Shown piece by piece: positions 1 to 64,000 of a stretch of 64,000 bases of DNA. Location of the stretch: assembly GCA_013375355.1 (NCBI GenBank), contig JABXJV010000421.1, forward strand, positions 1 to 64,000, written 5' to 3'. The stretch is from Candidatus Helarchaeota archaeon (GTDB lineage Archaea; Asgardarchaeota; Lokiarchaeia; Helarchaeales; JABXJV01). The number at the start of each line of letters is the position of its first letter. Positions within the stretch are counted from its first letter, which is position 1. A program made the position numbers and the translations under genes. The notes under the pieces were generated by a model. That model worked only from the letters and a program-made list of their open reading frames with translations, was not told the origin of the DNA and ran no database searches.

Positions 1-761
1 ATCAAATTTCCCAATTTTTTTCCAAGTTTACCAAGCTTTTCCTGTAAAGGAGTCTTTTTTTCTTCTGCCGTTAATATAGATTCTGCAATTTTTCCATATT
101 CCGTATTCATTCCTGTATTTATTACAATTCCTTTTCCTCTACCGTAAGTAACTACCGTAGTTGAATATGACATATTTTTTCTTTCATTTATAGAAATATT
201 CACATTATCAATTACTTCAATATTCTTTTCGACAGGAACTGATTCTCCAGTAAAAGCCGCCTCTTGAATTTTTAAATTGACAGCTTCAATTAATCTGAGA
301 TCTGCGGGAATCTTATCACCGGTTTCTAAAATTACCAAATCACCTGGCACTAATTCCCGAGTCATAATTTCTCTAAGTGGTCCTTGCCGTATAACCTTTG
401 CTTTTGGAGCAGCTAATTTTTTTAATGCTTCTAAAGATTTTTCGGAACTATATTCATTCCGCACACCTATAAAAGCATTGATAATTATTATTGTGAAAAT
501 CACCATAGCATCCCAGATTTCTGTGCTTTCTGCTCCATGGGAACTTTCAATAATATATATAATGAGAGAAATAGATGCCGCAACTATTAATAATATGATT
601 AAAAAATCCTTAAATTGGTCAATAAACATTTGAAATATCGTTTTTCGATCTTTTTCTTCAATTTCATTTGGACCATTTTTTTCAAACCGCTTTTTCGCCT
701 CATCTTCAGAGATTCCATCATTAGTACTTTTAAGAGATTCAATAGTAGAATTAATATCCAT
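1..761 (-). CDS. P-type cation-transporting ATPase, N-terminal part (runs off the window)
   Basis: The first 253 residues of a P2-type cation ATPase, read leftward from an ATG at 761; the phosphorylation, nucleotide-binding and C-terminal membrane parts lie outside the window. Visible are the cation_ATPase_N region, membrane helix M1 (about residues 50-70), M2, and the actuator domain with the TGES dephosphorylation motif at about 171-174, followed by PVEK. It is closely similar to the complete ATPase starting at 1568 (shared QMFI-QFKDFL and SEKSLEALKK), so the two are divergently transcribed paralogs. The ion cannot be told because M4-M6 are missing. Confidence 0.9.
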   Translation of the reverse strand, partial: MDINSTIESLKSTNDGISEDEAKKRFEKNGPNEIEEKDRKTIFQMFIDQFKDFLIILLIVAASISLIIYIIESSHGAESTEIWDAMVIFTIIIINAFIGVRNEYSSEKSLEALKKLAAPKAKVIRQGPLREIMTRELVPGDLVILETGDKIPADLRLIEAVNLKIQEAAFTGESVPVEKNIEVIDNVNISINERKNMSYSTTVVTYGRGKGIVINTGMNTEYGKIAESILTAEEKKTPLQEKLGKLGKKLGNL

Positions 762-1028
762 GCAATGATAGTTACAATTTTCTAGCAATTTATTCCTTTC
801 CGGTTAAATTAATTAAAAAGAGTATTCTTTCTCAAATAATTTAATTTTTAACTCAATTTATTAAAAATTTTCTTAATCTGATTTTATTACGGTGTAATTC
901 TTAAATTAATTCAAAAATTACAATTCAAAAAATAAAATCCAAACCTCTTTAAAAAATGTTTTATCTTTTAAAAAAACTCTAAAAATTTTAAAATTAAAAT
1001 ATTTCTATATCTTATTATATTGAAAATC

Positions 1029-1181
1029 TCAAGTATTTCCACGCTCAAAACTCTTCCCATAACACTTTGAGTGGTAATAAACCCTATATTTGGATGGTAA
1101 AACTATTCCAACTGATTCTCTTTGCCAGAACCAAATTCTCTTACCACAAATCTCACATTTAGTCAAGAGGCTTAACTCCAT
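1029..1181 (-). CDS. Small putative zinc-binding protein (50 aa)
   Basis: A 50-residue ORF starting at ATG 1181. It contains CEIC near the N-terminus (residues 9-12) and HSKC at 37-40, a CxxC...HxxC arrangement that could bind one zinc ion. It lies alone between two divergent P-type ATPase genes. No family is recognised. The spacing of the metal ligands and the AT-rich noncoding flanks argue for a real gene, but its size leaves doubt. Confidence 0.55.
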   Translation of the reverse strand: MELSLLTKCEICGKRIWFWQRESVGIVLPSKYRVYYHSKCYGKSFERGNT

Positions 1182-1202
1182 TGATAAACATAATTAATCA
1201 AA

Positions 1203-1325
1203 TCAAATATGTTATAGACATTTTAAAAAACCAATTTTACAATTAAATATGTTATAGACATTTTAAAAAACCAATTTTACAAATTAATTACGTTATAGAC
1301 ATTTTAAAAAGCTAATTTTATAAAT
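1203..1325. repeat. Three tandem copies of a ~40-bp repeat
   Basis: Three adjacent units share GTTATAGACATTTTAAAAA followed by an AATTTTA-rich half. The shared GTTATAGACA begins at 1211, 1251 and 1292, giving periods of 40 and 41 bp. Units 1 and 2 are nearly identical; unit 3 has diverged. The rest of the 386-bp gap before the ATPase at 1568 shows no gene. The repeat lies upstream of that ATPase, so it may hold binding sites, but no regulator is known. Confidence 0.85.
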
Positions 1326-1567
1326 TATAAGATATCAACATAAATAACATAAAATTGCATAAAAAAAATATGTAGATATTTTTTCTTTTATTCTCCTTTT
1401 TCCTTTTTCTATGTAATTTAAAAATAATTCGAGAAATTTTTAAAAGATTTGAAAATATTCCTATTACTTAATTTAAAAGATGTTAAATGTAATTTCAAAA
1501 TTTCCTAAATAAAATTGTCTAGGAATATCAATAATTTTGAAATTGCTTAAAAAGCCAGGGAATTAAC

Positions 1568-4411
1568 ATGAGTACCCAAAAAATACATGCAGTTGCAATA
1601 GACGAGGTGTTTAAAGAATTCCGTACTACTAGAGATGGTTTAAACGAAAGTGAAATTGAAAAAAGAAGGTTAGAATACGGACTTAACGAATTAATTGCAA
1701 AAAAAGGAAGAACAAAATGGCAAATGTTTATTGAACAATTTAAAGACTTTTTGATTTGGTTATTAATCGCTGCGGCAATTATATCCTTAATAACGTGGAT
1801 ATTTGGACTCGAGGAAACGGCATGGATGGATGCTCTTGTTATTTTTGCGATTCTTTTTGCAAACGCGAGTATCGGAGTAAGACAGGAAAGTAAATCTGAA
1901 AAGAGCTTAGAGGCTTTAAAGAAGATGGCAGCACCTGAGACTTTAGTGAGACGAGATAGAAAACAATTAAAGATCCCTGCTAGAGATCTTGTTCCTGGGG
2001 ATATATTAGTACTTAACACAGGTGATATAGTCGCGGCGGATGTCCGTATATATGAGGCAATAAATTTAAAAGTTGAACAAGCTGTTCTAACTGGCGAATC
2101 GGTCCCTGTCAAAAAAACAAGTAAAATTTTACCAGAAGAAGCCACTTTAAACGAGCGTAGTAATATGACATACGCTTCGACCAAAATAACGTATGGTCGA
2201 GGGGAGGGGATCGTAGTCGGCACTGGAATGAACACTGAAGTGGGAAAAATCGCTGGAATGATACAAGAATCTGAAGATAAGGAAACCCCACTCCAAAAAA
2301 AGATGGAAAAACTTAGTAAAAGCTTGGGAGTTATCATTATCATAATATGTGTGGTTGTTTTTCTTACTGGAATTATTAGATTGTTTATTACATTGGGTAA
2401 TGTAACTGTCAATGATATAACTCATTTATTCGCTGCTGCGATCGGCTTGGCAGTTGCAGCCGTTCCAGAAGGTTTACCAGCAGTTGTGACCATTTCATTA
2501 GCCTTAGGAGTTACTAGGATGGCAGCCAGCCAAGCGATAATTCGAAAATTACCCGCAGTGGAAACATTAGGATGCGCAACCACGATATGTAGTGACAAGA
2601 CCGGAACATTGACAAAAAACCAGATGACGATCCAGAAAGTTTACGTGAATGACGAAATAATAGATGTTACAGGGGTGGGATATGAACCAATTGGTAATTT
2701 TTATCTCAAGAATGAGGGGATTCAGCCAGAATATTTTTCAGAATTAGTTCAGTTAATAAAAATTGCTGCGCTATGTAATGATTCTATTTTACATTATGAA
2801 CAAAAAAAATTTAGCATTTATGGCGATCCAACTGAAGGATGTCTTGTGGTATTAGCTGAAAAAGCAGGCATTCATCATGATGAACTTAAATTGCAATACC
2901 CACGCGTTGGAGAATTGCCTTTTGATAGCAAACGGAAATTAATGACAACAATTCACGAGGGGGAAAATAATGAATTTTTTGCCTTTGTAAAAGGTGCTCC
3001 GGAACGAATTATAGAAAAATCTACCAAATTGTATTCAAAAGGTCAAATAAAAAATCTATCTGAAGATATTAAAACACATCTTATTGAAATTAATAAAGAA
3101 ATGGCCGGAGAAGCACTCCGTGGGTTAGCTTTTGCTTATAAAGAACTAGAAACGTTTGATAAAACTAAAACAGATGATCTATCCTTTGATATTGAAAATA
3201 ACTTGACTTTTGTAGGTTTGACTTTTGCGATAGATCCTGCCCGTCCCGAAGTTAAAGATTCAATTAAATTAACCCATAGAGCAGGGATCCACACCATCAT
3301 GATAACTGGCGATAATCCAGATACTGCAATAGCGATTGGTAAAGATTTAGGATTAGTACGTCATAAAAATACCAAGGCGTGCGTTGGGGCGGAATTAGAT
3401 AAATTGAGTGATAAAGAACTAAGAGAAATAGTTAAGAAACATAATATATTTGCACGTACTAGTCCGGAGCACAAAGTCCGAATTTGTATTGCATTAAAAA
3501 CAAATGGACATGTCGTTGCCATGACTGGAGATGGAGTAAATGACGCCCCTGCTTTGACGAAGGCCGATATCGGTATTGCAATGGGAATAACTGGGACTGA
3601 GGTGACTAAAGAAGCATCTGATATGGTATTAGCCGATGATAATTTCGCTACAATCGTCAATGCAGTAGAAGAAGGACGAATAATATTTGATAACATTCGA
3701 AAATTTATCTTTTTCCTGTTATCTTGCAACATTGGAGAAGTCCTAACAATGTTTATAGCCTCTTTGATCGGAATTAGTGTTTATACTGGTATAAACGTGC
3801 TTGAATTTGTTCTACCACTTAATGCAATTACAATACTTTGGGTAAATTTAGTCACAGATGGATTACCTGCAACAAGCCTAAGTTTGGAATCAGGTGATCC
3901 TAACATAATGGATCAAAAACCGAGAGACCCGAATGAAAGTGTAATTCCAAGACGATCACTATTTAATATGTTAATTATCGGCACAGTAATAGCCATTGGT
4001 ACATTATTCGGATTTTTCTTATATCTCCAGCCATTCCTTAATTCTATGAACATAATCCTCCATGATGAACTTCATCGAGCATATACAATAGCTTTCACAA
4101 CTCTTGTAATGTTTGAAATGTTCCGTGTTATTGAAAATAGATCACTAACAAAATCGATATTCACGATTAAAACTCATAATAAATGGTTATATCTTTCGAT
4201 AATAATATCAATAGCCATGCAATGTTTTGTCATTTACACCCCAGGTATCCAAAATGCTTTTAAGACGGTACCACTTGGGCTTGTAGATTGGTTAATAGTT
4301 ATCTTTATAAGCGTAACAATCATCCCCACTGTAGAAATTCAGAAGCTATTTTGGAACTGGAGAGACAAAAAAATAAAAGAAAAAGCTGCTGAAAGACTTC
4401 ATCTAAAATAA
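1568..4411 (+). CDS. P2-type cation-transporting ATPase, SERCA-like
   Basis: Complete 947-residue ATP-driven cation pump of the plasma membrane. The actuator TGES motif is at about 174-177, the phosphorylation motif DKTGTLT starts at D343, and the hinge TGDGVNDAP lies at 653-661. M4 carries PEGLPA and M6 carries LWVNLVTDGLPA, the pattern of the Ca2+-transporting P2A group, so calcium export is the best guess; Na+ or Mn2+ is possible. The ten-helix layout and length fit the family. A paralog starts at 761 on the other strand, and a CaCA-type exchanger follows downstream. A T-rich run just after the stop may be a terminator. Confidence 0.93.
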   Translation: MSTQKIHAVAIDEVFKEFRTTRDGLNESEIEKRRLEYGLNELIAKKGRTKWQMFIEQFKDFLIWLLIAAAIISLITWIFGLEETAWMDALVIFAILFANASIGVRQESKSEKSLEALKKMAAPETLVRRDRKQLKIPARDLVPGDILVLNTGDIVAADVRIYEAINLKVEQAVLTGESVPVKKTSKILPEEATLNERSNMTYASTKITYGRGEGIVVGTGMNTEVGKIAGMIQESEDKETPLQKKMEKLSKSLGVIIIIICVVVFLTGIIRLFITLGNVTVNDITHLFAAAIGLAVAAVPEGLPAVVTISLALGVTRMAASQAIIRKLPAVETLGCATTICSDKTGTLTKNQMTIQKVYVNDEIIDVTGVGYEPIGNFYLKNEGIQPEYFSELVQLIKIAALCNDSILHYEQKKFSIYGDPTEGCLVVLAEKAGIHHDELKLQYPRVGELPFDSKRKLMTTIHEGENNEFFAFVKGAPERIIEKSTKLYSKGQIKNLSEDIKTHLIEINKEMAGEALRGLAFAYKELETFDKTKTDDLSFDIENNLTFVGLTFAIDPARPEVKDSIKLTHRAGIHTIMITGDNPDTAIAIGKDLGLVRHKNTKACVGAELDKLSDKELREIVKKHNIFARTSPEHKVRICIALKTNGHVVAMTGDGVNDAPALTKADIGIAMGITGTEVTKEASDMVLADDNFATIVNAVEEGRIIFDNIRKFIFFLLSCNIGEVLTMFIASLIGISVYTGINVLEFVLPLNAITILWVNLVTDGLPATSLSLESGDPNIMDQKPRDPNESVIPRRSLFNMLIIGTVIAIGTLFGFFLYLQPFLNSMNIILHDELHRAYTIAFTTLVMFEMFRVIENRSLTKSIFTIKTHNKWLYLSIIISIAMQCFVIYTPGIQNAFKTVPLGLVDWLIVIFISVTIIPTVEIQKLFWNWRDKKIKEKAAERLHLK

Positions 4412-4951
4412 GCTTCTTTTTTTATTTTCCGGTTTTTAAAATTAGAATCTATGATTTTTATTGAATTAATGTTCTGAATTATGAATTTAGATTATTCTTT
4501 TGTTATTTCTTGAATGTTAGACCAAACATCACAAAATATATCTATAGAAAAGAAATTAACGTTTTTTAGCCAATATAGAATTAATTAATTAATGTTATAC
4601 AATTCTAATTTTTTAAATAGTCATTTATTTATTTCAATACATTTATTTCAATAAGTTTAAATAAATATTTATATTATTTATGATTAAAGATAATTTGTCC
4701 TAGCTTTTATTGATAATTTTTAAGTCACATACTTTAGCGATTTAGATTATGATAACTAGGACGGATGGAGAACTAATATAATTCTTGAAGATTCAGTTCA
4801 AATCTCTCCAAAATAAGAAAATTTTGATATCTCCCCCTTAAATAAATATTGAATAATGAGAAGGCAATCTTTTTTGAGCATTTGCGTTGAATTAGAAGTA
4901 AAAAATATTTTAAATTAATAAACAAAAAGGAAGAGGAAATGAGACCTAAGA
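4412..4951. other. 540-bp noncoding gap
   Basis: No ORF with coding character was found on either strand. A T-run directly follows the ATPase stop. A 7-bp inverted repeat, GTCCTAG at 4697-4703 and CTAGGAC at 4756-4762, is separated by 52 bp. The last 40 bases hold a purine-rich stretch (AAAGGAAGAGG) upstream of the exchanger start. Confidence 0.5.
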
Positions 4952-5953
4952 ATGATTGAGTTAATAATAGCAATTTCATTACTCATTGGAGGATCAATTC
5001 TTATGATAATTGCCAGCGATATAGCTGTAGAGCATTCGATTTTCCTTGCAGCAGCTTTCGGCGTATCTCCAATTATAATTGGTGTTACTCTGGTGTCTTT
5101 AGGTACTGATCTACCTGAGATTATTAATTCACTTTTTTCATCTGCAATTGGACACGCAAATATGGATATAGGAGATTCCATGGGCTCTGTTTTGACCCAA
5201 TTTACTTTAGTTTTGGGACTTTTACCATTTATAGGGAGAGCATTCAAGGTTGTTAGAAAGGAGATCCTTGTAATGGGTGGATGCCTGATATTAGCACTTG
5301 TACTTGTTCTATCTATTATTGAAAAGGGATATATGACTTGGCTTAATGGGTTAATTCTAGTTCTTAGCTGGCCAATTTATGTATTATTAACAGATGTTGT
5401 GGTTGATAAACAAAAGTTGAAAGATGCCCATTCGAACCTTAAATTTAAGAGCAAATTATATCATATTTCATTAGCTATTATGGGTTTTATTGGAATTGTT
5501 ATTGGAGTTTCTATGATTATAGCTTCAGTATTGGAGCTTTCAAGGATTTTTAATACTCCAGACTTTATCATTAGTTTCTTTTTAGTCTCTATCGGGACAT
5601 CTCTTCCAGAATTAGTGGTCGATTTGGGTGCCATTCGAAGAGGTGAAACTGAGATTGCTATAGGAGACATTATGGGGTCTTGCATCATTGACGCGTCTAT
5701 TGCAATCGGAATTGGACAAGTTTTTTTTCCACAACCAGTTTCTGCCGGGCTCGCAATGCCTGCAATTCTCTACATAATAATTGCATCTATCGGTGTCATT
5801 TTTATACTTGCATATAGAGAAAAAGTTGATCGAAAGGCTGGAATTATTTTAATTGCATTTTACTTACTTTCGTTTACATTGTTGTTTGTCTTAAGAACTT
5901 CCCCTGCATGGGATATCCCATCTTTAACGACTTTGATAGAAGGATTAATCTAA
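4952..5953 (+). CDS. Ca2+/Na+ antiporter-family (CaCA, YrbG-like) membrane protein
   Basis: A 333-residue polytopic membrane protein with the two inverted alpha repeats of cation/Ca2+ exchangers: GTDLPE at 51-56 with GDSMGS at 74-79, and GTSLPE at about 215-220 with GDIMGS at 238-243. In typical members the second element of each repeat reads GNxxGSN. Here the first Asn is Asp in both repeats and the second is Val or Cys, and the first repeat has Asp in place of Ser. The fold is therefore clear but the transported ion and stoichiometry may differ. Its place beside a SERCA-like ATPase suggests cation homeostasis. Confidence 0.85.
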   Translation: MIELIIAISLLIGGSILMIIASDIAVEHSIFLAAAFGVSPIIIGVTLVSLGTDLPEIINSLFSSAIGHANMDIGDSMGSVLTQFTLVLGLLPFIGRAFKVVRKEILVMGGCLILALVLVLSIIEKGYMTWLNGLILVLSWPIYVLLTDVVVDKQKLKDAHSNLKFKSKLYHISLAIMGFIGIVIGVSMIIASVLELSRIFNTPDFIISFFLVSIGTSLPELVVDLGAIRRGETEIAIGDIMGSCIIDASIAIGIGQVFFPQPVSAGLAMPAILYIIIASIGVIFILAYREKVDRKAGIILIAFYLLSFTLLFVLRTSPAWDIPSLTTLIEGLI

Positions 5954-6045
5954 TCGAATTAGCTCTAAGAAGACCTGGATCAATTGCATTAGGTCTATTT
6001 GTTGCCCCAATAACAATGGAGGCAATCCCAAAGCATAAAGTTTAA
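5908..6045 (+). CDS. Possible overlapping 45-aa ORF or gene remnant
   Basis: In the +2 frame relative to the end of the exchanger gene, an ATG at 5908 opens a 45-codon frame that overlaps the exchanger by 46 bp and continues to 6045. The non-overlapping part has protein-like composition (ELALRRPGSIALGLF, then a Pro/Met-containing tail). It may be a small gene translated by coupling, a decayed C-terminal extension, or chance. No homology is recognised. Confidence 0.25.
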   Translation: MGYPIFNDFDRRINLIELALRRPGSIALGLFVAPITMEAIPKHKV

Positions 6046-6047
6046 TT

Positions 6048-7109
6048 TTAAGGGATTTTCTCCTTTTTTACGAATTCTTTATATTTCTTAATGATATTTT
6101 CAAGTTTAGGAGAGTTAAAAAACTTTCTGTCTAAAAATGCATTTGTTGCAGATGTATACACATCTGGGATAATCTTTTTTAATTCAAAAGGTAGTTTTGA
6201 TGGTTGGGATTTACATAGATTTTTCCATTCTTTAGTTTTGCTCTCTTCTGCAACTTTTTTGGCTTCTTCAACGTCTTCGTACCAATTAGTTTTTTTATAA
6301 AATTGCCTTGCGATTTCTTTACTAATATGCATACCTTTACTGGTAAATCTACATTCGTCTAACGTACAAATAACGTCAACAAGCATGAGTTCTCTATAAG
6401 AATTATATGCCAATTCTATTTTTCCATCTTCATTCACTAATTTGGCTTTTTGTACGATTTTGGTAATGAGATTATTGACCTTAAATAAAACTTCCTTAAT
6501 CTCTTCTATTTCCTCATCATTTAAACCTGCAATTTTTTGAGCTTCCTTCCAAGTAATGTATCTATCACTTTCCTCCAATTTTGTGCTTACATCAAATATA
6601 GGGGTGCCTAATTTTTCTCCAGGCTTTGGATAATGTTCTAAGCATAAATCTTGGAATTTTACTTTTCCTTTTTCCAGTCTTTTGAAAATGCTTGAACCTA
6701 ATGGTAGACCGTTTCTATAAATTATCTCAAGTGGAATTAAAAAATTCGTGAGTTCTGGTGTAAACATTGAATATTCATAGTTATCATTCTCAAATTTTGG
6801 ATGGATAACTCTCACTAAACTTATCTCCATTATATTTGTAGGTTCATCTAATTCGTCCAGCCTAACAAGCTTCCCATCACTTCTTACTAATCCTCGATAA
6901 TGCGTTTTTATTCCCTGTTCTTCAGCTTTTTCAAAACCATAAGCCCCCATTAAACATAAAGCAGCCCCTTTATTTAGAATATGGTCAGGCATTTCACCCC
7001 AATCAAAAACTGAATATCTATCTGAAAAGACAAATCTTCCTATACCAGCTTCTTTTTCACTTGGTTTTTTTAATACTTGCAAATCTTTTACGCTGCCCAT
7101 TTTTTTCAC
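6048..7109 (-). CDS. purC: SAICAR synthetase (phosphoribosylaminoimidazole-succinocarboxamide synthase)
   Basis: A 353-residue PurC-family enzyme that joins aspartate to CAIR in de novo purine synthesis. It has the VKDL start motif, FSDRYSVFDWGEMPD (the family F-D-SAFD region), PLEIIYRNGLPLGSS (the PLE-RN-GS motif), and a metal/phosphate-binding C-terminal half. It is longer than bacterial PurC (about 240 aa), as in the long archaeal form. It lies downstream of the acyltransferase-family gene at 7187-8371 on the same strand with a 77-bp gap, and converges on the exchanger gene. Other purine genes are not in the window. Confidence 0.85.
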   Translation of the reverse strand: MKKMGSVKDLQVLKKPSEKEAGIGRFVFSDRYSVFDWGEMPDHILNKGAALCLMGAYGFEKAEEQGIKTHYRGLVRSDGKLVRLDELDEPTNIMEISLVRVIHPKFENDNYEYSMFTPELTNFLIPLEIIYRNGLPLGSSIFKRLEKGKVKFQDLCLEHYPKPGEKLGTPIFDVSTKLEESDRYITWKEAQKIAGLNDEEIEEIKEVLFKVNNLITKIVQKAKLVNEDGKIELAYNSYRELMLVDVICTLDECRFTSKGMHISKEIARQFYKKTNWYEDVEEAKKVAEESKTKEWKNLCKSQPSKLPFELKKIIPDVYTSATNAFLDRKFFNSPKLENIIKKYKEFVKKEKIP

Positions 7110-7186
7110 CTACATACACAATCGAATTTTTTTCTTTTTTAAATAAATTATTAATCTAACATATGACTTTTTAATGGAATATGAAA

Positions 7187-8371
7187 TTAGATCAAGGCAA
7201 ACATTCTTACTAATTCTCTAAATTCGTCATCAGTTAAGGGAGAATGGCGAATTCCTGATCCAAATAAATTATGTTGGATATAATTCACTAAAGCCTTAAT
7301 TCTACCGTCGTTATCGTCAATTTTTTCTATACCATTCTCATTTTTTAACAACTGGTTTAGCTTGAAAAGAATAACGTTTTTTCCACTCAACGGACCAATA
7401 AGAAGTCTTCTTACGTTTCCAACGCTATCTGGAGAAAATGGTTCGTAAGTTTCGGGATTTTTAATTACACCTGCAGAATGAATTCCAGATTGATGTGTAA
7501 AAACATTTTGACCAACAATAGCTTTATTTGGAGGAATCCTAATATCCATTGCTTTATGCACTATCTGACATGTTTTAGTTAATAAAGAAATATTATATTT
7601 AAGTTGTTGATAGTGGAAAATAAGATTCATAATTACTTTTTCAGTTTCTGCATTTCCCGCTCTTTCGCCCATGCCTAATAATGTGGTGCTGGCCCATCTT
7701 GCACCATTTTGTAGTGAAATCATAGTATTAGTCACGGCATTTCCCAAATCGTCATGACCATGAAATTCAAGATCAATTTTGAAGGTTCCTAATATTTTTT
7801 TGATTTTATCTGGAATACTCTTATTTATAGGAATTAACGGAGATACATGAGCTCCAATTCCAACTCCAACTGTATCACATACACGATATACTTCCACTTT
7901 TAATTCTGTTAACATTTTTATGATTGTTTTTTCATATTCCCAATCTGCTCGTGTAGAATCTTCCCCATGATAAAAAACCATTAATCCATGGTTTCTTGCG
8001 TATTGAATCGCGTCATGAATTCTATTATAAGCCTCTTCTCGAGTGATATTTAATTTATATTTTAAGTGGATATCTGAAATAGGGTGAGATATACCTACTT
8101 CTTTTATTCCTTTTAATGTAAGGGCTTCTTCAATATCCTTTATATTTGCACGCACCCAAATGCCCACCCTGAATTTAAACTTTGCATCTAAAATTAATTG
8201 GGCTGTTTTTCTATCAACATCGTACCATGTTCCAAATAATTCTATTCTATCTACTCCAATATCGTCTAAATATTGAGCGATTTCTAATCTCTCTCTTGGT
8301 GACGGAGATCTAATTCCTGGCATTTGCATTCCGTCCCTCAGAGTAGAATCATCTATTTTTTTGTATTTCAT
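7187..8371 (-). CDS. Homocitrate/isopropylmalate synthase-family enzyme (DRE-TIM metallolyase)
   Basis: A 394-residue alpha-ketoacid acyltransferase of the DRE-TIM metallolyase family. Seen are DSTLRDG near the N-terminus (the catalytic/metal DxTLRDG motif), EFHGHDDLGNA (metal-binding HxH) and HQSGIHSAG. It lacks the C-terminal LeuA regulatory domain, so feedback by leucine is unlikely. Substrate cannot be fixed: homocitrate, citramalate and Re-citrate synthases share this architecture. The adjacent polyferredoxin (8528-9472, same strand) makes a role in anaerobic carbon metabolism, such as Re-citrate synthesis, possible, but this is inference. Confidence 0.8.
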   Translation of the reverse strand: MKYKKIDDSTLRDGMQMPGIRSPSPRERLEIAQYLDDIGVDRIELFGTWYDVDRKTAQLILDAKFKFRVGIWVRANIKDIEEALTLKGIKEVGISHPISDIHLKYKLNITREEAYNRIHDAIQYARNHGLMVFYHGEDSTRADWEYEKTIIKMLTELKVEVYRVCDTVGVGIGAHVSPLIPINKSIPDKIKKILGTFKIDLEFHGHDDLGNAVTNTMISLQNGARWASTTLLGMGERAGNAETEKVIMNLIFHYQQLKYNISLLTKTCQIVHKAMDIRIPPNKAIVGQNVFTHQSGIHSAGVIKNPETYEPFSPDSVGNVRRLLIGPLSGKNVILFKLNQLLKNENGIEKIDDNDGRIKALVNYIQHNLFGSGIRHSPLTDDEFRELVRMFALI

Positions 8372-8527
8372 TTGATCAAACCTTAAAAATTATTGAAGCT
8401 TTAGATTAAATTTCAATTAATATGGAGAAAGGTAATCCTCATATTTAATTCTAGACTCATTTAGCTTATCTCTTTGTTCTTCCAATATTTTATAGGCAAT
8501 AGTTTATACTTAAAAGTCTAGGGTTTA

Positions 8528-9472
8528 TCAATGTTTGATATACCAGATTAGGTCACCATTGCTGTCTACCATGGCGACTTCATCTCTTTCAAAATCCATT
8601 GCCTTGGATGGACATACGCGATGACAGGTACCGCAATAGATGCAAGCGTCTTTGTTAATCACTGTAACGTTTTCCCTTTTTTCTATCGCACCACAGGGAC
8701 AGCTATCTATGCAAGTCGTGCAATCATTAGGACAGTTAGCTTTCTTAATGGAGATGTGTCCCTTAAAGGGTTTTGTGACTTGTATGGACTGTGTTGGGCA
8801 ATTGAGCTCACATAATCCACAATAAATGCACTTATCTTTATCAATATTTACAATACCATCAACTTGTAGATTGGATTTTTTTTCGGCATGGAACGTGTTT
8901 CCTAGACATAGGAGGCAATCCAAGCAGCTCATTTTTATTAGACCTATTGGGCAAGATAGTTCACATACTCCACAACGTATGCAGGAGTCTGCATCTATTT
9001 CGACTTTTTTCTCCACAAAACTAATAGCCCTTGTTGGGCAAGAATTCTTACAAAATCCGCAGTGCGTGCATTCATTTGAGGTGACCCGAATCTTCCCAGA
9101 GACTTTAATTGCACCTCGTGGACAAACTGCCTCACATTGTTTACAACACATGCAGGTCTCCAATCGCACATTTACTTCTCTTTGAATTGCTGCTTCTGGT
9201 ACATAGGTATCAACTACTTCTACTTTATCGCCATTAATTCTAAACTCCAGTGCTCCAAAAGGACAATTAATAGCACACCACCCACAAGCACCACATTGCT
9301 TATCATCATGTTTTATTTTAATTTTATCCAAAATTTGAGTAGGGTAAATTAATCTTATCGCTCCACGAATATCATTGCATATGTCGACACAAAGTCCACA
9401 ACCTAAACATTTTTCAGCATCGAAAAGAAGGGTATTTCCATCTTTACTTATTAATTTTTTACTTTTTGACAT
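8528..9472 (-). CDS. Polyferredoxin (multiple 4Fe-4S, FwdF-like)
   Basis: A 314-residue electron carrier made of repeated ferredoxin units. Eight complete CxxCxxCxxxC-type motifs are visible, including CLGCGLCVDIC, CGACGWCAINC, CMCCKQCEAVC, CTHCGFCKNSC, CIRCGVCELSC, CIYCGLCELNC and CIYCGTCHRVC; one of the eight is expanded (CPNDCTTCIDSC). A further degenerate motif, CLDCLLC, lacks its fourth cysteine. The design is like FwdF/FmdF polyferredoxin of formylmethanofuran dehydrogenase, but no partner oxidoreductase is encoded nearby. It is divergent from an AsnC-type regulator whose shared promoter region holds a perfect inverted repeat. Confidence 0.88.
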   Translation of the reverse strand: MSKSKKLISKDGNTLLFDAEKCLGCGLCVDICNDIRGAIRLIYPTQILDKIKIKHDDKQCGACGWCAINCPFGALEFRINGDKVEVVDTYVPEAAIQREVNVRLETCMCCKQCEAVCPRGAIKVSGKIRVTSNECTHCGFCKNSCPTRAISFVEKKVEIDADSCIRCGVCELSCPIGLIKMSCLDCLLCLGNTFHAEKKSNLQVDGIVNIDKDKCIYCGLCELNCPTQSIQVTKPFKGHISIKKANCPNDCTTCIDSCPCGAIEKRENVTVINKDACIYCGTCHRVCPSKAMDFERDEVAMVDSNGDLIWYIKH

Positions 9473-9500
9473 GATTGTTCTCCATTTTTTTTAATATTTT

Positions 9501-9556
9501 TGTCGCACACGGATTTGCATTCGTCATTATTGACTATTAGTTCTCTTATTGCGACA
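9501..9556. promoter_or_regulatory. Perfect 7-bp inverted repeat between polyferredoxin and AsnC-type regulator
   Basis: TGTCGCA at 9501-9507 and TGCGACA at 9550-9556 form exact inverted arms 42 bp apart, 29 bp upstream of the polyferredoxin start. A second palindrome, TTGTTAACAA, is at 9583-9592. Lrp/AsnC proteins bind dyad sites and usually control neighbouring genes, so these are operator candidates. The role is inferred. Confidence 0.4.
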
Positions 9557-9737
9557 TATTCGAATTTTAATTACTTTTATGATTGTTAACAAACTTAATT
9601 TATAAATCTTTTTACATTAGCAATGAAATATTATTAAACAATTTCTTTTTGTTAGAATTTTTCAAGATTATGTTGCGTTATGTAGTAGTTGCCTTTTGTT
9701 AAGAAAGTTTAAAAGTCACATTGCATTTTGTTACTTT

Positions 9738-10232
9738 ATGAATTCTAATATTTTAAAACTGCGAGAATTAAGAGAAATTGACAAAAGAATTTTAAAAAAT
9801 CTCATCGAAGATAGCCGTCAACCGCATAGTAGAATTGCAGAGAATATTGGTACTTCAAGACAGAATATATCACAAAGAATAAAAAAATTACAAGAGAGAA
9901 ATCTTATAAAATCATATACAATTAACTTAAATAATCGCTTATTTGAGGAAATAGGAGTAAAAGCATATATATTGTTTAGAGAAGACCCAAACGTTCGTGT
10001 TAGAAAAGAACATGATAAAAAAATCGTTAATATTCCACAAATAACTGATTTTTCTCGACTATTTGGTATATATGATGGCGTAATTGAAATTTTAGTCCAA
10101 AATAATCGTGAAGTAACTAATATTATTAATACATTACATCAGCTCAAAGGTATTAAAGAGACTGAGACTTTTATCGTTCATGATATAATCAAGGAAGAGA
10201 AATACGCTCCAATCATAGATTTATTAACTTAA
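9738..10232 (+). CDS. Lrp/AsnC-family transcriptional regulator
   Basis: About 164 residues from the ATG at 9738, preferred over an upstream ATG at 9696 because the family alignment begins near LRELREIDKRILKNLIEDSR. The N-terminal winged helix-turn-helix (RIAENIGTSRQNISQRIKKLQERNLI) is followed by a C-terminal alpha/beta domain related to the RAM/ligand domain (GVKAYILF, then a second pair of strands). It is divergent from the polyferredoxin gene and likely controls it, itself, or the downstream metabolic genes. The effector is unknown. Confidence 0.85.
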   Translation: MNSNILKLRELREIDKRILKNLIEDSRQPHSRIAENIGTSRQNISQRIKKLQERNLIKSYTINLNNRLFEEIGVKAYILFREDPNVRVRKEHDKKIVNIPQITDFSRLFGIYDGVIEILVQNNREVTNIINTLHQLKGIKETETFIVHDIIKEEKYAPIIDLLT

Positions 10233-10651
10233 TACACCTAAAATTAAAAAGTAAGAAGATTGATGCCATATAGGAATATCATTATCGTCAATTAATATAA
10301 TAGAATGATGTCACATTTATATTTTTGCTTTATTTTAATATGTAATTTGCGCAAAACTTTTTTCTGTTAATTTTTTTAAAAGAAAATGTTTAACCATCTT
10401 TACAGTTTAATTTAATTAAAATACTGTTTAATTAAATTTGTATAACTTTTATTGGTTAGTTCAGGAAAATACGAAATTAAAAAATTTTTTAATAATTTAT
10501 CCAATCTTTGAAATAATTAGAATAAATTGATATAATTGAAATATTTTTTTCTTTTTTTAATTAAATTCGTATAAAAAAGCTTTTAAATTAATCCAATAAA
10601 AGAGATCTTAAATTCCAAAGGAAATTATCTCTACTCTAACCTTTATTTCCT
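10233..10651. other. 419-bp AT-rich noncoding gap upstream of orc1/cdc6
   Basis: No coding frame was seen. The region is almost pure A/T with repeated TTTAATTAAA-type motifs around 10400-10440. It lies upstream of an orc1/cdc6 gene, a common site for archaeal origins, but no ORB-like box with a G-run is present. A T/A-rich promoter element at about 10555-10590 probably serves the orc1 gene. Confidence 0.4.
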
Positions 10652-11950
10652 ATGAATAAAATATATGTTAGAGATTGGCGGAGCCAAAAAAAATTGAAAA
10701 ATGATAAACCTAATCCATTAGATGAAGTATTTGATAGATTTTTATCGGAAAAAAGCAAAATTTTTAAAAATCGAGACGTTCTAAGGCATTCTTTTGTTCC
10801 TGATGAACTCCCTCATAGAGAGAACCAATCTCGGCTAATTGCAGAGATTTTGGCACCTGCATTACAAGGATCTATCCCTTCAAATATATTCTGTTATGGA
10901 AAAACTGGGACAGGAAAAACAATTGTAGCAAAATATGTTTTGAATTATTTAATTGATAAATGTAATGAAATGAATTTAACTATTCCCATAACAGATCTTA
11001 TCAATTGCCGGTTAGTGGATACCCCTTATCGAGTCCTTTCAAATCTATGCAAATCAGTTGGTGTTACTGTACCTTTCACTGGTTTACCAACGGATGAGGT
11101 ATATAAAAGGTTTCAACTTGCATTAGATTCTAAAGAACAACTAATGATAATAGTATTAGATGAAGTTGATGAGTTAGTAAAAAAGGATCATAAAAAAGGA
11201 AATGATATTCTCTACGATCTAACACGTATGAATTATAATTTAGAATATGCCCGTATAAGCCTTATTGGAATTTCAAACGATTTAAAATTCAAACAATACC
11301 TTGATCCCAGAGTTTTAAGTAGTCTTAGTGAAGAAGAATGTGTATTTCCACCATATACAGCTGATGAACTACAGGATATATTAAAACAAAGAGCTTCAAT
11401 GGGATTTCATGAAAAAGTTCTTGAATCAGGAGTAATTCCTTTCGTAAGTGCACTAGCTGCTCGAGAACATGGAGACGCAAGAAGAGCTTTAGATCTACTG
11501 CATAAAGCAGGTGATATTGCAGAAAGAAAAGGTCAAGATAGAGTTTCAGAAGCGGATGTAAAAAAAGGACAGAAAGCAATAGAAAGTGATCTAGTGTCCA
11601 ATACCGTAAATAAAATGCCTTTACAAAGTAAATTAATACTATATGGTATATATAAACTTGAAAATTTAGCTTTGGCAGATGAGATTAAAACGGGGGATGT
11701 TTATTATGCCTATTCCCAACTGTGTAAATCAATAAATATCGAATCTTTAACCCAAAGGCGAGTAAGCGATTTAATTACAGAATTGGATATGTTAGGAATT
11801 ATATCGGCAAGTGTTATTTCTAAGGGTAGATATGGCAGGACTAAAAAAATTCACTTACAAATACCAAAGAATGTAATAACTAATGTAGTAGAAAAAGATT
11901 TTATGATAGAACAGTTAAAACCAGTAGATATAACATTAAATAAAGAATAA
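10652..11950 (+). CDS. cdc6: Orc1/Cdc6-type replication initiator, copy 1
   Basis: A 432-residue initiator of the Orc1/Cdc6 family, which binds origin boxes and recruits MCM. The AAA+ core has Walker A GKTGTGKT at 83-90 and Walker B LDEVDEL with D170-E171, a sensor-1 Asn (GISNDL), and sensor-2/arginine elements in HGDARRALDLL. The C-terminal winged helix spans about residues 330-420. Length and order match active archaeal Orc1. A second, more divergent copy lies at 45892. The probable origin with ORB-like boxes is about 10.5 kb downstream. Confidence 0.93.
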   Translation: MNKIYVRDWRSQKKLKNDKPNPLDEVFDRFLSEKSKIFKNRDVLRHSFVPDELPHRENQSRLIAEILAPALQGSIPSNIFCYGKTGTGKTIVAKYVLNYLIDKCNEMNLTIPITDLINCRLVDTPYRVLSNLCKSVGVTVPFTGLPTDEVYKRFQLALDSKEQLMIIVLDEVDELVKKDHKKGNDILYDLTRMNYNLEYARISLIGISNDLKFKQYLDPRVLSSLSEEECVFPPYTADELQDILKQRASMGFHEKVLESGVIPFVSALAAREHGDARRALDLLHKAGDIAERKGQDRVSEADVKKGQKAIESDLVSNTVNKMPLQSKLILYGIYKLENLALADEIKTGDVYYAYSQLCKSINIESLTQRRVSDLITELDMLGIISASVISKGRYGRTKKIHLQIPKNVITNVVEKDFMIEQLKPVDITLNKE

Positions 11951-11960
11951 AAATTTGTTT

Positions 11961-12446
11961 TTATTCTTCAATCAAGGGAATTTGCTCTACTTTTTCTGTT
12001 ATCAATCTGTATTCTCTTCTTTTTCTTGATCCGCGTCTATCAAGAGTTTTATCTTCAAACATGCGAGATAAATAGGTTGAAATTGTAGATATTTTGACAT
12101 CCTCTCTATATTCTACTTGATAAAATTCTTGGATGTCCTTTGATGTAAACCATCCATATTTCATTTGCCTTTTTATTATAAGCATTAATTTATCCATTAT
12201 GCTTAAATTATCCAAATCTAAATTTTCATTTTTTTGTATATTTTGTAAATAACTTTCATCAGCTGTTTTTTTTAAATTAACATCTTGCGGATTACGAATG
12301 TTATTTACAATTTCCATAATTTTAGAAGTTGAAACTTCCTCCCCAAACGTAAGTTTTTTTACTTTTCCTTTCTCATCAAAATTGATTTCTATTTTTCCCT
12401 TTTTGTTACTCATTAAAAAGCTTCCAATTTTAATTTCACTTAACAT
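11961..12446 (-). CDS. Uncharacterised protein with C-terminal winged-helix-like region
   Basis: 161 residues; ATG codons for residues 1 and 12 are both possible starts. The N-terminal third is a short beta-rich segment (KIEINFDEKGKVKKLTFG), then a charged linker, then a region (about 80-150) resembling a winged helix with a basic end (RRGSRKRREY). The family is not recognised. It converges on orc1/cdc6-1 with a 10-bp gap. DNA binding is a guess from the helical pattern and charge. Confidence 0.6.
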   Translation of the reverse strand: MLSEIKIGSFLMSNKKGKIEINFDEKGKVKKLTFGEEVSTSKIMEIVNNIRNPQDVNLKKTADESYLQNIQKNENLDLDNLSIMDKLMLIIKRQMKYGWFTSKDIQEFYQVEYREDVKISTISTYLSRMFEDKTLDRRGSRKRREYRLITEKVEQIPLIEE

Positions 12447-12701
12447 AGCTATATTTCTTATAGAATATAAATATGATTAATATCGTGATTGCTATCTGAA
12501 TATATCAAAAGTAATATCTAGATGATTAAAGAGAGAATACAATTTTAATATAAGTAAAATTTATTTATGATCCTTATTTTTTCTAGTTTTAACAATTGAA
12601 TAAAAATTTCTATTTTATAGTTGTGAAAGAAGGAATTTTTTAAATTGATTAGAAGTATTTTTTTAAATTAATTAATCTTTTAATAATTTGATTTAAACCA
12701 T

Positions 12702-14900
12702 TTGGAGACTTCATTTGAGATGTGTGCTTTAAACGTTCTATCATTGAGAGTAGAAGAAAGCGAATTGATTGATGTAGGAAAAATAAGAGTTCGATTAGAC
12801 CTTGAAGCAATGAATGCGCTAGATGTTAAAAGTGGAGATATTATACAAATTATTGGAAAAAAGACGACTGGTGCCATAGCTTTAAGAAGTAAATTAGAAG
12901 ATAAGGGAAAAAGTTTAATTAGAATGGACGGTATTATTAGAAGTAATTGCGGGGTAGGCTTAGGAGACATTGTTAAAATTAAAAAGACACGAATAAGACC
13001 TGCGATGGGTGTATCAATTGCTATGTTAGGAAGGGATCCAAATATTCCCTTAGATTCGGAAATTAACGAATCTATAAAAAACAGTTTAATAGGTAGACCT
13101 GTCAAAAAAGACGATATTATTAAAAGTGCGATACCATTTAGTAAATCTGAACGAAAATTCGTAGTGTGCCGAACTGAACCAAATGGAATTGTAAAATTTC
13201 ATGAAAAAACAGATTTGACATTATTACCAAAGGTTCCAGATAATATCCAAACTGATCGAATTCCAGAAGTTACTTATGAAGATATTGGAGGATTAGAAGG
13301 AGAAATATTACGTATTCGAGAAATGATTGAATTACCCTTGCGTTATCCAGAATTATTTGAACGTTTGGGAATAGAATCTCCAAGTGGGGTTTTACTGCAA
13401 GGTCCTCCTGGTTGCGGAAAAACTTTATTAGCTAAAGCAGTAGCAAACGAATCCAACGTATACTTTTTATCTATCAATGGTCCAGAGATTATGTCAAAAT
13501 TTTATGGGGAATCTGAAAAAAGAATTCGACAAATTTTTGATGATGCAGAAAGAAATGCTCCTGCTATCATTTTTATTGATGAAATTGATAGTATTGCGCC
13601 TAAGAGAGAAAATGTTACAGGAGAAGTAGAAAGAAGAGTTGTGGCACAATTATTAGCTTTAATGGATGGTTTAAAATATAGGAATAATGTAATAGTCATT
13701 GGTGCAAGCAATCGCCCTAATGCAATTGATCCAGCATTAAGAAGACCAGGGCGTTTTGATAGAGAAATAGAAATTGGAGTCCCTGATAAAAATGGAAGAG
13801 AAGAAGTCTTGCTCATACATTCAAGAGGTATGCCTTTAGAAAATATCGATTTAACAGAATTTGCTAAAAGGACTCACGGATTTGTGGGAGCAGATCTTGC
13901 CGCTTTATGTAGAGAAGCCGCAATGTTTGCATTGAGACGAATAAAACCAAAGATAAATTTTGCAGAATCAAAAATCCCATTTGAATTAATTCAAGAATTA
14001 GGAGTTAAAAAAGAGGATTTTGAGCAAGCATTAAAAATCATCGATCCATCTGCCTTAAGGGAAATTTTTATAGACATCCCATCAGTGCCATGGGAAAGCG
14101 TTGGTGGATTGAAAGAAGTTAAACGAGAATTAATTGAATCTGTCGAACTGCCAATTAAAAATCCTGATTTATTTAAAAAATTTGGAATCAAGCCCACGAA
14201 TGGAGTTTTGCTATTTGGATGTCCAGGCACTGGAAAAACATTAATTGCAAAGGCTGTTGCAACGGAAAGTGAAACGAATTTTATTGCTGTTCGTGGTCCA
14301 GAAATTTTTTCAAAATGGGTCGGTGAATCAGAGAAGGCAATAAGAGAAATTTTTAGAAAAGCTCGTCAAACTGCCCCATCAATAATCTTCTTTGATGAAA
14401 TAGATGCTCTTGCTCCAGAACGAGGTATAAATCCGGGGAATAAAGTAATAGATACGGTAGTAAATCAGCTACTTTCAGAAATTAGTGGATTACAAAATTT
14501 AGAACAAGTCGTCTGTATTGCGGCAACAAACAGACCAGAAATTTTAGATAGAGCATTATTGCGACCAGGAAGATTTGACAAATTAATCTATGTCCCCATG
14601 CCTGATGAAAAAGCAAGGCTTACAATTTTTAAAATACATACAAAAGATATGCCGATTTCTCCAGATGTCAATATAGAAAAATTAGCTAAATTAACAGATG
14701 GTTATTCGGGTGCAGATATTGAAAATATTTGTAGAGAAGCAGTTTTATTATTAATTCGAGAAGATCCCGATGCCGAAATTGTAAACATGAAGCATTTTGA
14801 ATCAGCTTTATCTAAAATCAAGACAAGTGTTACTGAAAGAGCTCTGAAAAATATGAAGGTATTCGCTGAAGAATTAACTTGTCAAGAAATTCCAGAATAG
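12702..14900 (+). CDS. cdc48: CDC48/VAT-type AAA+ ATPase (p97 family)
   Basis: A 732-residue double-AAA unfoldase that extracts and unfolds proteins for degradation, working as a hexamer with the proteasome. The N-domain (about 1-185) has the double-psi barrel pattern. D1 has Walker A GPPGCGKT at 234-241 and Walker B DEID at 293-296. D2 has Walker A GCPGTGKT at 506-513 and DEID at 565-568. Both carry the RPGRFD second-region motif. A start at Met7 (12720) is an alternative. The C-terminus (CQEIPE) has no HbYX proteasome-docking motif, so contact with the 20S core may differ. Confidence 0.95.
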
Positions 14901-14925
14901 ACCAAAAATTCAAAATAGTATTTCT

Positions 14926-15645
14926 TTAAATTATTAAATTTTTAATTTCCAACAAATTTTCGATAATATAATCTGGTTTTTTATTCGCAGAAAATTCAAT
15001 GCTGCGATTGTGTTCTCTTTTTATTAAAATGGTATTAATTTTTGCATTTTTTCCAGCTTGAATGTCCAAATCTGTATCCCCTACAATATACATATTCTTA
15101 TTAGAAAGCTGATATTTTTCCATAAATTCAATAATAGAATCTGGTTGGGGTTTTGCTTTATATTGCTGTTCAGTGCCAAGAAGATAAATTTCATGAAAAA
15201 TTTTTTCATATGACAAATCAATTAAATCCAGCTCAAGATTTGCAATTGAAGCTGGAGTATTACTAATAATCCCTAATTTTACTTCATTATTATATTTTAA
15301 TTCGTTAATTATGCCTCTAGCATCCTCAAATAGATATATTTCTCCATTTTCAATCATTTTTTTTCTTTCAATTAAATCCTCTTCGTCGAAACGTCTCCAA
15401 AAATCATCTATATCAAAGATTACCCAGTTTCTAAGAAATTCATCAAATTTTCTTCCAGAACGCCAAAGTGTGTGAATTTCTTTTTTGGTAAGCTTTTTTT
15501 TAGTTAGGATGAAAACTACTTTGGTGATTATTACGTCCAGAACTTCAAAAAAATTCTCTGGAACATGGATGATTGTACTTCTAGAAGAAGACTTCTAGAG
15601 AATTGTACCATCCAAATCAAATAGAACTCCAACTTCCTCATTCAT
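14926..15645 (-). CDS. HAD-family phosphatase, two exons separated by a 30-nt BHB intron
   Basis: Read leftward from ATG 15645, the frame gives DLDGTI (catalytic D10 and D12) and then meets an in-frame TAG at 15597-15595. Removing 15573-15602 joins exon 1 (15645-15603) to exon 2 (15572-14926), restores DLDGTI followed by IHVPENFFEVLD, and gives 229 residues. Later HAD motifs are ISNTPAS (motif II), the KP of motif III at AKPQPDS, and VGDTDLDIQAGKNA (motif IV). The ATG overlaps the stop of the upstream gene (TAATG), implying translational coupling. The substrate is unknown. If unspliced, only 16 residues would be made. Confidence 0.8.
15573..15602 (-). other. BHB intron (30 nt) in the HAD phosphatase mRNA
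   Basis: Fold: outer helix GGATG:CATCC (exons), central 4-bp helix GTAC:GTAC, 3-nt bulges AAT and AAT, and an inner stem TCTAGAAG:CTTCTAGA plus one T-A pair with one bulged C and a TCTT loop. Cutting after the second base of each bulge gives exon ends ...GGTACAA and TCATCC... and restores frame and motif. Confidence 0.8.
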
Positions 15646-16106
15646 TATTCTACACTTTCACTAATTTCTAATAAAATTTCAACTGTTTTCATAACAAATT
15701 TAATACATTTTTCTTGCAAAATATTTAATTCAACAAGTTTCTTTCGATCCTCAGGATCCATGAGATCGCATTGGATTAGTTCATAACATATCTCACTTGC
15801 AAATTCATTTCTAAATTTTTTAATGAATTCATTGGCAAAATTATATGCTTTGCTTTTATCTTCATCAATATTTGACCTTCCATATTTTAGGTTTATTGCC
15901 AAAATTCCACCACTTACAGAACCACACACTGATCCACTTCTTCCTATTCCTCCACCAAATGCCGTGGCAAGTTTAGGTGTTATGGGTTCCATATTCCATG
16001 CTTCTTGCATTGTCATAAGAACACCCTCTGCACAGTTAAACCCTTGTTTAAAATAGAATGCTGCTTTCTTCGGGAAATCATTTTTCTGTTTTATCATTAA
16101 TATCAC
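15645..16106 (-). CDS. C_GCAxxG_C_C family protein (redox-type cysteine protein)
   Basis: A 153-residue member of the C_GCAxxG_C_C family. It has FNCAEGVL, then GGGIGRSGSVCGSVSGGILA (the GCxxG core with a glycine-rich turn), and downstream Cys residues in SEICYELIQCDL. The family is widespread in anaerobes and is thought to bind metal or take part in redox reactions, but its exact role is unknown. A start at the inner Met (MIKQ) is possible. Its TAA overlaps the ATG of the HAD phosphatase, so the two are probably co-translated. Confidence 0.8.
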   Translation of the reverse strand: MILMIKQKNDFPKKAAFYFKQGFNCAEGVLMTMQEAWNMEPITPKLATAFGGGIGRSGSVCGSVSGGILAINLKYGRSNIDEDKSKAYNFANEFIKKFRNEFASEICYELIQCDLMDPEDRKKLVELNILQEKCIKFVMKTVEILLEISESVE

Positions 16107-16180
16107 TACTTATAGAAATTAAATAAATATTACAAAAGATATTATTTCAATTAATTTCATTGGTCAATAAAAAATAAGGG

Positions 16181-16969
16181 TTGATTTGTATCAAAATAGT
16201 AGATACACATATTCATTCTATATTTAGAAGTAATGACGATTTTATTAATTTAGTAAAAAAACAAGTCACAAAAGCGATTACTGTATCATTTTATCCAATT
16301 GTACCTCTTTATTCAAATACTTTAATTGATTTATTTAGTTGGATTATTGAAGATGAACCCCGTAGAACTAAATCTACAGGAATTACTATTCATCCCGCTA
16401 TTGGTGTTCATCCTCGGTCGATACCTCAAGATCTTACAAAAGAAAATCTAAAGAAAATTCAATTAAAAATCGAGAATGCCATTGAACAGAATAAGATTGT
16501 GGCATTAGGTGAAATAGGTTTGGAGTCCGCAACACCAAAAGAAAAAGCAATTTTTGAATTTCATCTTCAAATTGCGAAAGAATTCGACTTTCCTGTAATC
16601 GTACACACTCCTAGAAGGAATAAAAAGGAGATCACAGAACAATCAATAGAATTATTATTAAAATATAAAATAGAAAAGGGTGTTCTAGACCATATAGACG
16701 AGCAAAATCTTACACTAGCTAAAAATATAAGTTTAAATTTGGGTTTAACTGTCCAAATAGGAAAATTAACTCCAGAAAATTTCTATAATATAGTTAATGA
16801 AAATGAACATGAGATTCATCGCTTTGTACTAAATACAGATATTGGAAGAGATGAGGCGGATTTGTATTCGGCTTACAAAGCAATCAATATATTAAAAAAT
16901 AAAGGAATTAGTGAAAATACAATAGATCTAATCGCATCTGGAAATGCAAAAAAGTTATTTAAGATATAA
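16181..16969 (+). CDS. TatD-related metal-dependent hydrolase
   Basis: A 262-residue TIM-barrel hydrolase of the amidohydrolase/TatD group. It has DTHIHS near the N-terminus (metal HxH), GVHPRSIP, GEIGLE (metal Glu), VIVHTPRR (metal His), a conserved DHID, and a closing NTDIGRDE. The start is TTG at 16181, just after an AAGGG stretch; no ATG lies between it and the HxH motif. TatD enzymes are nucleases, but this archaeal subgroup is not characterised. Confidence 0.75.
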   Translation: MICIKIVDTHIHSIFRSNDDFINLVKKQVTKAITVSFYPIVPLYSNTLIDLFSWIIEDEPRRTKSTGITIHPAIGVHPRSIPQDLTKENLKKIQLKIENAIEQNKIVALGEIGLESATPKEKAIFEFHLQIAKEFDFPVIVHTPRRNKKEITEQSIELLLKYKIEKGVLDHIDEQNLTLAKNISLNLGLTVQIGKLTPENFYNIVNENEHEIHRFVLNTDIGRDEADLYSAYKAINILKNKGISENTIDLIASGNAKKLFKI

Positions 16970-17009
16970 AGAGTATACAAAACCATTAATTCAAAATTTG
17001 TGATTTTTT

Positions 17010-17777
17010 ATGGAATTAACTAAAATAGATAAAATTTTTATTATTATTTTAGCTATTTTAGGTGTTCTATCTGTCTATTTTTATTTTAATCCTGAATTAG
17101 GGGCTTTTTTAAGTTTTTCTTCTTGGAAAATAGATCAGTTCTCTTTAGATGGTACATTATTGATTGTTTTTATTGTTTGTCTAATAGGTAATTTATTACC
17201 GATTCCTACTCCTTACACTTTTATTATTATTCCTGCAGCGCTTTCTTTCCCAAATTATTTCTGGTTAGTTGGATTAATGGCTTCATTTGGAGCATTATTT
17301 GGTGAGATTGTTGGTTTTTGGGTTGGTCGGGGCACAAAAGAAGTTTTAGAACATACAGATGCAAATCTTGAAAAAATAGAAAAATGGAAACAGCTTGCAA
17401 AAGAAAGACCAAAATTCGTTATGTTTTTAATTTATCTTTTTGGTTTAACACCTTTAAATGATGATAATGTAATGATACCTTTGGGTTTAGCAGAATTTGA
17501 TTTTAAAAAGACAGTCTTTTCATGCTATCTAGGAAAACTGTCAATGATGATGTTATTTGCACTTGGTACTGTAGTTGGAGTAGACTTAATTTATAGTATG
17601 ATGGGGTATTCTCGATTTGAAATTTTAAATTATTTACCAGGAGCTTTAGGACAAGGTAATTGGTTAGAAGGTATGGTAGTATTCATTATCGTCATCATAA
17701 TAGTTTGGGGCATGCTAAAAATAGATATTAGTAGATTTCTAAAGGAAAAATATGGAGTAGAAAAATTAGAAGAATGA
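17010..17777 (+). CDS. VTT-domain (DedA-like) membrane protein
   Basis: A 255-residue membrane protein of the VTT/SNARE-associated superfamily. About six hydrophobic segments are seen. The diagnostic reentrant region reads PIPTPYTFIIIP and then GALFGEIVGFWVGRG, giving the conserved acidic residue and G-x-x-x-GR motif. DedA/VTT proteins act as lipid scramblases or undecaprenyl/phospholipid transporters. A glycerophosphodiesterase follows 14 bp downstream, pointing to lipid turnover. Confidence 0.8.
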   Translation: MELTKIDKIFIIILAILGVLSVYFYFNPELGAFLSFSSWKIDQFSLDGTLLIVFIVCLIGNLLPIPTPYTFIIIPAALSFPNYFWLVGLMASFGALFGEIVGFWVGRGTKEVLEHTDANLEKIEKWKQLAKERPKFVMFLIYLFGLTPLNDDNVMIPLGLAEFDFKKTVFSCYLGKLSMMMLFALGTVVGVDLIYSMMGYSRFEILNYLPGALGQGNWLEGMVVFIIVIIIVWGMLKIDISRFLKEKYGVEKLEE

Positions 17778-17791
17778 AATAGGCGTGGGTT

Positions 17792-18496
17792 TTGAAAAAT
17801 TTTACAATCATAGCTCATAGAGGAGCCAGTGGATATAAATTTGAAAATTCTATTTCGGCTTTTAAAATGGCTATCGAATTAAAGGCAAATATGATAGAAA
17901 CTGACGCTCAAATTACTAAAGATGGAGTAATTATTCTAAATCATGATAACAGTATTAAAAAAACTACAAACCAAAAGGGACTCATATCAAAATTATCACT
18001 AGATGAACTTAAAAAAATTCCATTAAAAAATGGGGAATCAATGCCCACTTATCAAGAACTTCTAGATATAAGTAAAGGTAATATAGAAATTAATTTAGAA
18101 ATAAAAGCTCGAAGAGTCGAGAAACTAGTTACAGATATTACTCTAAAGAATGATATGCTAGAAAAAGTTGTGTTTTCATCTTTTTCACTGAAAACTCTTA
18201 AAACGATTAGGGAATATAATAATGATGCTAGACTAGCATATTTAATAATTATACAAGGTTCTTTTATCGCTAGACTTAATTATTGGATGAAAAAAATAAC
18301 TGAGCTAAATGTTGAAAGTATTAATCCCTTTCATATGTTCGTTTCTTCAAAACTTGTAAAAGAAGCTCACAAACATAAAATTCTGATATATCCCTGGACA
18401 ATTAATGATGCAATTAAAATTCGAAATTTAATAGAAGAAAAAAATATAGATGGTGTATTTACAGACTATCCTGATATTTTAAAGAAATTTATGTAG
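17792..18496 (+). CDS. Glycerophosphodiester phosphodiesterase
   Basis: A 234-residue GDPD-family TIM-barrel enzyme that hydrolyses glycerophosphodiesters to glycerol phosphate and an alcohol. Motifs are IAHRGASG with FENS (catalytic HR), ETDAQITKDGVIILNHD (metal-binding E-x-D and catalytic His), LEIKA, and the C-terminal YPWTIND and DGVFTDYPD. The start is TTG at 17792. With the VTT protein just upstream, it may recycle membrane lipid headgroups. Confidence 0.88.
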   Translation: MKNFTIIAHRGASGYKFENSISAFKMAIELKANMIETDAQITKDGVIILNHDNSIKKTTNQKGLISKLSLDELKKIPLKNGESMPTYQELLDISKGNIEINLEIKARRVEKLVTDITLKNDMLEKVVFSSFSLKTLKTIREYNNDARLAYLIIIQGSFIARLNYWMKKITELNVESINPFHMFVSSKLVKEAHKHKILIYPWTINDAIKIRNLIEEKNIDGVFTDYPDILKKFM

Positions 18497-18564
18497 AAAA
18501 AATAGCTATTTCTAAATGATTCTAAACGATTAATTGTTAAAAATTAGATGTGTCTTGATAATAA

Positions 18565-20061
18565 ATGAAAAAAAATGGTTATGATGTTATTGTAATCGGA
18601 TCTGGGATTGGCGGATCTGCTTGTGCAGCACTTCTTTCACATGCTGGATTTAAAACCTTAGTTTTAGAAAAAAATGATAGAATTGGTGGCTTTACTTCAT
18701 GTTATGAAAAACACGGTTTTACAATAGATATTTCAATTCATGTTTTTTCAAATGGTATAAATGGTCGATTTGGAAAAATTTTACACCGAATTGGTTTAGC
18801 TACAAAACAAAAGGGTAAAATATATAGTGATTACCTGAAATTTGTTCCAAATTTAGAAAGGAGAACTGCAATTAGAATGCCTAATCAAAAAAATTATATT
18901 TCTATGGGATCTATGCTAAATACTCAAAGACAGTTAACACTTGGAACAGATTCTGATAATATACAAAAAACTGTGTCCGATATGGGAATGAAGAAAGACA
19001 ATGTAGATACTCTAATGAAAATTTTTATGACCATATTGGGTCTTACTAAAAGAAAAATCAGAAAATTAGAAGAGCAACAACTAACTTTAAGAAATTATAT
19101 TGATTCCTTTACGAAAAGTCCATTTGTTCATAGTTTTCTTGCTTTTACAGTCGGTGGAATGTTCGCAATTTCTCCAAGAAGAGCTAGTGCAGCAGAATTT
19201 GTTAGAGGTATTCAAGAATGGTTTGGCTCTAATGATATGTCATATCCCATAGGGGGCAGTATTGCTGTCCCACTAGCATTCCTTGAAGGGTTTAAGAAAT
19301 ATGGCGGAGATATTAGAACCAAATCACCAGTTTCAGAAATTGTTATTGAGAATAACAGAGCTAAAGGTGTGATGGTTAATGATGAATTTATCGAATCAAA
19401 GCTTGTTATTAGTAACACCGGAATAAAAAGAACTGTCCTTTCTCTAACTGGAGAAAAATTTTACGATAATAATTATGTCAACAAAATTAAATCCTTAGTG
19501 CCCTCTAATTCTTCAATAACCTTTAAATTTGCTTTAAATAAACAAATAATCCCCAAGGAGTTTGGAATGGTAAATATATTCCATAAAAATTTATTAAATT
19601 CAAGTGAAAAATCAAATGATGGTGCCACTAGGTCTACTGGTTTTATGACTATGATTCCCTCAAATCTAGATCCAAATTTAGCTCCTCCAGGAAAGCAATT
19701 AATAATTTTTGGAACTTTAGCTCCAGCGAAAGGAGTTGCCGATTGGAAAAAATGGACTGATATGCATTATCAAGAAATTCTACAAAATTACCCAGAAATT
19801 GAGGAAAATATCATTTTTGTGGATATTACTACACCATTAGATTTGGCTAACCTTTCAGGGAAAAAATATGGTCCTATAGAATCTACTGCCTTAATCCCAT
19901 CACAATCAGGCCCTAACAGAATATCCTCAGAATTGCCAATTGAGGGGCTTTATGTTGTCGGGGATAGTGCCGGAACTAATACTCATGGGATTGGAACACA
20001 ACTCGCAGCAGATAGTGCTATAAAGTGTGCAGATTTAATTATTTCAAAATATAAGTCATAA
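18565..20061 (+). CDS. Phytoene desaturase/retinol saturase-like FAD-dependent oxidoreductase
   Basis: A 498-residue flavoprotein. The N-terminal Rossmann motif is VIVIGSGIGGSACAALL, followed by LEKNDRIGGFTSCYEKHGF, typical of the CrtI/CrtISO group. The C-terminal FAD-binding end reads GLYVVGDSAGTNTHGIGTQLAADSA. The family desaturates, saturates or isomerises polyprenoids, so a carotenoid or isoprenoid lipid is a likely substrate, but none is proven. It lies 69 bp after the lipid-related pair. Confidence 0.8.
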   Translation: MKKNGYDVIVIGSGIGGSACAALLSHAGFKTLVLEKNDRIGGFTSCYEKHGFTIDISIHVFSNGINGRFGKILHRIGLATKQKGKIYSDYLKFVPNLERRTAIRMPNQKNYISMGSMLNTQRQLTLGTDSDNIQKTVSDMGMKKDNVDTLMKIFMTILGLTKRKIRKLEEQQLTLRNYIDSFTKSPFVHSFLAFTVGGMFAISPRRASAAEFVRGIQEWFGSNDMSYPIGGSIAVPLAFLEGFKKYGGDIRTKSPVSEIVIENNRAKGVMVNDEFIESKLVISNTGIKRTVLSLTGEKFYDNNYVNKIKSLVPSNSSITFKFALNKQIIPKEFGMVNIFHKNLLNSSEKSNDGATRSTGFMTMIPSNLDPNLAPPGKQLIIFGTLAPAKGVADWKKWTDMHYQEILQNYPEIEENIIFVDITTPLDLANLSGKKYGPIESTALIPSQSGPNRISSELPIEGLYVVGDSAGTNTHGIGTQLAADSAIKCADLIISKYKS

Positions 20062-20180
20062 AATTTTTTTTTTAAATTTCAGATCAAAATTTGTGGGGTT
20101 TAAATACTGATCTAAGAGTAAGACAGTAATCTGAAAAAAGAGTGAGAGTATGCCGAAAGTATTAGGATTTGATAAAATTG

Positions 20181-20408
20181 ATGTTACCTTGTTTTAAATG
20201 TAAAAAATGCGACACGAATTGGATTATTGATATTTATTCAGATTCCAAAGAAGGCATTATTCAAAAATTCATGAGTCAAATGTGTTGTCCAATTTGTGGA
20301 AAAAGAGATTTAAGAGTTTGCTTTATTCAAAAATTACAAGATAAAATTCCTGATATAATTCAAGAATCAATTAATGATTATGATGAAATATCTCAGTCCC
20401 TAATTTAA
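20181..20408 (+). CDS. Small zinc-ribbon protein, start uncertain
   Basis: About 75 residues from ATG 20181; a TTG at 20169 is also in frame. CFKCKKC near the N-terminus and CCPICGKRDLRVC further on give a four-cysteine zinc ribbon. Upstream, an ATG at 20150 with a good Shine-Dalgarno-like GTGAG opens another frame (MPKVLGFDKIDVTLF, then stop) that would run straight into KCKKC if one T of the TTTT at about 20192-20195 were removed. So this may be a longer gene with a one-base frameshift or sequence error. The function is unknown. Confidence 0.6.
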   Translation: MLPCFKCKKCDTNWIIDIYSDSKEGIIQKFMSQMCCPICGKRDLRVCFIQKLQDKIPDIIQESINDYDEISQSLI

Positions 20409-20436
20409 ATACTTTGAAATTTTGTTCATTTATTAA

Positions 20437-20727
20437 TTAGGTTCCACGTCTTCTATATTTACATCCTTTTATCGGGCAAAACCTATAAAGAGGGGCTGAA
20501 GACCCAGCTACTGGTCGTCGAAGGATCCATCCCGCATTCCATCCATGCTTTGGACAATGATATTTTTCGCTTTGATCTAATTTTTTATCTAAATCTTCTT
20601 GTGTTTCTTTAAAATTACATACTTCATGGCTTTCTCTATATTTTTCATTAACTGGACATTCATTCCCTTTACGCGGGTTATCCTCAGAATTTATACAGCC
20701 AGTACAATCAACGGGGAATTTCTCCAC
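20437..20727 (-). CDS. Cysteine-rich small protein (96 aa)
   Basis: A 96-residue protein with cysteines in a CxxC (DCTGC) near the N-terminus, then C-P-V, VCNF, YHCPKHGW, and a closing FCPIKGCKYRRR. Seven or so Cys plus two His suggest one or two zinc or Fe-S sites. The C-terminus is basic. No family is recognised. It is convergent with the zinc-ribbon gene just upstream, with a 28-bp gap. Confidence 0.65.
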   Translation of the reverse strand: MEKFPVDCTGCINSEDNPRKGNECPVNEKYRESHEVCNFKETQEDLDKKLDQSEKYHCPKHGWNAGWILRRPVAGSSAPLYRFCPIKGCKYRRRGT

Positions 20728-20894
20728 CTCATTTATATTGCTAATATTACCAAAATTGTCATTTTAATTTATAATATAATATTCGTTTAATTTTTAATAA
20801 ATTAACTTCATATTATCCTTAAAAATAAAAATAATTTATTTTCACTATAAAGAATTAAAGTCCTACGATTTTTTAATAAGAGGAGAAATTAATT

Positions 20895-22415
20895 ATGATC
20901 GCTGCTATTTGGAATCAACGTTTAATAACGGCAGTAGAACGGGCTAGATTAGCTCATAATGTATTTTGCGCATATAACGCAAATATCGATGCAAAAGAAT
21001 ATATTAATGCACAAAAAATTCATGTGGCATTCTTAAAAGATCCTGATCTGGTAGATAGAGTAAGAGCTGCAGTAAAAAATCCTCCCGATGAAATTCGAGC
21101 ACCAGCAGATTTTTTTGCTGGATTGTATTTGTCCATGAAAGAAGGAAAATCATTACAATGGGAAGTTCGAGAAAAAAATAAAGAAATGTTAGAATGGTTC
21201 GATATATACTTTGAAAATCCCGATGAAATGAGAATGGGTGGGCAAACAGGAATAATAGCTAATTTACTTTCTATCTTAGGTGTAGAATCTATTGTATATT
21301 TACCTTTGTTATCAAAAAGACAGACAGAAATATTTAGAAAGGACCGGATTTTTTTTCCTATAAATAAAAACGATGTAGCAGAATTTGTACCTATTCATGA
21401 TGCGTATCGACCTGATGATGATACAAAAATTAATTGGGTATTTGAATTTCGAGAAGATGGTAAATTTCCGGTTCCTATTGAAAACAATGAGATACTTTCT
21501 GCACCTCGCACAAATAGATTTATCGTAGCAAGTAGACCCCCAGGATTAATTCCTCTATGTGACTCAGAAATAGAAAAAATTCTACCTCAAATTGGAGAAC
21601 GTGTTGACAGAGTTATTGTTGGAGGATACCAACATCTTCGAGAACGTTATCCCGATGGGAAAACATGTTCAGATTATTTAGATTTAATTGTGAAACAATT
21701 ATTATTGCTAAAATCTAAAAATTTCGCTTTAAGGATCCATATGGAATTTGCCGGAATTCCAAATGAACATATTAGGAGAGATATATTGCTGAAAATTTCT
21801 CCCCAAATAAATAGTATTGGTTTAAATGAAGTTGAAATTTTAATGGCCCTTAAAATCCTTGAATGTGAAGATGAAATTGAAATAATTAAAACGAATGAAG
21901 ATGCTTATACGTTATATTTGGGTATGCTAAAAATGGCGGAATTATTGGGTTTAGAGAGAATTCATCTTCATAATTTAGGCTATCATGTTCTATTATTAAA
22001 TAAATGGTATCCTACTTCCGCTTATGCTGCTAGAAATGCACTACTTTATGCTTCTAATATTGGGGCCACTCGAGCCCTCATGGGGGATTTTTATTCCCGA
22101 AGACCTGTGAGCTATGAAATTGAAATTGGAAAAACAGTAAGTATCTCTTATACAGGTTTAAAACAATTGGAATTATTTGCGGATAAAATGCTAAAACAAG
22201 GAGTTAAATTCGATAAAGATAAATTTATGGATGAAGGTATTTTGGAATTTGATAAATATTATGTGATTGTTGCCCCTGCTCAAATCGCTCCTTACCCTCA
22301 AAGTACTGTTGGTATTGGAGATTCTGTTAGTGCTGCTGCATTTATTGCAGATGAGGCCAGAGATCCTCATGGTGAAAAAGAACATTGTGTAAGTCCTGAA
22401 TCTGAACATATTTGA
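20895..22415 (+). CDS. ADP-dependent glucokinase/phosphofructokinase
   Basis: A 506-residue ribokinase-fold kinase of the archaeal ADP-GK/PfkC family, which uses ADP to phosphorylate glucose or fructose-6-phosphate in the modified Embden-Meyerhof pathway. The N-terminus has AYNANIDA (substrate-binding NxD), GGQTGIIANLL follows, and the catalytic GIGD (G473-D476) sits in VGIGDSVSAAAF. It is somewhat longer than usual (about 450-460 aa). Glucokinase and phosphofructokinase activity cannot be told apart by eye. An AGGAG box precedes the ATG. Confidence 0.85.
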   Translation: MIAAIWNQRLITAVERARLAHNVFCAYNANIDAKEYINAQKIHVAFLKDPDLVDRVRAAVKNPPDEIRAPADFFAGLYLSMKEGKSLQWEVREKNKEMLEWFDIYFENPDEMRMGGQTGIIANLLSILGVESIVYLPLLSKRQTEIFRKDRIFFPINKNDVAEFVPIHDAYRPDDDTKINWVFEFREDGKFPVPIENNEILSAPRTNRFIVASRPPGLIPLCDSEIEKILPQIGERVDRVIVGGYQHLRERYPDGKTCSDYLDLIVKQLLLLKSKNFALRIHMEFAGIPNEHIRRDILLKISPQINSIGLNEVEILMALKILECEDEIEIIKTNEDAYTLYLGMLKMAELLGLERIHLHNLGYHVLLLNKWYPTSAYAARNALLYASNIGATRALMGDFYSRRPVSYEIEIGKTVSISYTGLKQLELFADKMLKQGVKFDKDKFMDEGILEFDKYYVIVAPAQIAPYPQSTVGIGDSVSAAAFIADEARDPHGEKEHCVSPESEHI

Positions 22416-22440
22416 CATTTTTTCTTGTTTTTATTTAACT

Positions 22441-22463
22441 TCTCCAGTAGAAATTAAGGAGTT
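22441..22463 (+). promoter_or_regulatory. ORB-like box 1
   Basis: TCTCCAGTAGAAA followed by TTAAGGAGTT. It fits the ORB pattern of a CCAGTGGAAA-like dyad and then a G-run, although the G-run is interrupted (GGAG). Confidence 0.5.
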
Positions 22464-22662
22464 TTTTGATTTTATGTCAAATCTATTTGAGCTAATTTAT
22501 TCTATTTCTAATAACCATAATAATTAAGTCAAATCGTTTAGAGTTAAATAATTTCTATGGCCTGGCGTTGACTTTACATTTGTTTGTAAATACTTAAAAT
22601 CAATCTTACTAAATCCATTTACAAACATTTAATTTTTTGATTAATTTAAAAATATCTCAATA

Positions 22663-22686
22663 GACTCCATCATTTCCATTGGAATT
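22663..22686 (-). promoter_or_regulatory. ORB-like box 2
   Basis: On the minus strand it reads TTCCAATGGAAA, then TGATGGAGTC. The dyad half is identical to box 3; the G-run is weak. Confidence 0.5.
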
Positions 22687-22850
22687 TTACAATAGCTATT
22701 TCATTTAAATATATAATCAACAAAATTTTATAAAATTATAAAGTTTAATTCACATAGACTTTATAAACCCTTTTTATCCATAACTAACGACTAATATTAT
22801 TATCATATATAAAGAGATAATAATTATATAGCTCAGCATATTATTATCAG

Positions 22851-22874
22851 TTCCAATGGAAAAAAAGGGGTGTT
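22851..22874 (+). promoter_or_regulatory. ORB-like box 3
   Basis: TTCCAATGGAAA, then AAAAGGGGTGTT. This is a good match to the mini-ORB pattern (dyad plus GGGGT). Confidence 0.65.
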
Positions 22875-23065
22875 AAAATCAATTTTTTTCTCTATAAACC
22901 TAGCAAAAATGTTAGGCTTGAAGAAAAAATATAGAAAACTATAATAGAAATTAAGCTTAAAACAAATAAAATTTTAATTTAATATTATTGTTAACAAATA
23001 ATTAAGTTTATAAAATCAAGTCTTATAACTTGAAGACTTATTAATTTTTCTTAAATTAATTTTAT

Positions 23066-23090
23066 AACCCCTTCATTTCGACTGGAACTT
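23066..23090 (-). promoter_or_regulatory. ORB-like box 4
   Basis: On the minus strand it reads AAGTTCCAGTCGAAA, then TGAAGGGGTT. It shares GAAATGAAGGGGTT with the box at 26643. Confidence 0.65.
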
Positions 23091-23303
23091 AAATCTTAGT
23101 ATCATTTAGATGATAGCTTCATGTTATTAAATGGTTATTTCAAATCAAAAGAAAAACGAAAATTTATATTATAGAATATTATAAAGAATTAATACGAAAT
23201 CTTTCAGTTTTTTTAATATATTTACTATTTAAATGTCCATAAAAGCTAATTTTAAGTTTAATAACCATTGAAAAATTCTTTGTCTATCAGGAACAAAAAA
23301 AAC

Positions 23304-23348
23304 GTTTGTAAATAGAAGATCAAAAATTATAAATAACTATTTACAAAC
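23304..23348. promoter_or_regulatory. Perfect 12-bp inverted repeat flanking a TATA box
   Basis: GTTTGTAAATAG (23304-23315) and CTATTTACAAAC (23337-23348) are exact inverted arms with a TATA-like ATTATAAATAA between them. The next gene starts at 23360, so the transcript would be nearly leaderless and the arms would cover the promoter. A matching pair (10-bp arms) lies at 22582-22591 and 22617-22626. This looks like an operator, perhaps autoregulatory. Confidence 0.6.
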
Positions 23349-23359
23349 ACATAATAATT

Positions 23360-23776
23360 ATGGTTAAAGAAGAGGTATCAGGTATTATAATCAAAAATGG
23401 AAGAAAAATTATAGAAGATATTAATAGACAATTTAAATATGAGATGAAAATATATAATGAAATATTAAGAGAAAATCAAAATTTATTTTTACGCGACACT
23501 CATGTAAAGAGGGGTAAAAAAATCTATAAATATTGGTATAGATATGAGTGGGATCCTATAAAAAAAAGGACCGTACATAAATATGTAGGTAATATAAAAC
23601 CTAATGAAGAAGTTTCGGATCCACCAGTAAATCTTATAGAAACTCTTAATTTTAAAGAAATTAAGGGCACAAACGATATTATTTTATCATTAAAAGATTA
23701 CGAGCAAAACAGACCTCTTTTCCACAAATGTAAAATTCAGTATATAATAAAAGAAAGTAAAAAGATTAAAACATAA
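23360..23776 (+). CDS. Small basic uncharacterised protein beside the origin (138 aa)
   Basis: 138 residues, lysine-rich, with an N-terminal amphipathic part and a central strand-rich stretch, KRGKKIYKYWYRYEWDP then KKRTVHKYVG. That centre resembles the short beta segment (KYYYLYEYW-RDP-KYIGK type) found in small DNA-related proteins of archaea. The function is unknown. It is the first gene to the right of the probable origin and its promoter sits inside a 12-bp inverted repeat, so a DNA-binding or origin-linked role is possible but unproven. Confidence 0.65.
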   Translation: MVKEEVSGIIIKNGRKIIEDINRQFKYEMKIYNEILRENQNLFLRDTHVKRGKKIYKYWYRYEWDPIKKRTVHKYVGNIKPNEEVSDPPVNLIETLNFKEIKGTNDIILSLKDYEQNRPLFHKCKIQYIIKESKKIKT

Positions 23777-23801
23777 AAATTAATTAACACACTTTTAATT
23801 T

Positions 23802-25217
23802 ATGGAAAAGAAAAATCTTTTTGACAAAAAGATATTCATTTTTGATTTAGATGGGGTAATTTACTTAGGGAATCAAATAGTTCCTGGAGCACTTGAAGTA
23901 ATTAACAAATTAGAAGAATTAAGAAAAAAGATTTATTATCTTACAAACAATTCAACAAGGACCCGGGAGGATTATGTTAAGAAATTAGAAAAGATGGGGA
24001 TAAAATCAAAAATTGAAAACATTATAACAAGTGCTTATGCAGCAGCTTTATATTTAAGGAATAAAGAAATAAAAAAGAAAAAAAAAGCAAATGTTTTTGT
24101 TATTGGGGAAACAGGTATCGTATCAGAATTAGAGAAAATGGGGTTTAAAACATATACAGATTTCAAAGAAGAATTAAAGATTAATTATGTCGTAGTTGGT
24201 TTAGATAGTAATTTCGATTATAAAAAATTATCAGGGGGCTTATATTATATTTCAAAAGGTGCTGAATTTATAGCAACTAACGCCGATCCTACCCTTCCAA
24301 CTGAAAAATATGCTTTACCAGGAGCAGGAACAATGGTATCTGCATTAGAAACAGCCACAAATAAAAAACCTTCTGTAATTATTGGAAAGCCAAATCCTTA
24401 TACTATAGATTCAATTTTGAAGAGAGAAAAAGTCCGGTCCCAAGATGCAGTAATGGTAGGAGACAGAATTTCGACTGATATATTAGCAGGAAAAAATGCA
24501 AATACAACAACTGTTTTTGTTAAAACTGGAGCTGGAAACAAAGAAGCTAGTAAAAGTCAATCAGAAAATATTTTTCCAGATTTAATATTGAACTCAGTAA
24601 AAGATCTTCTCCAATTACTAAAAGAGAAGAAAGCTGATACAACAATGAGAATAGCGAAACCATCTAAATTTTATTTCTTTCTGGAAAATTTTGCAAAATA
24701 TACGGCTTTTGAACGTATGGAAATGATTAATTTATTCAAACAAATATTAAAGGAGCAAGAATTGGTATTAAAGAATTATAAACAAGAATTTTCACAAATT
24801 TGGAAAAATTGGGGAGATGAATATGGTGGAGCAGAGGTCGCGAACTTTTTTGAAAATAATTGTGTGGATTTAATGTTAAAATGGTTAGCTGTGATATTTC
24901 CATTTAGGAAAGAGGATTTTAAAATAAATATTAAGAAGGGAGGAACTAATGTAGATGTTGTTATGGACATTTCATATTTTTTTACAGAAAAAGAATTAAA
25001 TTTTATCGAATTTTTAATTAAAGAATTTGCCATCGAAGAGATAACGGCACAAGTAGCATTAATTAGGACATTGGCGGAGACAATTTTAATTTTTTGTCAA
25101 ATTTGGAATGAAATCAGCGGTTATGATTTTACTATGATGCCAGAAGAAGAAAAAACAAATAAAAATGGCAAAGGTATTGCTTTCAACATGCTTTTTACTT
25201 TAAGGCCATCTTTTTAA
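23802..25217 (+). CDS. NagD/PGP-type HAD phosphatase fused to an unrecognised C-terminal domain
   Basis: 471 residues. Residues 1-265 form a HAD type IIA phosphatase: FDLDGVIYLGN (catalytic D-x-D), LTNNSTRTREDY (motif II with cap), NADPTLPTE, IGKPNPYT (motif III) and MVGDRISTDILAGKNA (motif IV). Typical members end here. Residues about 270-471 are an extra domain with many aromatic and acidic residues (ERMEMINLFKQILKEQ, FFENNCVDLMLKWL, KELNFIEFLIKEF), mostly helical, with no family I recognise. No linker error is visible, so it looks like a true fusion. Substrates of the family include phosphoglycolate and nucleotides. Confidence 0.82.
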   Translation: MEKKNLFDKKIFIFDLDGVIYLGNQIVPGALEVINKLEELRKKIYYLTNNSTRTREDYVKKLEKMGIKSKIENIITSAYAAALYLRNKEIKKKKKANVFVIGETGIVSELEKMGFKTYTDFKEELKINYVVVGLDSNFDYKKLSGGLYYISKGAEFIATNADPTLPTEKYALPGAGTMVSALETATNKKPSVIIGKPNPYTIDSILKREKVRSQDAVMVGDRISTDILAGKNANTTTVFVKTGAGNKEASKSQSENIFPDLILNSVKDLLQLLKEKKADTTMRIAKPSKFYFFLENFAKYTAFERMEMINLFKQILKEQELVLKNYKQEFSQIWKNWGDEYGGAEVANFFENNCVDLMLKWLAVIFPFRKEDFKINIKKGGTNVDVVMDISYFFTEKELNFIEFLIKEFAIEEITAQVALIRTLAETILIFCQIWNEISGYDFTMMPEEEKTNKNGKGIAFNMLFTLRPSF

Positions 25218-25307
25218 TTCATGCTTGATCCATTTAATTTTCACTATTTTTTTCGTGTAGTTTAATTATAAAAGTCTAAAAGTGTAGGGCGGAAAGGTGT
25301 AAAATCG

Positions 25308-25907
25308 ATGATAATTGATTTTGGTTCTAAGACGATTCAAAGTAAAATTGTATTTTATGGACCTGCAATGAGTGGTAAAACAACGGCACTTCAATACCTA
25401 TTTAAAAAATTTAATGGTGAGTTAGTTTCGATAACAACTAGTCATTTAGAAAAACCTAGAACATTATTTTATGATTATGGGTGCATAGAACTTAAATTTG
25501 GAGTTTGGAAATTAAAGCTCAATTTATGGACTGCCACCGGGCAAGATTTTTATTGTGCTACACGAAGCACGGTATTACAAGGGGTTGATGGAATAATTTT
25601 CGTCGCTGATTCTCGAAGAGAAATATTAGATGAAAATAAAAGAAGTTGGAGTGAATTATTAGCATATTTTGGCGACAAGCTTGTAAATATAATACCAATA
25701 ATTGTTTGTTTAAATAAGCAAGATCTAGAAAAGTTAACTCCTGTAGAATTATTCAAAGAGCATTTAAATTTGAATGTAAAAGTTGAAATAATTAAAATGA
25801 TAGCAATTAGAGGAGAAAATGTTTACGACGCATTTACAAGTATATTCAAAAATATATTTTCAATCCATAGTAACATAAAAGATACTATAAGTCATCAATT
25901 AAAATGA
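25308..25907 (+). CDS. MglA-like small GTPase
   Basis: A 199-residue Ras-superfamily GTPase. G1 is GPAMSGKT (18-25); the G3 region reads TATGQDFYCATRSTVLQGVDGIIFVADS, where the Q and the RxxVL(Q/K)GVDG stretch are typical of MglA/Arf-like GTPases; G4 is NKQD. There is no TPR fusion and no lipidation motif. MglA family members set polarity in bacteria; in Asgard archaea many such GTPases exist with unknown roles. A winged-helix gene on the other strand follows. Confidence 0.85.
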   Translation: MIIDFGSKTIQSKIVFYGPAMSGKTTALQYLFKKFNGELVSITTSHLEKPRTLFYDYGCIELKFGVWKLKLNLWTATGQDFYCATRSTVLQGVDGIIFVADSRREILDENKRSWSELLAYFGDKLVNIIPIIVCLNKQDLEKLTPVELFKEHLNLNVKVEIIKMIAIRGENVYDAFTSIFKNIFSIHSNIKDTISHQLK

Positions 25908-25998
25908 AAACTAAGTAAAATATTTATGAAACGTTTTAAAAAGTGTTTCTTTTATTTATGTAAAGTAAAAAATAAAAAAAATATTTAGAAAGAAAAAA

Positions 25999-26265
25999 TT
26001 ATTGAACTATTCTATAATAGATTAGAGGGCGACCGCGTTTTTTAGTTGAAACAGGAAATTTCTCGATTTTTTTATCACGCACAAATTCAATAATGTAATC
26101 ATATAATGTAGTTCGTGGTATACTTGTTAATTTACTTAATTCTCCTCTCGTAATTGGTCCCTTATCTCTAATTAGTTGATACAAGAAATTTTCTAATTTA
26201 ACATTTGAATCTAATATCCATCGTCCCCTAATTTTTTTTGGTATGGTTTCATCGAATAAACTCAT
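25999..26265 (-). CDS. Winged helix-turn-helix protein (88 aa)
   Basis: 88 residues with a helix-turn-helix typical of archaeal regulators: YQLIRDKGPITRGELSKLTSIPRTTLYDYIIEFV, then a basic wing (KKRGRPLIYY). There is no effector domain. Its upstream region carries an ORB-like box and several TTCACA/TGTGAA motifs that could be its own operators. Confidence 0.75.
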   Translation of the reverse strand: MSLFDETIPKKIRGRWILDSNVKLENFLYQLIRDKGPITRGELSKLTSIPRTTLYDYIIEFVRDKKIEKFPVSTKKRGRPLIYYRIVQ

Positions 26266-26785
26266 TTTGATGTCTCCTTTGTTTTTTATTATAAATTTAA
26301 TTAGATAAAATTATCAATTTTTTTATATATAAATTTTTTGGGTTTTGAGTGAAAAATAAGGAAATTCTCATGATGATCAAATCATAAAAAATAGAATTTT
26401 TGGTTTGGATTAAATAGAGATTTGTATAAATAATTATTTGAAGAAATATTCATGAAATCGAAAATATAATACATATTAACAATTTCACAAATTTACAAAT
26501 TCACTTTTTTGTGAATCACAAAAAATAAAGCCGACAAAAATCTTTATTTCTAAAAATAGACGAGTTTTCTTAATTTGTTATTCATTCACATGTTCACAAA
26601 GTGTAAAACGCGATTTTATAAATTCTTAAATTTCAAGAAAAATTTCCACAAGAAATGAAGGGGTTCAATTTCACTATTGTGAAATTGTATATTTTCGAAT
26701 TATAATACTAAAAATGCTTAAAATTAGCAAATAAAAAAAATTTTATTCATTGTGAATGAGTTGAATATGTGAATGAATGAAAATG
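26266..26785. promoter_or_regulatory. 520-bp noncoding region with ORB-like box and TTCACAA-type repeats
   Basis: No gene was found. An ORB-like box is at 26643-26666 (TTTCCACAAGAAA, then TGAAGGGGTTC). Around it are many TTCAC/GTGAA words: TTCACTTTTTTGTGAA near 26502, TTCATTCACATGTTCACAA near 26581, the palindrome CAATTTCAC-TATT-GTGAAATTG at 26667-26688, and TTCATTGTGAATGAG near 26747. It serves as the upstream region of the winged-helix gene and lies downstream of mutL. Confidence 0.55.
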
Positions 26786-28540
26786 TTAATTTCTTCGTTT
26801 GAACTTTTTTTCTAGAAAAGGTTTGTTGAAAGAAATTATTGTAGGTCTACCATGAGGACAAGAAAATGGATCATCACAATTTTTTAAATTATTAATTAAC
26901 TGTTCTATTCTTTTTTGTGATAAAGCTTGTCCCGCGCGTATAGAAGAATGACAAGCCATACTTTTAAAAATTAAATCTTGAATTTGACTATGGAACTCGT
27001 CTTTTCCAATATTTAAATCATCTAAGAATTCGGTTATTACTTTTTGATTTAAAATTTTTCCAAAAACCACAGGAACGCTTCTAATTATAAAAGTATTTCC
27101 TCCAAAATGTTTAATATCAAAACCGAAACTTGTTAATGTTTCTAAATTTTTAGAGTTTTGTAAAAAGATAGCTTCTTTTTGAGGAACATCAAAAGTTATA
27201 GGTTTTAATAAGATTTGAGATTTTGTAAATTTGCCAAAATTTTTTACTATTTTTTCATATTGTACTCGTTCTGCAGCTGCATGTTGGTCTATAAGATATA
27301 AGTTTTCATCATCTTGTGTGGCGATATAAGTGTTATGAAATTGTCCTATTAAATACATAGAAGGAAAATCAGTTTTTTTGGAGGTAATAATTGTACGAGC
27401 TTTAGTTTTTTCTAAGACTTGATCACTTTGAATCAATGAGTCTAGAGTTTTAGCCTTCGAAAAATATGATTTAGATTCTGCTAATTTTCTTTTTTTTGGC
27501 TTTGGTGTTTTTTCCACAGGAATAATTTTGGATTTCTGCAATTTTTGAGATATTACATCATAGACCGATTGATAGATTAGGTCCTCATTCAAAAATCTAA
27601 TTTCTTTTTTTGTGGGATGAATATTAACATCTATTTGTTCAGGATTAATAAGAATTGAGAGGATTACAATTGGGTGGCGTTTTTTTGGAATTAAATTACC
27701 ATATGCATCCTCAACCGCTCTACTAACTAAATTAGACCTAATAGTTCGATTGTTAACATAAATAGCTTGATAATCTCGATTTATTTTTGAAATTGTGGGT
27801 TTGCTAATAAATCCATAAATTTGAAATTCATTTTCAAATTTAATAGGAATCATTTCTTTAGCTATTTCTTTGCCGTAAATATAGGCAATATTTTCTAGAT
27901 AAGACAAATTAGTTATTTTTTCTGAGCTTTTAGGAGAAAATAAAATATTTTTATTGTTATGAAACAGATTAAATGAAATGGAAGGAAAGATTAATGCGTA
28001 TTTACTAATCACATCTATAATATGGTTTAATTCGGTTTCAGTTGATTTTAAATATTTTCTCCTTGCTGGTAAATTAAAAAATAAATTCTTAACAAAAATA
28101 GTCGTGCCTGTATTACATCCAATTTCATTAATTTCTTCAATATTTCCTGCTTTTATTCCAATTTTTATACCAACATCCTGGTCCTCGGTTTTTGTAATTA
28201 TTTCAAGTAAAGAAACAGCCGCAATGCTTGAAAGAGCTTCTCCTCTAAAGCCAAAAGTCGTTAAAGATTTTAAATCCGAAATATCTTCAATTTTACTTGT
28301 AGCATATCTTTCAAATGATAAAACAGCATCATCTTTGGTCATTCCTTCTCCATCATCAACAATCTCGATTAATTTTTTTCCCCCTTCAGTTATTTTAACT
28401 ACGATGGATGTTGCACCTGCATCAATTGAATTTTCAATTAATTCCTTAACAACAGATGCAGGTCTTTCAATGACTTCTCCTGCAGCAATTTTATTTCTTA
28501 AATTTTCATCCAAGATATGAATTTTTTTGCCCATAATCAA
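26786..28540 (-). CDS. mutL: DNA mismatch repair protein MutL
   Basis: A 584-residue mismatch-repair ATPase/endonuclease. The GHKL ATPase N-terminus shows IAAGEVIERPASVVKELIENSIDAG, DDGEGM and FGFRGEALSSI. The C-terminal endonuclease motif DQHAAAERVQYE begins at D418, and ACHSSIRAGQAL and CPHGRP complete the metal site, so this is a nicking MutL like those of bacteria lacking MutH. The adjacent Met3 is an alternative start. It follows mutS by 19 bp on the same strand, forming an operon. Confidence 0.95.
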   Translation of the reverse strand: MIMGKKIHILDENLRNKIAAGEVIERPASVVKELIENSIDAGATSIVVKITEGGKKLIEIVDDGEGMTKDDAVLSFERYATSKIEDISDLKSLTTFGFRGEALSSIAAVSLLEIITKTEDQDVGIKIGIKAGNIEEINEIGCNTGTTIFVKNLFFNLPARRKYLKSTETELNHIIDVISKYALIFPSISFNLFHNNKNILFSPKSSEKITNLSYLENIAYIYGKEIAKEMIPIKFENEFQIYGFISKPTISKINRDYQAIYVNNRTIRSNLVSRAVEDAYGNLIPKKRHPIVILSILINPEQIDVNIHPTKKEIRFLNEDLIYQSVYDVISQKLQKSKIIPVEKTPKPKKRKLAESKSYFSKAKTLDSLIQSDQVLEKTKARTIITSKKTDFPSMYLIGQFHNTYIATQDDENLYLIDQHAAAERVQYEKIVKNFGKFTKSQILLKPITFDVPQKEAIFLQNSKNLETLTSFGFDIKHFGGNTFIIRSVPVVFGKILNQKVITEFLDDLNIGKDEFHSQIQDLIFKSMACHSSIRAGQALSQKRIEQLINNLKNCDDPFSCPHGRPTIISFNKPFLEKKFKRRN

Positions 28541-28559
28541 AACTAACTCCGATTACAGT

Positions 28560-31067
28560 CTATTCAAATAATTTTTTTTGAATTTGTTTTTTTCTAGAAA
28601 TTTTATTTTTACTAGTTATTTGAGAAACTTTAGGCATAGATTTTAAATGAACTGGATCTTCTTCTTCAAGTTTATTCAAAATTTTTTTGGCACGAATAAT
28701 AACTTCATCTGGAAGCCCTGCTAACCTCGCAACTTGAATTCCAAAACTTCTATCCGAACCTCCTCTCTTGATTTTTCTTAAAAATATTATTTCATCTCCA
28801 CGTTCTTTTATTGATATATGATAATTCACTACACGAGACATATAATTCTCTAATTCACAGAGTTGATGATAATGTGTAGCAAATAATGTTTTACATTTTA
28901 GATTATCATGAATGTATTCCACAACGGCCCAAGCAATACTTAATCCATCAAAAGTTGCAGTACCTCTTCCGAGTTCATCTAAAATTACGAGGCTTTTATC
29001 AGTGGCATTATTTAAAATATTTGCAGTTTCATTCATTTCAACCATAAAGGTACTTCTCATTTTGGTAATTTCATCAAATGCTCCGATTCTAGAAAAAATA
29101 CGATCTACTACACTAATTTTTCCAGAAGTTGCCGGAATAAAACATCCAATTTGTGCCAATATTAGGATTAAAGCTACTTGTCGAATATAAGTACTTTTTC
29201 CAGCCATATTAGGGCCAGTTAAAATAATAATACATTCTTTTTTATCCAAATAAACATCATTGGGTATAAATTGTTCGTGTTCTAATAATTTTTCTACAAC
29301 AGGATGTCGTCCATCTTTGATATCAATTATTAAATTATCATTATTGGAAATTTCAGGTTTAATATAATTATTTTTTTTACTTACTTCAGCAAAAGTGCTA
29401 ATTAAATCTAAAAATGCAATTTTTTTAGATAATTCCTGAATATCGTCTGTCTTTTTCATTATTTCATATCGAATTTCTTGAAAAAGTTCATATTCAATAT
29501 TCTTAATTTTCTCATCTGCGGATAAAATTTTAAGCTCTAACTCTTTCAATTCAGGAATTATGTATCTTTCAACATTTTTTAAAGTCTGTTTTCTAATGTA
29601 TCTTTTAGGGACTAACTTAATGTTTGTTTTTGTAATTTCAATGTAATAGCCGATGGTTTTGCTATATTTGATCCTTAAGTTTTTTATTCCTGTATTAATT
29701 TTTTCTTTATTCTCAAGATCTAAAATCCAATCTTTGCTACTTTTTGAAATTTTTCTTAATTCATCCAACTCTGTATTATAACCCGATTTAATAAACCCTC
29801 CTTCCTTAATAGATGTAGGGGGGTCATCTTTAATTGATTGATCTATTAATTCAATAATTTCTGGAAAGGATTTAAGATTATTTATGATATCCTTTACAAG
29901 AGGAGCGTGTTCTAAATTTAATTCGTTTAATAGAGGGATAAGCCCTAAAGATTTTTTTAAGATAACTAAATCCCGTGCATTAGCACTACCATAGTTGATT
30001 TTAGTTAATAACCTTTCAATATCTTGAAAATTTTGTAATATTTCTCTTAAATCATTTCTTGCAAATACAGATTTGTATAATTCATCAACATAATTTAAAC
30101 GTTGTTTAATATCTTGAATTTTTAAGAGCGGTTGTTGTATCCAGCGACGTAATAATCTTCCTCCCATGCTAGTAACAGTCTGGTCTAAAATTTCTATTAA
30201 AGTACCTGTGTGAGAACTATCAGTGAGATTCTGAAAAACTTCTAAATTTTTCAAAGTTGATGAATCAAGAATCATATAATTGGAAGAATTAAATAATGAC
30301 AATTTGCGTATGTTAGAAATTTGAGCCTTTTGAGTTTCTTTTAAATATTCTAGGGCCGCTCCGGCAGCCATAATAGAGATTTTTAATTTTTCAATGCCAA
30401 AACTTTCCAATGAAAGTATTTTAAAATGCTTAGTTAATCCTTCGTAAGCATTTTGATAATAAAAATGATAGTTTTCAAAAGGACTAATATACAAATCACG
30501 AAATTCTGCTTCAATTTTTTGTAAAAATTCTTTATTTTCATATAGAGATACAGGAAGTATGCATTCAGAGGGATTAAACTGCGAAATTAAATTTAAAAGA
30601 GAAGCTTCGGCTTCTTTTTCTACAATTACACTAACATTAAATTCACCTGTAGATATGTCAACGAACGCAATACCAATTTTTTGACCTTCTTTTACAAGGC
30701 TCATCAAAAAATTATTATTTTTATGGTGTAATAAATAATCATCAGTAATAGTTCCGGGGGTAACTATTTTTATAACATCTCTTTTTACCAATTTTCCTGG
30801 AACTGGATCTTCCAATTGTTCACAAATTGCTACTTTATGTCCCTTTTTAACTAATACTGGTAAATATTTATTCAATGTATGATAGGGGATTCCTGCTAAT
30901 GGATTACCTCCCCTACGAGTTAAAACAATTCCCAATTCTTTTGAAAGAATTTCTGCATCTTGATCAAAGCTTTCATAAAAATCCCCTAGTCTATATAGTA
31001 AAATACAGTTTTTATATCTCTTTTTTATTTTATAATACTGTTCCATCATGGGCGTTAATTTAACCAT
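28560..31067 (-). CDS. mutS: DNA mismatch repair protein MutS (MutS1 type)
   Basis: An 835-residue mismatch-recognition ATPase. The N-terminal mismatch-binding Phe-x-Glu is in RLGDFYESF, the connector, lever and clamp domains follow, and the ATPase has GPNMAGKST (G618 on), the DELGRGT-type motif ILDELGRGTATFDG, and FATHYHQL. This complete MutS1 architecture is bacterial-like and rare among archaea, so the mutS-mutL operon was probably acquired from bacteria at some time; base composition matches its neighbours, so not recently. Confidence 0.96.
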   Translation of the reverse strand: MVKLTPMMEQYYKIKKRYKNCILLYRLGDFYESFDQDAEILSKELGIVLTRRGGNPLAGIPYHTLNKYLPVLVKKGHKVAICEQLEDPVPGKLVKRDVIKIVTPGTITDDYLLHHKNNNFLMSLVKEGQKIGIAFVDISTGEFNVSVIVEKEAEASLLNLISQFNPSECILPVSLYENKEFLQKIEAEFRDLYISPFENYHFYYQNAYEGLTKHFKILSLESFGIEKLKISIMAAGAALEYLKETQKAQISNIRKLSLFNSSNYMILDSSTLKNLEVFQNLTDSSHTGTLIEILDQTVTSMGGRLLRRWIQQPLLKIQDIKQRLNYVDELYKSVFARNDLREILQNFQDIERLLTKINYGSANARDLVILKKSLGLIPLLNELNLEHAPLVKDIINNLKSFPEIIELIDQSIKDDPPTSIKEGGFIKSGYNTELDELRKISKSSKDWILDLENKEKINTGIKNLRIKYSKTIGYYIEITKTNIKLVPKRYIRKQTLKNVERYIIPELKELELKILSADEKIKNIEYELFQEIRYEIMKKTDDIQELSKKIAFLDLISTFAEVSKKNNYIKPEISNNDNLIIDIKDGRHPVVEKLLEHEQFIPNDVYLDKKECIIILTGPNMAGKSTYIRQVALILILAQIGCFIPATSGKISVVDRIFSRIGAFDEITKMRSTFMVEMNETANILNNATDKSLVILDELGRGTATFDGLSIAWAVVEYIHDNLKCKTLFATHYHQLCELENYMSRVVNYHISIKERGDEIIFLRKIKRGGSDRSFGIQVARLAGLPDEVIIRAKKILNKLEEEDPVHLKSMPKVSQITSKNKISRKKQIQKKLFE

Positions 31068-31154
31068 TTGATAGTATCCTTCTCTCCAATTTAGCCATTA
31101 TCACATATAATTTCTCATAAACTCTTTTAAAGTTATATTGTAAAAATTTTTTTA

Positions 31155-31266
31155 TGGTGCGGGAGCTGGGAATTTCAGGAATATTAAAATATCCCATTTG
31201 AACCCAGGAAGGCCTTCGCACATAGGGACCTGAACCCTACTCCTTTGACCACTTGGATACTCCCGC
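31155..31266 (-). tRNA. tRNA-Leu (CAG) with a 25-nt T-loop intron
   Basis: Acceptor GCGGGAG:CTCCCGC, discriminator A and encoded CCA (31155-31157). The anticodon arm is TAGGG-TTCAGGT-CCCTA, giving CAG (Leu), with a long variable arm. The T-arm CTGGG:CCCAG encloses 32 nt instead of 7. The extra 25 nt (31172-31196) fold as a BHB: central TTCA:TGAA, bulges AAT and ATT, and an inner stem GGGATATT:AATATTCC. Splicing leaves the T-loop TTCAAAT (intron at 59/60). Confidence 0.9.
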
Positions 31267-31272
31267 TGATTT

Positions 31273-32742
31273 TTAATTATTTTCAACAGTCTTTTTCAAT
31301 TCATACAGTTTTTCAAATGCAATATCTTTTAATTTTTTACTTAAATAATTTTCTTCGAATACCCTGTCTAGTTTTTCTTCATCTAAAATTTGGATTTCAC
31401 CATCTACTCGTTTTACCAAATCTATTTCTAAATCTACGTATTGTAATCTAAAAGGGTTTATATATAATTCAATTGGTGTATTAATATTCCAATAATTTCC
31501 TTTACTTTGATGGTTTTTTGAGAAATATTCAGTTTTTATGAACCAATCACCAAAATGACAGTCAAGAATTGCATAATCTCCAGCTTCTTTAATTGCTCCA
31601 ATGCCATTATAATATGATTTGCCCCTTCCTCCCAATTCGCGTCTTAATTTAATTATGCCATTATTTTTATCGAAAGAAATTACATGACCTGGAGATAGAA
31701 AGAAAATTCTCCCGTCTATCTTAACATGGTAAATTTTTACTAGATCATTTTCATTTGGAAAAAATTGTTTGAAATAATTTTGAGTTTCTTGAATTATTTT
31801 ATCTTTATTTTGAGGAATTTTATGAATTAATTCTTCAGCAAAATTGATAAGAAATGAAAAATTTTCTCCAAAAATCTTGTAATAATGATGATATGGAATT
31901 GTTGAGATATTTTCTATCTCACTTCTAATGTTATCCAATTGAGATTTCGTTATTGAGGGAAATTCGGCATTAAAAGTAGGAGTCCCCTCATAAACCACAC
32001 CAGGTGATTCTAACTCTCTGAATTTTTTTAAAATAAGATTTGAAGTTTCTGTTAATCTGTCTATTTCTTCTATTAATATATTTTCATTTTCTTGAATTAT
32101 ATCAGCTGCATTTGTACGCCATAAAATACCCCAATATCGAGGTTTTAAAGAATATGCTAGTTCCATTAAATCGTGTCTTATATTTTGGTCAAAAATTTTT
32201 TTACTAATTTTATTTGGACTATTTTGAATTAATATCGCAGTAATCCCTGGAATGGTAATATTAGTAGATAAGATTGCCTTCCTTCTTCCTATATTTGGGT
32301 GTTGAACTTTGGTCATTAGAAATTTTCCAATGGGAAATATTTTATTTTCTATAATACCTTTGAAATTTCCAAAATCTACCATTGTTGATTGATTAAATTT
32401 ATTTACACCTATAACTTTTCCCTTTAGTATTGTGTCCTTACCTGAAATTGACTTTCGTATTATAACATCCAGAAAATTCTCCTTTAAAATATTAATAAAT
32501 TCATCAATAGCTTCTTGTTTACCCCAACATAAAATACCTTGTCTATTCCAAGTATTTTGAATGCTTAAATCGGGATCCTCAGGAAATACATTTAAAGATA
32601 ACCTTTCTCTTACCAAATCCGAACTTTGGGTCACTTTAAAATTATTATCTAATAGAAATTTAGTTAATGCAGTTGAGTAAATCCCTCTACATCGAATTGA
32701 AAATTTAGGCTCAGAATCAGCCTCTGGTTCAGAATTAGACAA
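31273..32742 (-). CDS. FAU-1-type RNA-binding protein / ribonuclease (RNase E/G-related)
   Basis: A 489-residue homolog of archaeal FAU-1, which binds AU-rich RNA and matures the 5S rRNA 5' end. The N-terminal two thirds carry the RNase E/G-like segment with an S1-like stretch (GKVIGVNKFNQSTMVDFG...GIIE) and IGRRKAILSTNITIPG. The C-terminal DUF402 domain shows YYNGIG, ILDCHFGDWF and the family end PFRLQYVDLEIDLVKRVDGEIQILDEEKLD. Length matches the family. It lies head-to-tail with the TPR-Rab gene (52-bp gap) and next to tRNA-Leu. Confidence 0.87.
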   Translation of the reverse strand: MSNSEPEADSEPKFSIRCRGIYSTALTKFLLDNNFKVTQSSDLVRERLSLNVFPEDPDLSIQNTWNRQGILCWGKQEAIDEFINILKENFLDVIIRKSISGKDTILKGKVIGVNKFNQSTMVDFGNFKGIIENKIFPIGKFLMTKVQHPNIGRRKAILSTNITIPGITAILIQNSPNKISKKIFDQNIRHDLMELAYSLKPRYWGILWRTNAADIIQENENILIEEIDRLTETSNLILKKFRELESPGVVYEGTPTFNAEFPSITKSQLDNIRSEIENISTIPYHHYYKIFGENFSFLINFAEELIHKIPQNKDKIIQETQNYFKQFFPNENDLVKIYHVKIDGRIFFLSPGHVISFDKNNGIIKLRRELGGRGKSYYNGIGAIKEAGDYAILDCHFGDWFIKTEYFSKNHQSKGNYWNINTPIELYINPFRLQYVDLEIDLVKRVDGEIQILDEEKLDRVFEENYLSKKLKDIAFEKLYELKKTVENN

Positions 32743-32794
32743 TTTGATACCTCATTATTATACTATAAGAATGAAAGAATAAAATTAAATTTTT

Positions 32795-33634
32795 TTATAA
32801 TTCAAAGGCTTTTTTTGCAAGTTCTGTAAAGGCAATATTTACATTTTCTCCCGTCTTTGCAGATGTCTTATAAAATAAGGCATGTACTTTAGCAAACAAT
32901 TTTTTAATATCATTTTTGGAAACTTCATCCTTTCCGAGATCTATTTTATTACCAAAAATCGCTAAAGGGATTTTTCCAGTCCATTTTATAATATCTTCCT
33001 TCCATTTTTTAATAGATTTAAATGTAACTTTTCTAGTAAAATCAAATACAATTATAGCACAATTTGCACCTTGATAATAAAAATTTCTGATATCATGGAA
33101 TTGTTCATGACCTCCAATGTCCCAAACTGTCATAGCGACTTGCATTCCTGGAAGTTTTACAATCTTAAGGTTGAAATCAGCCCCCAATGTAGGAGAATAT
33201 GACTCATCAAATTTATTTTCTGCGAATCGTCTAATTAAAGAGCTTTTACCGACTGCAGGATCACCAACAACAACCACTTTTAAGGAATATTTTCCATCAG
33301 TAATTTCTTCTTTTTCTTCGGTTTGTTGTTCACGGTCAGATATAGAGAGATGACGCATTTTTTTTGGAATACCTAATTCGTTATATAATTTATTAGCAAC
33401 ATCATAATGTTTACTTGCTTCTTCTTGCTGTCCAATAGGCCAATATGTATTTCCAATTTCAATTTCAATATTGGCTCTTTCTTTAGTCATTCCGAGTTTG
33501 GTATAAATTTCAACTACACTTTCCCAATATTTAACTGCCTCAGAAAAAAAACCATCATCTCTTGCTTTTAATCCTTTATGAATTAATTTTTCCGCTTTTT
33601 CTTTATCTGATGAATTATTTGTCACTTTAAACAC
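32795..33634 (-). CDS. Rab-like small GTPase with N-terminal TPR region
   Basis: 279 residues. Residues about 10-90 form TPR-like helical repeats (KAEKLIHKGLKARDDGFFSEAVKYWESVVEIYTKLG and one more). A charged linker leads to a Ras/Rab-type GTPase: G1 GDPAVGKS (124-131), G2 Thr149, G3 WDIGGHE (171-177), G4 GNKID (228-232), G5 TSAKTG. G3 has Gly-His in place of the AGQ of Rab, so intrinsic GTPase activity may differ. No C-terminal prenylation cysteines. TPR-GTPase fusions are typical of Asgard archaea and suggest scaffold-coupled signalling or membrane roles. Confidence 0.9.
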   Translation of the reverse strand: MFKVTNNSSDKEKAEKLIHKGLKARDDGFFSEAVKYWESVVEIYTKLGMTKERANIEIEIGNTYWPIGQQEEASKHYDVANKLYNELGIPKKMRHLSISDREQQTEEKEEITDGKYSLKVVVVGDPAVGKSSLIRRFAENKFDESYSPTLGADFNLKIVKLPGMQVAMTVWDIGGHEQFHDIRNFYYQGANCAIIVFDFTRKVTFKSIKKWKEDIIKWTGKIPLAIFGNKIDLGKDEVSKNDIKKLFAKVHALFYKTSAKTGENVNIAFTELAKKAFEL

Positions 33635-33809
33635 TCTTTAAGATAATAATATATTAATTGATTGTAACTTAATTCTTTATTATAAAATAATTAAGTTTTT
33701 CACTTAAAATTTAGGAAAAATCAAAAATTAACTTAAAGGCGAGAGTTACAATTAATTAAAATTATTTAATAAATGTATGTAGTTTTTATTTTATTTTGGA
33801 GTTATTGAT

Positions 33810-34145
33810 ATGCTGAAAAAAAATAATAAAAAGAATTACATCTTAGAAACTGACTTATATGAATTAAATTTACCTGGGCAATTTATATTAAAGGAAGTAG
33901 TAGATAAAGATTCAAAACGCATAGGTGTTGTAAGAAATATTCGTTTAAAATTTCCTCAAAAAGTTGAGTTAATTGTTAAAGGTCTTGATATTGAGCTACC
34001 AGTGGATTTTAAAAATATTCAAAAAGTCGGTACAATTATACAATTAAAAACGAAGATTAAAGTAGCCGAAGAATGTGATGTTTCTGAAGTAGTTAGATTA
34101 AGAAAAGAGATTGAACAAGAAATAAGTGAAATTTATACTGGATAA
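33810..34145 (+). CDS. Uncharacterised small protein, possibly PRC-barrel-like
   Basis: 111 residues, mostly beta strand (DSKRIGVVRNIRLKFPQKVELIVKG), with a C-terminal charged helix (VVRLRKEIEQEISEIY). The strand pattern with a mid-barrel glycine resembles a PRC-barrel, but the match is weak. It is divergent from the TPR-Rab gene and converges with the zinc-ribbon gene downstream. Confidence 0.55.
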   Translation: MLKKNNKKNYILETDLYELNLPGQFILKEVVDKDSKRIGVVRNIRLKFPQKVELIVKGLDIELPVDFKNIQKVGTIIQLKTKIKVAEECDVSEVVRLRKEIEQEISEIYTG

Positions 34146-34180
34146 TAATAATAAAAAACTAATAAAATATTTTTAATTTT

Positions 34181-34555
34181 CTAATCCTTATCAACTCCAG
34201 ATCTGGAGATTCTTTTAATTCGTTCAATAGACTCTAAATAAGCTATTAATAACCGAAGATAAGAATTTAAATTATCAATATCTTTTTCTTTCTCAATTAC
34301 TTGAGTTAAATCTTCAATCTTATTATTAATAACTTCATTTAATTTCGATAATATAGATTCTTGAATTATAGATATAGCTTCTCTTTCATCTGAAATTTTA
34401 ATTACTTGTTTATTACAAGATGGGCAGAATAATAAATCATTTTTTAAAAATAATGGTGAATTACATGATGGACAAATGTCCGAGGTCATAGTATAACCTT
34501 GTTTCAACATTTCTGCCATTTTTTTAATTTTGTCATCTTCTTTTTTATCGTCCAA
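34181..34555 (-). CDS. Autoantigen p27 (ZNRD2/SSSCA1)-like zinc-ribbon protein
   Basis: 124 residues. The N-terminal part, MAEMLKQGYTMTSDICPSCNSPLFLKNDLLFCPSCNK, matches the Sjogren/scleroderma autoantigen-1 family (a short helix, then CPxC...CPSC zinc ribbon). The C-terminal half is a long helical, coiled-coil-like stretch. The family is shared by archaea and eukaryotes; its role is unsettled. Confidence 0.78.
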   Translation of the reverse strand: MDDKKEDDKIKKMAEMLKQGYTMTSDICPSCNSPLFLKNDLLFCPSCNKQVIKISDEREAISIIQESILSKLNEVINNKIEDLTQVIEKEKDIDNLNSYLRLLIAYLESIERIKRISRSGVDKD

Positions 34556-34675
34556 AACAAATTCTCCAATTTATTTATGTAAAATTAATTCATTTCTAAT
34601 ATTTAATAAATAAATAATTCACTATCAATTAATATGTAAGTTTTAGAATTTTATTATTAACTGATTAGAAAGTTA

Positions 34676-35965
34676 GTGAAAATCATGTCCGACGATTGGG
34701 GATTCTTAAAAGATGCAATATATGGGTATCTTATCATATCCAAAAACCAAAAAGAAATAATTGATACATATCCTATGCAAAGATTAAGAAGAATTAGACA
34801 ATTAGCTGGTTCTGAATATGTCTATATGGGAGCAACGCATTGCCGTTTTTCTCACTCATTAGGAGTTTCCCATTTGGCCGAACAATTAATAACAAATCTT
34901 TCTAGAGAAGTTGAGATTTCACAAACTCAAATTGAAAAGGTCAAAATTGCCGCTATGCTTCATGATGTAGGTCATGGGCCTTTTTCTCATATATCTGAAT
35001 CATTATTGATTAATTACTTAGGAAAAACTCATGAAGATATGACTAGCTGGATAATTCAAAAATCAGAATTAAAGGAGAAATTAGAAAAAATAGGATATAA
35101 TTCTGATGAAATTTCAAAATTAGCAGTTGGTAAATTGAGAAAGAATGGGGAATATTTCATGGATCAAATTATTTCTAGTTCAGTAGACGTTGATGCCCTC
35201 GATTATATCGTTCGAGATAGTCGTTTTTCTGGCGCAGAATATGGATTTGTAGATATTTTTAGATTAATTTATTCAATGGATATTGTATCCCCAAATGGAG
35301 ATTTAGCGATTGACTTAACAGCTTTATCTGCCCTTGAAGCTTTTCTTTTGGCCCGTTTTGAATCATTTAAAAGTATTTATTTTCATAAAACCTCTCGTGC
35401 AGTACAAATTATGATATCTGATGCACTAGATAAGGCAAAAGATGAATTAAATTTTCTTAATATTAAAAATCCAGAAGATTACTTGAAATGGGACGATTAT
35501 ACAACATGGACTATGTTAAAGAATTCGAAGGGATCAGGTGATATTATAAATGAATTATGTCACAGGAGATTATTAAAAGTTGCATATGAGCAAACATCAC
35601 ACGTAAAGGAAGAAATATTTCCTACAATTGTTACAAAAGAGAAAGTCCGTTTACAAATTGAAAAAGAAATAGCAGAAATAGCGGATATTTCCCCTGATAA
35701 TGTATGGATTGATGTCCCGAATTTACCTTCAGTTCCTTATCGACATTCAATTCATTTTGAGCCTATGGAAATTCCAGTATTTCAAAAAACAAGGGATGGA
35801 AGGAAGATCACTAAACGAATTACAGAAATTTCTAATGTGATAAGGGTATTAAAAGGATTTTTAAATATAGTAAGAGTTTACACATTTGATGATAAAAGAG
35901 ATATAGTTGCAAAAGCAGCTGAAAAAGTTTTTGGAATTCCTTCTAGTGCAAAAATTTCTATGTAA
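34676..35965 (+). CDS. HD-domain phosphohydrolase (SAMHD1/dGTPase-like)
   Basis: A 429-residue HD-superfamily enzyme. The N-terminus has the QRLRRIRQLAG and GATHCRFSHSLGVSHLA motifs, the metal-binding MLHDVGHGPFSH follows, and a later Asp lies in DALDYIVRDSR. This layout is that of dNTP triphosphohydrolases such as SAMHD1 and archaeal/bacterial relatives. dNTP hydrolysis is likely but untested. It overlaps the next, convergent gene by 8 bp. Confidence 0.85.
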   Translation: MKIMSDDWGFLKDAIYGYLIISKNQKEIIDTYPMQRLRRIRQLAGSEYVYMGATHCRFSHSLGVSHLAEQLITNLSREVEISQTQIEKVKIAAMLHDVGHGPFSHISESLLINYLGKTHEDMTSWIIQKSELKEKLEKIGYNSDEISKLAVGKLRKNGEYFMDQIISSSVDVDALDYIVRDSRFSGAEYGFVDIFRLIYSMDIVSPNGDLAIDLTALSALEAFLLARFESFKSIYFHKTSRAVQIMISDALDKAKDELNFLNIKNPEDYLKWDDYTTWTMLKNSKGSGDIINELCHRRLLKVAYEQTSHVKEEIFPTIVTKEKVRLQIEKEIAEIADISPDNVWIDVPNLPSVPYRHSIHFEPMEIPVFQKTRDGRKITKRITEISNVIRVLKGFLNIVRVYTFDDKRDIVAKAAEKVFGIPSSAKISM

Positions 35966-36440
35966 TTAATAAATCTTTTTCAAGAGTGATTTTGTTATAG
36001 ATTTCTTTCATAATCAAATTAGTTTTAGCATGAAGAATATCGTCAAATGAATAATTCTTAATAAAAATGTTTATACACATATTAGAATAAATTTCAAGTA
36101 ATTTAGCTAGTTCTAAACTTTTATGGTAACTCTGGATTAACAAAAATTTGTCATTTTCACGAATTTTCATACTAGAAGAGGATTTTATTTTTTTAATAAT
36201 TTGTTGTTTATTAATTCCTTTTTTTAAAAGCATTTTATTATGAAATGTTGAAAAATTTGTATTATTAAAATATTTTTCATTTAATTGATTAATTTCTATT
36301 TGAAAAAAATTAGTAATTTCATTCATCTTATTATGTAATAATCCAGAAAAATTCTCCATATTTTCTAAAAATATTTTAATAATTTGAATAATGTTATATG
36401 GAGTATTTAGATTATCTGCCTCTTTTTTCAATTCAATCAT
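35958..36440 (-). CDS. Uncharacterised helical protein (160 aa)
   Basis: 160 residues, very rich in Ile, Asn, Lys, with long amphipathic helices (PYNIIQIIKIFLENMENF; SLELAKLLEIYSNMC) and no clear motif. It converges with the HD phosphohydrolase and their ends overlap by 8 bp. It is transcribed toward that gene and the function is unknown. The open frame in so AT-rich a genome and its helical pattern support a real gene. Confidence 0.6.
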   Translation of the reverse strand: MIELKKEADNLNTPYNIIQIIKIFLENMENFSGLLHNKMNEITNFFQIEINQLNEKYFNNTNFSTFHNKMLLKKGINKQQIIKKIKSSSSMKIRENDKFLLIQSYHKSLELAKLLEIYSNMCINIFIKNYSFDDILHAKTNLIMKEIYNKITLEKDLLIT

Positions 36441-36633
36441 TTTATAATTTTAATATTGTTAATTTGCGCATTCAATATATTAAAATCTCTAGCTAAAACT
36501 AATTAGACTGTTATATTTTAATATTTAAACCACATCTCTTATTTTTGCGCAACTGACATGATCAAAAAATTGATTTATACTATTTTTAAGGAGGAAATTT
36601 ATTATTAATTAAAGAAATATTTTTGGATGAATA

Positions 36634-37242
36634 ATGATTAAATTTAAATGTTTAAGGTGTGGTAATTGTTGCAAACAAAGATATGTTTGCATTTATTATT
36701 CAGAATTAAATAAATTGGAAAAAATAAAGAATAAAACTAACAGGGAAATTAATTTAGTTCCCTTTCGGTATTACATTGATAAAACCAATAAGATTATAAT
36801 CAATGTAATCTATAGAATCGATTCAAAACCTTGTCCTCTTTTGAAAAATAATTTATGTGGAATCCAGACTGAAAAATTTATATCATGTAAGAAATTTCCT
36901 ATAGCAACTTGGATAGATCTGGGCTTTTTTTCCAAATTTGGTTTTAATAGATTATATTTTGATTTAGATAATCATTGTACTTTTCTTAATAAGAATAAAG
37001 CTTACTTAAATTCAATTAAAAAATTCAAATTAGAAGATATCTTTAAAGAAGAAGTATATGCAAACCTTAAAGATCATAAACTTTGGACCTTAATTAACTC
37101 AAAAATAAAGAAAATTGTAAAAGAAGAGAGGCTAGACATAATTATCGATTACAAATTAAGAAAAAAAGATCCAAATTATGTTAATAAAATTTTGAGTAAA
37201 TGGTCTCATAAGCCTGTAAATGTTTATTTTGAGGAATTGTAA
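36634..37242 (+). CDS. YkgJ-family cysteine cluster protein
   Basis: 202 residues. The N-terminal FKCLRCGNCCKQRYVC and the downstream CPLLKNNLCGIQTEKFISCKKFP form the cysteine cluster of the YkgJ family, predicted to bind zinc or an Fe-S cluster. A C-terminal basic, helical part follows. A second cysteine-cluster protein is at 37544-38416 on the opposite strand. Confidence 0.8.
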   Translation: MIKFKCLRCGNCCKQRYVCIYYSELNKLEKIKNKTNREINLVPFRYYIDKTNKIIINVIYRIDSKPCPLLKNNLCGIQTEKFISCKKFPIATWIDLGFFSKFGFNRLYFDLDNHCTFLNKNKAYLNSIKKFKLEDIFKEEVYANLKDHKLWTLINSKIKKIVKEERLDIIIDYKLRKKDPNYVNKILSKWSHKPVNVYFEEL

Positions 37243-37266
37243 TTTCCATTTTTACTGATTAAATTA

Positions 37267-37455
37267 TTATCCAAAGCCTAATTGTCCAAAAAGTGCAAAA
37301 ATTGAACTTGATAACCACTGAAAAATACCAAAAATTAAGCCGATTATGATAATAATCATTGCAATTGATAGTCCTAATAATAGAGCTTCTTCAGTAATTG
37401 GTCCAACTATTTTAATCAAAGAAATTAGCATTGAATTCTTAAATTTCCAATTCAT
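37267..37455 (-). CDS. Small single-span membrane protein (62 aa)
   Basis: 62 residues: a short basic N-terminus, the segment GPITEEALLLGLSIA leading into a strongly hydrophobic helix (MIIIIIGLIFGIF), then a second amphipathic stretch ending FGQLGFG. It resembles the small ORF at 40986-41114 in layout (T-x-E-x-x-LL before the helix; ending in Gly). The function is unknown; it is not clearly SecE or Sec61-beta. Confidence 0.6.
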   Translation of the reverse strand: MNWKFKNSMLISLIKIVGPITEEALLLGLSIAMIIIIIGLIFGIFQWLSSSIFALFGQLGFG

Positions 37456-37543
37456 TTTAATTCTAAAATAATCGTTATCAAACTATTTAAACTCAAATTT
37501 TTATAACAGAGATTAAAAAATATTGAAAAAATAACAAATTGAG

Positions 37544-38416
37544 TCAAATTTTCAATAGGCTGAATACAGAGATTATATCATTTTTTGAAAAATCCTCAGA
37601 AAGCAAATTAAAAATTGATTGTCGATTGTAAATTTTATTACTATTTATGGTTAGAACCTTCTTTCCAATATTAATTCTATTAACATTTAATTTTGATTTA
37701 TATCTTGATAGAAATTCTTGTTCTCTATCCCATAATAAAATAGTTTTAATCCATAAGTTACTTAAAACTTGTAAAATAATTGAAGAGACATATGTGGTCC
37801 AATTTCTTCCATGAGCACAATTACCAATCCATAGTTTTTGTTCTTTATTCCAAGTAAAGACATTTGTGATTAATGGATATTTTGAGCAAGTCGGTGGTTT
37901 ATATTTATGAATTAAACAACATTTTGTGTCGAAATCGAATGCAATACAAAATTGTTCATTATTTATTTCTTTTAATTTTAATCTATATTTACCTTTTTTA
38001 TTGTAAAAATTTTCAAAAGGAAAAATTCTTTCAGAAATTATTCTATTATAATCAATTAATTCAACAGAATAGTTACCATGACAACAACCATGAAAATCTC
38101 GGCAATCTGTTAAACAATCAGGAGATTTTTTAGCAATTCTATTTAAAAATGCTTCTCGAATTAAATCATGAAGCGTCATCGAATCTTGAATAAAAGATTT
38201 AACTAAAATATTTTTAAATAAATTTTGAAATTTTAAAATTCTTTTTAAATTTAATTCCTTTTCTGTATAATCATTAAATTTTTCTAGATTTGCTTTTTGG
38301 AACTCAAACTCTAAATCTGGTAGAGCTAAATAATCTAAAATTAGTTCAAAAATTTCAAATATTTTAATACCGTGATGAATTTTTATGAAGTATTTAAGAT
38401 TTATGACTTTTTGCAT
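37544..38416 (-). CDS. Cysteine-cluster protein (YkgJ-like), long form
   Basis: 290 residues. The centre has CLTDCRDFHGCC, then FCIAFDFDTKCCLIHKYKPPTCSKYPL, the CxxxC...CC...C pattern of YkgJ-like proteins, and a late Cys-His in GNCAHGRNW. N- and C-terminal parts are helical with no known domain. It is encoded near a shorter YkgJ protein on the other strand, so the two may share substrates; the function is unknown. Confidence 0.72.
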   Translation of the reverse strand: MQKVINLKYFIKIHHGIKIFEIFELILDYLALPDLEFEFQKANLEKFNDYTEKELNLKRILKFQNLFKNILVKSFIQDSMTLHDLIREAFLNRIAKKSPDCLTDCRDFHGCCHGNYSVELIDYNRIISERIFPFENFYNKKGKYRLKLKEINNEQFCIAFDFDTKCCLIHKYKPPTCSKYPLITNVFTWNKEQKLWIGNCAHGRNWTTYVSSIILQVLSNLWIKTILLWDREQEFLSRYKSKLNVNRINIGKKVLTINSNKIYNRQSIFNLLSEDFSKNDIISVFSLLKI

Positions 38417-38483
38417 TATTTGATTCCTTAAGGATTTATAAAATTATTAGTTATTGAATGAGAATTAAAAAAATTCAATAGAA

Positions 38484-38906
38484 TTAATGACTCATTCTAT
38501 TTAATAACTTATTAATTACGTCAAACAATGAATTATAATGATTTTTTATATCTGAGGCAAAATTTGTAATGGCAATTGACAATTTATTCGTAGTTTTCGC
38601 AATTTTTTCTGCTATAGCTCTCGTTATTAATTCATTTCTTACTCCAAACATAAGTGGTATTGTAGACGAATTAATTTGATTTAAATTATCCAATTTCATT
38701 GGAACAGCAATTGCTATTGTGCCAATTCTATAATTTTTATCTGTTAAAAAAATCATAACTCCATTATTAAATTCGGTTAAAAATGCAATAATTTTTGTAT
38801 TATCTGAAATAAATTTTTCTTCTTTTAGCCAATTTAAATCATTTCTTTCGTTATTTACATTCATTTTATTTCCCCAAAGAGAAACATTTAGAAATAAATT
38901 TTCCAA
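38484..38906 (-). CDS. PAC4 (PSMG4)-like proteasome assembly chaperone
   Basis: 140 residues with the PAC3/PAC4 fold pattern: central strands (IIAFLTEFNNGVMIFLTD, then GTIAIAVPMKLD), then a conserved helix, ELITRAIAEKIAKTTNKL, and a strand (SIAITNF). By memory this aligns with human PSMG4, especially LA-RLARKTNKQVFVSY. It lies 85 bp downstream of a proteasome beta gene on the same strand, which supports an assembly role. The start may be Met15 (MNVNNE). Homology is by eye and needs a profile search. Confidence 0.62.
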   Translation of the reverse strand: MENLFLNVSLWGNKMNVNNERNDLNWLKEEKFISDNTKIIAFLTEFNNGVMIFLTDKNYRIGTIAIAVPMKLDNLNQINSSTIPLMFGVRNELITRAIAEKIAKTTNKLSIAITNFASDIKNHYNSLFDVINKLLNRMSH

Positions 38907-38991
38907 AAAACTTACAAAAAAATAATTAGTTTTAAAATTAAAAAGATATTTTTTAAATAAAAATTAGAATTTTTTTAATCTAATTTTTCAA

Positions 38992-39597
38992 TTATAAATT
39001 AATTTCCGAAAATTCGGCCCCTTTTTGACTTATTAATAGAACATCTATTCCATTTCCAGATAACGGATCTCTTTCAGAAGCAGATTTTATTGCTTTTATT
39101 AAAAGTTGTTTACCTTCTTCAAGCGACATATTTTCTTTATATTCTTCTTCCAATACTCCTATTGCCACTTGAGCTCCTGTTCCAATCGCAGCATAGACAT
39201 CATCTATGAGTGAACCAATCAAATCAAGTGCAAATAATTGACCGCCCTTAGCGTCAATTCCGCCTACTAAAGTATCTGTAAAATACGGAAACCAGCGCCT
39301 GGAATATAATACACCAGACATAAATTTTGCAGTACTTTTAACTGAAATTTTTCTTCCCCTTTCAAAACTGAATAATGAAGTATAAGCTCTAATAGTACTA
39401 GTAAGTATTTGAAAATCTGAGATAAGACCAGCGCAAGCTATCCCTATCCAATCAGTAACTTTAAAAACTTTCTTGCCAGTTTTGCTTATTACCCTACCAG
39501 CAAAATGAACTCTTTTTTCAGAAGCTAAAACTACTCCATCTTTACACACGAGGCCACAAGTCGTGGCTCCCGGTGCCCATGATATTCCATAAGACAT
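38992..39597 (-). CDS. Proteasome beta-type subunit, probably without catalytic Thr1
   Basis: 201 residues of Ntn-hydrolase fold, 20S core beta type. After an 11-residue leader the sequence reads A-TTCGLVCKDGVVLASEKR. Aligned with the usual TTTVGIVCKDGVVLATDKR, the nucleophile Thr1 is Ala, Asp17 is Glu, Lys33 is kept (GKKVFK), Ser129 is Thr (GTGAQ), and Asp166/Ser169 are kept (RDPLSGNGID). It may be a structural beta subunit like the inactive ones of eukaryotes; a catalytic partner would be elsewhere. Same-strand neighbour of the PAC4-like gene. Confidence 0.85.
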   Translation of the reverse strand: MSYGISWAPGATTCGLVCKDGVVLASEKRVHFAGRVISKTGKKVFKVTDWIGIACAGLISDFQILTSTIRAYTSLFSFERGRKISVKSTAKFMSGVLYSRRWFPYFTDTLVGGIDAKGGQLFALDLIGSLIDDVYAAIGTGAQVAIGVLEEEYKENMSLEEGKQLLIKAIKSASERDPLSGNGIDVLLISQKGAEFSEINL

Positions 39598-39697
39598 TTA
39601 ATTCACCAATTATTCATTTTTATATACAATTAAATATTGTAAAATTACTCTAAAATATTTTCTTTATCTACTTTTATTATTATCTTAGGGTTAAAAA

Positions 39698-39952
39698 TTG
39701 CCTAGTGAAATAAGATCATTATTGAATAAAATTAAATGGGATCCTCAATTAAAAAGGAAAGATTTTCTTGTGACATTTATTCATAGAGGAATTCCGAGAA
39801 ACAGAAAAACTATTGAATCCAAACAATTAAGAGATATTACTCAGAATTTTTTTTCATATAAAGATAATGGAAATATAACGCATATCCCATTTCATAGGAT
39901 AATTGAGATTAAGAATAAAGAAACAAATGAAATAATATATTTAAAAAAATGA
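39698..39952 (+). CDS. DUF504 / UPF0248 (MJ1316-type RNA-related) protein
   Basis: 84 residues from a TTG start. It matches the DUF504 pattern: KIKWDP, FLVTFIHRGIPRNRKTI, and IPFHRIIEI. The family (also called the MJ1316 domain) is thought to bind RNA ends. It precedes NOG1 by 9 bp on the same strand, forming an operon, which hints at RNA or ribosome-related work. Confidence 0.78.
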   Translation: MPSEIRSLLNKIKWDPQLKRKDFLVTFIHRGIPRNRKTIESKQLRDITQNFFSYKDNGNITHIPFHRIIEIKNKETNEIIYLKK

Positions 39953-39961
39953 GATAGTATA

Positions 39962-40972
39962 ATGAATCCTTTTAAAATAACGTATATCCCACATTCACAA
40001 GAATTATTAGATATTTCATTTCACAAAACTTCTAAACTAGATTTAAAAGTTAATCCAAAATTTTCATCCAAAAAAAAGGCAAGACTAAAGGAAATAAAAA
40101 GAATTAATCATGTAGCACAATTTATTAAGAATAAGATTATAAAAATTGTTAAATCTTTTCCTACCTTTGATAAACTTCACCCTTTTTACTATGAATTAAC
40201 AAATATTTTGGTAAATGTTAAAAATGTTAAAAAATTACTTGGCTCACTAACTGGAAATTATAATGTTATAGGGAAAATTTTAAATAAAGCAGTAAGGAGA
40301 ATTCGATCATTTGAAAATCCGAAAGATATAGCACAAGAAAGAGTAAGATTTTATGGTAGAATTTCGTCAATAATTTATAGAATGGACAAAAAATTAGAAG
40401 AATTAAGAAATATTAGAAGCATTTTAATTAAGTTGCCTTCGGTCTCATTTGATATTCCAACAATAGTTGTTGCAGGATATCCAAATGTTGGAAAAAGTTC
40501 CCTCGTAAAAAATATTTCTTCAGCAACTCCAAAAATAGATTATTATCCATTTACAACAAAATCTATCAATATCGGTTATACTACATTTAATAATTTACGA
40601 TTTCAAATATTGGATACTCCCGGATTATTAGATAGAGAATTATTAAAACGTAATAAAATAGAATTACAAGCAATTATCGCCTTGAAATATCTGGCAAAAA
40701 AAATTGCTTTTATAATAGATCCTTCTGAAACTTGTGGCTATCCGATAAATAATCAAATAAATTTATATAGAGAGATTTGTGATTTCTTCCCAAAAATTCC
40801 TATATTATTAATATTTAATAAAATCGACCTAATTTCAAAGGAAAGACTTGAAATTATTTTAGAAAACGAAATATTTAAACAGAGTATATTTTTTATAATA
40901 GCTACTCAAGGAAAGGGAATTCCAAAATTATTAGAAGAATTATTTAACAATATTAAAGGAAAAAATAATTGA
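39962..40972 (+). CDS. NOG1-type GTPase (ribosome biogenesis)
   Basis: 336 residues. The N-terminal helical domain (about 1-160, with IVKSFPTFDKLHPFYYELTN) is the NOG1 hallmark. The GTPase domain has G1 GYPNVGKSS (G172 on), PFTTKSINIGYTT (G2), DTPGLLDR (G3) and NKIDL (G4). It is an OBG-HflX-like superfamily member that assists large-subunit maturation. It lacks the long C-terminal extension of eukaryotic NOG1, as in archaea. Confidence 0.9.
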   Translation: MNPFKITYIPHSQELLDISFHKTSKLDLKVNPKFSSKKKARLKEIKRINHVAQFIKNKIIKIVKSFPTFDKLHPFYYELTNILVNVKNVKKLLGSLTGNYNVIGKILNKAVRRIRSFENPKDIAQERVRFYGRISSIIYRMDKKLEELRNIRSILIKLPSVSFDIPTIVVAGYPNVGKSSLVKNISSATPKIDYYPFTTKSINIGYTTFNNLRFQILDTPGLLDRELLKRNKIELQAIIALKYLAKKIAFIIDPSETCGYPINNQINLYREICDFFPKIPILLIFNKIDLISKERLEIILENEIFKQSIFFIIATQGKGIPKLLEELFNNIKGKNN

Positions 40973-40985
40973 ATAGATTTTACTT

Positions 40986-41114
40986 TTAACCTACCCCATT
41001 TATTGCTACTTTGATCATTTCAAGAATATTGATAATTAATGGAAATCCTATCAATAAAGCAAATACTAATCCAATACTAATTAACAAGACCTTTTCCACT
41101 GTTAATTCTACCAC
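40986..41114 (-). CDS. Very small membrane protein (42 aa, GTG start)
   Basis: A frame of 42 codons from GTG 41114 with an upstream GGGGT as likely ribosome binding site. It holds LTVEKVLLISIG, a hydrophobic helix (LVFALLIGFPLIINIL) and an end in NGVG. It shares the T-x-E-x-x-LL-then-helix layout of the 62-aa protein at 37267-37455. The open frame continues upstream for 18 codons without a usual start codon. The function is unknown. Confidence 0.5.
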   Translation of the reverse strand: MVELTVEKVLLISIGLVFALLIGFPLIINILEMIKVAINGVG

Positions 41115-41254
41115 AATTGTACCCCATCTTTTTTCAATATATTTTAAAAAAAGGTTATTAAAACGCCACTATTTTTTTGAGAGTCAATTTTAAGATTCAT
41201 TATATGATTTAAAATAAAGGAAATCAAAAATTAAGGTTAAAAAATGCCATTAAT

Positions 41255-42319
41255 TTAAAAAAAAGAAAGTTTTCTCCTTCCCGTTTTAACATTACCTTTT
41301 ATTTTTATTTTAGTATCACAATTTGAGCAAGTATTTTTTTGGGTTAAATTTTTGAGAGTTATTGAATAGCCCACACGTTTAATAATGGTATTTCTACACT
41401 TTGGGCAATATGTATTTTCATATTCATCAATAGAAACGTTACCCGCATAGACATAATGCAATCCAACTTCTTCATAAGCTATTTTGCATGCGTTTATAAT
41501 CGTTTCATATGGCGTACGTGGTGCATTCAATTTATACATTGGTCTATAAGCTGAAAAATGAAGAGGCACATCAATAGCCAAAGAATTTTTAACCCATTTA
41601 GCTAAATTTGTAATTTCACTCAGATCATCATTATAACCTGGTATAATTAAATTAGTACATTCCACAAATACACCTTTTTTATGCATATATTCGGTTGCTT
41701 CTATTACTCGATTAAATCCGCCTTTTGGAGTTAAACAAACTTTTTGATAAAATTCATCAGTAAAAGCTTTGATATCGACATTTGCGGCATCTACCCCAGC
41801 CTTTATTAGTTCTTCGAGTGGATCAAGATTAATATAACCATTAGTAACGAGTATATTTTTGATTTCCGCTTTTTTTGCAAGTTTTATAGTATCTAGGATA
41901 AATTCAAACCAGATAAGTGGTTCATTATAAGTATAAGCAATGCTAGTACAATTATTTGAAGCAGCCATCTCAACTACATCGTCTGAAGTTTTTTCTTTAA
42001 GAAATCTTTTGGTGCTTTCTACATTTGTTTGTGAAATTGAATAGTTTTGACAATGTTTACAATGAAGTGAACATCCAACTGATGATATAGAAAAGGCACT
42101 TGAACCTGGGAAAAAATTGTAAAGAGGTTTTTTTTCTATTGGGTCAATTGCAATTGAAGATAATGAACCATAAATTAAAGTATATAATCTTCCTCCCTCA
42201 TTTTTTCTAGTTCCACAAATTCCAATTTTATTTGGATATATTTTACACATTCTTGGACATATTTTACATTGAACTACATCATTCTCTAATTTCTTATAAT
42301 ATAAAGCTGGTTTTTTCAA
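41255..42319 (-). CDS. amrS: AmmeMemoRadiSam radical SAM enzyme (AmrS)
   Basis: 354 residues. It has an N-terminal CKICPRMC and GICGTRKN, the radical-SAM cluster CSLHCKHC at the motif SVGCSLHCKHCQNYSISQ, a DVKAF-type strand (VDIKAFTDEFY), and a C-terminal zinc ribbon (CPKC, CSNC). This matches AmrS, the pyruvate-formate-lyase-activase-like protein that usually goes with AMMECR1 and Memo. Neither partner gene is in the window. The product of the system is unknown. Confidence 0.87.
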   Translation of the reverse strand: MKKPALYYKKLENDVVQCKICPRMCKIYPNKIGICGTRKNEGGRLYTLIYGSLSSIAIDPIEKKPLYNFFPGSSAFSISSVGCSLHCKHCQNYSISQTNVESTKRFLKEKTSDDVVEMAASNNCTSIAYTYNEPLIWFEFILDTIKLAKKAEIKNILVTNGYINLDPLEELIKAGVDAANVDIKAFTDEFYQKVCLTPKGGFNRVIEATEYMHKKGVFVECTNLIIPGYNDDLSEITNLAKWVKNSLAIDVPLHFSAYRPMYKLNAPRTPYETIINACKIAYEEVGLHYVYAGNVSIDEYENTYCPKCRNTIIKRVGYSITLKNLTQKNTCSNCDTKIKIKGNVKTGRRKLSFF

Positions 42320-42483
42320 AAAAATCGCCTAAAAAAAATATTGGTTAGGAAATAAATTTAAAATTTAATTAAAAATCATATAATAAATTAGATTAGATTT
42401 TAAAATATTTTTTAATTAGAAAACAATTATTAAAGAATCGACTACAAATTAGAATTATTTATATTATTTAGGAGAATTTCAAA

Positions 42484-43377
42484 ATGATTATTATCCCTGG
42501 ACCAGCTTCCCAAATCCTTGGAATTAAAGTTGCAAAATTAATTAATGCAGAAATAGTACAAGTAAAATTTAAAAATTTTCCAGATGGTGAACATTATATT
42601 AAAATAGAGAATGGTAAGACAATAAAAAATCAAGAAGTTATACTAATTCAATCTACTTATTCACCTCAAGATAATAATTTAATGGAATTATTAATGATTC
42701 TTGACGGATTAAAAAGTTTACTGCCAAGATCTATAATTTTAATAGTTCCATATCTATGTTATAGTCGTCAAGATAAACGTTTTTTAAAGGGAGAACCTTT
42801 AACTGCTGAAATTGTCTGTAAAATTATAGAAAAAATTGGAGAGCCCTTATTAAAAAAATTTTTGACTGTAGATATACATTCAGAAAAAGTTTTAGATTAT
42901 TTTAGTAAGAAGATTGAGGTAAAAAATCTGTCAGCTATGCCACTATTTGGTAAATATTTTAAAATTCTTAACTTAAAAGACCCATGTGTGATTGCACCTG
43001 ATGAAGGAGCCTTAAATAGATCAAAGATAGTAGCAGATTTCATAAATGCGGATTGCAATTGTCTAACCAAAAAACGTGATTTAAATACAGGGGAAATTTC
43101 AATTCAAATGAAAGATTTATCTATTAAGACCCGTGATGTCATATTTATTGATGATATTATTTCCACAGGTGGTACTATGGCAAGAGCAATAAAAATGGCT
43201 AAGAACCAAGGTGCAAATAATATATATGCGGTATGTACACATCCATTACTAATTCAGAATGCAAAATATAGAATTCTTCAGGCAGGAGCAAAAGAAATTA
43301 TTGCGACTGATTGTATTCCTTCAGAATGTAGTAAAATTAGTGTTGCTCCTTTATTAGCCGATTTCTTAACAAAATAA
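42484..43377 (+). CDS. prs: Ribose-phosphate pyrophosphokinase
   Basis: A 297-residue PRPP synthetase that supplies PRPP for nucleotides, histidine and tryptophan. Motifs: NFPDGEHYIKI, the flexible loop region PYLCYSRQDKRF, DIHSE (metal), IAPDEGA, and the PRPP loop VIFIDDIISTGGT. It lacks the bacterial regulatory length, as in archaea. It is first in a tight rightward cluster with the tRNA methyltransferase and RNase Z. Confidence 0.93.
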   Translation: MIIIPGPASQILGIKVAKLINAEIVQVKFKNFPDGEHYIKIENGKTIKNQEVILIQSTYSPQDNNLMELLMILDGLKSLLPRSIILIVPYLCYSRQDKRFLKGEPLTAEIVCKIIEKIGEPLLKKFLTVDIHSEKVLDYFSKKIEVKNLSAMPLFGKYFKILNLKDPCVIAPDEGALNRSKIVADFINADCNCLTKKRDLNTGEISIQMKDLSIKTRDVIFIDDIISTGGTMARAIKMAKNQGANNIYAVCTHPLLIQNAKYRILQAGAKEIIATDCIPSECSKISVAPLLADFLTK

Positions 43378-43387
43378 TTGTTTAAAA

Positions 43388-44434
43388 ATGGTATCTAAAA
43401 AAACATTTTTTTTAACGCTCAGTGGTGAAAATATAAATTTATCTAAATTTGAAATAATTTCCCTTTTTAAATCAAAAAATACTAAATTTTTTAATGTAAA
43501 ACTAATAGATCGTCTTTTAATTATCTCATCTGAAAAAAATATTTCAAATTATATTGCTTCAAGAGCAGCCCTTACACATGATATTTCTGAATTATTAATG
43601 GTAAGTTCTATTGAAGAGCATGACATTATTGAATCCTTAAAAAGGATAGATTTAAATAAAAAAATTGAAAATAAAAAATCTTTTGCAGTAAGAATTCAAA
43701 AAATTGGACTTAAAGATATTAATTCTGAATATTTTGAAAGAATAATTGGAAGAATTATTTTTAATAAAATTAAAAAAAAGATAAGGGTTGATTTATTAAA
43801 TCCTGATATTCTATTTTATGGAGTTTTTGTTAAAAACAAATTTGTTTTTGGTATTAATAACGCACAAAAAATAAGAAGCAATTTTAAGCCAAATTCACTT
43901 AAATCTAGACCCTTTTTTCATCCAAGTGCATTAAATCCACTATTGGCTAGGGTTATGGTTAATTTATCTCAAATCAAAGAAACTGATATTTTTCTTGATC
44001 CTTTTTGTGGAACTGGAAGTATTTTAATTGAAGCTTTTTTAGTTGGATGTAATAAATTAATAGGAATAGATATTAATCATAAAATGATAAGCGGTGCGAA
44101 AAGAAATCTTATAAAAATTGGAGTAAAAAATATGGAACTATTATTAAGTGATTCTAATCATATTCCGTTAAGATCAGTATCTGGTATAGCAACCGATCCA
44201 CCGTATGGCAGGAGTAGTTCCACATATAAAAAACCACTAATTCTCTTAATAGAAAATTTCTTTTTAGAAATGAGTGATTTAATTTTAAAAAATCAGTTAA
44301 TTACATTGGCGTTGCCATCCCATATCAAGTTAGTCGAGTTGATAGATAATTTATATTTTGAAATTATAAATGAGTTTAATCAATATATACATTCTTCGTT
44401 AACTAGAAGAATATATGTAATTCAAAAAAAATGA
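43388..44434 (+). CDS. tRNA (guanine-10-N2) methyltransferase, THUMP-MTase (Trm11/TrmG10 type)
   Basis: 348 residues. The N-terminal half is a THUMP-like RNA-binding region ([13 protein letters not shown]). The C-terminal half is a Rossmann methyltransferase with [15 protein letters not shown] (SAM site) and the N2-methylation motif TDPPYGRSS. This fits the archaeal Trm-G10 enzyme, which methylates G10 of tRNA. It lies 10 bp after prs and 14 bp before the RNase Z gene, so two tRNA-processing genes are linked. Confidence 0.85.
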
Positions 44435-44448
44435 GAAATGAAATAAAT

Positions 44449-45377
44449 ATGGAAATAATTTTTTTAGGAACATCTGGGACAGTTCCAACTGTTACACGCA
44501 GTTTGCCTGCAATAATGATAAAAAGAGAAGATGATTTTTTGCTTTTTGATTGCGGTGAAAAAAACTAATTAATTGTAGTTTTCACTAAGGCACACAACTT
44601 CAATTTAGAAAAGCAAAAATCAGTTTTTTTAAGATTAATAAGATTTTTCTTTCGCATTTACATGGCGATCATATTACTGGTTTACCTGGTTTAGTGATGT
44701 CATTAGCTTTAGGTAAAAGAGAAAAAAATCTTTCAATTTATGGACCCAAGGGGATTAAAGAATTTATAAATAACGTTATTGATACAATGCATTTTGATTT
44801 AACATATCCTTTAGAAATAGTTGAAATAAACGGAGAGGAAAATTTTGAATTTTTAAATTACAAAATTACGTGTTTTCCTTTAGAACATAGGATATTTACA
44901 TTAGGATTTATTATTATTGAAAAACCAACTGCAAAATTCGATGTTGAAAAGGCCAAATCGTTAAACATTCCAAAAGGCCCTTTATGGGGAAAATTAAAAT
45001 CAGGAGAAAGTATTTATTTAAATAATGGAAGAGTTATCCAACCTTCTCAAGTTTTAGGTAATATAAAACCCGGAAAAAAAATATTATATTGTACAGATAC
45101 TCGTCCTACAATTAAGACAGAAGATTTAAGTAAGAACGCAGATTTACTAATTCATGATGGCATGTTTGAAGAAAATTTAAAGGACTTTGCTACAATTGGG
45201 GGACATTCAACAGTAGTTGAAGCAGCAAAACTAGCTAAAAATGCGAATGTAAAAAAATTAATCCTTTTCCATATAAGTTCAAGATATGAAAATAATAGTT
45301 CTATTTTAGAACTTCAAGCAAGAAATATTTTTCCTCATTCATTCATAGCTGAAGATCTTATGAGAATTTTAGTTTAA
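44449..45377 (+). CDS. rnz: Ribonuclease Z, two exons separated by a 29-nt BHB intron
   Basis: tRNA 3'-processing endonuclease of the MBL fold. Exon 1 (44449-44559) encodes [20 protein letters not shown]... to DCGE; exon 2 (44589-45377) begins GTQ and contains the metal-binding HLHGDH (60-65), DTRPT, HDGMFEE and a late HxS element (LFHISSRYE). Splicing gives 299 residues and restores the family motif DCGEGTQ. Unspliced, the frame ends in a TAA inside the intron. Neighbours are prs and a tRNA methyltransferase. Confidence 0.87.
44560..44588 (+). other. BHB intron (29 nt) in the RNase Z mRNA
   Basis: Fold: outer helix TGC:GCA (exons), central 4-bp helix GGTG:CACT with one wobble, 3-nt bulges AAA (5') and AAG (3'), inner stem AAAACTA:TAGTTTT, and an 8-nt loop. 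Cutting after base two of each bulge joins ...GGTGAA to GGCACA..., keeping frame and restoring DCGEGTQ. Confidence 0.85.
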
Positions 45378-45422
45378 AACAGCAATTTAACTTAAATTGG
45401 TTTGAATTCCAAAAATTTAATC

Positions 45423-45716
45423 TTAATTTCCTCCATGTATTGATGGAAGAAAAGTAATAATATCGTTATTTTTTAAGATAGTATTCAAGTTATTTAATAA
45501 ATCTACAGAGATCTCATTGATTAGAATAATAATATAAGGCCTGATTTTATTTTTATTTTCAGTTAAAACGTATTTTTTGAATTCAGATCCATATTTATTG
45601 GAAAGTTGGATTATTAATTCTTTTAAGAGTAATTGATCTTTTTCTATTATTAAATTTAATTCGTTTATCTTTGTAATAGAACTTAAAGAACCGTAGAATT
45701 TTAATTGAAGATTTAA
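45423..45716 (-). CDS. MoaD/ThiS/SAMP-like ubiquitin-fold protein, start not visible
   Basis: A frame of 97 codons reading KFYGSLSSITK... (first strand of MoaD), later RPYIIILINEISVD, and ending NNDIITFLPSIHGGN. The pattern and the near-terminal Gly-Gly fit MoaD/SAMP proteins used in sulfur transfer or protein conjugation. Processing would have to remove the final Asn. No ATG, GTG or TTG lies between the preceding in-frame TAA (45717-45719) and the first conserved strand, so the 5' end may be mutated, use a rare start, or be spliced from upstream (ATG at 45794). Confidence 0.6.
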   Translation of the reverse strand, partial: LNLQLKFYGSLSSITKINELNLIIEKDQLLLKELIIQLSNKYGSEFKKYVLTENKNKIRPYIIILINEISVDLLNNLNTILKNNDIITFLPSIHGGN

Positions 45717-45796
45717 TTAAATGACCTTCTAATAGATTATTGATATTATAAAATAAATCAATTTGATTTTATAAACTTATCAATTAACTTGCATAT

Positions 45797-45873
45797 TCAC
45801 TTTTCTGAAAGCCTCTCTTTCAATTTTTAAATGTGCATTAAAAATTTAATATTATTTACTTTCAAAAAAGTGA
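45797..45873. promoter_or_regulatory. Inverted repeat upstream of orc1/cdc6-2
   Basis: TCACTTTTCTGAAAG (45797-45811) and CTTTCAAAAAAGTGA (45859-45873) are inverted arms with one mismatch, 47 bp apart, ending 18 bp before the ATG of the second orc1/cdc6 gene. A TATA-like sequence (TTTAATATTATTTA) lies just inside the right arm. An operator, possibly for autoregulation by Orc or the downstream HTH protein, is plausible. Confidence 0.45.
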
Positions 45874-45891
45874 CTGAGAGCTATTTATAAA

Positions 45892-47094
45892 ATGATGAAC
45901 AATAATTATAATATTTTAGAAGAAGAACTTAAAAAACATTCAATTTTTAAAGATGAATCAAAGCTTTCTTTTGATTATGTTCCTCTTTATTTGCCTCATA
46001 GAAACGAAAAATTAAGACAATTAGCACAATTTTTTAAAGTAATTATTGAAAAACCGGGTGGAATGAGCCAAAAAGTAATTATTCATGGCTCAAATGGCAC
46101 AGGAAAAACTGCAGTTATAAAAAGATTTGGTGCTATGATTGAAAATACTGCTGAGAAAAGGGATATAAAATTTAAGTTCTTACATTTGAATTGTAGAATC
46201 AATAAAACTGAATATATGATATTAAAGAATGTTATTAGAGCCTTTAATAAAGCTATACCAAAACGAGGATTTTCTTCGGAAGAATTACTCCGAATTTTAA
46301 TAGAGATCCTTGAAATAGATGATTATTTTTTGATTTTAGCACTTGATGATTTAAGTATTAAGGAAAATCAACTGTTATATGATTTAACTCGTTTGATGGA
46401 TGATGAATTAAATCCAGTTCAAAGACTTTCATTAATAATTATTGCTAAAGACTTAAATTTTATAAAAACTTTGGAAAAAGGGACTATTAGCACATTACAA
46501 AAAAATCATATATTCTTTGAAAAATATTCTTCTTCTCAATTATATGACGTTCTAAAAATGCGATGTAATGAAGCTTTTTATGATAATACAGTTTTAGATG
46601 AATCATTACACTTAATTTCAGATATTGCATCAGAATTTGGTGATGCTCGTTATGCATTAGAACTACTATGGCGTGCTGGAAAATATGTAGATTTAAGTCA
46701 AAGTCCACAAGTTTCCCCTGAATATGTTAGACAAGCAAAATCGCATATTAGTCCCGTAATTAGATCCGATTTAATTCATAGTTTAACTTTAGATCAAAAA
46801 TTATTACTATTGACAATAGCCAGGCAATTTAAACACAAAGAAAAAGCTTATCTTACAATGAAAGAAGTAGAAAATGGTTATATTTTAATTTGTGAAGAAT
46901 ATCAAACAAAAGCAAAAAAACATACAAAAATTTGGGAGAATATTCAAGAATTAAGTAATTTAGGAATAATTAATTCTAAATTGTCAGGACCAGGAATTCG
47001 AGGGAAAACAACATTAATTGGACTTTCAGATGTACCTTCAGAAACTATTGAATATAACCTTATTTCTCAACTAGAAAAAGAGATAGAAGTCTAA
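45892..47094 (+). CDS. Orc1/Cdc6-type protein, copy 2 (divergent)
   Basis: 400 residues. Walker A is GSNGTGKT (about 66-73); Walker B reads LALDDL, with Asp instead of the usual catalytic Glu; the region FGDARYALELLWRAGKY is the sensor-2 element. The C-terminal winged helix is at about 300-395. The weak Walker B suggests reduced ATP hydrolysis. Its last codon overlaps the ATG of a small winged-helix gene by 1 bp, forming an operon. It may be a regulator or second initiator beside copy 1 at 10652. Confidence 0.87.
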   Translation: MMNNNYNILEEELKKHSIFKDESKLSFDYVPLYLPHRNEKLRQLAQFFKVIIEKPGGMSQKVIIHGSNGTGKTAVIKRFGAMIENTAEKRDIKFKFLHLNCRINKTEYMILKNVIRAFNKAIPKRGFSSEELLRILIEILEIDDYFLILALDDLSIKENQLLYDLTRLMDDELNPVQRLSLIIIAKDLNFIKTLEKGTISTLQKNHIFFEKYSSSQLYDVLKMRCNEAFYDNTVLDESLHLISDIASEFGDARYALELLWRAGKYVDLSQSPQVSPEYVRQAKSHISPVIRSDLIHSLTLDQKLLLLTIARQFKHKEKAYLTMKEVENGYILICEEYQTKAKKHTKIWENIQELSNLGIINSKLSGPGIRGKTTLIGLSDVPSETIEYNLISQLEKEIEV

Positions 47095-47399
47095 TGGAAT
47101 TTAATGATGTTCTTTTAAATGATAATCTTCCACCTATAGAGGATATTTTTTCTTCTAGGGGAAGAATTAAAGTGCTAATGATTTTAGCAAAAGAGGGTGA
47201 ATTAAATATTTCAGAAATTGCAAAGCGAGCAAATTTGAATCATGGTTCTTGTTCAAATCATTTAAAATTCTTAGCTAATGAAAATATACTACAAGAAAAA
47301 GTTTTTGGAAGAATTAGAATATATAGATTTAGAATTGAAAATGTTAAAATCAGAGCTCTAAAAAATTTGTTTGATCTTTGGGAATCATCAAGATTTTAA
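47094..47399 (+). CDS. Small winged-helix regulator (ArsR/MarR-like)
   Basis: 101 residues with a wHTH: RIKVLMILAKEGELNISEIAKRANLNHGSCSNHLKFLANENILQEKVFGRIRIYRF. The recognition helix and the basic wing are clear; no metal-binding cysteines are seen. It is translationally coupled (1-bp overlap) to orc1/cdc6-2, so it may control that operon. Confidence 0.82.
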   Translation: MEFNDVLLNDNLPPIEDIFSSRGRIKVLMILAKEGELNISEIAKRANLNHGSCSNHLKFLANENILQEKVFGRIRIYRFRIENVKIRALKNLFDLWESSRF

Positions 47400-47458
47400 A
47401 TGTCATAAATAAATTTTATTATTGAAAAATTATTCTGAAATACACTGAATTCCTCTAA

Positions 47459-47824
47459 TTACTTTAGAGTTTTTTCAACTTTATAAGCTAACTTTCCCAA
47501 ATTAAATATTACAATTCCTAAATTTTTTATATTAGGAATTAATGAAAAAATGATCGCCTCTTCTCCAGCAGGTATTAAAATAATAGATCCTTCTTCAGAA
47601 TCAATAATTAATCTTCTAACAGTTGTATTTAATAATTCTTTCATTGTTCGTTCACTAAGTATTGTAATATCAGCAGCTAATCCAGCTATTGAATCTTCAT
47701 TAAGTTGATAATCGTTAATGGATGCAATTATTAACCCATCTCTTGAAACAATTGCACTAATTTTGACAGGGGTATTCGATTCAAATTCTCTTAATAGCTC
47801 GTTTAACAGAAATGACTTGTTCAT
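47459..47824 (-). CDS. Roadblock/LC7-domain protein
   Basis: 121 residues from ATG 47824; an upstream Met at 47965 is less likely because the domain begins at MNKSFLLNELLREFE. The roadblock fold pattern is seen: helix, strand ISAIVSRDGLIIAS, helix IAGLAADITILSERTMKELL, strand RLIIDSEEGSIILIPAG, and helix. Roadblock proteins pair with small GTPases as GAP or scaffold. A second one is at 60625. Confidence 0.8.
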   Translation of the reverse strand: MNKSFLLNELLREFESNTPVKISAIVSRDGLIIASINDYQLNEDSIAGLAADITILSERTMKELLNTTVRRLIIDSEEGSIILIPAGEEAIIFSLIPNIKNLGIVIFNLGKLAYKVEKTLK

Positions 47825-48174
47825 TACATCAGATCTCCAAAAAATGCGACTTATATTAATTACTAATAAATAAATATAAAAAGCCAAATAATTTCTTACT
47901 AACGAAAAAAATGTGTATTGAGTTAAATAGAAATATAATGGAAGATATTTTGATAAATTTAGCAAATTTAATTAAAGTTTAAATTTAAATTTTTGATTTC
48001 TCTTTCCTTAAAAAGTTATATAATGATTTTATTGGGTTATAGTAAAATTCTTTTTAAGATCTTTTATGTAAGTCTTTCTTTTGCTACATTTTTCTAACCA
48101 TAAAATACTTTATTATTTTTAAATAAAATTGATAAAACAAAAATTCTCTATCCATTTAATTAGCCCTTTTTTAG

Positions 48175-48771
48175 GTGATTAAAACGTCAAAACTATTTGA
48201 AACAAATTACAATGAGACAAAGATAACAGTAGTTCATGGTAGCATAATAGAACTAAAAGTTGACGCAATTGTGAATGCTGCAAATAGCCTTATGAAAATG
48301 GGTGGTGGAGTAGCTAAAGTAATAAAAAATGCAGCGGGACAAGAAGTTGAAGATGAAGCAATTAATGCAGTAAAAAAAATGGGTGGGTTATGCCCAATAG
48401 GAAAAGCAATCTTAACATCTGCGGGAAAATTAGAATCAAAAATTAAATATATTATCCATGCACCAACAATGAATAAACCGGTTGAGCCTTCAAGTCTGAA
48501 TCGAATTAAGAGTGCTGTAAGAGGGGTTATGCAAAGAGTTTATGAATCTAATTTAAAGGATCCGGGTATAATTAAAAGTGTAGCCTTTCCTGCTATGGGA
48601 ACAGGTGCTGGAAAAATTCCTAAGAACAAAGCAGCACAAGCAATCGTAGATGGACTAATTAATTATTTTAACACAACTGTTAACGTTACTGTAGATTCAA
48701 TAATACTCTGTGATATTAATGGAGAACAAGCTTCAGCATTTAAGGACGCTTTAATTAATAGTATTAATTAA
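48175..48771 (+). CDS. Macro-domain (ADP-ribose-binding) protein
   Basis: 198 residues from a GTG start. The macro domain has ITVVHGSIIELKVDAIVNAANSLMKMGGGVAKVI (the NAAN and GGGVA motifs that hold ADP-ribose) and VAFPAMGTGAGKIPKNKAAQAIVDGL (the phosphate loop). Such proteins remove ADP-ribose or process O-acetyl-ADP-ribose. It stands alone between an LC7 gene and the histone gene. Confidence 0.88.
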   Translation: MIKTSKLFETNYNETKITVVHGSIIELKVDAIVNAANSLMKMGGGVAKVIKNAAGQEVEDEAINAVKKMGGLCPIGKAILTSAGKLESKIKYIIHAPTMNKPVEPSSLNRIKSAVRGVMQRVYESNLKDPGIIKSVAFPAMGTGAGKIPKNKAAQAIVDGLINYFNTTVNVTVDSIILCDINGEQASAFKDALINSIN

Positions 48772-48935
48772 GAAATTAAAATTTTGTTTTTTTCTATTTT
48801 TTTTAATAGTGCATTTTTGAAATTACTTATTAAATTTTGAAAATTTTCAAAAAATCAAGTCAAGGTTTATTCAATTTTTTAAAAAATATCTATTAAAGAA
48901 GACATTTTAAAAATGGTTATTTTGAAATTATCTGA

Positions 48936-49038
48936 TATTATGCGCGCGAAAAACCTATTTCACCGATTGATCACCTTAATTTTTATGCAAATTTGGCATT
49001 GGTGCTTTACCAAATTTTTCAATGACCGAACTAGTGCG
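48936..49038. ncRNA. Candidate structured noncoding RNA (strand unclear)
   Basis: In the 357-bp gap between the macrodomain and histone genes, a local GC-rich island (ATGCGCGCG...) is followed by an 8-bp stem AAATTTGG:CCAAATTT (48989-48996/49010-49017). A lower stem ATTGA:TCAAT and a basal CGCGC:GTGCG pairing precede a terminal ACA. This could be an H/ACA-like guide RNA on the plus strand. It is a weak, by-eye call. The rest of the gap is AT-rich, with a long A-run at about 49036-49051 and the histone promoter. Confidence 0.3.
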
Positions 49039-49128
49039 ACAAAAAAAAAAAAAAAACTTAAATATTTTAATTGATGTCTTATAGTCTAATGGTTTAAAAA
49101 ATTTAAAAGTCAATATGAGGTAAGAAAT

Positions 49129-49344
49129 ATGGCAAAAAAAAGATATTTCGCTTGGAGTCCTTTAAGAAGTCTAATGGCGGATGCTGGCGCAAAAATCGTA
49201 TCTAGAGATGCAGTAGATCATTTGATTGGATGGTTGCAAGATAAATCAGTTGGATTAACTAAAAGAGCTGCTGTACTTGCCAAACATTCCAAAAGAAAGA
49301 AAATTACTAAGGGCGATATCGATTTAGCAGTCAAAGGATATTAA
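49129..49344 (+). CDS. Archaeal histone
   Basis: A 71-residue histone-fold protein: FAWSPLRSLMADAGAKIVSRDAVDHLIGWLQDKSVGLTKRAAVLAKHSKRKKITKGDIDLAVKGY. It has the RD pair, the helix-strand-helix pattern and the KITKGDI end typical of HMf-like histones, with a short basic N-terminus and no tail. It wraps DNA as a dimer or multimer. A Shine-Dalgarno-like GAGGTAAG precedes the ATG. Confidence 0.93.
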   Translation: MAKKRYFAWSPLRSLMADAGAKIVSRDAVDHLIGWLQDKSVGLTKRAAVLAKHSKRKKITKGDIDLAVKGY

Positions 49345-49484
49345 AATAGTTCAAAATTTTACCTTTAATCTTATTTTTTTTTATTTTAATCTCTTTTAGA
49401 GAAATACATTTAATATAATACGGTTATAGACTATTAAACTTTAAAATTTTATTCAATTTTTTCATTGAATACAATATCAAGATT

Positions 49485-50105
49485 CTAAAAGCTAATAATT
49501 CCCTCTTTTTGGTATGCTCTTAATATACTTAAAATTTTTGAAGGATGTGAGTTCATTTGCATTGCTAAATCATAAATCGAATTTTCTCCATTAATTAATC
49601 TGAATAATTTCCGTCGATTATTTCGGATATTATCGTCATTATTAATATGCCTCTTTGGAATTATTTCTCTGAAATATCTTTCATTATGATGACTTTTTTT
49701 GATGGGTTGCAATAATAATTCATCTTTCTTTTGTAAATCATTTAAGAATTGATTTATAGCTGAATTAATATCATTGAAGTTTAATGGTGTTATTTGTTCT
49801 TTAATCTGATTTAAAACCAAGGATGAGATTTTTATGAAGAGTTCATCAATGCATGAATTTGCGAATTCCGGCTTACTGCATATAATAAATAAGAGATCAG
49901 ATTGTTCGAAGAATGAGAATTTTATAGAGTCTGTAATATAAAATGTGGGAACCCCTAAACCTGTTTCTTTTGTAAAATTAATTATAGCACTTAAGAATCC
50001 AGCGAATAATGTATCATCAACTGGTTTTCTAAGTCTTATATTAGGCTGTTTATAGTGAAATATTGGTAATCCGTCTTTCATTATAAAAATGTCTTGTATT
50101 TTCAT
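49485..50105 (-). CDS. Longin/roadblock-like N-terminal domain with C-terminal winged helix
   Basis: 206 residues. The N-terminal part begins IQDIFIMKDGLPIFHY and continues DDTLFAGFLSAIINFTKETG, the strand-strand-helix layout of longin-like sensor domains found in Asgard archaea. A low-complexity basic linker follows. The C-terminus (LFRLINGENSIYDLAMQMNSHPSKILSILRAYQKEGII) is a winged helix. This may link a GTPase-type platform to transcription, but that is inference. It has no close neighbour on its strand. Confidence 0.6.
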   Translation of the reverse strand: MKIQDIFIMKDGLPIFHYKQPNIRLRKPVDDTLFAGFLSAIINFTKETGLGVPTFYITDSIKFSFFEQSDLLFIICSKPEFANSCIDELFIKISSLVLNQIKEQITPLNFNDINSAINQFLNDLQKKDELLLQPIKKSHHNERYFREIIPKRHINNDDNIRNNRRKLFRLINGENSIYDLAMQMNSHPSKILSILRAYQKEGIISF

Positions 50106-50350
50106 CTTTAACCACTAGTCTAAAAGATGTTATTAAGATAAAATCAGTGCTACAAACATTTTAGATTTAATAATATCAGTAGAATATTCCCATAATATCT
50201 TAAAAAAAGAGATAATTAACCAAATTAAAACTATTATGAAAAGTTCTCTTTTAATAACATTATATTTATTATTTTTCAATCTATATTATATATGCTTAAT
50301 ATATGATTAGTTTTAACATGACATAAATTAAGATCTATTATTAATTAGTA

Positions 50351-52528
50351 ATGGCTGCTAATTTTAGCCTTTTAAATAAAAATTTTAAGATGAGTGATAA
50401 TTTGACAGAAAAATTTGCAATAGAGTCTAGTGAAAATATTATTAAAGCCAGGAGATTAGTGGTTAGGACTACAAACGGAGATGTTGAACCATTTGATTCT
50501 AAAAAAATCATACATAGCTTAATTTCTGAGACAACCATTAATGAAAATGTAGCCCATAAGGTCACTGATATGGTACTTAAACGGATTATTAACGCAAACA
50601 TACAATGGCTTTCAGGTCCGGCAATTAGAGAAATGTGTTGCTCTGTTTTAGCTGAAATTGGACTATTAGAAGCACGTAAAAGATATACTCGAATTGGAAT
50701 GCCCTTAATGGACTATGAAAATTTCATTGAAATAGGAATTAAAGAAAATGCAAATCAATATCAAAACCCTATGTCGATTCATAGTTGGTGCGCTGATAGA
50801 ATTTCTTCAGAATATTCATTACTTAGATTATTAACTGAAAAACAATCAAAAGCGCATTTAAAAGGTGATATTCATATTCATATGTTGCCTTATTTTGATC
50901 TTCGCCCTTTTTGTCAAGAATTTGATCTTAGGATTATTTTAAAAAATGGATTACCCCCAGTTAATTGGCCATATTCGGCAGTATCAAAACCTGCAAAACA
51001 TCCAATCGTGGCTTTTCTCCATGCTGCAAAATGGCTTGGTTTAATTACAGGCGAATTTTCAGGTGGATTAGGTTATGATAATTTTACAGTTTTTCTAGCT
51101 CCATATTTAAAAGGTTTATCCGAAAAAGAAATTGAACAAATGGCACAAAGTTTCGTTTTTGAATCTAATCAAATATATGCCTCACGAGGAGGACAAATAC
51201 CTTTTACTTCTATTTCTTGTGTCCCTACAATTCCTGATAATTTAAGAGATGTTCAAGCAGTGAGTTTTGAAGGAAAATATGATGGTGTATATGGAGATTA
51301 TTTAGATGAATGCAATGCACTTTTTAAAGCTTTAAGCAAGGTTTACTTTAAAGGAGATGGAATAGGACGTCTTTTTAATTTTCCTAAACATGAAATTAAA
51401 TTAAAAAAAGAATGGATACGTGAATTTGAAGAAGATTATTTATTAATTAGTGAAGAAACAGCAAAATTCGGAAATCCTTATTATTTAAATTTGGTTGCGG
51501 ATTGGATGCCAGACGAAGTGCATTCACAATGTTGTAGACTAATTTTAACTCCAGAAGGGATTCGAAAAATTTGTGATGATCCTGAACTTTTTGATTGGTC
51601 TAAATCTTATATTAATTTAGGGAGTTTACAAAGTGTAAGCCTAAATCTTCCTCGTTATGCTTATATATCTAAAGGCAAAGAAGATAAATTCTTTGAAATT
51701 CTAGATGATTATATGCTATTAATAAGGGATATTTTGTTAATTAAGCGAAAATTAATTGGGAAAAGATTAGAATCTGGGTTATTACCATTATCTTCTCGTC
51801 AAGTAGATGATGGTACTCGTCTCCTCGATTTGCGAAAACAGTCGGTGAATATAGGATTTGTTGGTTTAAATGAATGTGTTCTTTCTATAACTAATCATGA
51901 ACTACATGAAAATAAAGAAGCTTTTATATTAGGAAAAAAGATTTTAAAGCATATGGCAAAGAAATGTGATGAATTCACAACAGAAAATTCTTTTAAATTT
52001 TCTCTTTGGGAACAACCTGCAGAATCTACATCTGGGCGTTTTGCTTACCTAGATTTAAAACATTATCCAAATAAAGCTATTGTCCAAGGTAATCCAGAGC
52101 TAAACGCTGTCTATTATACTAATTCAGATCACCTTCGTTATTCCGCTGATATACCTCTTTTTGAACGTATTCAAAAACAAAGTGAATTTCATCCGATTGT
52201 TCAAGGTGGAGTAATCACTCATGTTTGGTTAGGTGAATCTTATCCGGATCCCGAAGGACTTTGGAAACTTACTAAAAAAATCGCTTTTAATACTCCCACT
52301 GCATATTGGGCATACACAAAGGATTTCACTCAATGTCTTGAATGTCAAAAATTTCTAAATGGTATTTATACAGCGTGTCCACAATGTGGTGCATCATCAG
52401 AAAAATTAGAATGGTGGAGTAGAATTACTGGATATTATAGTAGATTAACTGGCTGGAATGCTAGTAAAATAGAAGAATGGAAATCAAGAAAACGTTATAA
52501 TTTCAATAAAATGCAAAAACCTGAATAA
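50351..52528 (+). CDS. nrdD: Anaerobic ribonucleoside-triphosphate reductase
   Basis: A 725-residue class III ribonucleotide reductase. The ATP-cone (RRLVVRTTNGDVEPFDSKKIIHSLI) is at the N-terminus, then the ten-stranded barrel; the C-terminus holds a zinc site CLEC...CPQC and the glycyl-radical motif RITGYY, with G694 as the likely radical. It makes dNTPs from NTPs without oxygen, so the host is anaerobic. The activase NrdG is not in the window. Several Met codons near the start (the second at 50390) are possible. Confidence 0.93.
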   Translation: MAANFSLLNKNFKMSDNLTEKFAIESSENIIKARRLVVRTTNGDVEPFDSKKIIHSLISETTINENVAHKVTDMVLKRIINANIQWLSGPAIREMCCSVLAEIGLLEARKRYTRIGMPLMDYENFIEIGIKENANQYQNPMSIHSWCADRISSEYSLLRLLTEKQSKAHLKGDIHIHMLPYFDLRPFCQEFDLRIILKNGLPPVNWPYSAVSKPAKHPIVAFLHAAKWLGLITGEFSGGLGYDNFTVFLAPYLKGLSEKEIEQMAQSFVFESNQIYASRGGQIPFTSISCVPTIPDNLRDVQAVSFEGKYDGVYGDYLDECNALFKALSKVYFKGDGIGRLFNFPKHEIKLKKEWIREFEEDYLLISEETAKFGNPYYLNLVADWMPDEVHSQCCRLILTPEGIRKICDDPELFDWSKSYINLGSLQSVSLNLPRYAYISKGKEDKFFEILDDYMLLIRDILLIKRKLIGKRLESGLLPLSSRQVDDGTRLLDLRKQSVNIGFVGLNECVLSITNHELHENKEAFILGKKILKHMAKKCDEFTTENSFKFSLWEQPAESTSGRFAYLDLKHYPNKAIVQGNPELNAVYYTNSDHLRYSADIPLFERIQKQSEFHPIVQGGVITHVWLGESYPDPEGLWKLTKKIAFNTPTAYWAYTKDFTQCLECQKFLNGIYTACPQCGASSEKLEWWSRITGYYSRLTGWNASKIEEWKSRKRYNFNKMQKPE

Positions 52529-52685
52529 AAAAATCAATAACGACGAAATTTTCTATAAATTATTCGTTTATTTTTAAATGTATGTTACTTTTAATGATTT
52601 AAATACAAAAAAAAATTATTGATTTAATAAATTTTAAATATAATAGCTGATGTGAAAGAATAAGAAAAGGCTGAAAAAAATTAGT

Positions 52686-52792
52686 GGGCCGGTAGATCAG
52701 CCTGGTATGATCGCCACGCTTGCAACGTGGAGATTGAAAAAATTATTAAAATCAACCATATGTCCCGGGATCGAAGCCCGGCCGGTCCACCA
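52686..52792 (+). tRNA. tRNA-Ala (TGC) with a 29-nt variable-loop intron
   Basis: Acceptor GGGCCGG:CCGGTCC, discriminator A, encoded CCA. The anticodon arm CCACG-CTTGCAA-CGTGG gives TGC (Ala). The variable region is 34 nt instead of 5. Removing 52733-52761 leaves AGGTC. Fold: central GTGG:CCAT with one wobble, bulges AGA and ATG, and inner TTGA:TCAA; the outer helix is missing, so it is a relaxed BHB. The T-arm CCGGG-ATCGAAG-CCCGG is uninterrupted. Confidence 0.9.
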
Positions 52793-52806
52793 TCAAAAAA
52801 ATCAAT

Positions 52807-52878
52807 GGCCGGAATAGTATAGTGGTAGTATGAGGGATTGTGGCTCCCTTAACTCGGGTTCAAATCCCGATTCCGGCC
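52807..52878 (+). tRNA. tRNA-His (GTG)
   Basis: Acceptor GCCGGAA:TTCCGGC with the extra G at -1 (52807) opposite C73 (52878), the His identity pair. The anticodon arm AGGGA-TTGTGGC-TCCCT gives GTG. No intron. CCA is not encoded (CCT follows), unlike the other tRNAs here. Confidence 0.92.
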
Positions 52879-52894
52879 CTTTTTATATTATCAG

Positions 52895-53001
52895 GCGGGA
52901 GTGTCCGAGTTGGTCAAAGGAGCTGGGCTTAGGACCCAGTGGCGTAGGCCTGCATGGGTTCGAATGGATAAGAAATCCCGGAAAACCCATCTCCCGCACC
53001 A
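52895..53001 (+). tRNA. tRNA-Leu (TAG) with a 20-nt T-loop intron
   Basis: Acceptor GCGGGAG:CTCCCGC, A73, encoded CCA. The anticodon arm CTGGG-CTTAGGA-CCCAG gives TAG (Leu), with a long variable arm. The T-arm ATGGG:CCCAT encloses 27 nt. Intron 52965-52984 folds as a full BHB: outer ATGGG:CCCAT, central TTCG:CGGA (one wobble), bulges AAT and AAA, inner GGAT:ATCC. Splicing at 59/60 leaves TTCGAAA. Confidence 0.92.
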
Positions 53002-53184
53002 AATTTAACATCAGAATATAATTTACAATTCAGTGATTATTTTCTTAATAGTATTAAGTCGAATTATTTTTTCTTAACAACTATTTACGGTTTTTAATAA
53101 AATTGAGCAATTTTTTTGATTTTAAGAGTGTAGTTTAAATAACTTTCTTAAAGATATGAATAACAATTACTCAAATTTTCAAAG

Positions 53185-54429
53185 GTGATAAAGCTGGTTA
53201 GTCATAAATCTATAAATAAGAAAGAAAATGTTTGTAATAATTGTTTCAATATAAATTATTTTGATCCTTCAACAAATAGAACAATAAAAATTGAGGAAAA
53301 TGGACTATGTTCTTTATGCAACCAGGATCTATATGATAAAGGAAATTTTTTTGCTCTTAAAGGAAAAGTAATAAATGAATTACCGAAAATATTTGAAAAA
53401 GTGAAAAAAGAAAAACATGAATATGATGCTATATTGTGGCTGAGTGGTGGAAAGGACAGTTCTGCTGCATTAATTTTAGCAAAAGAAAAGTATGATTTAA
53501 ACTTATTAGCATTTACTTTAGATAGGGGAAACCATTTCAAGCAAACTACAGAAAATATAAGAAATTTAACGGATGATTTAGGAGTAGACCATATAAATAT
53601 TAAAATCCCCAAAAAAATCTTTGGAAATATATTTAAATTTGGAATGCAAACCATGAATATTACTGCAATTTGTTGTAAAGTTTGTGGAAGTCTTATGTTT
53701 ATTCCAATATCATCAAAAATCCTCTTAAAATATGATATTCCAATTGTTATAAACGGAATAGATTTATGGGAAATTTATGGAGCTTATTTAGACCAAAAAT
53801 GGAGAGAAAATCAGAATGAAATAAATAAAAATTTTAATCAGTTTTATCAATATATTCCCCAATTTGGTCAATTATTAAATGATTATAAGCATATTATCAA
53901 AAAGATAATTACACTTTTGAATAGTTATTCAAAAAATAATGAACATTTTGAGGAGCTAAAGGGAGAATTTTTACGAACTATTGAACCACTCAAATGTTAT
54001 TGGTTAACTGAAGAAGAAAAACGAAAATTTAATGAAATAAACAAAAAAATAAAATATATACCGCTCACTGCAATTGAAATTTCTAAAAAAACAGAACTCA
54101 TGGATTTATTAAAAAAATATAATTGGAAAACGCCAAAATTACCTTCAGGTGAAATTGTAGGAACTGATTGTCAAGCAGGTGGTATAGTTAATGCCATTAT
54201 GAGCTTTGATGCGAAAAGAAAGCTTTGGTCATATAGGATACTGAGTGGACTTGTAACTAAACAACAAGCTTTAGATGAAATTAATAAGCCAATTAATTTT
54301 GAGCCTCTAAAGGAAACAATGAAACATTTTGGATTGAAAAAATTAGAAAATCGGTTAAAATATGGCTGGAAGAATCCGAAATATAGAAGAATCTATAATC
54401 TAGGTGTAATAGATAAATTAAATCAATGA
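53185..54429 (+). CDS. PP-loop ATP-pyrophosphatase (N-acetyl sugar amidotransferase-like)
   Basis: 414 residues from a GTG start. An N-terminal zinc-type site (CNNCF...CSLCNQD) is followed by the PP-loop WLSGGKDSSAAL and a CxxC pair (CCKVCGS). This resembles WbpG/PseA-type amidotransferases and related thiolation enzymes. The C-terminal half has SGEIVGTDCQAGGIVNAIM and a conserved basic end. The substrate (sugar or tRNA) cannot be decided. It lies just after three tRNA genes and upstream of a sugar kinase. Confidence 0.72.
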   Translation: MIKLVSHKSINKKENVCNNCFNINYFDPSTNRTIKIEENGLCSLCNQDLYDKGNFFALKGKVINELPKIFEKVKKEKHEYDAILWLSGGKDSSAALILAKEKYDLNLLAFTLDRGNHFKQTTENIRNLTDDLGVDHINIKIPKKIFGNIFKFGMQTMNITAICCKVCGSLMFIPISSKILLKYDIPIVINGIDLWEIYGAYLDQKWRENQNEINKNFNQFYQYIPQFGQLLNDYKHIIKKIITLLNSYSKNNEHFEELKGEFLRTIEPLKCYWLTEEEKRKFNEINKKIKYIPLTAIEISKKTELMDLLKKYNWKTPKLPSGEIVGTDCQAGGIVNAIMSFDAKRKLWSYRILSGLVTKQQALDEINKPINFEPLKETMKHFGLKKLENRLKYGWKNPKYRRIYNLGVIDKLNQ

Positions 54430-54612
54430 ATTTATCATTTTTATTTAAATTTTTTAAAGATATTTTTGAGTTATTTTCTAATTTTCTTATGAACTAAGTA
54501 TTTTTCCTTTAATCAATAAATTAAAAATATTGAAAATCTTTAAAATGAATAATTAATTAAAATAATTGATTAATAAATAAATAGAATTGCATATAAAAGC
54601 AAGGAAAATCCA

Positions 54613-55572
54613 ATGAGCAAAAATTCTAAAGTATTAATTTTAGGATCTTTAGTATTTGATAATTTAATGCATTATCCTGATTTTTTTGAAAAAAATATTG
54701 TCATTGGGGAACGAAACAATATAGATGGTTCTTTTGTTGTTGATAAATTTGAGATTTGCAGGGGTGGTACTGCAGGAAATATCTCCTATAATCTGGGAAA
54801 ATTGAATATAAAAAATATTTTAATTTCAGTAGCTGGTAAAGATTTTTTAGAATATGGGAAGCTATTAGAAAAAATGGGAACAGATTTAAGAGTAGATATT
54901 TATGAAAAAGAAAATACTGCAGCTTGTTTTATAATATACGATAAAGATCATGATAAAATTAACATTTTTTGTGCGGGAGCACTTCAAAATGCTTATAAAA
55001 TTAAAATATCAGAAAAAATATATCCAAATGAGGATATTAAAATTGCAATAAATGCACCTAATCCAATAAATTCAATGAAAAATTTTGCTGTTCAACTAGA
55101 AGATTTAAAAATCCTAATGATTTTTGATCCGGGGCAGCAAATTAACGAATTTTCAAAAGGAGATTTATTGAAAATCCTAAAAAAATCAAAATATCTAATA
55201 TTGAATGAATCTGAGTTAGAAATTTTAAAAAAGAAGACCAAACTTGCAGAAGACCAAATTAATCAATTGGTTAATAACATTATAATTACACTTGGAGCGA
55301 AAGGGTCAAAAATCTGTCGGATTGATGATAAAATTCATATATCTGCAGCAAAACCCAAAATAGTGCTTGATACAACTGGTGCCGGAGATGCTTACAGAGC
55401 GGGATTACTTACCGGTATTTATTATAATATCAGTTTAGAAGATTCATGTAAATTGGGTTCAATAGTTAGTTCTTTTTCTGTAGAGTCATCTGTGCCACAA
55501 AATCAAGAGTTTGATTTTGATGATATAAAAATTAGATATGAAGAAAATTTTGGCAAGTTTCCTATTAGTTAG
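54613..55572 (+). CDS. PfkB-family carbohydrate/nucleoside kinase
   Basis: A 319-residue ribokinase-fold kinase. The N-terminal LILGSLVFDNLMHYP and the GGTAGNISYNLGKL motif bind substrate; the C-terminal DTTGAGDAYRAGLLTG carries the catalytic Asp and anion hole. Members phosphorylate ribose, adenosine, fructose or inosine; the short insertions fit archaeal nucleoside kinases. Ends 3 bp before the convergent MBL gene. Confidence 0.87.
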   Translation: MSKNSKVLILGSLVFDNLMHYPDFFEKNIVIGERNNIDGSFVVDKFEICRGGTAGNISYNLGKLNIKNILISVAGKDFLEYGKLLEKMGTDLRVDIYEKENTAACFIIYDKDHDKINIFCAGALQNAYKIKISEKIYPNEDIKIAINAPNPINSMKNFAVQLEDLKILMIFDPGQQINEFSKGDLLKILKKSKYLILNESELEILKKKTKLAEDQINQLVNNIIITLGAKGSKICRIDDKIHISAAKPKIVLDTTGAGDAYRAGLLTGIYYNISLEDSCKLGSIVSSFSVESSVPQNQEFDFDDIKIRYEENFGKFPIS

Positions 55573-55575
55573 GAT

Positions 55576-56583
55576 TTAAAAGAAAAATGTTTTTTGCGCT
55601 CGAGAATATTTTTGATAATCTAAAATTTGGTCATAACCTGCATGTGAGGAAAGTGGAAAAGATTTTACTCTGAAATTTTGTGTTTTAGCCCAACCCGTAG
55701 CAATCATTATAGAGTTTCTATTATATTTTTCCTCTAATTCTCTAATTTTTCTAACATAATAGTAAGGTAATAAAATAACAGATTTGGAATTATATTTTTT
55801 ATTATTTCCATTCCGATTTTTTGAATTAAAATACGAAGTTAAAGTTTTATTCTGTCGTTTCTTTTCTAAAGGATGTCTTTTATATTGAAATTTTCCTAAA
55901 GGCAAATAAGAAGAATGAATTTCATTTGCTTTGTATATCGAAGGATGAGTGAATAAACTGCAATTTAATGTAGAATAGTTTAAAAGTGCTGTAATTTCTT
56001 GTTGAACTCCTAATCGCTGGGCAATGATAATTATTTCTTCATTTTTTTCTAAGGTTTCCTTAAACCAGCTAAGAATTTTAGGATATAAGGTTTTTCGAGT
56101 TGGAAAAACATATTCTTGAGAAAAATATGTATCGTCTGTAATAAAAATCCCGTTATTACATTTCAATAATGGAGCTTTATTCATTCCAAAACGGCTTTCA
56201 AGACAAAAATCGCCAGTATACAAAATTATCTTATTATTCAGTTTAATTCTAAATTGAAAACTTCCTAAGCAATGTCCTGCATGAAATGCACTTATTTTAC
56301 ATCCTTGAATATTTATTTCATCTTTAGGACTATTATATGGCTCTATAATCTTAAAATTTGTAATTTTACAATTTTTTTTCAGATTAGATGACAATAAATC
56401 GAATGTAGGTCTGCTTAAAATTTTCAGTGGATTAATTTTTTCCACATTTTTAATATGATCTATGTGAGCATGGCTGATAAGAACTAGATCGGCATCATTT
56501 GCTGAGGAAATTGTTGTAGGATCTATTATAATATGAATTTTTTTCGAAATTAAGTGCATGCCTCTATTTTTAAGAATTTTCAA
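55576..56583 (-). CDS. Metallo-beta-lactamase/beta-CASP-like nuclease, shortened C-terminus
   Basis: 335 residues. MBL motifs: SHAHIDHI (HxHxDH), HAGHCLGSF, YTGDF (metal Asp), and a beta-CASP-like insert with a basic stretch (KRHPLEKKRQNK). The late motif FPLSSHAGYD provides another metal His. The sequence then ends after about 20 residues (SRAQKTFFF) without the usual final His-Gly motif of beta-CASP proteins, so the C-terminus is short or eroded. Likely an RNA or DNA nuclease of the CPSF/exonuclease group. Confidence 0.75.
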   Translation of the reverse strand: MKILKNRGMHLISKKIHIIIDPTTISSANDADLVLISHAHIDHIKNVEKINPLKILSRPTFDLLSSNLKKNCKITNFKIIEPYNSPKDEINIQGCKISAFHAGHCLGSFQFRIKLNNKIILYTGDFCLESRFGMNKAPLLKCNNGIFITDDTYFSQEYVFPTRKTLYPKILSWFKETLEKNEEIIIIAQRLGVQQEITALLNYSTLNCSLFTHPSIYKANEIHSSYLPLGKFQYKRHPLEKKRQNKTLTSYFNSKNRNGNNKKYNSKSVILLPYYYVRKIRELEEKYNRNSIMIATGWAKTQNFRVKSFPLSSHAGYDQILDYQKYSRAQKTFFF

Positions 56584-56658
56584 TAAAAATCAACTACTTT
56601 TTTTATAGATATTAATAAATTAAAAATAACGGTTTTTTGTCGAAGGAGAAATTGATTA

Positions 56659-57513
56659 ATGTTAGAATTTGCTGTAAAAATAAGAGATGAAATATATAAT
56701 GAAAATGATGTTGAATTTAAATTTAAAATTCAAAAATTAATAGACAAATTGATGAAAATATTTTATAAGATCTATAATATTACCGAAAAGATACCAATTT
56801 ATATAAATTTGCATAGTTTTGTTAATGAACTGTTCCCATTAGCGATGATAGAGCCCAAATTCGAATTTAATAACATTTTTATAAAAAGTCTATGGTTTTA
56901 TTTTTGCCCTTCAAGGTGGTATTTTACAACAAATGAAATTCTAAAAACTACATTATTACATGAAGGATTACACTATAAACACCAATTTAATGAAAAATTT
57001 AAAAAGATTTTTCTTGATTTTGAGGGCGATATATTAGAATCTGTTTGCGACATACATTTAATACCATATTTAAAAGAAAATAAATTGGTAAAAAATGAAA
57101 CAGACCGTATGTTAATAGGTCGCATTTTAAACTTAATGAAAAAAGAAAATCGCGTTTTATTAGTCAAAAATTTCTGCGAAAATAAAAAAATTAATGAAAT
57201 TAAAATACAATTTCAATTAAATAAACCCTCAATTTATCTTTTATCTATTTTATTTTATTCAAATCGGTATTTAGAATTAATTGGTAAAAGTTCTAAAATT
57301 TTTGATATAATAAAAAGACAAATAAAAAATCAAGATACAGAATTCAAAGCGAAAGAAGAAAAATTTAATTTAATCTTTGAAGAAGCACTATACATTAAAA
57401 ATGGAGAAGAAATGGAAAAGATACTTCTCAAATTAAATTCATTCAAAAATAATCTCTTAAATAATAATTTGTATTATAAAATAAATTTTGATTTAAAAAT
57501 TAAAAAATATTAA
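56659..57513 (+). CDS. Putative zinc metallopeptidase-like protein (HExxH)
   Basis: 284 residues of unknown family. LLHEGLHYKHQF contains HEGLH, a HExxH zinc-binding motif, and FEGDILESVCDIH about 22 residues later supplies possible third ligands, as in gluzincins. The rest is helical and Lys/Asn-rich. There is no signal peptide. It converges with the next gene, and their ends overlap by 4 bp. Confidence 0.55.
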   Translation: MLEFAVKIRDEIYNENDVEFKFKIQKLIDKLMKIFYKIYNITEKIPIYINLHSFVNELFPLAMIEPKFEFNNIFIKSLWFYFCPSRWYFTTNEILKTTLLHEGLHYKHQFNEKFKKIFLDFEGDILESVCDIHLIPYLKENKLVKNETDRMLIGRILNLMKKENRVLLVKNFCENKKINEIKIQFQLNKPSIYLLSILFYSNRYLELIGKSSKIFDIIKRQIKNQDTEFKAKEEKFNLIFEEALYIKNGEEMEKILLKLNSFKNNLLNNNLYYKINFDLKIKKY

Positions 57514-58628
57514 AGAGCCTGAAATACTAATTCTCCTAAATCGTATAATTTCAGTTTTGAGTTAGTATAACGAATTACTCGCTCAAATGTGGATTCACAA
57601 GTCGGACACATTGTTACTAATGCTTCTGCACCTGTTGCTTCTGCTGTATTTAACCGTTTTGTTGCTATATCAATACTTAAATCTGCATTAGCTGAAAGCA
57701 TACCTCCTCCAGCCCCACAACATTTAGCTTCATATTTATTATTATCCATTTCAAGGAGTTCAATTCCAGGAATACTTGTTAATATAATTCTAGGATATTC
57801 TAGAATTCGCATATGTCGTCCTAAATCACAAGGATCATGCCAAGTTACCTTCATTTTAATTTTATTTTGAAAATTTATTCTACCAATTTTTAATAAATCG
57901 GCAAGAGCTTCGGTATAATGTAAAATTTCAGGATTAAAATTTGTTTCCAGTTTAACATATTTATTCTTTAAGATTTTATAACAACCAGGACAAGGAGTAA
58001 TAATTTTTTCAATTTCTTTTTTATTAAATATTTCAATATTTTTGAGGGATAATGCATGAAACTTTTCTAAATATCCTGTAGTAGATAATACAGCTCCGCA
58101 ACACCTTTCATTTTCACCAAAATAATTAAGCTTAAATCCTAATTTAATTAAAGAACAATATATTTTTTTCAATCGTTCAGGTTGCAAGTATGGATAAACA
58201 CATCCTGCAAAAAACAATTTATTTGAACTTTTAGAAATTGGTAGTCCATCTGACCAATTCGAACGCTTTTCATTCGATTCTTTGAAGGGATTGTTATAAT
58301 CAAGAATATTTTTAACACTTATTCTATGATATTTATTCTCATGACCCATATTTATTAAATCTGCTCTTAAAGATTCAATCAGATCAACATTATTTAATGC
58401 ACAACGATATAAACAATATCCGCACGTTGTACATAAACTAATACAATCGATTAACTCTTTATTAGGTTTTATCGAACCCTCAATTAACCCTCGGGCAATA
58501 AGCATTTTACCTCGACAGCTATAAGCTTCATATCTAAGTTCGGAATAAACAGGGCAATTTTCGCGACAAAAGCCACATCTTGTTCTATTACAAGTGTATA
58601 TATTTTCCTTTAAATCATCGATATACAT
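57510..58628 (-). CDS. Fe-S oxidoreductase with CCG domains (HdrD/GlpC-like)
   Basis: 372 residues. The N-terminus has two 4Fe-4S motifs, CGFCRENCPVYSE (an N-terminal CxxC precedes) and CTTCGYCLYRC; the C-terminus has two CCG (CX-CCG) domains: ERCCGAVL and AKCCGAGGGM, with CPGC and CPTC. This is the layout of HdrD, GlpC and LutA-like subunits that bind a special 4Fe-4S cluster. It would transfer electrons to a disulfide or quinone-like acceptor. No partner flavoprotein is adjacent. Confidence 0.85.
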   Translation of the reverse strand: MYIDDLKENIYTCNRTRCGFCRENCPVYSELRYEAYSCRGKMLIARGLIEGSIKPNKELIDCISLCTTCGYCLYRCALNNVDLIESLRADLINMGHENKYHRISVKNILDYNNPFKESNEKRSNWSDGLPISKSSNKLFFAGCVYPYLQPERLKKIYCSLIKLGFKLNYFGENERCCGAVLSTTGYLEKFHALSLKNIEIFNKKEIEKIITPCPGCYKILKNKYVKLETNFNPEILHYTEALADLLKIGRINFQNKIKMKVTWHDPCDLGRHMRILEYPRIILTSIPGIELLEMDNNKYEAKCCGAGGGMLSANADLSIDIATKRLNTAEATGAEALVTMCPTCESTFERVIRYTNSKLKLYDLGELVFQAL

Positions 58629-58783
58629 TTTTAATCATTATAATGTTTAATTAATTTATTTTTTTACTGCCAAACGATATTTTTAATTTATAATTTTTTT
58701 CTAATATTCTAAAAGCAAAATTTTTTAAAAATTATTGATTCTTTTTTAATAACAATAAAAAATAATTATCCGTTCTATAATGA

Positions 58784-59242
58784 ATGAGGTGTTATGTAAC
58801 GACAGGTTTAAAATCACCAAAAGGCGAATTTGCAGGAAGATTATTAATTAAGAAGAGAAAAAAATTCCGTTGGAAGGATATTAGATATAAAAGAAGAAAA
58901 TTGAAGTTGAATATAAAATCAGATCCATTAGAGGGTGCTCCTCAAGCACGAGGTATCGTTCTAGAAAAAATTGGAATAGAAACAAAACAACCAAATTCAG
59001 GAATTCGTAAATGTGTTCGTATTCAACTTATTAAAAACGGAAAGCAAATAACTGCATTTCTCCCTGGTGATGGAGCATTAAATTTTATTGATGAGCATGA
59101 TGAAGTTCTAGTTGAAGGTATTGGGGGGGCGAAAGGTCGTGCTGTAGGTGATCTACCAGGCGTTAGATGGAAGGTTATTAAAGTAAATAATGTGGGGCTC
59201 GAATCTCTTTTAACAGGTAAAAAAGAAAAACCTATAAGGTAA
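58784..59242 (+). CDS. rps12: Small ribosomal subunit protein S12 (uS12)
   Basis: 152 residues, archaeal/eukaryotic S23-like S12. Conserved stretches: [58 protein letters not shown] (decoding loop), [24 protein letters not shown] and a closing KKEKPIR. The start is at ATG 58784, although an ATG 4 bp earlier is out of frame. It is separated from its usual partners S7 and EF-1A, which are not in the window. Confidence 0.95.
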
Positions 59243-59257
59243 ATTATTTAGATATTC

Positions 59258-60316
59258 TTAAATAGGAGAACCTGGCAAGTTAGTTTTTAATTGCATATTT
59301 GATATTTTTAATATAGTGGGGGCAACATCTAGAGTTGAATAAGTTCGTGATGAATAATCCGGAGGATATTTAAGTTTATAATTTTTGCTTATAATAATAA
59401 GGGGAACGTATACTTCTTCTTTTAAATATCCACCGTGACTCCCGTTTAAATTTTCCTTTTCAAATTCAATCCCCTTATTTGCAGAAATCACAATATCTCC
59501 AGTCCTTTTATGATGTAATTTAATATCCTTCGTTTGTGATTTCAGAAAAATTTTGTCAATTTCTTTTAATTGGTTGAGTTCTTCTATTATTTCTTTATTG
59601 TTCTCATTTGAGTAAATATGACATGCTCGATGAGATTCTAAGAATTGGCTTGATATTCCTTCTTTTTGAAAATAACTTTTTAAATCAAATCTTCTAGATA
59701 CCTTAGTCATACCATGGTCTGCGGTAATTATCATTATTAATTTATCGTCAATAATTTCATAGATTTTTGATAAAAAATGATCGCATTTAGATATTTCATC
59801 CAGATATTTTTTATTATCAGGACCAAATGTTTCACCATAACCATCAACTCCTGCAAAATTAATTACCCCAAATTTGATATTATAATCTCTTAATAATTTC
59901 AAAGATTTATCAAAAATTAGTTCATCCCTTTCTTCTAAGGGAATTTTATTTAATTCTTTCATAGAAAATGTATAATCTGCTCCTTTTGTTATAGGTTCTG
60001 CTACAGCCATAGTTCTTAGTGATTTAAGCATTTCAAAAAGAGTCTGGGTTTGAATATATTCAGAAGGGTCATAATAGTCAAAATGTTTTACTTTTTTATC
60101 ATTGCTATCAAAAAATTGATTACCAATCATTCCATGTTGTTCAGGAAAAGTGCCAGTTACGATTGTAGAGTGCCCGGTATAAGTTGCTGTTGGAAATACT
60201 GTCTTACAATTAAAGCTTATGAATCCTTTTTCACTTAAAGAATCTATGAATGGGGTTTGAGCTTTAATATATGAATTTATTGCACAACCGTCTAAAATAA
60301 ATAATAAAATAATCAA
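59258..60316 (-). CDS. Alkaline phosphatase-family nucleotide pyrophosphatase/phosphodiesterase
   Basis: A 352-residue type I phosphodiesterase of the alkaline-phosphatase superfamily. It has FILDGC near the N-terminus (metal Asp), VFPTATYTGHSTIVTG with the nucleophile Thr, GVDGYGE, ITADHGM (metal D-H) and a late HGGY (metal His). No clear signal peptide is seen. It probably hydrolyses phosphodiester or phosphate-ester substrates; the exact one is unknown. It converges on rps12. Confidence 0.85.
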   Translation of the reverse strand: MIILLFILDGCAINSYIKAQTPFIDSLSEKGFISFNCKTVFPTATYTGHSTIVTGTFPEQHGMIGNQFFDSNDKKVKHFDYYDPSEYIQTQTLFEMLKSLRTMAVAEPITKGADYTFSMKELNKIPLEERDELIFDKSLKLLRDYNIKFGVINFAGVDGYGETFGPDNKKYLDEISKCDHFLSKIYEIIDDKLIMIITADHGMTKVSRRFDLKSYFQKEGISSQFLESHRACHIYSNENNKEIIEELNQLKEIDKIFLKSQTKDIKLHHKRTGDIVISANKGIEFEKENLNGSHGGYLKEEVYVPLIIISKNYKLKYPPDYSSRTYSTLDVAPTILKISNMQLKTNLPGSPI

Positions 60317-60624
60317 AGAAATCCCATTTTAATATTATATTCAATTGCTGTTTTTCAAAATTTAAATAGAATTTTAGATTTTTAAATAGATTTTTTAATA
60401 GAAAAATAATTTGTAAAAGGAAAAAAAGAGAAATTTATGAAAATAATAAAAGTTCCAAAATAATTTATTGAATAAAAGAAATTATTATGAATGAAAATAT
60501 TGTTTGAGAGGATAATTTTATAATAAATTCAGCAAGAACGTTAATCTTTCAAAATTTGTGGGTATTAAATATCAAAAATTCTAATCATTTATAAAATACA
60601 ATTAAGTGAACAAGTGGATTATCG
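60317..60624. other. 308-bp noncoding gap
   Basis: AT-rich divergent promoter region between the phosphodiesterase and the LC7 gene. No ORF, strong inverted repeat or tRNA was found. Confidence 0.4.
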
Positions 60625-61002
60625 ATGTCAGTTTTAATAAAAAACTACAATATTGATAAATTAAAAGAATGTTTAGAGGATCTTAATTCAAAAAATGGAA
60701 ATAAAGGATGTATTTTATGCTCAGAAGAAGGTTTAGTTGTTATTTCAACAAAAAATGGAAACAATCAAATAGATTTTGACTCATTGGCTGCTATGGGCGC
60801 AACATTATTGAGTATTATGAATGATCAAATTTTTTTAGATATAATAATAACATATGAAAACAAAAAAGTCTTTATCCGTAAAATAAACGGAGATATTTGT
60901 AATTTTATATTCATTAATATTTTTGAATATAATAAAAGATATTTTAGGCGAGATGTAAACAAAACAATTAAAAAAATTAGTAAACTTCTAACTTCATATT
61001 AA
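60625..61002 (+). CDS. Roadblock/LC7-domain protein, second copy
   Basis: 125 residues. KLKECLEDLNSKNGNKGCILCSEEGLVVISTKNG, then DSLAAMGATLLSIMN and a strand IIITYENKKVFIRKING follow the roadblock/LC7 pattern, with a helical C-terminal end. It is related to the one at 47459-47824. Roadblock proteins partner Asgard-type GTPases; the TPR-Rab and MglA-like GTPases in this window are possible partners. Confidence 0.82.
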   Translation: MSVLIKNYNIDKLKECLEDLNSKNGNKGCILCSEEGLVVISTKNGNNQIDFDSLAAMGATLLSIMNDQIFLDIIITYENKKVFIRKINGDICNFIFINIFEYNKRYFRRDVNKTIKKISKLLTSY

Positions 61003-61012
61003 AAAATGATTT

Positions 61013-61150
61013 TGGTGCAGCTGCCGAGATTTTTGGAATAAATCTAAAATATTTAATTCTTTCGAACCCGGGTCAGAGGCTTGGGAGGCTTCCGTAAATT
61101 GATCCATAATGATCAATTTGCCCCGTCCTAACCGACTAGACTACAGCTGC
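61013..61150 (-). tRNA. tRNA-Gly (CCC) with two introns
   Basis: Acceptor GCAGCTG:CAGCTGC, A73, encoded CCA. The anticodon loop CTCCCAA with GCCTC gives CCC (Gly). The T-arm CCGGG:CTCGG holds 38 nt instead of 7: intron 61030-61060 (31 nt), with inner GAAT:ATTC extended by AAAT:ATTT, bulges AAA and AAT, and a central helix TTCG:CAAA with one mismatch. Splicing leaves TTCGAAT. A second 31-nt insertion sits near 29/30 with a 9-bp hairpin AAATTGATC:GATCAATTT; its BHB is not clean. Confidence 0.88.
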
Positions 61151-61174
61151 ATTATATTTATTTTTAAAATAATA

Positions 61175-63339
61175 CTAATTATTATTAAAAAAATCTGCTT
61201 TAGGTATTTCAGCTTTTCTACCTTTTTTAACACGAATGTCTGAAATGATTTTTTGAGCGCTATCGTAGGGAATAAATTCCCAATGAGAAAATATTGTTTG
61301 CCAAAATGCTTGGCCAGCAGTCTTTGAACGAATATCAGAAGCTAAATTAAATGATTCTTTAACTGGAATTAGACCAGTGATAAAAGAATAAGAGCTTTTT
61401 TGTTCAACATCTAAAATCTTTCCTTTCCGTTGTAATAATAAAGCTGTAATTATTCCTATTAAATCCATAGGAACTTGAATTTGAATCTTATAAATTGGTT
61501 CGAAAATGGTAGGTTCTGCTTTTAAAAAAGCGTTGTAAATTGCTCTTTTACCCATTAACATTATTTGAAGCGGATCGACTTCTAAAGTTTTTTTATCAAT
61601 TTTTAACGAATTAATATTTATTTGTAATCCTTTTATTGGCTCTTCGCATAAAGGACCTGCATTTAGAGCCATTTTAATACCTTTTATAATAATTTGTTTG
61701 ATTTTATCATCCAAATAATCTTGTTTTAAATTATTAATGATTAGATTATTATTGTAATCTATTGCTAAAATTTTCCTATGCTTCAGGATTTCTTTAATTT
61801 GGTCTTCATTTATTGGTTCTAGTGATATTTGAATTAAGTTCAAATTGTTTTGACTTTTAATTGAAATTAAGGGACTTCTTTGTTTAATTCCTTCTCTGTA
61901 TACTATAATTGGGTCGGACATTAGAATATCAATTCCTAAATTTTTCATTTCATTTGCAATAATTTCTAGATGCAATTGTCCAATTCCAGAAATCAGATAT
62001 TCCCCTGTATCTTCATTAATATTGATTTTTATATCAGGATCATTCACTTCAATTTTATTTAAGATATCCAACATTTTAGGTAATTCTTTTGGATGTTTGG
62101 GTTCAATAGAAACCGTTATAACAGGTTCCGATACATATTTTATATTTTCAAATGGGTCAATTTCATCTTTAAATTCAATTTGAGTTAAGGTTTCTCCTAC
62201 TGTTGCTTTCGAGAGACCTATAAAAGCTCCAATATTACCTGCTGTAAGAGAATTAACATTTTCTCTTTTATGTCCCATTGAAATGAAAATTTGTTGAATT
62301 CGATTATTTTCCTTTGCATTTAATAAATAAACTTCATCACCTGAATTAATAGTTCCTGAAAATATACGGCCTATTGAAATTCTTCCTACATGTTTGTCAA
62401 ATAATATCTTATGAATACAAATAATAAAAGGTCCATTTTCATTACATGCTTGCATATTACGTGCTACATATGAGTTTAGATTTCCTTTCCAAATTTTTTT
62501 AATTCTATACCTTTGGGCAATTTTTGGACTTGGTAAATGATTAATTATCATATCTAATATGCATTTATCTAAAGGTAAAATTCCACTTAAAGTCCTAATT
62601 TTTTCCATTCCATTTTTATAATAATTTAAAATATTTTCAAATTTTAGTCTCTTATTTAACATAGTATTTACGGTAAACCCCCAACTAGGATTTAGTGCAC
62701 ACCCAAATCCTACATTATTTTTTTCTGGAATTATTTTCCATTTGTCTTTAAATTCATCTTCTGCATAAATTTCAATATAATCGTTAAATTTATCAATTAT
62801 ATTTTCAAAATGTTTTTCAATTTCATGGGAATTTAATTTTAATTCTTTAATAAGACGATCAACTTTGTTTATATACAAAATTGGTTTTATACATTCTTGC
62901 AAAGCTTGTTTTGTTACAATTTCTGTCTGAATTTGACAACCTTCAACTGCATCTACAACTACAATAGCACCATCAATCGCTCTCAAAGCTCTAGATACTC
63001 TAGCTGTTAAATCCACATGGTCTATAAAAATACTATCTATTTTTATATATGACCTGGAGTATCAATTAAATTAATAATGTAATTTTTATTAGCTATTTGA
63101 TATAATAATGAAATATTTGCTGTCTTAACTGTAATTCCTCTTTTTTGTTCTATTTCTAAATAATCTAGAGCTCGAAGTGAGCCTGCCAAATTTGAAGATA
63201 TTATCTTACCCAATGCTAATAGACTATCAGTTAATGTAGTCTTTCCATGATCAATATGCGCTATAATACCAATATTACGTATGCTATCTTTTTTTTTCAT
63301 TGTTTTTAAAATTTCATTAATTTTTTTAGATTTAACCAT
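61175..63339 (-). CDS. Translation elongation factor EF-2-like GTPase, two exons separated by a 32-nt BHB intron, no diphthamide loop
   Basis: Exon 1 is 63339-63049 (97 aa), exon 2 is 63016-61175 (613 aa), 710 residues after splicing. G1 AHIDHGKT (27-34), RGITV (G2), DTPGHVD (G3, split by the intron) and NKVD (G4). All five EF-2 domains are present. The usual diphthamide motif (HxDxIHRG) is replaced: the stretch reads LEVDPLQIML, so the modified His is gone. It is probably an EF-2 paralog of the kind reported in Asgard archaea. Unspliced, it would stop soon after GH. Confidence 0.88.
63017..63048 (-). other. BHB intron (32 nt) in the EF-2 mRNA
   Basis: Canonical hBHBh': outer helix TCCA:TGGA, 3-nt bulge ATG (3' side), central 4-bp helix GGTC:GACC, 3-nt bulge ATA (5' side), a perfect 10-bp inner helix TATAAAAATA:TATTTTTATA, and a 5-nt loop. 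Cutting after base two of each bulge joins CCAGGTCAT to GTGGATTTA and restores PGHVDL. Confidence 0.9.
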
Positions 63340-63469
63340 CCTTTTTTTTCCTTTTAGTGTGTTTAAATAAAATAAATATTCAGTAATAAATAGTTCTAAA
63401 TTGTACCTTTAAAAAATTATACGATTGTGTTGATGTTAGGTTTAAATTGTTTTTTAAATAAAGAATTAC

Positions 63470-64000
63470 ATGAATAAAAGAAATAATTTATTGGTTTTAT
63501 TATTTCTAATAATTTTTCTTCTCTATTTTCAATCTAATGGAATCATTTGTAAAAATTATAAAAGTTTTCATTCTAATTTTCAAGTTTTTGGAGATTTTAT
63601 TAATAACAATTTTCAAAGTGAAAAAGAACTAATTTTAATAAATTCTGGATTATATGAAATGGAAATATATAATATATCTTTATTAAGAGAAGGAAATGTT
63701 GAAATTGGTGAGATTATTCAAATTATGGGAATGTATACTTTAAATTATTCTCCTTTCAAATATGTAGCATTAGAAAATTGGATGGATATTGGTGATTATC
63801 CTGAAGATTTTCATACAATTCCTACGTTTGTAAACAATTTTACGTATTCTAGAAATATTACTTTAGATCCTAGTCGATTTGATGTAAATAAGACCTACTA
63901 TGGAAAAGTTATGCTAAAACTATTAGACATAGAGACAAGTTTTGTTTATTCAAAACAAAATACATCAAATCAAGAGATATTTATCACAGAATCTAAAGTA
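63470..64000 (+). CDS. Secreted or membrane-anchored protein, N-terminal part (runs off the window)
   Basis: 177 residues visible from ATG 63470. It begins with a short basic stretch and a hydrophobic helix (LLVLLFLIIFLLYF), a likely signal peptide or anchor, then a beta-rich region with many Asn and Tyr (IYNISLLREGNVEIGEIIQIMG) and potential N-glycosylation sites (NIT, NFT, NTS). No domain is recognised. Confidence 0.7.
   Translation, partial: MNKRNNLLVLLFLIIFLLYFQSNGIICKNYKSFHSNFQVFGDFINNNFQSEKELILINSGLYEMEIYNISLLREGNVEIGEIIQIMGMYTLNYSPFKYVALENWMDIGDYPEDFHTIPTFVNNFTYSRNITLDPSRFDVNKTYYGKVMLKLLDIETSFVYSKQNTSNQEIFITESKV

Follow-up and report, generated by a model that had tools for sequence, protein, structure and literature searches.

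Probable bulge-helix-bulge introns in three protein-coding genes of an Asgard-type archaeal contig

Three protein-coding genes in the window (the whole 64,000-nucleotide stretch of archaeal DNA analysed here), encoding a HAD phosphatase, RNase Z, and a paralog of EF-2, are each broken by a short insert with an in-frame stop codon. These inserts are, with a probability of roughly 0.9, bulge-helix-bulge (BHB) introns that would be excised by the tRNA-splicing endonuclease, the mRNA then being ligated. BHB introns of 29-32 nt with one cutting register had been proposed for three mRNAs in a sequence-only reading, and both sequence and homology now support that proposal. The window has a GC content of 28% and about 52 genes; by Pfam, neighboring genes encode Ras-like GTPases, a roadblock protein, a proteasome subunit, two Cdc6-like proteins, and a CDC48-like ATPase. 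The parts of the three genes are as follows.

15603..15645, minus strand: HAD phosphatase exon 1, beginning MNEEVGVLFDLDGT, taken from the joined reading frame
15573..15602, minus strand: putative HAD intron, 30 nt, its sole in-frame stop one TAG, canonical BHB register
14926..15572, minus strand: HAD phosphatase exon 2, from the joined frame, with Pfam HAD_2 complete once joined
44431..44559, plus strand: RNase Z exon 1, starting at 44431 or at an inner ATG at 44449
44560..44588, plus strand: putative RNase Z intron of 29 nt with TAA in frame; its canonical BHB register has an outer helix of 3 bp
44589..45377, plus strand: RNase Z exon 2, downstream of the 29-nt intron
63049..63339, minus strand: EF-2 paralog exon 1, last residues DTPGH
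63017..63048, minus strand: putative intron of the EF-2 paralog, 32 nt with TAA in frame, minimum free energy (MFE) fold exactly the BHB
61175..63016, minus strand: EF-2 paralog exon 2, first residues VDLTARV

Excision of the inserts restores proteins of 229 (HAD), 305 (RNase Z), and 710 residues (EF-2 paralog), with the junctions DLDGT-IIHVPE, DCGE-GTQ, and DTPGH-VD, respectively. Domain matches are extended accordingly: the EF-2 paralog matches Pfam GTP_EFTU over positions 2-187 of 188 when joined vs. 82-187 when unjoined, HAD matches HAD_2 over 1-177 of 178 vs. 77-177, and joined RNase Z gains N-terminal lactamase and tRNase Z matches, while its alignment with chain 2cbn_A runs through LFDCGEGTQ.

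At all three mRNA sites a BHB (3-nt bulge, 4-bp helix, 3-nt bulge) spans both junctions, and the sole register that gives a canonical BHB, cut after the second base of each bulge, yields the junction required by homology. Such a coincidence of a homology-fitting register with canonical cuts is rare by position count, although for HAD the chance figure is weaker than it appears because the 4-bp helix is a repeated, self-complementary GTAC. The BHB is the MFE fold only for the EF-2 paralog (z -3.23), and lies 1.6 and 2.3 kcal/mol above it for HAD and RNase Z, respectively; 11 of 200 shuffles of the RNase Z segment fold equally well. Across 52 gene intervals of the window, BHB-like structures were found 25 times in sense and 29 times in antisense orientation, without excess, and no further mRNA introns are therefore claimed on structure alone. 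A BHB covariance search by itself would face the same high background and would need frame-repair or homology evidence as well. A gap scan and Pfam scans of 50 window ORFs, which took in the three exon-2 ORFs and gave no match for 7 of the 50, showed no fourth interrupted gene; a P-type ATPase (1568-4411), a histone, and ORFs at the window edges lay outside the Pfam scans. Elsewhere in the window, genes for MutL and MutS, both with their Pfam domains complete, are adjacent (26786-31067), an arrangement associated with bacteria.

In the proposed mechanism, four exon bases ahead of the first bulge would pair in the pre-mRNA with four intron bases near the 3′ end of the intron; outside that helix the exons would pair together, and the intron would fold as an inner hairpin. 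The tRNA-splicing endonuclease (EndA) would then cut both 3-nt bulges after their second base, and the exons would be joined by an RNA ligase, presumably RtcB. Cleavage by EndA followed by ligation is the parsimonious reading, as the motif is that of EndA. A more relaxed motif in a tRNA-Ala gene of the window would call for an enzyme of broad specificity, a property ascribed to the (alpha-beta)2 and epsilon2 endonuclease types (PMC6379350). Splicing endonuclease and ligase genes were absent from the Pfam matches of the scanned window ORFs.

Unusual tRNA introns had also been noted beside the mRNA introns, and non-canonical introns indeed occur in three of the four tRNA genes found in the window, the exception being an intron-free tRNA-His.

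31155..31266, minus strand: tRNA-Leu(CAG), T-loop intron at 31172-31196, 25 nt
52686..52792, plus strand: tRNA-Ala(TGC), intron in the variable arm, 29 nt, probably at 52733-52761, with a relaxed motif lacking an outer helix
52895..53001, plus strand: tRNA-Leu(TAG), T-loop intron at 52965-52984, 20 nt

Their cutting register is that of the three mRNA introns, and positions 45/46 and 59/60 are among the known tRNA intron sites (PMC4090602). ARAGORN recognized none of the three intron-bearing genes unspliced and all three after excision; since it also accepted many shifted excisions, the intron borders were taken from the motif. With cmscan (Rfam), the unspliced tRNA-Ala was detected and both tRNA-Leu genes were missed. 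Because T-loop introns hide the tRNA-Leu genes from both programs at the settings used, the number of tRNA genes in such genomes may be underestimated. Directly upstream of tRNA-Leu(CAG), on the same strand, lies a gene for an RNase E/G-family protein with DUF402 (31273-32742).

Translational bypassing, in which the ribosome leaves the message at a take-off codon and resumes beyond a hairpin at a landing codon that matches, is exemplified by phage T4 gene 60 and by the byp elements in the mitochondria of certain yeasts. The hairpins described here are of suitable size, and the take-off and landing codons match in the EF-2 paralog (CAT/CAT) and in HAD (ACA/ACA). However, bypassing elements have matching codons and those of RNase Z differ (GAA/TAA), the BHB cutting rule is obeyed at 3/3 mRNA sites, and the adjoining tRNA introns follow the same rule yet cannot be bypassed. 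Bypassing is thus very improbable, although it fares marginally better than the other alternatives.

Decayed genes, or errors of sequencing or assembly, would also account for broken frames in DNA known from one assembly. This is hardly credible given that exact excision restores full, conserved proteins and that, for each of the three, the closest relatives, from other contigs, are predicted as ORFs truncated at corresponding places with their downstream parts conserved. The relatives were compared as proteins, and truncation of an ORF locates its interruption no more closely than upstream of the start codon. Among the nearest relatives that carry names, most are Candidatus Helarchaeota, and two are Hodarchaeota (P0008 and P0241). 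For the EF-2 paralog, all five matches listed with 68-86% identity and extending to this region start at (M/V)DLTARV, whereas DTPGHVD is unbroken in all 113 other full EF-2 proteins among the matches listed. For RNase Z, five relatives at 71-89% identity lack the N-terminus, vs. none of 115 others among the matches listed. Such truncated ORFs are expected if the relatives' genes are likewise interrupted, and the relatives probably carry the same introns. Searched against genome contigs, the EF-2 exon-2 protein gave a single match, a bacterial locus at 22% identity, and a PF01974 search in the genome of that bacterium gave 0/1. Alignments of EF-2, RNase Z, and HAD against viral contigs found no relative, and an S12 search in phages gave weak matches only. 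The interrupted EF-2 gene (61175-63339) lacks the HRG-type diphthamide loop, which P0007 and other full-length relatives possess, and resembles the second EF-2 paralog described for archaea without diphthamide genes (PMC10307638), whereas the Hodarchaeales sampled in that study have a single canonical EF-2. On these grounds the DNA is more likely Helarchaeota-like than hodarchaeal.

Twelve homologs of HAD were found, one of which (P0247) is the window's own exon-2 ORF. Seven span the site and all lack the insert, six reading DLDGT(I/L)IHVPE and P0250 reading DMDGTIFAVP. The remaining four start downstream of the site, namely the three nearest (P0241, P0248, and P0251, at 84-87% identity) and the distant P0252 (49%). 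In a tree, the window's protein falls together with P0243, which is uninterrupted, and with P0241, P0248, and P0251 (support 80/77). This placement is consistent with a recent intron gain but no proof of one, the support being moderate. P0252, named as Helarchaeota, is truncated near the position of P0241, and the similarly distant P0250 is full-length; this truncation may reflect an older or independent interruption, or an effect of gene calling.

Two further alternatives are about as implausible as decay or error. The halves of each protein might be translated separately and then assembled, for which the EF-2 paralog offers a GTG codon at the start of exon 2 and RNase Z an ATG a short way 3′ of the intron. 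However, exon 1 of HAD encodes only about 14-16 residues, the splits fall inside motifs such as DTPGHVD and DCGEGTQ, and the BHB register would be left unexplained. For HAD alone, the stop might be read through, e.g., as pyrrolysine, since the insert is 30 nt long with one TAG as its only in-frame stop, but the ten resulting residues are absent from all seven homologs that span the site, and the inserts in RNase Z and the EF-2 paralog contain TAA and change the reading frame. Group I and group II self-splicing introns, whose catalytic RNA cores take hundreds of bases, were rejected for inserts of 29-32 nt, and an Rfam scan of the window returned two tRNA matches only; inteins were rejected as the inserts hold stop codons and two of them have lengths that three does not divide.

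The placement of the BHB introns within conserved motifs, claimed earlier from the letters alone, is supported by the conservation rank of the 8-residue window around each site, which is 3/703 for EF-2 (113 homologs), 5/298 for RNase Z (115 homologs), and 9/222 for HAD (7 homologs). A plausible explanation is that introns endure where codons cannot change, as an intron at invariant codons would last because the flanking exon bases are locked into its BHB. With regard to origin, the suggestion of mobile intron gain has fared unevenly. The HAD case is compatible with gain, with truncation in the three nearest relatives and in the distant P0252, seven uninterrupted homologs, and an agreeing tree of moderate support. 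In contrast, side-by-side reading found no sequence common to the three mRNA introns, and mobility of one element is therefore not indicated. Direct repeats accompany the introns, of 7 nt at HAD (GTACAAT, 15573-15615), 3 nt at the EF-2 paralog, and 2 nt at RNase Z, the shorter ones being those at the more widely shared introns. The 7-nt repeat, at the newest-looking intron, could be a trace of insertion, although three cases are no proof.

A broader proposition, to which we would give even odds, is that in a Helarchaeota-like lineage between dozens and hundreds of mRNAs are routinely spliced by the tRNA-splicing endonuclease together with an RNA ligase, and that the lineage is still gaining introns, which are kept where half of the BHB consists of invariant motif codons and cannot drift. 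Splicing of mRNA without a spliceosome would then be an ordinary step of gene expression in an Asgard archaeon. Three introns in about 52 genes, apparently partly common to related genomes, would in themselves take endonuclease-mediated mRNA splicing beyond a curiosity, and this in relatives of the eukaryotes. Genes would be falsely listed as broken in the catalogues of such genomes, and the lineage would offer a system for studying how protein-coding introns are gained and lost, and how their sites are chosen, in the absence of a spliceosome.

BHB introns have rarely been described for archaeal protein genes, and in coding sequences they are a one-gene case (cbf5) in the literature seen; a search that covered neither preprints nor most subscription papers found none in coding sequences of Asgard archaea. 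Introns are reported in 92-95% of the tRNA genes of three Asgard genomes (PMC11291895), and the motif and cutting rule of non-canonical archaeal tRNA BHB introns (PMC4090602, PMC11291895) are the same as those in the window. The intron passages of PMC11291895 concern tRNA only, to which the window adds mRNA. In Haloferax volcanii, the splicing endonuclease likewise acts on an mRNA, that of HVO_1309, at BHB sites, but there the BHB sits in the 5′ UTR (PMC7714728), whereas the window's introns sit in coding sequence. The same report gives crenarchaeal cbf5 as the one other archaeal mRNA BHB intron reported by 2020 (PMC7714728). The cbf5 pre-mRNA of Desulfurococcales and Sulfolobales likewise has a BHB intron in its coding sequence, cut at the exon borders by the same rule, between bulge residues 2 and 3, and its gain and loss have been described, with presence and loss being lineage-specific, as here (PMC2738675). 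However, cbf5 is one crenarchaeotal gene with a mostly unconventional BHB (PMC2738675), whereas the window, 64 kb of Asgard-type DNA, presents three genes other than cbf5, with canonical geometry.
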